From IMG/VR virus record IMGVR_UViG_3300034062_008079, positions 1 through 23,188 of that record: a stretch of DNA of 23,188 nucleotides. One strand, written 5' to 3'. A model generated the notes under the pieces. It had not been told where the DNA came from. It did not search any database and saw only the letters and a program-made list of their open reading frames with translations. This DNA is from a virus. The stretch's first letter is position 1; each line of letters starts with the position of its first letter. Shown here one piece after another: positions 1-23,188 of the stretch. Made by a program: the position numbers and the translations under genes.

Positions 1-509
1 CTAAGAAAGTCCCAATTACGAGATTAGGTAAATTTTTTGGTGCTGAAGACTACGATTTGGACATTGATATGGGTTCAGAGTGGTTGGAGGGTGACATGAA
101 TTTTACTTTGGTATTATATCGTGTCAATAGAATTAAAACAAAAAAGGATGATGTTTATGGTGAAACCCTAAAAGACGGAATCCAATTTGACCCACCAATT
201 GAGTTCAAAGGATATGTTCAAGTTGCCGCCCCTACAAATAAGGCGTATGGTAATTCAAAAATTGAACAAACCGAACCAGGTAATTTAAAAGTGTCTGTGT
301 ATTCAAAACATCTACAAGAATTGGGTGTTGACATTGCATTTGGCGACTATATCGGATATTATGAATCAGAAACAAGAGTTAGATATTACTCAGTAATAGA
401 TGATGGTCGTATTGTTTCAGATAACAAACATACGTATGCTGGATACAAACCATTTTACAGAACAATTACCGCAGCCCCTGTAACGGATAACGAATTTAGA
501 GGATTATAA
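1..509 (+). CDS. Neck / head-tail connector-like protein, 5'-truncated
   Basis: The reading frame is open to the left edge of the window (codons in phase from base 3), so the true start lies outside. The visible C-terminal part is about 168 residues and begins KKVPITRLGKFFGAED. It is a mixed, probably beta-rich protein without membrane segments; a central stretch ending around GDYIGYYESETRVRYYSV looks like paired strands. It sits directly upstream of a gp15-like tail completion gene with a 1-nt gap, which is where T4-like phages place the neck proteins gp13 and gp14. The call of a neck or connector component therefore rests on position and general character, not on a motif I can name. A head-completion or other tail-terminator protein is equally possible. 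An internal TTG at 57 is a poor start candidate because the frame continues upstream. Confidence 0.5.
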   Translation, partial: KKVPITRLGKFFGAEDYDLDIDMGSEWLEGDMNFTLVLYRVNRIKTKKDDVYGETLKDGIQFDPPIEFKGYVQVAAPTNKAYGNSKIEQTEPGNLKVSVYSKHLQELGVDIAFGDYIGYYESETRVRYYSVIDDGRIVSDNKHTYAGYKPFYRTITAAPVTDNEFRGL

Positions 510-510
510 A

Positions 511-1554
511 ATGGGATTTCCAAAAAAAATTAAAAAAAACATACCACTTAATTATCCAAAAACTTTATTTCCGAGAAGAGAAGAGTTGGTAGATAAAATT
601 AATCAAGATGGTACATTCTTACCTAAATCGATATTACATGCGGATTTGGATAGGGGTTTTTTGGATTTTGTAAAAAATGACTTGGGAATAGTTGTTGATG
701 GTACGACAGTACCAACAGTGGATATAATAATAACAACACAAAATTGGGCTCAGTTTACCGAAACTTGGAACTTCGTTGATTTGGATTTCAACGTAAAACC
801 TCCTTTTGTTACAACAGTAAGAACGCCTGAAGTAAAGTTTGGAACAAACCCTGCTTTATTATATAACATACCAAATAGAAAACAATATTTCTATGCTACA
901 GTACCAACATGGGACGGAAAAAAATTAGGTGCGGATGTTTATAAAATACCTCAACCAATACCTGTTGATATTACATATCAAGTAAAGATTGTGTGTAATA
1001 GAATTAGGGAGTTAAACAGATTTAATCAAGTAGTTCTCGGAAAATTTGCATCAAGACAAGCATATACGGTTATTAAAGGACACTACATTCCTATTATATG
1101 GAATAACATCAGTGATGAATCTGTAATGGATTTGGATAAAAGAAAATATTATGTTCAGAGTTATGAATTTATAATGTTGGGATTCTTAATTGATGAGGAA
1201 GAATTTACAGTTAGTCCTGCGGTAAATAGATTTATACAAGTTTTCGAAACAGATGGAAAAATTATAACTAAAAAAACTAAAGGTAGAAACGAACCTGTTG
1301 AGCAAACACAAATAACTTTATCTTTTCCATCGGGAACAACAGAAGTTAGTAAAACATTTAATTTATCGGATAATTTATCACTTCTTAATACCGTTAATGT
1401 TACTTCATTTGATGTTTACATTAATAATGACTTTTATGGGTCAGATTTGACCACATTAGAAATAAGCACAAATGATGTGTTGAAAATTATTGTAACAAAA
1501 AATGATAATAATTTAGAATCTATTATCAGTTTCGAAGCATTTAACAATAGTTAA
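511..1554 (+). CDS. gp15-like tail completion / sheath stabiliser protein
   Basis: This 347-residue protein is probably the tail terminator that caps the tube and sheath and docks to the neck, as T4 gp15 does (272 residues). Residues about 151-245 carry the recognisable part: a predicted strand, a long helix with the pattern NRIRELNRFNQVVLGKF, then QAYTVIKGHYIPI, then a strand pair ending EEEFTVSPAVNRFIQVFE. That order resembles the gp15 core. Residues about 255-347 look like an extra beta-rich, Ig-like C-terminal domain that would explain the added length. The start follows the previous stop by one base with only an A-rich leader (GATTATAAAATGG), so translation is probably coupled. The TAA stop overlaps the stop of the minus-strand RHH gene. 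The role rests on local pattern and on position just ahead of the sheath gene; it is fairly but not firmly assigned. Confidence 0.6.
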   Translation: MGFPKKIKKNIPLNYPKTLFPRREELVDKINQDGTFLPKSILHADLDRGFLDFVKNDLGIVVDGTTVPTVDIIITTQNWAQFTETWNFVDLDFNVKPPFVTTVRTPEVKFGTNPALLYNIPNRKQYFYATVPTWDGKKLGADVYKIPQPIPVDITYQVKIVCNRIRELNRFNQVVLGKFASRQAYTVIKGHYIPIIWNNISDESVMDLDKRKYYVQSYEFIMLGFLIDEEEFTVSPAVNRFIQVFETDGKIITKKTKGRNEPVEQTQITLSFPSGTTEVSKTFNLSDNLSLLNTVNVTSFDVYINNDFYGSDLTTLEISTNDVLKIIVTKNDNNLESIISFEAFNNS

Positions 1555-1715
1555 TTTTCTCCGTAAATGTCTTTTTTGTCTTCACACTTTTCGCGAATAA
1601 TGCTTTCTAAAAAACGATAAATTTTTATACCTCGTTTGTCACAATACCTTTTTAAGATGTCGTGAACTTCTTTAGAAATTTTTAAATTTTTTACTTCTGA
1701 GTCTTTAGAATCCAT
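1551..1715 (-). CDS. Small ribbon-helix-helix (Arc/MetJ-type) DNA-binding protein
   Basis: On the minus strand an ATG at 1715-1713 opens a 54-codon frame ending with TAA at 1553-1551. The product begins MDSKDSEVKNLKISKEVHDI and ends EDKKDIYGEN. It shows the ribbon-helix-helix layout: a short strand (residues about 8-13, VKNLKI), helix A (about 15-28, containing HDILKRYCDKRG) and helix B (about 31-44, containing YRFLESIIREKC). Proteins of this family bind operators as dimers, usually as transcriptional regulators. It is the only leftward gene in the window and converges on the gp15-like gene with a 4-nt stop-stop overlap. Upstream it has its own copy of the TATTTAT motif in the correct orientation and an inverted repeat that could be its operator. 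A late-gene regulator or autorepressor is an inference; the fold call is fairly secure from the pattern. Confidence 0.8.
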   Translation of the reverse strand: MDSKDSEVKNLKISKEVHDILKRYCDKRGIKIYRFLESIIREKCEDKKDIYGEN

Positions 1716-1726
1716 AAGATAAAAAA

Positions 1727-1744
1727 GGTAGAAAATAATCTACC
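1727..1744. promoter_or_regulatory. Inverted repeat in RHH gene leader (operator or hairpin)
   Basis: A perfect 6-bp inverted repeat, GGTAGA-N6-TCTACC, lies between the minus-strand TATTTAT motif and the RHH start codon. Read on the minus strand the second arm is followed by six T residues, so the RNA would form a short hairpin plus U-tract just before the ATG. Two readings are possible: an 18-bp palindromic operator for the RHH dimer, or a leader hairpin/attenuator. The stem is short, so a strong terminator is unlikely. Confidence 0.45.
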
Positions 1745-1750
1745 TAATTT

Positions 1751-1757
1751 ATAAATA
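1751..1757 (-). promoter_or_regulatory. TATTTAT late-promoter-like motif, minus strand
   Basis: Read on the minus strand this is AATATTTATAA, with the first motif base 42 nt upstream of the RHH start codon. That matches the 43-45 nt spacing of the same word at the sheath, tube and gp26-like genes. On the plus strand the same site reads TATAAATA (1750-1757), the T4 late-promoter consensus, pointing at the sheath gene, so it could also act rightwards. Confidence 0.5.
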
Positions 1758-1793
1758 TTTTGAAACAAGTAAAGTTTTTGGTTTTTGAACTAA

Positions 1794-1800
1794 TATTTAT
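1794..1800 (+). promoter_or_regulatory. TATTTAT late-promoter-like motif upstream of tail sheath
   Basis: The word lies in the context CTAATATTTATTGAG, with its first base 43 nt before the sheath ATG. The spacing is shared with the tube, gp26-like and RHH genes. No sigma70-like -35/-10 pair is evident. Assignment as a promoter rests on recurrence and spacing only. Confidence 0.55.
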
Positions 1801-1820
1801 TGAGAAAATAATAAATCTAA

Positions 1821-1833
1821 TAAAAAACTTAAA
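1821..1833 (+). promoter_or_regulatory. Shared A-rich translation leader, sheath gene
   Basis: TAAAAAACTTAAA lies immediately before the sheath ATG and recurs at 5951-5963 before the tail tube ATG at almost the same distance. A shorter form (AAAAACTTGA) precedes the ATG at 10621. No Shine-Dalgarno sequence is present. It probably acts in translation initiation of very abundant proteins, which is an inference. Confidence 0.45.
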
Positions 1834-1836
1834 AAA

Positions 1837-4800
1837 ATGGCAAACACTAAAGTTTTCGTTTCTCCTGGGGTTTACACATCAGAGGTTGATTTAAGTTTCG
1901 TAGCATCAAGTGTTGGTATAACAACGTTGGGAATAGTAGGTGAGACACTGAAAGGACCGGCGTTTGAACCAATTTTTGTTGCAAACTTTGACGAATACCA
2001 AACAATCTTTGGGGGTACATCTCCAGAAAAATTTGTGAACACACAAATTCCTAAATATGAGGCGAGTTACATCGCTAAGGCATATTTACAACAATCAAAC
2101 CAATTATTTGTATCAAGAATTCTTGGTTTATCAGGTTATGATGCGGGTCCATCATGGTCTATCAAAACAATTGCTAATGTTGACCCATCAACCATAGAGA
2201 ATACGGCAACGAATTTTCAAAATCAAATTACTTTCAGTGCTGATGTTTCAAGTGGAAACCTATCCACATACACTTACGGATTTAATGAATCAACTGTTAG
2301 TGCGGCTCTGACTGGTATAGATATATACAGTACATATACTAAGGCTGATGGCTCGACATCAACAGTTGTTGATGATATTAAAAATTGGATTCAAGATATT
2401 ATCACATATTTCACTAATACAGGTATAGATGCAGATATTCCAGAGGCGTATTTTTGGGGTTCGATACCTAGTGCTTATTATAACACTTTATCTTCGTATA
2501 CCGCAAAAACCAATACATTTGATGTAAATAATTTAGTTCTTTCGGCTAATACACTCTCTAGTGGCGAAAATGATACTTGGTACTACACTACCTTTTTTAA
2601 CAATAATGGTACCTACACAGGTCTTTCTTTCTACCTGATTCAAGACCCAACGCAACCTTTAAGTGACCAATCACCTACAAAAATAGAAGGTTTTATGAAT
2701 TTGAGATGGTTCACATTTACAGGTAGCTCATATTCAAACTACGACAATCTTGTGGTTGCGACTTTGAGGTCAAGAGGTTTATCGACTTATGTGGGTGACA
2801 ATGGACCTGTTTATGAAGTTACAGGTCTTTCACAAGTATCTATGGTGTGTTCAGGTCCTTATTCTGGAATTTCTTCAAATCCATTCTCAACCTTCAAAAT
2901 TACAGGTACTACAAAGAATTCTACAACCTTTGATTTTGAAACATCCATGAGTATCACAGCAACTAATACACTTTCTAAAGTTTTTGGAACAAGTAATTTT
3001 GATAAACCAAGAACTGAGGTCCCTTTATTTTTGGAAGAAGAATACAGTAATTTACTATATTGGTCTTACAATAAAGGTTATATAAGAGGTTTGAGTTGTG
3101 ATTTAATTGAGTTAGATTCGGCAAGGAGTGGTGGTACAATATCAATTGGAAACTACTTAGAAAAATATCAAACACCTAAAACTCCTTGGATTGTTTCCGA
3201 AGTACGCGGTAACACAGTTTACCAACTATTCAAGTTCGTTACAATATCGGATGGTGATTCTGCAAATAGAGAAGTAAAAATATCATTGGCTAACATGTCA
3301 TTTGTAAATAATACATTTGATGTACTTGTTAGAGATTTTTATGATACGGACCAAAATCCTACTGTAATAGAAAAATATTCTCAGTGTTCTATGAACCCTA
3401 GTTTGAATAATTTTATCGGTAATAAAATAGGTACTACCGATGGAGAATACCCTCTGAAATCAAAATTTGTTATGGTTGAGGTTAACTCAGAAGCTCCGTC
3501 AGACGCATTACCTTGTGGATTTGAAGGATATATAACAAGAGAATATAGTGGATATACATATGTAAACTCTCCATTTTTGGTTTACAAAACCAAATATAAT
3601 ATTCCAGGTGAAACAATATTCGAACCACCATTCAACACACCTGTTGGACCGGGATATTCTCTAACATCTAACGGAGATAACTTGAGAAGAACGTTTTTGG
3701 GTGTTAGTGATAAAGTAGGTATTGATGTTGATTTCATGGATTATAAAGGAGGTCAAAATGATGGTTCTCTTTGTACTACTGAAGATTTTCCAGATTGGAA
3801 CTACAAAATTAGAGGTTTCCACATGGATAAAGAAGCAAGTGCGATTACAATATCTTCGAGTTATGTAACAAGTGGTACACCTGAATTCTACGTAGGTGAT
3901 GGAACATTCCAATCTGAACCAACAGACCAAGAAAATCCATACTTTAAAACTTTCGCAAGAAAGTTCACAGTAGTACCGGCAGGAGGTTTTGACGGTTGGG
4001 ATATATATCGTGAATCAAGGACTAATACCGACAGATTTATTTTAGGTGGAACAGGATATAAAAAAGGAGCATGTTTTTCGGCAAGATATCCTACAGCTAA
4101 TGGACAGGGTATGTTCAAATTAATCACAGTAGACCAAAACTCTGTGGATTATGCAAACACAGACTACTACGCGTATTTGTTAGGTATGCAGTCAATGGCT
4201 AATCCTGAGGCGGTTAATATAAACGTGTTTGTAACACCTGGTATAGATTATGTAAACAATCTGTTACTTGTAAATGAGGCAATCAATATTGCTGAGATTG
4301 ATAGAGCGGATTCTGTGTATATCACAACAACTCCAGATTTTGATATGTTCGTACCAACGGCATCAAATCAAGAGGACGCTATCTACCCACAAACTGCGGT
4401 AGATTATTTAATTGATTCAGCAATCGACTCAAACTATACGGCAACCTACTATCCTTGGATTTTGACAAGAGATAGTGTTACAAATACTCAAGTTTACATT
4501 CCACCAACTGCGGAGGTAACAAGAAACTTAGCACTTACAGACAACATTGCATTCCCTTGGTTCGCAACCGCGGGTTACACAAGAGGTCTTGTTAATGGTG
4601 TTAAAGCGAGAAGAAAACTTTCTCAAGAAGACAGAGATGTTCTTTACGAAGGAAGAATCAATCCAATCGCAACTTTCTCTGATGTTGGTACTGTAATTTG
4701 GGGTAATAAAACCTTACAAATCGCTCAATCAGCACTTGATAGACTTAACGTTAGAAGATTGTTATTACAAGCTCGTAAGTTGATTTCTGCGGTTTCTGTA

Positions 4801-5049
4801 AGATTGTTATTCGAACAAAACGACGATATCGTAAGACAACAATTCTTGGATGCTGTTAATCCTATTTTGGATTCTATTAGAAGAGATAGAGGTCTTTATG
4901 ACTTCAGAGTAACAGTTAGAAATACACCTGAAGATTTAGATAACAATAGACTTGTCGGTTCAATATATATCAAACCTACAAGAGCTTTGGAATTCATTGA
5001 CATAACGTTCTACATTACTCCTACAGGAGCATCATTCGAAAATATATAA
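1837..5049 (+). CDS. Contractile tail sheath protein (T4 gp18-like)
   Basis: This 1070-residue protein forms the contractile outer sheath around the tail tube. The N-terminus has the typical sheath opening, FVSPGVYTSEVDLSF, followed by a strand ending GIVGETLKGPAFEP. The C-terminal third (from about residue 849) carries the conserved polymerising core: YPQTAVDYL, a segment with PPTAEVTRNLALTDN, PWFATAGYTRGLV, and a closing part with NVRRLLLQARKLI and a terminal beta strand (FIDITFYITPTGASFENI). T4 gp18 has 659 residues, so roughly 400 extra residues sit in the middle, presumably as surface-exposed domains. The gene has its own TATTTAT motif and an A-rich leader, and is followed after 6 nt by the HAD-like gene. 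The start is supported by the leader and by the family N-terminus. Identification is very secure. Confidence 0.95.
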   Translation: MANTKVFVSPGVYTSEVDLSFVASSVGITTLGIVGETLKGPAFEPIFVANFDEYQTIFGGTSPEKFVNTQIPKYEASYIAKAYLQQSNQLFVSRILGLSGYDAGPSWSIKTIANVDPSTIENTATNFQNQITFSADVSSGNLSTYTYGFNESTVSAALTGIDIYSTYTKADGSTSTVVDDIKNWIQDIITYFTNTGIDADIPEAYFWGSIPSAYYNTLSSYTAKTNTFDVNNLVLSANTLSSGENDTWYYTTFFNNNGTYTGLSFYLIQDPTQPLSDQSPTKIEGFMNLRWFTFTGSSYSNYDNLVVATLRSRGLSTYVGDNGPVYEVTGLSQVSMVCSGPYSGISSNPFSTFKITGTTKNSTTFDFETSMSITATNTLSKVFGTSNFDKPRTEVPLFLEEEYSNLLYWSYNKGYIRGLSCDLIELDSARSGGTISIGNYLEKYQTPKTPWIVSEVRGNTVYQLFKFVTISDGDSANREVKISLANMSFVNNTFDVLVRDFYDTDQNPTVIEKYSQCSMNPSLNNFIGNKIGTTDGEYPLKSKFVMVEVNSEAPSDALPCGFEGYITREYSGYTYVNSPFLVYKTKYNIPGETIFEPPFNTPVGPGYSLTSNGDNLRRTFLGVSDKVGIDVDFMDYKGGQNDGSLCTTEDFPDWNYKIRGFHMDKEASAITISSSYVTSGTPEFYVGDGTFQSEPTDQENPYFKTFARKFTVVPAGGFDGWDIYRESRTNTDRFILGGTGYKKGACFSARYPTANGQGMFKLITVDQNSVDYANTDYYAYLLGMQSMANPEAVNINVFVTPGIDYVNNLLLVNEAINIAEIDRADSVYITTTPDFDMFVPTASNQEDAIYPQTAVDYLIDSAIDSNYTATYYPWILTRDSVTNTQVYIPPTAEVTRNLALTDNIAFPWFATAGYTRGLVNGVKARRKLSQEDRDVLYEGRINPIATFSDVGTVIWGNKTLQIAQSALDRLNVRRLLLQARKLISAVSVRLLFEQNDDIVRQQFLDAVNPILDSIRRDRGLYDFRVTVRNTPEDLDNNRLVGSIYIKPTRALEFIDITFYITPTGASFENI

Positions 5050-5055
5050 TAAAAT

Positions 5056-5904
5056 ATGATTTTGAAAGGGAAATATAAAAAACCAGCTTCCGTGTCCGAA
5101 GGGATTACGGAGGCTGGAACTCCTGACATGAAATATTATGCTTTTGATTGGGATGATAATATCATGAATATGCCAACTAAAATTATCCTAAAAAACAAAG
5201 AGGGCGATGAAGTTGGAATGTCAACAGAAGATTTTGCTCATTACAGAAGTATGATAGGTAAAGAAGACTTCCAATATGAGGGAGAGACCATTGTTGGATT
5301 CGGAGAAAATGCTTTCAGAAACTTTGGAGTGGAGGGAGATAGGAAATTTATCATCGACTCAATGACAGCACCGATTGGACCGGCATGGAATGATTTTGTT
5401 GAAGCAATAAATAATGGTTCTATATTTGCAATAATAACCGCACGAGGACATACACCTAAAGTCTTGAGAGACGCTTGTTACAATCTAATATTATCAAACA
5501 GGGATGGAATTTCATTTATGGAATTAATCAAAAACTTGGAAAAATATAGAGACATAGCAGGATTCGAAGGGAAACAAGATAAAATGGATACTTTAAATGA
5601 GTATCTTGATTTATGTAGATTTTACCCTGTTTCTTATGGTGAGGGCTCGGCGACTAGTCCCGAAGAAGGTAAAATTAAAGCAATGAAAGAATTTATCTCT
5701 TACATCAAAGAAATTTCAAACACAATTGGAAAAAAAGCATTCTTTAAAAATGATATTAGTAACAATTTTATCCCTGAACCAACATTAGGTTTTTCAGATG
5801 ATGATATAAGAAATGTTGAAACCATGAAAAAACATTTCGAGGATGAACCTGATAATATCTTACAAACCTACTCGACTGCGGGTGGAATTAAAAGAAAATA
5901 TTAA
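5056..5904 (+). CDS. HAD-superfamily phosphatase-like protein
   Basis: This 282-residue protein carries the haloacid dehalogenase motifs in order. Motif I is YYAFDWDDNIMNMPTKI, with the likely nucleophile D31 and general acid/base D33. Motif II is AIITARGHTP, with T128. A candidate motif III lysine lies near residues 206-211 (EEGKIKAMKEF). Motif IV is GFSDDDIRNVETM, with the acidic group D249-D251. All catalytic positions appear present, so an active Mg-dependent phosphohydrolase is plausible; the substrate is unknown. Position 35 is Asn where many HADs have Thr or Val. The first 24 residues precede the fold and end at an internal Met25; the upstream ATG was chosen because it follows the sheath stop by 6 nt with an A-rich leader. 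Its place between sheath and tube genes is odd, since T4 genes 18 and 19 are adjacent. The superfamily is well supported; the role is not. Confidence 0.8.
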   Translation: MILKGKYKKPASVSEGITEAGTPDMKYYAFDWDDNIMNMPTKIILKNKEGDEVGMSTEDFAHYRSMIGKEDFQYEGETIVGFGENAFRNFGVEGDRKFIIDSMTAPIGPAWNDFVEAINNGSIFAIITARGHTPKVLRDACYNLILSNRDGISFMELIKNLEKYRDIAGFEGKQDKMDTLNEYLDLCRFYPVSYGEGSATSPEEGKIKAMKEFISYIKEISNTIGKKAFFKNDISNNFIPEPTLGFSDDDIRNVETMKKHFEDEPDNILQTYSTAGGIKRKY

Positions 5905-5922
5905 AAAAAATAAATTTGATAA

Positions 5923-5929
5923 TATTTAT
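5923..5929 (+). promoter_or_regulatory. TATTTAT late-promoter-like motif upstream of tail tube
   Basis: The first motif base is 45 nt before the tube ATG. Here the word lies inside a perfect inverted repeat, TGATAA-TAT-TTATCA (5917-5931), so orientation cannot be read from this copy alone. Its role is inferred from recurrence upstream of other late genes. Confidence 0.5.
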
Positions 5930-5950
5930 CATAAAACAATAAACAGAAAT

Positions 5951-5963
5951 TAAAAAACTTAAA
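5951..5963 (+). promoter_or_regulatory. Shared A-rich translation leader, tail tube gene
   Basis: TAAAAAACTTAAA is identical to the 13 nt at 1821-1833 before the sheath gene and lies 17 nt (first base) before the ATG, against 16 nt there. The two genes encode the two most abundant tail proteins. The function is inferred. Confidence 0.45.
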
Positions 5964-5967
5964 TAAA

Positions 5968-6456
5968 ATGGCTGATTTACTAATGAAAATGCCCATACCG
6001 TATGAACCAAAAAGACAAAATAGGTTCATCTTGAGATTTCCATCATCTTTGGGCATAAACGAATGGTTTGTGGAATCAACTGCGAGACCACATATTACAA
6101 TTAATCCTGTTGAGATTCCTTTTCTGAACACTTCAACATACGTGGCAGGAAGATTTACTTGGGGTGTACTAAACGTAAAATTCCGTGACCCAATCGGACC
6201 ATCCGCTTCTCAAGCACTTATGGAATGGGTACGTCTATGTGCTGAATCAGTTACAGGTCGTATGGGTTATGCTGCGGGTTACAAGAAAAATGTAGACCTA
6301 GAAATGTTAGACCCAACAGGCGTTGTTGTTGAAAAATGGATTTTGGAAGGAACATTCTTATCAGACGTTAATTTCGATTCTTTGGCATACAACACGGACG
6401 CTTTAGCATCCATTTCCGCATCGATGAGAATGGACCGTTGTATCTTAGTATACTAA
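5968..6456 (+). CDS. Tail tube protein (T4 gp19-like)
   Basis: This protein stacks as hexameric rings to form the inner tube through which DNA passes. Its 162 residues match T4 gp19 (163 residues) almost exactly. Recognisable parts are the N-terminal PYEPKRQNRFILRFPSSLG, the strand ARPHITINPVEIPFLN, the segment GVLNVKFRDPIGPSASQAL, and the C-terminal block running from LEMLDPTGVVVEKWILEG to SMRMDRCIL. This is the usual tube beta-sandwich order. The gene has its own TATTTAT motif and the same leader as the sheath gene, and is followed by a hairpin terminator, so it is probably expressed as a strong separate unit. Identification is very secure. Confidence 0.93.
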   Translation: MADLLMKMPIPYEPKRQNRFILRFPSSLGINEWFVESTARPHITINPVEIPFLNTSTYVAGRFTWGVLNVKFRDPIGPSASQALMEWVRLCAESVTGRMGYAAGYKKNVDLEMLDPTGVVVEKWILEGTFLSDVNFDSLAYNTDALASISASMRMDRCILVY

Positions 6457-6474
6457 AAAATCTTTATATATCAG

Positions 6475-6513
6475 AAAAAATCCCACACAAAAAATGTGTA
6501 AGGGATTTTTTTT
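6475..6513 (+). terminator. Rho-independent terminator after tail tube gene
   Basis: A-rich arm plus TCCC and ACACA pair with TGTGT and GGGA plus a T8 tract, leaving a small A-rich loop and a 2-nt bulge. The stem begins about 19 nt after the tube stop. Because the left arm begins with an A6 run, it could also work on the minus strand, though no minus-strand gene lies to its right. Confidence 0.85.
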
Positions 6514-6516
6514 GTT

Positions 6517-6523
6517 TATTTAT
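6517..6523 (+). promoter_or_regulatory. TATTTAT late-promoter-like motif upstream of gp26-like gene
   Basis: The word begins 4 nt after the terminator T-tract and 43 nt before the next ATG, the same spacing as at the sheath gene. A promoter directly behind a terminator would start a new transcript for the chaperone and tape measure genes. Confidence 0.55.
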
Positions 6524-6559
6524 GTCCGTGAACACTTATCTTTTCAGTAAAAAAAAAAT

Positions 6560-7318
6560 ATGGAACAAGAATTATCTAATTACGGACAGATGAATTTTAA
6601 TTTACCACATGATTTGGTACCACTCCCCTCTAATGGAGTTTTTTACAAAAATAAAAAAAAATCTGTTAAAGTGGGATACTTAACCGCCACCGATGAAAAT
6701 ATTCTTTTGAACACATCACAAGGGAATCGGGAAAGTGTTGTATTGAGTCTTTTACGTAATAAACTTTACGAATCTGATTTGAGACCTGATGAATTATTAA
6801 CAGGTGATGTTGAGGCGATTCTAATATTTTTAAGGAACACGGCATTTGGTCCTGAATACGAGGTTAGTCTTACTGACCCACAAACAGGAAAAAAATTCAG
6901 TTATACGTTGTTACTGGATGAATTAAATATAAAAAAAACAGACAATAAACCAACCGAAGATGGATTGTTTGTGGTGAAACTACCTAAGTCAGGGGATGAG
7001 GTCAAATTAAGACCATTATCATTAGCCGATAGTTTGGACATAGAAAAAATGGTTGAGTCTTATCCCACCAACAGGGTCGCCCCCAAAGTTACATGGAAAT
7101 TAAATAAACAAATAACATCTATAAATGGTGAAACAGATAAAGGTCAAATTGCAAAATATATCGAGACAATGCCGATTATGGATTCTAAATTTGTTAGAAC
7201 TTTTTTGAACCAAAATGAACCGAGATTAGATTTACAAAAAGAAGTAACCGCCCCATCAGGAGAAAAAGTGATTGTTGATATCACATTTGGGGTTGAGTTT
7301 TTTCGGCCTTTCTATTGA
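6560..7318 (+). CDS. gp26-like baseplate hub / tail assembly chaperone
   Basis: This 252-residue protein resembles the T4 gp26 (T4 baseplate protein) family. Residues 14-45 carry the hallmark NLPHDLVPLPSNGVFY followed by a strand and GYLTATDENIL. The middle region has EAILIFLRNTAFGPEYEV and a zinc-ribbon-like fold without the cysteines. The C-terminus ends in a strand and FFRPFY. The gene lies between the tail tube and tape measure genes, the position of the G-type tail assembly chaperones in many tailed phages, and it is overlapped by a second frame that looks like a T-type extension. Its stop is TGA, whereas TAA is used almost everywhere else in the window. The start is the only good ATG and follows a run of A residues without a Shine-Dalgarno. 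The family call is fairly strong; the exact role (hub component or tape-measure chaperone) is not settled by sequence alone. Confidence 0.75.
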   Translation: MEQELSNYGQMNFNLPHDLVPLPSNGVFYKNKKKSVKVGYLTATDENILLNTSQGNRESVVLSLLRNKLYESDLRPDELLTGDVEAILIFLRNTAFGPEYEVSLTDPQTGKKFSYTLLLDELNIKKTDNKPTEDGLFVVKLPKSGDEVKLRPLSLADSLDIEKMVESYPTNRVAPKVTWKLNKQITSINGETDKGQIAKYIETMPIMDSKFVRTFLNQNEPRLDLQKEVTAPSGEKVIVDITFGVEFFRPFY

Positions 7319-7466
7319 TTATAGGAAAGTTTTATCTGACGAATATTATTATTTCACAAAGTTTTTAAACGTATCTTACACAGATTTTTTATTACTACCA
7401 ACTTGGTTGCGAAAATATATGCTCGATAAACTAATCGAGGATAATACTCCCAAAAATAAAAATTAG
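7272..7466 (+). CDS. Tail assembly chaperone extension (probable frameshift product)
   Basis: This short open frame overlaps the end of the gp26-like gene by 47 nt and lies in the +1 (equivalently -2) frame relative to it. It has no ATG near its beginning; the only start-like codon is a TTG at 7272, and the first in-frame ATG lies near the very end. The meaningful peptide, from about 7305, runs GLSIDYRKVLSDEYYYFTKF then NVSYTDFLLLPTWLRKYMLD. It resembles the small proteins paired with gp26-like or gpG-like chaperones, with a helix, an aromatic-proline centre and a basic helix. Entry by frameshift at the T6-C tract 7298-7304 would give a fusion of about 301 residues. It ends in TAG, 25 nt before the tape measure start. 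Independent translation from TTG is the less likely alternative. Confidence 0.6.
   Translation: MLISHLGLSFFGLSIDYRKVLSDEYYYFTKFLNVSYTDFLLLPTWLRKYMLDKLIEDNTPKNKN
7298..7304 (+). other. Candidate programmed +1 (or -2) frameshift site
   Basis: The zero frame reads GAG TTT TTT CGG, and the overlapping frame reads TTT TTC GGC. A P-site Phe-tRNA on the second TTT (7301-7303) can slip one base forward to TTC and still pair well, while the next zero-frame codon is CGG, an uncommon Arg codon beside the prevailing AGA. A -2 slip to TTT at 7299-7301 is also possible. The zero-frame TGA follows 12 nt after the tract. A -1 slip would not reach the extension frame. Confidence 0.5.
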
Positions 7467-7469
7467 TCG

Positions 7470-7476
7470 TATTTAT
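7470..7476 (+). promoter_or_regulatory. TATTTAT late-promoter-like motif upstream of tape measure gene
   Basis: The word begins 22 nt before the tape measure ATG, in the short-spacing group with 10601 and 22074. It lies just after the TAG of the chaperone extension. If transcription starts a few bases downstream, the 5' leader would be very short. Confidence 0.45.
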
Positions 7477-7491
7477 AATTAAACTATAGTT

Positions 7492-10400
7492 ATGCTCGAC
7501 GACAAAAATAAAACGGAGTCCGACAATGAAGAAGGTGGGAAAAATAAAAAGGAAAAAGGATATGTTCCAGGAACATTTGATGCGCTTAAAGAGTCCTTAA
7601 AAGACGTTAAGTCAAAAAGTGATGACGTAGGGGCAACATTCTCTACTATACAACAAGTAGTTATAGGGTTCAACAAAAACCTTGGCGGTTCCGCAGACTC
7701 GGCAGCCCTTTTAGGAACTAATTTTACCGATGCGGCTCAGAAACTTCTATTACTTGATGGTAATATAAAATCTCTTGAAGCGGGTATTGTTTCTGCTGCA
7801 GAAAAAAACTTGGAAATACAAGAGGCGACAAACCGAATGTATATCGCAAGTTCCGAAGAATTAGCCGGTATAGTTGCTTCACAACAAGCCTCAGGAGTTT
7901 TATCTAAAACCTTAATCACAAACTTCAAAGACCAAGGATATGCGTTAAGTCAAATACCGAAAACTATGGAGAAGGTGATTCAAACTTCCAGGGCTCTTGG
8001 TGTCAACGTTGCCGCGGTATCTGAATCGGTTGTTACAAATATAAGTAAACTAAATACTTTTAATTTCTCGAACGGTGTTGAAGGGCTCACTAGGATGGCT
8101 GCACAAGCGGGTATGATTGGTGTCGACATGGTAAAAATCTTCAAGATAGCTGAAGACCTTTTCGACCCCGAAAAAGCAGTTGAATTAGCGTCTTCATTAC
8201 AAAGACTTGGTGTGGCAACAGGAGATTTGATTGACCCACTTAAACTGATGGACCTCGGACAAAACAATCCACAAGAATTACAAAACCAAATTGTTGAAAT
8301 GTCAAAAAGGTTCACCTTCTTCAACGAACAGAACCAAAAATTTGAAATATTACCAGGGGCCAAAAGGGAGTTGAGAGAAATTGCTTCCGCCATGGGAATG
8401 AGTGCAGATGAACTGGCAAAAATGGCTTTAGGAAGTTCTGACCTTGCAAAGAAAATGAGTGAAATTAGATTCCCTGAATTAGGTATCGAACTGCCTGAAG
8501 ACCAAAAAACGTTGATAGCCAACATGGCAGAAATGAAGGATGGTGAATATAAAATTAAATTTGAAGAAACAAAAGAAGTTGATGGAGAAAGAGTAAAAAC
8601 AGGTAGAGTTGTTGAAAAATCTGTTGCACAATTAAACCCTGAGGACCTCGAAAGTTTGAAATATCAACAAACATTACAAGCAAAAAGTTTGGAAGATATT
8701 GCCTTGGAATCAATGGAGTTGGAAAGAAGAACCGCAAATGCTGCAGAAGCCTTAGTAAGTACAGGAAGGGGTACCTTAGCAACAAATAGATTAGCAAATA
8801 AAGGTCAAGAACTTTTATCTCACACCGTAAAAGACTTGGTAAACTTAACAAAAGAGGCTGCCACCGCTAAGGGTGGTAGAGAGTTCATGGACCAAGGGAT
8901 TAGTGACATTAAAAAATTGACTACTGATGTAATGTCAGCCATGAAAGATGGAAAAATTACTGATGAAGAAAAAAATGATTTAATGAAAGTCGGAAAAGGG
9001 TTGGACGAATTGATGCAAAAAACTATGGGTAAAGGAGGTGAAGTTTTCGAAAAACTTATTAAATACGGGCAAGACTTTCCTGGTGAAGTGGGAAAGGCGT
9101 TGAATGCAGCAACCATAGCGATAGAGAATACAGGCGAAAAAACTGAATCTGAAAAAACAAGTTCTTTAGATAATCCACAAGACAATAGACGATTGGATGC
9201 AAAAATAATGGACAGAAATTTGGACGAAAATAAAACACAAACTCAAAATATAACAACATCAAATGTAAACAACCAAACACAAAACACGCAAAATGTAAAT
9301 AATACTACAAACAAAAATGATGTAACTACAAATAATAATACGTCTAATACTACCCAATATGACCAAGTAATTTATCAAATGACACAAAGTTTACCTGAAG
9401 CCTTCAGTAATGTAAAATTACCTGATGTAAATATTGATTTAAATCCTTTAACTTCATTACAAGAAAAACAACTTACGACAAATGAAAATTCATTAACGGA
9501 ATTAAAAACAATGAACAGTACTATGAAAAGTGAAAATGAAACTTTGATTTCATACATGTCAAGAACATCTACACCAACTCAAAATCCTACTGCTTCAAAC
9601 ACAAATATTACAACAAATAATAACCCAACGGATAATTCAACTACAAATAATAATACGTCTAATACTACCCAATATGACCAAGTAATTTATCAAATGACAC
9701 AAAGTTTACCTGAAGCCTTCAGTAATGTAAAATTACCTGACGTAAATATTGATTTAAATCCTTTAACTTCATTACAAGAAAAACAACTTACGACAAATGA
9801 AAATTCATTAACGGAATTAAAAACAATGAACAGTACTATGAAAAGTGAAAATGAAACTTTGATTTCATACATGTCAAGAACATCTACACCAACTCAAAAT
9901 CCTACTGATTCAAACACAAATATTACAACAAATAATAACCCAACGGATAATTCAATTACAAATAATTCTACTGTAACAAATAATGATAACAAACAATTTG
10001 TAACAAATGATAATAAACAAACGAACACAATACAAGCGCCTTTAGCGTTACCTGAGGAACCAGTTGTATCTTCACTACAACAACTATATAACATGCCTCA
10101 AATTTTAAACGATGGTATGGTAACAGGTTTGGATAAAATATCGGCACAAAATAAAGAAAAAGATAATTTATTAATAGGTAAACTTACCGACATTACTGAT
10201 AATTTAGGACCTGTGATGCCACAAGAAACCCCCTCCAATCCTTTTTACCAACCAACAATTCCAAATAATACAATATCGCCAACTGTACAAACACCTGAAG
10301 TTGCAATGGCAACAAACACGACAACAAATAATGTTACAGAAAGAATTGTTGAATCACCAATGAATAATGTCGGGGGTACCATAGAATACAGAGGGGAGTT

Positions 10401-10569
10401 AACTCTGACAGTTAATGTAAATGCACCTGACGGAATGAATAAAGCACAAGTAGAACAATCCTTCAAAAAAATGTTACAAGATAATACTATAGCTCAAAAA
10501 ATAGAACAAAATGTAATTGGAGGTAGAGTAGGAAGTTACAATCCTACTGTGTCAGTTTTTGAGGGATAA
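7492..10569 (+). CDS. Tail tape measure protein
   Basis: This 1025-residue protein is the likely ruler that sets tail length and is threaded inside the tube. It follows the tail chaperone pair, the standard tape measure position. Residues 1-35 are charged and low-complexity. About 35-560 is largely helical and Ala/Leu-rich, with segments such as GLTRMAAQAGMIGVDMVK and ELASSLQRLGVATGDL typical of tape measure proteins. About 560-880 is an Asn/Thr/Gln-rich region that contains two near-identical 105-residue units (see the repeat). The C-terminal about 80 residues form a compact beta/alpha end (YRGELTLTVNVNAPDGMNKA). T4 gp29 has 590 residues, so this one is much longer and predicts a longer tail. 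No peptidase or transglycosylase motif was recognised. The call rests on position, composition and length. Confidence 0.8.
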   Translation: MLDDKNKTESDNEEGGKNKKEKGYVPGTFDALKESLKDVKSKSDDVGATFSTIQQVVIGFNKNLGGSADSAALLGTNFTDAAQKLLLLDGNIKSLEAGIVSAAEKNLEIQEATNRMYIASSEELAGIVASQQASGVLSKTLITNFKDQGYALSQIPKTMEKVIQTSRALGVNVAAVSESVVTNISKLNTFNFSNGVEGLTRMAAQAGMIGVDMVKIFKIAEDLFDPEKAVELASSLQRLGVATGDLIDPLKLMDLGQNNPQELQNQIVEMSKRFTFFNEQNQKFEILPGAKRELREIASAMGMSADELAKMALGSSDLAKKMSEIRFPELGIELPEDQKTLIANMAEMKDGEYKIKFEETKEVDGERVKTGRVVEKSVAQLNPEDLESLKYQQTLQAKSLEDIALESMELERRTANAAEALVSTGRGTLATNRLANKGQELLSHTVKDLVNLTKEAATAKGGREFMDQGISDIKKLTTDVMSAMKDGKITDEEKNDLMKVGKGLDELMQKTMGKGGEVFEKLIKYGQDFPGEVGKALNAATIAIENTGEKTESEKTSSLDNPQDNRRLDAKIMDRNLDENKTQTQNITTSNVNNQTQNTQNVNNTTNKNDVTTNNNTSNTTQYDQVIYQMTQSLPEAFSNVKLPDVNIDLNPLTSLQEKQLTTNENSLTELKTMNSTMKSENETLISYMSRTSTPTQNPTASNTNITTNNNPTDNSTTNNNTSNTTQYDQVIYQMTQSLPEAFSNVKLPDVNIDLNPLTSLQEKQLTTNENSLTELKTMNSTMKSENETLISYMSRTSTPTQNPTDSNTNITTNNNPTDNSITNNSTVTNNDNKQFVTNDNKQTNTIQAPLALPEEPVVSSLQQLYNMPQILNDGMVTGLDKISAQNKEKDNLLIGKLTDITDNLGPVMPQETPSNPFYQPTIPNNTISPTVQTPEVAMATNTTTNNVTERIVESPMNNVGGTIEYRGELTLTVNVNAPDGMNKAQVEQSFKKMLQDNTIAQKIEQNVIGGRVGSYNPTVSVFEG
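9324..9953 (+). repeat. 315-bp in-frame tandem duplication inside the tape measure gene
   Basis: Copy 1 covers 9324-9638 and copy 2 9639-9953. They differ at only two positions: T9426/C9741 (synonymous) and C9593/A9908 (Ala to Asp). A partial third copy continues with one mismatch to about 9966. The unit is 105 codons, so the frame is kept. It encodes an Asn/Thr-rich linker followed by a block around YDQVIYQMTQSLPEAFSNVK, a helical stretch with ENSLTELKTMNSTMK, and ISYMSRTSTP. The near-identity points to a very recent duplication or ongoing gene conversion. Confidence 0.95.
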
Positions 10570-10600
10570 TGACTTTTTATAAAAATTTTATGTTTTAATC

Positions 10601-10607
10601 TATTTAT
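10601..10607 (+). promoter_or_regulatory. TATTTAT late-promoter-like motif upstream of 1554-residue baseplate gene
   Basis: The word begins 20 nt before the ATG, in the short-spacing group, in the context AATCTATTTATTAG followed by AAAAACTTGA and the start codon. The last part resembles the leader shared by the sheath and tube genes. Confidence 0.5.
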
Positions 10608-10620
10608 TAGAAAAACTTGA

Positions 10621-13600
10621 ATGGCAACACCATCTACGTTACAGCAGGCACAACAAGCGGGACCTAAATCACAGTCACAAACTGAAGGTAGTTTCCTATC
10701 TTATGAATCATCACAAGTATTCAGAGAAGAGTTAATTATTAAAAATTTAGTTCCATATAATATCGCTGGTATCAATTCAGAACCGCAAGGAACTGTCATA
10801 TACCAACAAAGCCCACCTGATTTAGCTGCCACAGAACAATTATTTTCCATAGATGGGTTAGGGTTAACACCTGTTATAAGAAATGAAACTCCTGACCAAT
10901 TAATAGTCCCTTCTACATATTTAGCTTACAATATATTAACTAAAACTAATCCTATTGGAGATAAAGGTCCGTTATCTAATGATTCATATTTAGCAAAAAT
11001 TGGTGCACAATCACTAAAAAAATCTTTGTTAGAAACAAACGCATTTTTCACTGAGCAATTAATCAGTGAGCAAAATACTATTAGTTTCAAAATTACAACA
11101 CCTGACGTTAACGATACTTTTGAAAGTAAATTATCTGGGGCATACGTACCGGCATCGCCAATACCAGGTGATTACTTTTTGGATGGGTTGAACAAAAGAA
11201 CGACAGATACTTTAGGTGAGGCGATAAATCAACTTGCAGGTAGAAGTACAACTGTTGGAGGTATTTTTAGTGGTAGTTTAACAAGGGCAATTACACCTTC
11301 GCAAATATTTTTAGAAAACACAAATGAGGGTCAAAAAAGTTTGATGTTTTCTAATTTGTCCTATAACATTTACAGACCTGCTTATGCTGATTCGGCATTA
11401 GGAGGTATTGCCGGAAATTTATTAACTACAGGAATTAACAACATATTAGATAATTTCGGTTTACAATTACCTGGTGCTTATTACATCGGTTCATCGGTTT
11501 CTGAACCTAGTTTTGCGACCTCACCAATCAATCAAGTACCAATCGATGTTTACGGTAGAGATACTCAAGCAATTGTTTTAGGTCCTGATGTTTTGGGTAA
11601 GGATTATGAAGGTAATGAAAGTAGAATAAATTTCGGATTAAAATCGAGCGCCTTAATAGACCAAGGAAATTTAGAAAGTGATTTGATTTGGGTCTCACCT
11701 AAGTACAAGGCTGGTAATTCGTCTTTCTATTCAACAGCAATTGACTTTAAACCTGGCTCCATTTTAGACGACACTCAAAGATTAATTGATGCCGCTGATA
11801 AACTACAAGGTGAGGCTAGATTAAAACACGTAGGTAACGCAATCAATCAAGTCAGTAGAACATTTAATGATGGATATAGAAATATAACAAAGGGCTCCAA
11901 AGTAAGACAAGTAACATACAAAAATGGTAAAGCGGAAGTGGGAACAGAATATTGTAGAATTTTCACCAAGGACGCTCCGTATGCCACTTATGAAAGATTA
12001 CAAAAATCTGACGGTATAGTAAATTTCGGAAGAAAATTCTCATATTCAGTTTTAGATAATACATATAACCTGAACATTTATCCTACAAAAGAACAACAAG
12101 GTGGTGTCACACCATCTTGGTCACAAGGCGGAAAAGTGAAAAAATATATGTTTTCGATTGAAAACTTGGCGTGGAAAGACTCAAAAAAACCTGGTTTTAA
12201 TGTTCAAGATTTACCACCTTGTGAGAGAGGACCAAACGGGGGGAGAATTATGTGGTTTCCACCTTACGATTTAAAATTTAATGACAATTCAAGTGCTGAT
12301 TGGCAACAAACAACATTTTTAGGACGACCTGAACCTGTTTACACTTACAGAAACACTTCTAGAAATGGAACGTTGAGTTGGAAAATAATTGTAGACCACC
12401 CATCGGTATTAAATTTAATAGTTGATAAAATATTAACCAATGAAATCGATTCAAATGCTGATAAGGTTTTAGAATCATTTTTTGCCGGATGTCAGACCTA
12501 TGATTTATATGAGTTTGCAAAAAGATTTAACACCGTAGGGTTAAATGATTTACAATACATCCAAGAAATAATTTCAAATGCCTCTCCGACAGAAACAACA
12601 AAAATATTAAAAGAAATACCAAAAGAACCGCAGTCCTCAAAGCCTGAATTCATTACACAAACGATTACTCCTGAGAAATTTCCTTCCTCAAATTACGAAA
12701 AGTTAGGATTTTATTTTAACAACGATATTCCAAAACCTGCCGAAAGCGGAACAAATGTTAAGTCATTCGAAAACTATTACAATTCCTATTTTTCAGAAAA
12801 AAACACATTCGTTTCAAAAACAATTGATGATGAAGAAAAAGTTGGAAAATTCTTTGATGATGTTATTAAATTCAATTATGAAAATACAAATTCAGGGGCA
12901 ACGAGTTTGATTACTAAAATTTATGAATTTTTTGAAAATAACTATATAAAAAATATAACAATTAATATGAGGGGTTGCGCATCGGCGAGCGCATCCGAAG
13001 AATACAATAAAAAGTTAGCTCAACGGAGAATAGATTCGGTCAAAAAATATCTTTTAGAATATAAAGTATCGAGCGGTTCCACGATGATTTCGTTGGACAA
13101 ATATAAAAATAATATAAAAATAACTTCTGTTGCCGAAGGGGAAAACGCAGAAAACGTAACAACAAAGTCAAGTGGTGGTGGATTCGAGACAGTATCAAAA
13201 TGTACTGAAAATCCCAAAATTAATGGTCAAACAGTTACAGGTCCAAACTCCATTTATTTATTACCCTCAATGGCTTGTAGAAGTGTTTTTATAGATAATA
13301 TAAAAACAGAGGAGACTCCACCGCAAACTAGACAAGTTCCCGCAAATTCGCCTGAACAAAATAATACAAAAAATGGGAATGCTAACAATAATGAAAATAA
13401 AGACAAAATAACTCCTGGTAAAGGTCCACAAGTAAGTGAGCCAATTGTCGAGTTGAGAAGCGAGAGAGGTATAAGTAAAAAAATATTGAGGTTATTATTA
13501 AGTGAATGTAACTATTTCCAAGCTTTAGAACAAACAAGTCCATTCTTATATAGAAGTTTAAAAGAGAAATTAAAATATTTCGAACCAGCATTCCATTCTA

Positions 13601-15285
13601 CAACACCCGAGGGACTTAATTCAAGAATTACATTTTTGAATCAGTGTTTGAGACCTGGTGACACCATCCCAACAATAGGAACTGACGGAAGACCGATTTA
13701 TAACGATGCGGTAAACACTGCTTTTGGTAGACCACCTGTTTTGGTTTTGAGAATAGGTGATTTCTATAATACTAAAATAATTCCGAGAAGTTTGCAATTC
13801 AGTTATGAGCCTTTATTATTAGATATGAATAGAGAAGGAATCGGAGTTCAACCAATGTTAGTTGGTGTTACATTTGCTTTTGACATCATAGGTGGTATGG
13901 GGCTTGCTAGACCTGTTGAGGATTTACAAAATGCACTATCTTTCAATTACTACGCTAATACAGAAATATACGATGAAAGGGCGGTAGCCACGGAAGATGT
14001 TACGGCTTTAGACGAAATATTTACTAAAGAGGCTATCGAAAACGCTGAAGAAGTACCGGCCCCAAAACCACAAAATAAAATACAAAATGCTGGTGGTACA
14101 ACTATTGGTGAAGTTTTGGAAACAAATAGTGATGGGGCTGCCGTGACTGGTAAAATAAGTTATAGAAAAGTAATCAAAGAATTTATCAAAGAACTCGGAG
14201 ACTACTTCAAATTGATACCGAATACCTCAGAATCAATATCCAAAAATTATAATTTTTACGTATGGCAATTTGCTAGTAAAGATAGAATATATACACTTGG
14301 TAAATTTCCACCAACTGTGAATACAAAAATATACGGAAAACCAAAAAATTTGGAACAAACATTCAATGTTGCCTTTGATTATAGTATCAAACAAATTAAT
14401 GATACAACTTCCCAAGATGGAAATTTAATCGTACAAGAATTCTTAAAGAAGGGGTTCCAAGCTCCAGTTATTAACCAACTAAAAAATAAAATGATAGAAT
14501 TCATAAACACACAGATTAAATCTAATTTAGTGGTCGACTTGGGTAGACAATTAACGGAATTGAATACTCAACAACAAAAAATAATTGAATATATTGATAA
14601 GTTGAACGTAGTTTATGGAAATCCATTTTCAAACGATGGTTACATAAAGGCAGATGGTTCACCTGTGGCGTATAATATAACAACGATAGGAACCGCTTTA
14701 GCCGATATACAAGTTGATTTGAACACGATTAGGACAGATATGAATGAGTATATATCTCTATTACAGGCACAAAATTTGAAAATATTACCATCTAACTCAG
14801 TGACTGACCCATTTTTTTATCCTTCTGATTTGATAGGTGACACAGAAATGTATTTTTTCATGATAATGTGTCAAACATTTACAGATAAAAATAAATTAGA
14901 GGCCTTCAGTAATTTCGTCTTTCCAAATGATGTAATTGATGGTAAAACTGTGAACGACCCACAAAGTCCGAAAAGATTTTTGAACCGATTATTGGGGTTA
15001 GATTTTTGGGATAGTTTTAATTTAATATTCGGAGAAAGTTTTTATGATAGATACACAAGAGCTAAAAATAAATTAGAAAAAGCACCAACAAATGCTATTG
15101 GGGGGCCTGATATACCGTTCAAATATAAAAACTATGCCGCCTTCAAACTATCACAAATAAATAACGAAAGAAAAGTTAATTACACTACTAACGTACCTAA
15201 TCAAGCAGATGCTGAAAACGCATTACTAAGTCTATATCAGTCCGTCCCAACCGAAGGAGAAGACTTTAACGGAAAAAAATTATAA
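10621..15285 (+). CDS. Large baseplate/tube-cap-like protein with OmpA-like domain
   Basis: This 1554-residue structural protein follows the tape measure gene, where T4-like phages encode the hub and tube-cap proteins gp48 and gp54. Residues about 561-600 (FLGRPEPVYTYRNTSRNG, then LSWKIIVDHPSVLN) and about 1045-1115 (FSYEPLLLDMNREGIGVQPM, then VTFAFDIIGG and LQNALSFNYYANTE) look like two tube-type beta segments. Between them, about residues 690-900, lies an OmpA/MotB-like domain: a strand with LGFYFNNDIP, then INMRGCASASASEEYNKKLA and RRIDSVKKYLLEYK. That domain binds peptidoglycan in cell-envelope proteins. The usual TD of the GHTD loop is replaced by Ala-Ser, while an Arg of the helix (R802/R803) is kept. 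A Pro/Asn-rich linker follows at about 905-945. The start ATG follows a short A-rich leader. A gp48-OmpA-gp54 type fusion is an inference; the general baseplate role is more secure. Confidence 0.65.
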   Translation: MATPSTLQQAQQAGPKSQSQTEGSFLSYESSQVFREELIIKNLVPYNIAGINSEPQGTVIYQQSPPDLAATEQLFSIDGLGLTPVIRNETPDQLIVPSTYLAYNILTKTNPIGDKGPLSNDSYLAKIGAQSLKKSLLETNAFFTEQLISEQNTISFKITTPDVNDTFESKLSGAYVPASPIPGDYFLDGLNKRTTDTLGEAINQLAGRSTTVGGIFSGSLTRAITPSQIFLENTNEGQKSLMFSNLSYNIYRPAYADSALGGIAGNLLTTGINNILDNFGLQLPGAYYIGSSVSEPSFATSPINQVPIDVYGRDTQAIVLGPDVLGKDYEGNESRINFGLKSSALIDQGNLESDLIWVSPKYKAGNSSFYSTAIDFKPGSILDDTQRLIDAADKLQGEARLKHVGNAINQVSRTFNDGYRNITKGSKVRQVTYKNGKAEVGTEYCRIFTKDAPYATYERLQKSDGIVNFGRKFSYSVLDNTYNLNIYPTKEQQGGVTPSWSQGGKVKKYMFSIENLAWKDSKKPGFNVQDLPPCERGPNGGRIMWFPPYDLKFNDNSSADWQQTTFLGRPEPVYTYRNTSRNGTLSWKIIVDHPSVLNLIVDKILTNEIDSNADKVLESFFAGCQTYDLYEFAKRFNTVGLNDLQYIQEIISNASPTETTKILKEIPKEPQSSKPEFITQTITPEKFPSSNYEKLGFYFNNDIPKPAESGTNVKSFENYYNSYFSEKNTFVSKTIDDEEKVGKFFDDVIKFNYENTNSGATSLITKIYEFFENNYIKNITINMRGCASASASEEYNKKLAQRRIDSVKKYLLEYKVSSGSTMISLDKYKNNIKITSVAEGENAENVTTKSSGGGFETVSKCTENPKINGQTVTGPNSIYLLPSMACRSVFIDNIKTEETPPQTRQVPANSPEQNNTKNGNANNNENKDKITPGKGPQVSEPIVELRSERGISKKILRLLLSECNYFQALEQTSPFLYRSLKEKLKYFEPAFHSTTPEGLNSRITFLNQCLRPGDTIPTIGTDGRPIYNDAVNTAFGRPPVLVLRIGDFYNTKIIPRSLQFSYEPLLLDMNREGIGVQPMLVGVTFAFDIIGGMGLARPVEDLQNALSFNYYANTEIYDERAVATEDVTALDEIFTKEAIENAEEVPAPKPQNKIQNAGGTTIGEVLETNSDGAAVTGKISYRKVIKEFIKELGDYFKLIPNTSESISKNYNFYVWQFASKDRIYTLGKFPPTVNTKIYGKPKNLEQTFNVAFDYSIKQINDTTSQDGNLIVQEFLKKGFQAPVINQLKNKMIEFINTQIKSNLVVDLGRQLTELNTQQQKIIEYIDKLNVVYGNPFSNDGYIKADGSPVAYNITTIGTALADIQVDLNTIRTDMNEYISLLQAQNLKILPSNSVTDPFFYPSDLIGDTEMYFFMIMCQTFTDKNKLEAFSNFVFPNDVIDGKTVNDPQSPKRFLNRLLGLDFWDSFNLIFGESFYDRYTRAKNKLEKAPTNAIGGPDIPFKYKNYAAFKLSQINNERKVNYTTNVPNQADAENALLSLYQSVPTEGEDFNGKKL

Positions 15286-15287
15286 AA

Positions 15288-15611
15288 ATGGCATTAGAAT
15301 ATTATAATAGGTATCAACAATTTTTAATTAATGGGTCACAAACGGTTGTACCTTTTGTTAAAATCCCAACCAAGTCAACAGATAAAAAATATATTTACAA
15401 AGTCGGAATGTCTAGGTTGGATAAAGTATCCCAACAATATTACGATAGCCCTTTTTTCGGGTGGTTAATATTAGCCGCTAATCCGGAATTTGGTGGTAAT
15501 GAATTTATTATAACAGATGGAACCGTTTTATCTGTCCCTTTCCCTTTATTATCGTCCATTCAAGACTATAATAATGCTTTAGAAACACAATTTTACTATT
15601 ATGGCAGATAA
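15288..15611 (+). CDS. gp53/LysM-like baseplate wedge protein
   Basis: This small 107-residue protein probably sits at the baseplate, linking hub and wedge. Residues 36-90 have a LysM/gp53-like pattern: IYKVGMSRLDKVSQQYYDSP, then FFGWLILAANPEF, then an acidic turn and ITDGTVLSVPFPLLSS. This is the strand-helix-helix-strand order seen in the LysM-like domains of P2 gpX and T4 gp53. T4 gp53 is longer (196 residues). The gene follows the 1554-residue protein by 2 nt and overlaps the next gene by 11 nt (the ATG at 15601 lies inside its last codons), so the three genes are tightly coupled. No membrane segment or signal peptide is seen. A gpX-like tail protein is the main alternative. Confidence 0.65.
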   Translation: MALEYYNRYQQFLINGSQTVVPFVKIPTKSTDKKYIYKVGMSRLDKVSQQYYDSPFFGWLILAANPEFGGNEFIITDGTVLSVPFPLLSSIQDYNNALETQFYYYGR

Positions 15612-18600
15612 TTCAGAAAATATATTTGTAGAATTTGATTATCAAAATATCATAATTGTAGACCCAAACAAAATTGTTAATCAAGATGGTGAAGTAAAAG
15701 ACAGATTAGTCAATCATGAAGATTTAGTAATGTATGCTAATTTGGAGTGTTCATTAGTGCCAAGAACCAAATTGAGATTGGGTATAGAACAAAGTGATGT
15801 TCAGACTGTTTCGTTAGCGAAAATTAATTTTCTAAAACCGAGTGATAAAAAGTATCTAGATAACAGATATACAGAATTATTTACAGGTACTATAGAGAAA
15901 AAAGGTGAGGCACCACCACAAACATTCAGATTTTACGAGCCAGTACCTGATAATAATACAGGGATAATTGAAAGTTCTCTATTAGGTATCACTAATATTA
16001 ATTTCAATATCAACACAAGTTTTTTACCCAAAATAACAATTACAATGCAAGATGTTAGAGGAAGAGCCTTGTTTGAACTTGGAAATAGTTCACCTTACGC
16101 AGCTTTCTTTAACCTACCCTACCCTTCATTTTTCTTAACGTTGAAAGGGTATTACGGTAAAGCGGTAAGATACCAATTGATGTTACAAAATTTTCATGCT
16201 AGATTTGATAATAGTTCAGGTAATTTTGAAATAACTTGTACATTTTTGACATATAAGTTTAATGTACTTTCAGATGTCTCCATGAGTTTCCTATATGCAA
16301 CACCATACATGTATCCGACAACTGTTTTACAAAAAACTACTTCAGGTAATCCTGATAACAAAAATGGTGTGGCAACTCCAAAAAGTTATACATTAGGTTA
16401 TCAAAAAATAAAAGAACTTTATAATGAATATAAATCAAAAGGGATTGTTGCCGACAATCTCCCTGAATTAACTCTAACGCAACTCCAAAGAAAATTAGAT
16501 ACTTTAATCAAAGACACGTTGATTAATTGGGGTCAAGTTAACATGGAACCTTTGACAAACATAGAAACATTCCAAAAAAATCTAAATCAATTAAAAGGAG
16601 AGGTTGTAATCAAAGAAGATTCATGGGTTAAGAAAAATTTGGACTTGAAAAATCCTTTATTGTTAAAATCAGGTACCAAAGTTTATTTTTTGAAAGACCC
16701 AATCAGACAAGATAAGACAAAAGAAACGCAAGCAAGAGTTGATTTAACAAATATTCTAAACACCTATAACACACCACTAAATGAAAATCCTACATTAGGT
16801 GTAAATGGTACGTACACTGTAGGAGGTAAAACAGAAAAATCAGCAATAAGTAATCCTGTAAATTTTATACCATCACAACAAGACCCGGGAAAATTACCAA
16901 CGTGGATTAATTTTAATGTACAATTAAATGACATCGATTTTGAAAAAACTTACTCATTAGTTACAAATAAAAATCCTTTAGCAACCGAAAACAAACAAGA
17001 TTACGATAAGTTCAAAGAAGACTTGACAAACAAACTGTCATTATCACAACCAACAACACCAGGGTTAAATCAACCCCCACAGTACGATAAATTTTATGGA
17101 TATGAAAGTGTCGGCCTATTTTTGAATTTAGTTTCACAGATGGAGAAATCTGTTTCAATCAAAAAAGAAGAAATATTGAAACAATTATCAGATGAATTGA
17201 ATAACGTAATCAAGAACGGTTCACTTGGAAAAAGTGGATTAGGGTTTAGCCCGACAATTAGAAATGTTCTTGCTATTTTATTTGCTAACGGTGAAGCCTT
17301 TCTTAGATTGATGGATGATTGCCATAGAGAGGCTTGGAATAAACGAGATAGTGATGTAAGAAAAAAAGCAATACTTGGCAAGGTATCATCGGACTCGGCA
17401 AATGACTTTGTCTATCCATGGCCTCAGTTGATTGTTGAAAAAGAAAAAGACGGAGTTAAAAAGTATGAGGTGACTTATCCTGGAGATGTAAATGTATTAT
17501 CACAAACCGAAGGGTATTTGTTTGATGAATGGCCTGAAATTGAATTTGTTGAAGAGTTGTTAGGAGGTCTTATGAAAAGAGACCCATCTGATTCAGGATT
17601 TTCATCAGAAGAAGGTAATTCAAATACTGTGAATAGAATATCTTTAAACGCAATTGAATTTCCAATATCAAATGTGATATACCAAAATAAAGAAGAGGTA
17701 AAATTTTTCTACGAGTTTTGGGAAAGAATGGGTTCTGTGTCAAACTTTTCTAGATTAAGTAGAGGAGACGCCTCCAATTTCCAAATGGATGAAATAATTA
17801 GTCAGACGGAGTCTACTAACATGTTGAAATCCTTGGGGACAGAAAACGTTTTTTTGATTAAAAATTTGAAAGAATATGATATTTCTCCAACAACAATTAT
17901 CCCAATATTAGCCACAATATCAAATGGAGGTGAAGGGGAATCATATCAAAAATTTATTAGAGGATACTACTCAACACCTTATATTACAAATTACTCTAAA
18001 AATGATTATAAAATATTTGATAATACAATATTCACAAAATTAAATACTGCTGGTTCATCAGATGTTAAAATTGAAAAGTCTGATGATTTGAATAAATTTA
18101 TTGAATCCACAACCGCAGAAAAATTTGATTTACTAGACACTTACCCAATTACTAATACGACTTGGATAAAGTCTAACGTTTCCGATGGACAAAACTCATC
18201 AAATATAATAAATAAAACAAGTAAGGTTATAAAATATAATGGAGCAATCAATGCTATTGCAAACTATAACACTGATGATGGGACACCACTCACCAAAAGA
18301 CCAATAACCTATTTTAATTATCTTAATAATACTCCAATATTATCGTTTGACAATCCGCCAATAAATTCAGACACCCTCAAAAACTTTTATACCAATAGAA
18401 CTAGACAGTCTTTCGATTCCAAGTCAACACAATTACCGACTGAAGGTACGATAGTCTATCAAAACTACAGCGGTGGAGTTCAGAGTGAACAAACAACCTC
18501 AATGTTGAATACACCATATTTCATAAATGCAATTATGAAAGGTGTCTATAACTTCAAAACAAGTGTCCAATATCCTTACAAAGCGGCGGCGTACTTGTTT

Positions 18601-21600
18601 TTGAATAGTCTACCGACTACAACCCTAAAAGAAAAATATAAATCGTCGGTTGATGGAACTACCCAAGAATTAGATTATCTGTTTGCTAGTCTCAAAAAAT
18701 TTGGTGCGGTTCATAAATTACCATATCCATTATTATTGAAATATGGTGCTCTTTGGCATAGATATAAAACTAAAGTTCAAAACGATGAAGATATACTTGA
18801 TGGTATATGGAACGATTTCAATTTCAGATATAATTACGACCCATCAACATCTGCTAGTACTAAAACATACACATTCACAGGGTTAGGTCAGACAGACGTG
18901 ACGAAAATTACATTACAAAACAGTAATTTATTCGGTAATTTGACTGCGGATACTATGGATTTAGGGTTTTATCCTAAACTAATTAATGATTTTTCTTTTT
19001 GTCTTAACGGTTACGAAATATTTACTACTTCAGAATTTGGTATTGGACCATTTTCTGCCAATACAGTAGGATTTAACGACCAAGATATTCAAAACGGTAT
19101 ATCATCAGGTTTGACCGTAACGAGAACATCCTCAAATTTCGCAGCATTATCTTTTGATAAGTCAAATACAGGTAGAACGTTTGTCATGAATTCTTACTCT
19201 GTTGCCTTGAATAATATAGACGACACAAGTTTTTTCACAATTCCGTCGGTGGGTAACAACTTTAACCAATCATTCAATGAATGCTTCGGTAATATCAATA
19301 GTACATTATTAAGTCCTGATAAAATTATAGAGCCATTCAATAATAGAGCAATATTTAACGGTTCAATAAGAACATTTTGGATGTCACCTAACTACGGATG
19401 GTTCAACAACTCACAAGTTGATAAACCTGAATACAATCAATACGTTAAAAAAATATATCAAAATACTAATATACAAGATAATTTCACATTCACTAAATTG
19501 GCTGAGTATTCGTATTTCGATGAGTTGACAAGTACGTTTAAAAAAGACATTTTGGATGATTTAGAACAATTATTTTTAAAATTTTCACAATCTAAATTTA
19601 ATTTCACACCAATAGACCCAACTCAATTAAGTTCCGCAACACCTTCAGAATCTGTTTTAATCAATCAGAACTTTCATAAGATGTTTACCGAAATGATGAG
19701 GTTACCAATAAATGATAGAAATTTAGATTTTGTTTCGTTACAGAAAAAACAATACTCAAATATTAATAGTCTGATAAAAAATTTCTTGGAATACGACATA
19801 CTATTCAAATATGGAAATCCCGGTGAATACAACAAACAACTTTTTTTATCATTCACTATACCAGCAACAAGAAAATATGGGGTGACAAGTGTTGCTGACC
19901 CAATAAAACCAACAACTTATTCTAACTACACACCAAACGCTTTACCTACAATCAATAATCCTTTCTCTTTGGATTTGATAAAACAAAATTTCCCTGATGC
20001 TTGGGAGAGTTTGTTATTAAATGTTGGTTTTTCTGAGGTTGAGGGTATCAAATATACGGAATCTGGTTCTACAATATTTGATTTCTTTATTGACAATAAT
20101 GTAGAATTCAGTCCTGAAAATATTGTTAGTCTAAGCCCATTAATAAAAATATATGCAACACAGAAAAATAAAGATACTACATACAATAAAACAAAGTTTC
20201 AGTCGGACCTGACTAACTATGTAAGTAAAAATAATGATTTCCAAAATTTAATATTGACATCAACATTTGTCAAAATGAAAAAAAACTTAGCGGATGTGAC
20301 TTTTTCACCACAAAGTAATTTTTCATCAGAATTGATAGGTAATCAAGGTAAAGTCGATATTTGGGAGGCTCTAAAATCAACTAATGATAGATGGATATCA
20401 GGATATGATTTGAAATATAAAACCATATTCGAAGATGTTTTGTTGATAGATAGAGCAAGTAGAGATATCGGAGATAAAGTGTTAGTTGATGTTTTCAGTT
20501 TGAATAATTTATTAACTAATATAAACGTAACGACAAATCTTTTGTATTATGTACAATCAATACTCCAAATGAATAACTTTCAAGTTATGTCATTACCATC
20601 GTTTGTGAACTTTTATAATGTACAAGACCCTGTTAAAAATGCAATACCAAAAGTAGAGAACTCATTGGAGTTTGCAAACGATATGTTTGGAACCCATCCA
20701 AATGTCGATTATAGAAAATCAGGTCCAAAAATGGTATGTTTTTATGCGGGTAAACCATCAGAACATTTACAAATAAACAAACCTGAATATGCATACCAAG
20801 ACGATGGAATTTACTTTCAAAAATTAGATTCAAATACTCTGATTGATAATTTGGTAAACAAAAATGATTGGGGTAAATCAAATAGGGTTGTTGGGTTTAC
20901 GGTAGATATGGGGGTGCAAAATCAAGGTGTTTTTACAAATATTTCTGTCAGTCAAGACAACGGTAAACCCACATCAGAAACTTTACAACAGTTAAATGAT
21001 ATGGCTAATCAGGCGGGAAACAGAAAAACCTCTACTCAAAATGTTTCTTTGTATAATTTGTATAAAACAAGAAGTTATGGATGTTCAGTACAAATGATGG
21101 GTAATGCTATGATACAACCAATGATGTATTTTAACTTGAGACATGTACCTATGTTTGCGGGCTCTTACATGATATTAGGGGTCAATCATAATATTCAGCC
21201 AGGGAGTTTTACAACATCATTCGAAGGAGTTAGGCAGTCAATATTTAGCTTACCTGATATAGATAGTTTCATCCAAGGCATCATGACGAATCTTTTGAAT
21301 ACTGTTTTCACACAAGTCAAACAAGAAAACGCGAAAAAAGAAGCTCAGTCCCAAAATACCGCACAATCTAAACAAAACCAACAAAGCAATTCTAAAAATA
21401 TTGAACCATCTAAATCCGATACATGTAAACGGAATTCTGAATTCGAAGATTTCTCATCGATACAACCACCAAATCTAACCACTATTAGCTATAAAGATAT
21501 GATAGACGTAATCACAGGGATAACCAATAATACAGATTATTCAACGGTTCCAAATAATCAATTTGTCAAAACAAAATTAAATTATACTATATGGTCTTTA

Positions 21601-22056
21601 TTTTGGTTGAACTCTAATAATAGTTTTGGTTTCAGTAATTATGAAAACAATTTTTCTAATTTAAGGTTGGATTTGAAAGTCAACAAAGAAGAAAAGAAAC
21701 TTGGAAATAGAAAAACTTATTTATCTAAAAATTATTATTGTGCAACTTATAATAATGAGGAGCTTACCTTCGGAGTATTTCAAACGATAGAAGACTCTCT
21801 TAAATTTATTGTCGAATATTTAAAAACAAAAATAAATCTATCCTTAGTCAAGGGTTCAGATATAAAAAATGCCCAAGGTAAGATAAATGATGTGGATGGA
21901 TTGGCAAAATCAATCGATGAATTCCTATACACCTCTTATCCTGTTGAGGATAAAAATATCCAATATGAAAGAGATATCTCCAAAACACAAAAATGCCAAG
22001 ATAGAATATCTCAAATTAAATCGGCAATCCAACAAGCAGAAACATTAGGTTTATAA
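15601..22056 (+). CDS. Giant baseplate hub protein (gp27/gpD-like region)
   Basis: This 2151-residue protein occupies over a quarter of the window. The N-terminal part (about 140-225) contains ITMQDVRGRALFELGNSS and YPSFFLTLKGYYGKAVRYQ, a beta-rich structural domain. The middle 1500 residues are low in recognisable motifs. Residues about 1821-1885 (CSVQMMGNAMIQPMMYFNLR, then FAGSYMILGVNHNIQPG, then FEGVRQSIFSLP) resemble the hub domain of T4 gp27 and P2 gpD-type proteins, which form the trimeric centre of the baseplate. A Gln/Asn/Ser linker at about 1910-1940 leads to a C-terminal domain (about 1940-2151) with LNSNNSFGFSNY and FGVFQTIEDSLKFIVEYL. That pattern recalls the fold of glucosaminidase-like domains, but I see no clear catalytic Glu. 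It overlaps the upstream gene by 11 nt. The hub role is fairly likely; the length points to fusion of several baseplate parts. Confidence 0.65.
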   Translation: MADNSENIFVEFDYQNIIIVDPNKIVNQDGEVKDRLVNHEDLVMYANLECSLVPRTKLRLGIEQSDVQTVSLAKINFLKPSDKKYLDNRYTELFTGTIEKKGEAPPQTFRFYEPVPDNNTGIIESSLLGITNINFNINTSFLPKITITMQDVRGRALFELGNSSPYAAFFNLPYPSFFLTLKGYYGKAVRYQLMLQNFHARFDNSSGNFEITCTFLTYKFNVLSDVSMSFLYATPYMYPTTVLQKTTSGNPDNKNGVATPKSYTLGYQKIKELYNEYKSKGIVADNLPELTLTQLQRKLDTLIKDTLINWGQVNMEPLTNIETFQKNLNQLKGEVVIKEDSWVKKNLDLKNPLLLKSGTKVYFLKDPIRQDKTKETQARVDLTNILNTYNTPLNENPTLGVNGTYTVGGKTEKSAISNPVNFIPSQQDPGKLPTWINFNVQLNDIDFEKTYSLVTNKNPLATENKQDYDKFKEDLTNKLSLSQPTTPGLNQPPQYDKFYGYESVGLFLNLVSQMEKSVSIKKEEILKQLSDELNNVIKNGSLGKSGLGFSPTIRNVLAILFANGEAFLRLMDDCHREAWNKRDSDVRKKAILGKVSSDSANDFVYPWPQLIVEKEKDGVKKYEVTYPGDVNVLSQTEGYLFDEWPEIEFVEELLGGLMKRDPSDSGFSSEEGNSNTVNRISLNAIEFPISNVIYQNKEEVKFFYEFWERMGSVSNFSRLSRGDASNFQMDEIISQTESTNMLKSLGTENVFLIKNLKEYDISPTTIIPILATISNGGEGESYQKFIRGYYSTPYITNYSKNDYKIFDNTIFTKLNTAGSSDVKIEKSDDLNKFIESTTAEKFDLLDTYPITNTTWIKSNVSDGQNSSNIINKTSKVIKYNGAINAIANYNTDDGTPLTKRPITYFNYLNNTPILSFDNPPINSDTLKNFYTNRTRQSFDSKSTQLPTEGTIVYQNYSGGVQSEQTTSMLNTPYFINAIMKGVYNFKTSVQYPYKAAAYLFLNSLPTTTLKEKYKSSVDGTTQELDYLFASLKKFGAVHKLPYPLLLKYGALWHRYKTKVQNDEDILDGIWNDFNFRYNYDPSTSASTKTYTFTGLGQTDVTKITLQNSNLFGNLTADTMDLGFYPKLINDFSFCLNGYEIFTTSEFGIGPFSANTVGFNDQDIQNGISSGLTVTRTSSNFAALSFDKSNTGRTFVMNSYSVALNNIDDTSFFTIPSVGNNFNQSFNECFGNINSTLLSPDKIIEPFNNRAIFNGSIRTFWMSPNYGWFNNSQVDKPEYNQYVKKIYQNTNIQDNFTFTKLAEYSYFDELTSTFKKDILDDLEQLFLKFSQSKFNFTPIDPTQLSSATPSESVLINQNFHKMFTEMMRLPINDRNLDFVSLQKKQYSNINSLIKNFLEYDILFKYGNPGEYNKQLFLSFTIPATRKYGVTSVADPIKPTTYSNYTPNALPTINNPFSLDLIKQNFPDAWESLLLNVGFSEVEGIKYTESGSTIFDFFIDNNVEFSPENIVSLSPLIKIYATQKNKDTTYNKTKFQSDLTNYVSKNNDFQNLILTSTFVKMKKNLADVTFSPQSNFSSELIGNQGKVDIWEALKSTNDRWISGYDLKYKTIFEDVLLIDRASRDIGDKVLVDVFSLNNLLTNINVTTNLLYYVQSILQMNNFQVMSLPSFVNFYNVQDPVKNAIPKVENSLEFANDMFGTHPNVDYRKSGPKMVCFYAGKPSEHLQINKPEYAYQDDGIYFQKLDSNTLIDNLVNKNDWGKSNRVVGFTVDMGVQNQGVFTNISVSQDNGKPTSETLQQLNDMANQAGNRKTSTQNVSLYNLYKTRSYGCSVQMMGNAMIQPMMYFNLRHVPMFAGSYMILGVNHNIQPGSFTTSFEGVRQSIFSLPDIDSFIQGIMTNLLNTVFTQVKQENAKKEAQSQNTAQSKQNQQSNSKNIEPSKSDTCKRNSEFEDFSSIQPPNLTTISYKDMIDVITGITNNTDYSTVPNNQFVKTKLNYTIWSLFWLNSNNSFGFSNYENNFSNLRLDLKVNKEEKKLGNRKTYLSKNYYCATYNNEELTFGVFQTIEDSLKFIVEYLKTKINLSLVKGSDIKNAQGKINDVDGLAKSIDEFLYTSYPVEDKNIQYERDISKTQKCQDRISQIKSAIQQAETLGL

Positions 22057-22073
22057 TTTACCATAAATGATGA

Positions 22074-22080
22074 TATTTAT
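22074..22080 (+). promoter_or_regulatory. TATTTAT late-promoter-like motif upstream of 75-residue gene
   Basis: The word lies in the context GATGATATTTATATATA and begins 21 nt before the ATG at 22095, matching the short-spacing group (20, 21 and 22 nt). Confidence 0.5.
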
Positions 22081-22094
22081 ATATAAAAAATAAT

Positions 22095-22322
22095 ATGAGC
22101 TCAGTAAAAAATATTTTAGACAGTTACCTTGGAAAAAACACAAGGATATCAGAAAAAGACCTTGGAAATGGGTCTAAACAAGTTTGTGATTTGGATAGCG
22201 GTGAATGCTACACAGTAAGAATGAAAGATGGTCTTATAGAAAGAGTAGACAATACTATGAATCAAACAAAAAAAATTCAAGTAGAAACCGCATCAGGAAT
22301 AAAACAATTATTGAATGGATAA
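22095..22322 (+). CDS. Small protein of unknown function
   Basis: I do not recognise this 75-residue protein. It starts MSSVKNILDSYLGKNTRISE and has a central CDLDSGEC segment with two cysteines six residues apart, flanked by predicted beta strands (GSKQVCDL, CYTVRMKDGLIERV), then a short C-terminal helix. No signal peptide or membrane segment is visible. It has its own upstream TATTTAT motif and an A-rich leader, and its stop overlaps the start of the next gene (ATGGATAA), which suggests translational coupling. It lies downstream of the hub gene and may be a minor virion or assembly factor, but that rests on position only. Confidence 0.7.
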   Translation: MSSVKNILDSYLGKNTRISEKDLGNGSKQVCDLDSGECYTVRMKDGLIERVDNTMNQTKKIQVETASGIKQLLNG

Positions 22323-23010
22323 TACTATGAAAGTGGATGAAAAAATTTTAGAAGAATTAAGAAGATATAATCAAATCAATCGATATATCACAGAACAGGA
22401 GGCTTTAGATGTACCACCTCCACCTGATGCACCACCAGCAGACCCTGCTGCAGGAGCGGTTCCTCCACCACCCGGCGGAGCACCACCCCCACCTCCAGGA
22501 GGAGCAACACCAGGTGCAGAACCAACACCTATTGACCCTGCAACCGACCCTGATGTTGAAAAGTTAGGACCTGACGGAGAACCTGAAGGTGAAAAAGGCG
22601 AAGATAGCGGAACCGAAGAATTGGATATAACTGATTTGGTTACGTCACAACAAAACATTGAATCAAAACAAGAGGAATATTTCAACAATCTATTTTCACA
22701 ATTGGAAACACTACAAAGTAAATTAGGTGAAATGGACAAATTGGTTTCCAAAATCGATTCATTAGAAGCCAAGGTTGAAAAATACAGACCAAAAACGGCT
22801 CAAGAAAAACTTGAATTAAGAAGTTTAGATTCAGGACCTTACAATCAGAAACTTTCAGATTTCTTCGTAGATAAAGAAGAAGAAATGGAAAAATCAGGAA
22901 AAAATGAATATGTTTTAACAACCGATGAAGTTAAAGATTTTTCACCATCAGAAGTTAGAGATAGTTTCAGAGATTTTCCTGGTAATCAAAAACCTGTTGA
23001 AGTTAAATAA
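22315..23010 (+). CDS. Proline-rich, acidic coiled-coil protein
   Basis: This 231-residue protein is not assigned to a named family. Residues 1-28 look helical (VDEKILEELRRYNQINRYIT). Residues 33-75 are a Pro/Gly/Ala-rich stretch with runs of four or five prolines. Residues 76-105 are acidic and low-complexity. Residues about 112-160 form a probable coiled coil (SQQNIESKQEEYFNNLFSQL, then heptad-like leucines to SLEAKVEKYRPK). The C-terminus is charged. The layout suggests an extended virion or scaffold-type protein. The DNA of the proline stretch is locally GC-rich compared with its surroundings. The start could be 22315, which overlaps the previous stop, or ATG 22327 (MKVDEKIL), which gives the cleaner helix. 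A strong terminator follows 20 nt after the stop. Confidence 0.75.
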   Translation: MDNTMKVDEKILEELRRYNQINRYITEQEALDVPPPPDAPPADPAAGAVPPPPGGAPPPPPGGATPGAEPTPIDPATDPDVEKLGPDGEPEGEKGEDSGTEELDITDLVTSQQNIESKQEEYFNNLFSQLETLQSKLGEMDKLVSKIDSLEAKVEKYRPKTAQEKLELRSLDSGPYNQKLSDFFVDKEEEMEKSGKNEYVLTTDEVKDFSPSEVRDSFRDFPGNQKPVEVK

Positions 23011-23030
23011 CTTAAATAACATACTATTAG

Positions 23031-23057
23031 AAGGGTGCCCCAAAAGCACCCTTTTTT
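23031..23057 (+). terminator. Rho-independent terminator closing the baseplate block
   Basis: A perfect 8-bp stem (AAGGGTGC and GCACCCTT) encloses a 7-nt loop (CCCAAAA) and is followed by a T-run to 23057. The stem is GC-rich for this genome and lies 20 nt after the stop of the proline-rich protein gene. Confidence 0.92.
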
Positions 23058-23083
23058 ATTTGACAACCATTTTAAAATACTTA

Positions 23084-23090
23084 TATTTCT
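23084..23090 (+). promoter_or_regulatory. Degenerate late-promoter-like motif (TATTTCT)
   Basis: TATATTTCT lies between the terminator and the ATG at 23121, with its first base 37 nt upstream. It differs by one base from the TATTTAT word seen at other genes and falls outside both spacing groups, so it is a weak candidate. The following gene may be under different control. Confidence 0.25.
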
Positions 23091-23120
23091 AAAACAATTT
23101 AACAATCTAATATATAATTT

Positions 23121-23188
23121 ATGGCGACAAATGCAATGGATGCTGTTTTGGCTCAGTATGAAAAACAACAAAAGTCAAGTACGTCTTC
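23121..23188 (+). CDS. Start of a further gene, truncated by the window edge
   Basis: An ATG at 23121 opens a frame to the end of the window, giving 22 complete codons: MATNAMDAVLAQYEKQQKSS and on. It follows a terminator and an AT-rich leader without a Shine-Dalgarno, as for other genes here. The N-terminus is helical and then Ser/Lys-rich. A gp32-like single-stranded DNA-binding protein or another DNA-metabolism protein is conceivable, but too little is visible to assign it. Confidence 0.6.
   Translation, partial: MATNAMDAVLAQYEKQQKSSTS

Follow-up and report, generated by a model that had tools for sequence, protein, structure and literature searches.

The window analysed here, a 23,188-bp stretch of an IMG/VR virus record, encodes a T4-like tail module together with several large proteins without a family (Table 1). 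Its tail sheath protein is only ~31% identical to those of the closest annotated phages. One of the large proteins, of 1554 aa (10621-15285), contains a stretch that, judged by eye, resembles an OmpA-type peptidoglycan-binding domain (INMRGCASASASEEYNKKLAQRRIDSVKKYL). A 60-aa open frame on the minus strand is present twice (9375-9557 and 9690-9872, 315 bp apart), and this duplication, which includes QYDQVIYQMTQSLPEAFSNVKLPDVNIDLNPL, lies within the 1025-aa gene as a direct repeat. A small open frame (7319-7466) that ends in DKLIEDNTPKNKN occupies the space from the hub gene to the gene starting at 7492; similar ends are found upstream of the same gene in relatives, and the frame may represent a genuine small gene whose start is uncertain.

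Table 1. Genes and sequence elements in the window, with distances counted from the first base of each word to the ATG; promoter assignments, transcription starts and leaders are predictions.
Feature	Position	Strand	Evidence and context	Predicted transcription start
Arc-like gene	1551-1715	-	Match to phrog_582 Arc-like repressor	
TATTTAT, putative promoter element of divergent Arc-like gene	1751-1757	-	42 before minus-strand ATG 1715; 51/61 distinct relatives	
AGTAAAGTTTTT block between the two divergent elements	1768-1779		In most sheath upstream regions compared	
TATTTAT, putative promoter element of sheath gene	1794-1800	+	43 before ATG 1837; kept in 64/64 relatives	~1805-1807 (AAA), leader ~31 nt
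Tail sheath gene	1837-5049	+	phrog_23, E 9.5e-58	
TATTTAT, putative promoter element of tube gene	5923-5929	+	45 before ATG 5968; 55/55 distinct relatives	~5934-5936
Tail tube gene	5968-6456	+	phrog_4542, E 1.7e-21	
TATTTAT copy directly after terminator T-run, before hub gene	6517-6523	+	43 before ATG 6560	
Hub gene	6560-7318	+		
TATTTAT, putative promoter element of 1025-aa gene	7470-7476	+	22 before ATG 7492; 5/5 relatives	~7481-7483, leader ~10 nt
TATTTAT, putative promoter element of 1554-aa gene	10601-10607	+	20 before ATG 10621; 3/3 relatives	~10612-10614, leader ~8 nt
Wedge subunit	15288-15611			
TATTTAT, putative promoter element of 75-aa gene	22074-22080	+	21 before ATG 22095; window sequence, gene outside relatives' coverage	~22085-22087
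TATTTCT, one-mismatch form	23084-23090	+	38 nt before ATG 23122; window sequence	

An earlier note had proposed the word TATTTAT, which stands in the gaps of this DNA, as a late promoter element. A recount on the window reproduced all of the coordinates and distances to the ATG given there, and likewise the two plus-strand copies in coding DNA (13255 and 21718, with no others); antisense copies lie inside plus-strand genes at 5407, 15157 and 18208. Counted across the entire window, the word shows no enrichment (12 found, 15.7 expected). In the 660 bp of gaps, however, there are six sense copies; 5000 dinucleotide-preserving shuffles of these gaps gave 0.56 on average and never more than 4.

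Conservation of the individual copies was assessed in related phages. The word is located 37-47 bases before the sheath ATG in every distinct relative with readable upstream DNA, with diverged flanks, and the matching orientation of the copy serving the minus-strand gene is preserved in most relatives (Table 1). Also conserved upstream of the sheath gene is the block at 1768-1779, in the form AGTAAAGTTTTTxG, which has few other copies per genome and is possibly the operator of the Arc-like protein. No TATTTAT was found upstream of operon-internal genes (0/16 and 0/14 relatives). The assumption that all six plus-strand gap copies are elements holds only in part: any TATTTAT within 70 nt occurs in just 10/53 relatives for the copy at 6517, which is without the downstream A-run that the other plus-strand sites have and is probably a chance occurrence rather than a promoter. 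The copy at 22074 has AAAAAA at the expected offset after the word.

Genes were called in four relatives of 104-224 kb, and later in two of 321 and 309 kb, the former a record with matching ends. In these relatives the word is concentrated in gaps and rare in coding DNA: sense TATTTAT occurs at 5.6-10.7 per kb in gaps versus 0.24-0.27 per kb in coding DNA of the four, and at 6.3-6.8 versus 0.09-0.22 per kb in the two larger genomes. In an unbiased ranking of gap 7-mers TATTTAT came first in both sets (198 found versus 27.5 expected, and 196 versus 20.6). The gaps are ~78% AT and at least one copy, that at 6517, resembles a terminator tail, so that the word could be a by-product of AT-rich gaps or terminator T-runs. 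This is extremely improbable given the shuffles and the conservation described above, and given that most other permutations of the same composition occur only 17-50 times, compared to 198 for TATTTAT. Co-directional gaps contain 304 sense versus 53 antisense copies, and convergent gaps have almost none (0.5 per kb and strand). Furthermore, the enrichment extends to relatives from the rumen (39-45% GC over the loci fetched, sheath 32-40% identical), in which both the sheath gene, at a distance of 38-41 bases, and the tube gene are preceded by TATTTAT. On a 287-kb rumen contig with 40% GC it occurs 43 times versus 3.9 expected; there the C-extended form CTATTTA ranked first, and A is present at +11 in 35/37 sites. 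The by-product reading is thus refuted for the class as a whole, although single copies may be due to chance. The reverse-reading control of the pattern search was uninformative for TATTTAT, because the word is its own mirror.

In the window, the distances from word to ATG fall into groups of 42-45 and 20-22, as the earlier note had described. This division does not carry over to the relatives, where two main classes, 11-14 and 20-24, are followed by a tail reaching ~50. The pooled distances are bimodal (53 sites at 11, 49 at 12 and 93 at 20-24), with a trough at 15-19 that holds 13 of 247 sites versus 65 expected (P 5e-18 against a uniform distribution). The 11-14 class, which has a leaderless geometry, comprises 17-45% of word-bearing gaps depending on the genome, and is absent from the window. 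At the leadered sites, A is found 11, 12 and 13 bases after the first T in 82, 97 and 89%, respectively, and, apart from the base adjoining the word, no upstream position is above 0.21 bits, i.e. there is no -35 element. The probable start of transcription is therefore near position 12, counted from the first T, a position that in the 11-14 class would coincide with the A of the ATG. We infer the start-site numbering by analogy with the host-type promoter, for which the T of the element is at -12 in Flavobacterium johnsoniae (PMC6847099). The 20-22 group of the window had been described as giving nearly leaderless transcripts, but its leaders would be ~8-10 nt long, and the truly leaderless sites would be those of the 11-14 class.

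The same data bear on whether the signal acts in DNA or in RNA. Shine-Dalgarno sites are nearly absent in these phages (2-4%, versus 23/36 in T4), so another initiation signal could be expected, and the word is found only upstream of genes; UAUUUAU could then be a processing site or a ribosome-loading element in the leader, with no promoter involved. We regard this as very unlikely, since the word is absent upstream of operon-internal genes, and may stand anywhere from 11 to 50 bases before the ATG with the interval between word and A-run unchanged. In addition, a terminator-like hairpin precedes the word in 42 of 96 tested co-directional gaps (44%; 0 in shuffles), and word-bearing gaps tend to be without a host-type promoter. 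A comparison of promoter and translation signal on tRNA genes was limited to four tRNAs in four genomes, too few to be informative. The promoter part of the earlier proposal is therefore well supported, by conservation, sense orientation, enrichment, the fixed A-run and the position between terminator and gene, and we infer a promoter rather than another 5' element. In the literature searched, TATTTAT was nowhere named as a phage promoter.

The timing suggested earlier is plausible. The word is present upstream of the T4-core homologues for the sheath (6/6), the gp21 head protease (4/4), the terminase (2/4), the portal (2/4) and the capsid (1/4), and upstream of the gp41-like helicase gene in 4/6 relatives. 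Since the helicase gene carries the word and the major capsid genes are mostly without it close by, we refer to a phage-specific promoter class and leave late timing as likely.

A second gap word, TATCTTTG with TTTG at -33, corresponds to the Bacteroidota housekeeping promoter type. Its distances to the ATG (12 sites at 12, 2 at 14-21 and 28 at 22-33) show the same gap as those of TATTTAT. The two words usually mark different gaps, those with TATTTAT tending to be without TATCTTTG, and the host-type promoters are clustered in certain parts of the genome. These promoters, the near absence of Shine-Dalgarno sites and the binning of contigs of two distant relatives with rumen Bacteroidales point to Bacteroidota as hosts; a third, partial relative without TATTTAT was binned with Pelagibacter. 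Phages from lakes, as large as 331 kb and carrying a tail sheath along with a head gene block like that of T4, have likewise been assigned to Bacteroidetes, and similar phages are reported to be active in lake metatranscriptomes (PMC9723584). They may belong to the same clade as the phages described here. The bS21 gene, which similar lake phages are known to have, was looked for with a simple pattern search that gave nothing.

As to which protein reads the word, a gp55-like late sigma factor had been suggested as something to look for, and a candidate was found in the relatives. A search with a T4 late sigma model gave six weak hits. The strongest, in the 224-kb relative G002 (17573-18151, minus strand; Sigma70_r2 and r4_2 above cut-off), is an ECF-type sigma rather than a member of the gp55-like family; as none of the other three genomes compared was found to encode it, it was rejected as a general reader. 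The other five are to one conserved protein of ~250 aa, with >500 relatives in IMG/VR, a family length of ~236-265 aa and a C-terminus different from that of gp55. Its gene is on the sheath contig in 10 of 12 large contigs, and is present in both rumen MAGs; in G002 and G003 it is absent together with its whole gene neighbourhood. The gene itself is without TATTTAT, and the next gene has the word.

The relationship of this family to gp55 was detected by profiles: phmmer with T4 gp55 alone found nothing, and sequence searches of the PDB with the family gave nothing relevant. An hhalign comparison of the family profile (including divergent members) with T4 gp55 gave a probability of 90.6% (E 1.3e-6, 115 columns) in the sigma-2 region, and weak matches to phrog_234 and Sigma70_r2 fall on the same residues, below the Pfam cut-off. 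The predicted fold is similar to T4 gp55 (7d7c_F; Z 8.0, 117 residues, 3.6 A), which ranks among many sigma factors, a Z of ~8 for a helical domain not being decisive according to the comparison tool's own note; Foldseek alone gave no match below E 0.001. In T4 gp55, Y97 stacks on the A at -12, and H95 and T99 contact -9 and -8 (PMC7892883). In the pairwise profile alignment, Y97 is aligned to a tyrosine invariant in the gp55-like family, and H95 and T99 to other residues. With the T4 box numbered -13 to -6, TATTTAT would keep T-13, A-12, T-11, A-8 and T-7 and change A-10 and A-9 to TT.

Members of the family are also encoded by LR756508, Mel-JY01 and RM378. No TATTTAT upstream pattern was found in LR756508 or in RM378 (11 genes checked), and in Mel-JY01 the word is upstream of three tail genes and not genome-wide. 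Because these three phages have the family without genome-wide TATTTAT, sigma and word covary imperfectly, and the sigma specificity may have shifted between family members. The RM378 member, of this Rhodothermus phage, is a distant one, Rm378p020 (1432-2226), annotated as hypothetical and adjoining the helicase gene. Mel-JY01 has in its gaps TTGCATAC...CGTATATTTGTA sites resembling Bacteroidota housekeeping promoters, and the assignment of its recorded host, Microcystis, may deserve a check.

Host polymerase with a host sigma, either ECF or modified housekeeping, could instead read TATTTAT without the gp55-like protein, given that the word has T-12, A-11 and T-8 in common with the Bacteroidota -7 element and that G002 encodes the ECF-type sigma mentioned above. 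We consider this unlikely: host-type promoters in the same genomes keep the G and the -33 TTTG, neither of which the TATTTAT sites have, the ECF gene is confined to G002 among the four genomes compared, and the clade carries a conserved gp55-like gene. Our preferred reader, the gp55-like protein, is a likely one judging from these sequence comparisons.

In conclusion, TATTTAT very probably serves as the -10-type element of a promoter class specific to the phage, in a large clade of T4-like phages of Bacteroidota, with a gp55-like sigma as its likely reader. We hypothesize that the phage-made sigma, on host RNA polymerase, would read a single -10 box without a -35 box, much as at a T4 late promoter, and that transcription would start from the A ~12 bases after the first T. 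Where the start codon begins with that A, the mRNA would be leaderless; at other sites a short A-rich leader of ~8 nt or more would precede the gene, leaders of 3-7 nt being avoided. For the C-terminal 99 residues of the gp55-like protein, a fold was predicted with fair confidence; it resembles sigma region 4 weakly (6pb5, Z 5.1; 6onu, Z 5.0) and no better than it does unrelated helical proteins. A T4 review states that a fused late sigma has yet to be found in nature (PMC2988020). That the protein is such a natural fusion, in the manner of gp55 joined to gp33, of a gp55-like part and a region-4-like C-terminal domain, acting on a -10-only promoter to program leaderless mRNAs, is a tentative idea that we find doubtful.

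This provides a testable expression scheme for very abundant uncultured large Bacteroidota phages, with one gene set under host-type promoters and the other under the phage promoter and its candidate sigma. Taken with the mapped gp55 contact residues, the change of two bases relative to T4 could reveal how a phage sigma shifts specificity, and the sharp avoidance of 3-7 nt leaders would document, in natural sequences, what bacterial translation can accept when Shine-Dalgarno sites are missing.

Three known systems are relevant for comparison. Leaderless bacterial genes led by a TA box (TANNNT ~12 bp before the start codon, PMC3160421) share the geometry of the 11-14 class; unlike them, the sites described here have a phage-specific word and a phage sigma candidate and not a host -10 box. 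The Bacteroidota housekeeping promoter, TTTG-N-TAHHTTTG, occurs in the same genomes, and its distances to the ATG are bimodal in the same way. However, TATTTAT sites have neither the TTTG at -33 nor the TAHHTTTG at -7 that TATCTTTG sites in these genomes possess, and thus lack the -33 box and the final TTG.

The T4 late promoter (TATAAATA; gp55, gp33 and gp45) consists of a single -10-type box without -35 conservation, followed by AT-rich DNA; the diverged sigma that recognizes it contains a sigma-2-like domain (PMC2988020, PMC7892883). The promoters proposed here are similar in having a -10-type box about one helical turn before the predicted start, no -35 signal and AT-rich DNA after the box, and tail genes carry the box in T4 too. 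The word had been interpreted as lying in the opposite sense to the T4 consensus. TATTTAT is indeed also part of the reverse complement of TATAAATA, because the word is near-palindromic. At the peak spacings, TATNNAT has TT in 206 cases and the AA of the T4 consensus in only 11; the same kind of search in T4 found TATAAATA in the sense orientation, 22-36 bases before the ATG. The best reading is that TATTTAT would be the T4 late element read in the same sense, not the opposite one, its two central bases being TT instead of AA. The two systems differ, besides these two bases, in the sigma candidate, which is distantly related to gp55 and has an extra C-terminal helical domain, and in the placement of many promoters here for leaderless mRNA, with almost no Shine-Dalgarno sites.

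Follow-up and report, generated by a model that had tools for sequence, protein, structure and literature searches.

The tail chaperone gene of this phage ends inside a second reading frame that has no ATG of its own, which raises the question of whether ribosomes enter that frame by a programmed shift and, if so, in which direction they slip. Within the window, by which we mean the whole stretch of 23,188 nucleotides that was analysed, the gene occupies positions 6560-7318 on the plus strand, encodes 252 amino acids and ends with the TGA codon at 7316-7318. The second frame, which is +1 (equally -2) relative to the gene, is open from 7272 to 7466 and contains no ATG ahead of a conserved peptide. 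When the window was re-read, the reading frames, coordinates and sequence at the chaperone gene were as the preliminary description had given them, including the overlap with the ATG-less frame. The assignment of the gene to the family of the T4 baseplate hub protein and chaperone gp26 was likewise borne out, with matches to PF12322 (E=5.6e-10; 39.7 bits, against a curated cut-off of 24.5) and phrog_150 (E=6e-14) and with homologues in hundreds of viral contigs. The gene therefore appears to encode a tail/baseplate-hub assembly chaperone in the role known as 'G', and it sits between a tail tube protein gene (5968-6456, plus strand; phrog_4542, E=1.7e-21) and a presumed tape measure gene (7492-10569, plus strand). 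The latter is identified by its position and length and by the tail tape measure annotated at the homologous position in immuto, LIS04 and SP-15; it has no family match of its own in Pfam or PHROG. No tRNA gene was found in the window.

The final codons of the gene, GTT GAG TTT TTT CGG CCT TTC TAT TGA, encode the C-terminus ...GVEFFRPFY and contain the proposed shift site, TTT_TTT_CGG (7298-7306, plus strand), in which TTT at 7301-7303 would occupy the P site and CGG at 7304-7306 the A site. Only 9 nt separate this site from the zero-frame stop. As had been suspected, the codon that follows the six Ts is rare, with CGG used four times in the main genes of the window (0.55 per 1000 codons). The window thus presents a UUU P-site codon followed by CGN (here TTT_CGG) near the start of the overlap, which is the arrangement of the UUU_CGN class of +1 sites. 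The window does not have the lambda type of arrangement, in which an X_XXY_YYZ heptamer leads into a second ORF in the -1 frame; its second ORF is in the +1 frame.

We propose that most ribosomes translating 6560-7318 would terminate at the TGA at 7316 and release the T4-gp26-type chaperone. In a minority of ribosomes, tRNA-Phe would rest on the UUU at 7301-7303 in the P site while the rare CGG is slow to fill the A site. A one-base forward slip would then allow the tRNA to re-pair with UUC, and reading would continue through GGC CTT TCT ATT to 7463. The product would be a 301-aa G-T fusion, in which the +1-frame T domain (7305-7466, plus strand; 53 amino acids plus stop) would supply a C-terminal helical domain resembling the C-terminus of T4 gp51. 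If the two products act as lambda gpG and gpGT do, the short form, present in many copies, and the fusion, present in few, would together cover the tape measure protein and bring in tail-tube subunits; the ratio of fusion to short form is presumably low. The predicted tryptic peptides are VIVDITFGVEFFGLSIDYR for the +1 fusion, VIVDITFGVEFFFGLSIDYR for a -2 fusion and VIVDITFGVEFFRPFY for the short form.

Comparison of relatives supports this reading. An IMG/VR protein search with the gp26-family ORF returned 30 loci, and every full-length intact locus among them contains GARTTTTTTCGN, a stop within a few codons and the conserved peptide in the +1 frame. The locus L024 has a frame disruption far upstream, yet it retains the site and the +1 peptide. 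Profile and pattern searches expanded the collection to 246 non-redundant genes. For the comparison of frames we used 238 non-redundant loci with an assignable site, from which the group with a -1 overlap was excluded. In 238/238 the +1 frame runs open through the site and codes for at least 30 amino acids past the stop, and the -1 frame does so in only 7, a difference far beyond chance. Because the loci are interrelated, the counts are not independent; at 75% identity or less, about 36 lineages can be told apart. The T domain is kept in all relatives. A nucleotide search against phage and plasmid records gave no match, and a search of genome contigs found no relative.

Because the loci found by DNA pattern are biased for GGGG and TTTTTTCG, we recomputed the codon statistics on the protein-found loci only (n=55, non-redundant). 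The P-site codon is TTT in 55/55, the preceding codon is TTT in 54/55 and the next codon is CGN in 55/55, which indicates that the T6-C-CGG site noted in the preliminary description is conserved. The background in these genes is about 80% for TTT and, among Arg codons, about 15% for CGN and 0.2% for CGG; at the site, CGG occurs 48 times. Across the window clade, the A-site codon is CGN in 149 of 151 loci, with TGG and CAT in the remaining two. Stop codons behaved otherwise. The preliminary description had given weight to the TGA, which is the sole non-TAA stop in the main genes of the window, but the loci of the window clade end in TAA (77), TGA (55) or TAG (19), and because stops differ among relatives, the identity of the stop is no evidence for a shift.

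Substitution patterns change frame at the same place. Upstream variability by zero-frame codon position is 0.216, 0.238 and 0.396, and downstream variability by +1-frame codon position is 0.366, 0.298 and 0.560; the third position is the most variable on both sides, and the overlap itself shows low variability. This switch in periodicity is the signature that would be expected where coding in frame 0 hands over to frame +1 at the site. Taken together, the conserved overlap, the fixed site, the frame switch and the relationship of both parts to T4 gp26/gp51, each obtained by comparison, suggest that a one-base forward shift very probably occurs at one defined place close to the 3' end of the chaperone gene, both in the window phage and in hundreds of its uncultured relatives. 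From them we infer the occurrence of the shift, its +1 direction, its efficiency and its role in assembly. A G-T fusion produced by a +1 shift at UUU_CGG in a gp26-type chaperone gene is the best explanation of the locus, and we hold it with considerable confidence.

The same relative frame could be entered by a -2 shift, which is how phage Mu produces gpGT from its tail chaperone gene. Whereas Mu shifts on a G run, the slip here would take place on the T6 run, where tRNA-Phe can re-pair at -2 as well as at +1, and it would yield a fusion with one extra Phe (VEFFFGLSIDYR). The relatives of the window disfavour this direction. Eight non-redundant sites read TTC_TTT_C and two read TTA_TTT_AAT, and at all ten the overlap is kept while a -2 slip mismatches the middle codon base, so a slip run that allows -2 re-pairing is not common to all members. 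At TTC_TTT_C, moving from UUU to UUC by +1 improves the third base. In addition, a +1 shift depends on the invariant C that follows UUU and on the rare CGN codon, and a -2 shift needs neither. Because relatives with TTC_TTT_CGN re-pair poorly at -2, we favour +1, which narrows the direction of '+1 (or -2)' proposed earlier to its first member and makes a Mu-like shift unlikely. In a few distant relatives, for example at TTT_TTT_AGT (LIS04) and TTA_TTC_AAT, re-pairing at +1 is not clean. A sister clade that includes Flavobacterium phage immuto has TTT_TTT_TGG or TTT_CTT_TGG, and at its CTT sites pairing alone leaves room for -2.

We also considered whether the second ORF is an independent gene that begins at a TTG, a GTG or an internal +1-frame start, which we regard as improbable. 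One candidate, the TTG at 7272, has an SD-like AGGAG upstream at 7258-7262; most relatives have some in-frame TTG or GTG, and records of immuto, SP-15 and cyanophages list a separate short gene, which in immuto and SP-15 starts inside the T domain. Against independent initiation, in 46/55 loci the +1 frame is interrupted by a stop no more than 60 nt ahead of the zero-frame stop, and the fixed TTT_TTT_CGN would be left unaccounted for. The preliminary description had named a second part encoded in relatives as a gene with its own ATG as one case against a frameshift; the relatives have no conserved start codon, and in 19 of 151 window-clade loci the +1 frame lacks an ATG, GTG or TTG ahead of the conserved peptide. 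Because most loci contain a chance TTG or GTG, this argument draws on the minority that has none and on the variable position of these codons in the rest.

Slippage by RNA polymerase on the T run, with the loss of one T and a mixed mRNA population, could in principle act on the T6 at the site, which is T7 in one clade. Six Ts are short for efficient polymerase slippage, relatives with interrupted runs (TTCTTTCGN, TTTCTTTGG) retain the same +1 overlap, and the fixed CGN codon would lack an explanation, which together make slippage very improbable. A sequencing error, or a decayed gene whose second ORF is the vestige of one former gene, has nothing in its favour beyond the broken frame itself and is already contradicted by the same overlap in 238 non-redundant loci and by coding-type periodicity in the downstream +1 frame, which reduces its probability to a negligible level.

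Sequence upstream of the site is also conserved. The complementary elements CCCC (7251-7254, plus strand) and GGGG (7289-7292, plus strand) could form the left and right arms of a hairpin that ends 8 nt before the P-site codon. CCCC is kept in 134/135 loci of a clade set that was partly found by a pattern fixing GGGG, and both CCCC and GGGG are also invariant in the protein-found loci. CCCC is retained even where the codon GCC (Ala) has become ACC (Thr), and the GGG codon of the right arm is present in 55/55 protein-found loci, compared with a background of 11%. Between the arms, TCNGGAGA is conserved, as is the element TCAGGAGA (7256-7263, plus strand), with GGA in 55/55 compared with a background of 29%. 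Because the paired bases never vary, covariation gives no test of CCCC/GGGG, and the pair next to it shows at most a weak covariation trend. The element may have a stimulatory role in the shift. Two other structures were considered and set aside: an inner stem within the CCCC/GGGG loop, which is weak and has no fixed register, and a stem between TCAGGAGAA and TTCTTCTGA, which single-sequence folds suggested and in which the Ser codon and the stop codon do not covary. An Rfam search gave no match.

The peptide encoded beyond the shift site is related to T4 gp51. T domains of two +1 clades match each other by profile (Prob 97.8, E 7e-13). When whole +1 fusions were compared with cyanophage-type fusions plus T4 gp51, the alignment extended over 273 columns and took in the T part (Prob 99.3, E 4e-20). 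The match to the C-terminal domain of gp51 is thus obtained through whole fusions; the T part alone is weaker against the cyanophage-type/T4 gp51 set (E 3e-4, Prob 38), and the single +1 peptide of the window had no match when compared with family profiles. PF12322 is matched by both T4 gp26 and T4 gp51, and phrog_150 stops at the end of gp26 and reaches the end of gp51; gp51 is thus a paralogue of gp26 with an extra domain.

Structure prediction is consistent with a folded T domain. Prediction of the window fusion from its single sequence was poor (pLDDT 38.8) and was replaced by an AlphaFold2 model built on an alignment of 56 sequences headed by the fusion of L003, a relative with 82% identity (pLDDT 86.6, pTM 0.82). 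In this model, the +1 part forms helices at residues 254-269, 273-278 and 281-295, and the +1 peptide is confidently predicted to be a conserved three-helix domain related to the gp51 C-terminus. The best structural matches of the L003 model are gp26-family proteins, and a fold search of the PDB with the fusion model gave nothing below E 0.2. One entry in BFVD, the 430-aa viral protein A0A8S5RZL9 (Myoviridae sp. ctNQV2), aligns with the fusion model over 304 columns and may be a natural in-frame G-T fusion.

Another group of relatives has the second part in the -1 frame. These include S-PM2, P-SSM2, syn9, S-H68, BUCT-ZZ01 and Sinorhizobium phage phiN3, as well as Vibrio phage ValKK3, Aeromonas phage phiAS5 and Pseudoalteromonas phage XG4, and a -1 overlap is further found in Stenotrophomonas phage RAS14 and Xanthomonas phage XacN1. 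In most of them the shared Phe-Phe motif contains a canonical U_UUU_UUY heptamer, and XG4 has U_UUU_UUA; a -1 heptamer of the lambda type is found in the cyanophage and KVP40-like relatives. Where a short gp51 is annotated in these -1 relatives, it is given as an independent gene that begins at an internal start codon. The annotated short gp51 genes of cyanophage and other T4-like records, which lie next to gp26 in the -1 frame downstream of such sites, are probably mis-annotated frameshift products rather than separate genes. T4 itself encodes gp26 and gp51 in two separate full-length genes. On the simplest interpretation, the T4 lineage has its G/GT system in gp26-gp51, and T4 itself has a two-gene form like that of Bacillus phage 0305phi8-36, which has a two-gene chaperonin and no frameshift (PMC2147016). 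More tentatively, gp26-gp51 could be one ancient recoding gene whose direction flips by lineage at the same Phe-Phe homopolymer: cyanophages and KVP40-like phages would shift by -1 at U_UUU_UUC, the phages described here would shift by +1 at UUU_CGN or CUU_U, and T4 would have the gene split in two. Under this possible but doubtful scheme, +1 shifting in the window clade would be helped by a new kind of 5' RNA element, CCCC...GGGG, which ends 8 nt before the P site and would fold on leaving the ribosome and pull the mRNA forward.

The proposed system shares features with several that have been described. According to a major review, the G-T frameshift is widely conserved in long-tailed phages, T4 excepted (PMC5009743). 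Lambda gpG/gpGT likewise comprises a short protein and a fusion, with an overlap just before the tape measure gene (Xu, Hendrix, Duda 2004; PMC5009743), whereas the window gene would shift by +1 rather than -1, belongs to the gp26 family PF12322 and has UUU_CGN in place of a heptamer. In T4, the homologue of the G part is gp26, and the T domain is carried by its paralogue gp51, a protein essential for assembly whose function is not known (PMC3004832); T4 has two separate genes, whereas the window phage is proposed to have one gene with a shift. The same difference distinguishes the window phage from 0305phi8-36, where G and GT are two homologous genes (PMC2147016), as T4 gp26 and gp51 appear to be.

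At the level of the shift site, the slip tetranucleotide UUU_C and the A-site CGN are those of influenza A PA-X, for which the UUU_CGN +1 shift was proved by mass spectrometry (PMC3498833), and of amalgaviruses, for which, among others, it was predicted (PMC3498833, PMC5052127). Those are eukaryotic RNA viruses with unrelated proteins, and we do not claim common descent. For the HF1-group haloviruses, a UUU_CGN +1 shift was proposed in the tail chaperone at a TTT-CGC site (PMC7230728), but those viruses are archaeal, and the first chaperone of HF1 has 156 aa and matches other PHROG families rather than gp26. The CUU_UGG sites of the sister clade (immuto) have CUU_U in common with bacterial prfB CUU_UGA, and CUU_U was by far the most efficient slip in a substitution study (PMC5009743); unlike prfB, the sister clade has UGG (Trp) rather than a stop in the A site and a tail gene rather than autoregulation.

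We found no description of a gp26/gp51 frameshift in the literature searched, which took in a minority of subscription papers. Our comparison suggests that relatives of T4 have the G-T system in the form of gp26-gp51 and that T4 is a special case in which the fusion form has turned into a separate gene. Recognition of gp26-gp51 as a G/GT pair would give gp51 a concrete role, and T4-like phages would then share the two-protein trick of other long-tailed phages, frequently with a shift in the +1 direction, which is uncommon. The window clade would also provide a large natural set of UUU_CGN-class +1 sites in viruses of bacteria, for a class so far known from eukaryotic viruses and proposed in haloviruses. 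Between lineages, the direction of the shift in the gp26-gp51 gene appears to have switched.

Several other features were observed among the neighbouring genes. The presumed tape measure gene contains two direct copies of 300 nt (9317-9616 and 9632-9931) that are 98% identical and offset by 315 nt (105 codons), a recent in-frame duplication with a possible effect on tail length. A terminator-like inverted repeat with a T run behind it lies at 6478-6515, between the tail tube and gp26 genes. Between the tail sheath and tail tube genes, a 282-aa ORF (5056-5904) with YYAFDWDDN in its start region had no Pfam match and no convincing PHROG match. Finally, a 54-aa ORF with an ATG start is located on the minus strand at 1551-1715, amid the tail genes, and its sequence resembles that of a small regulatory protein.
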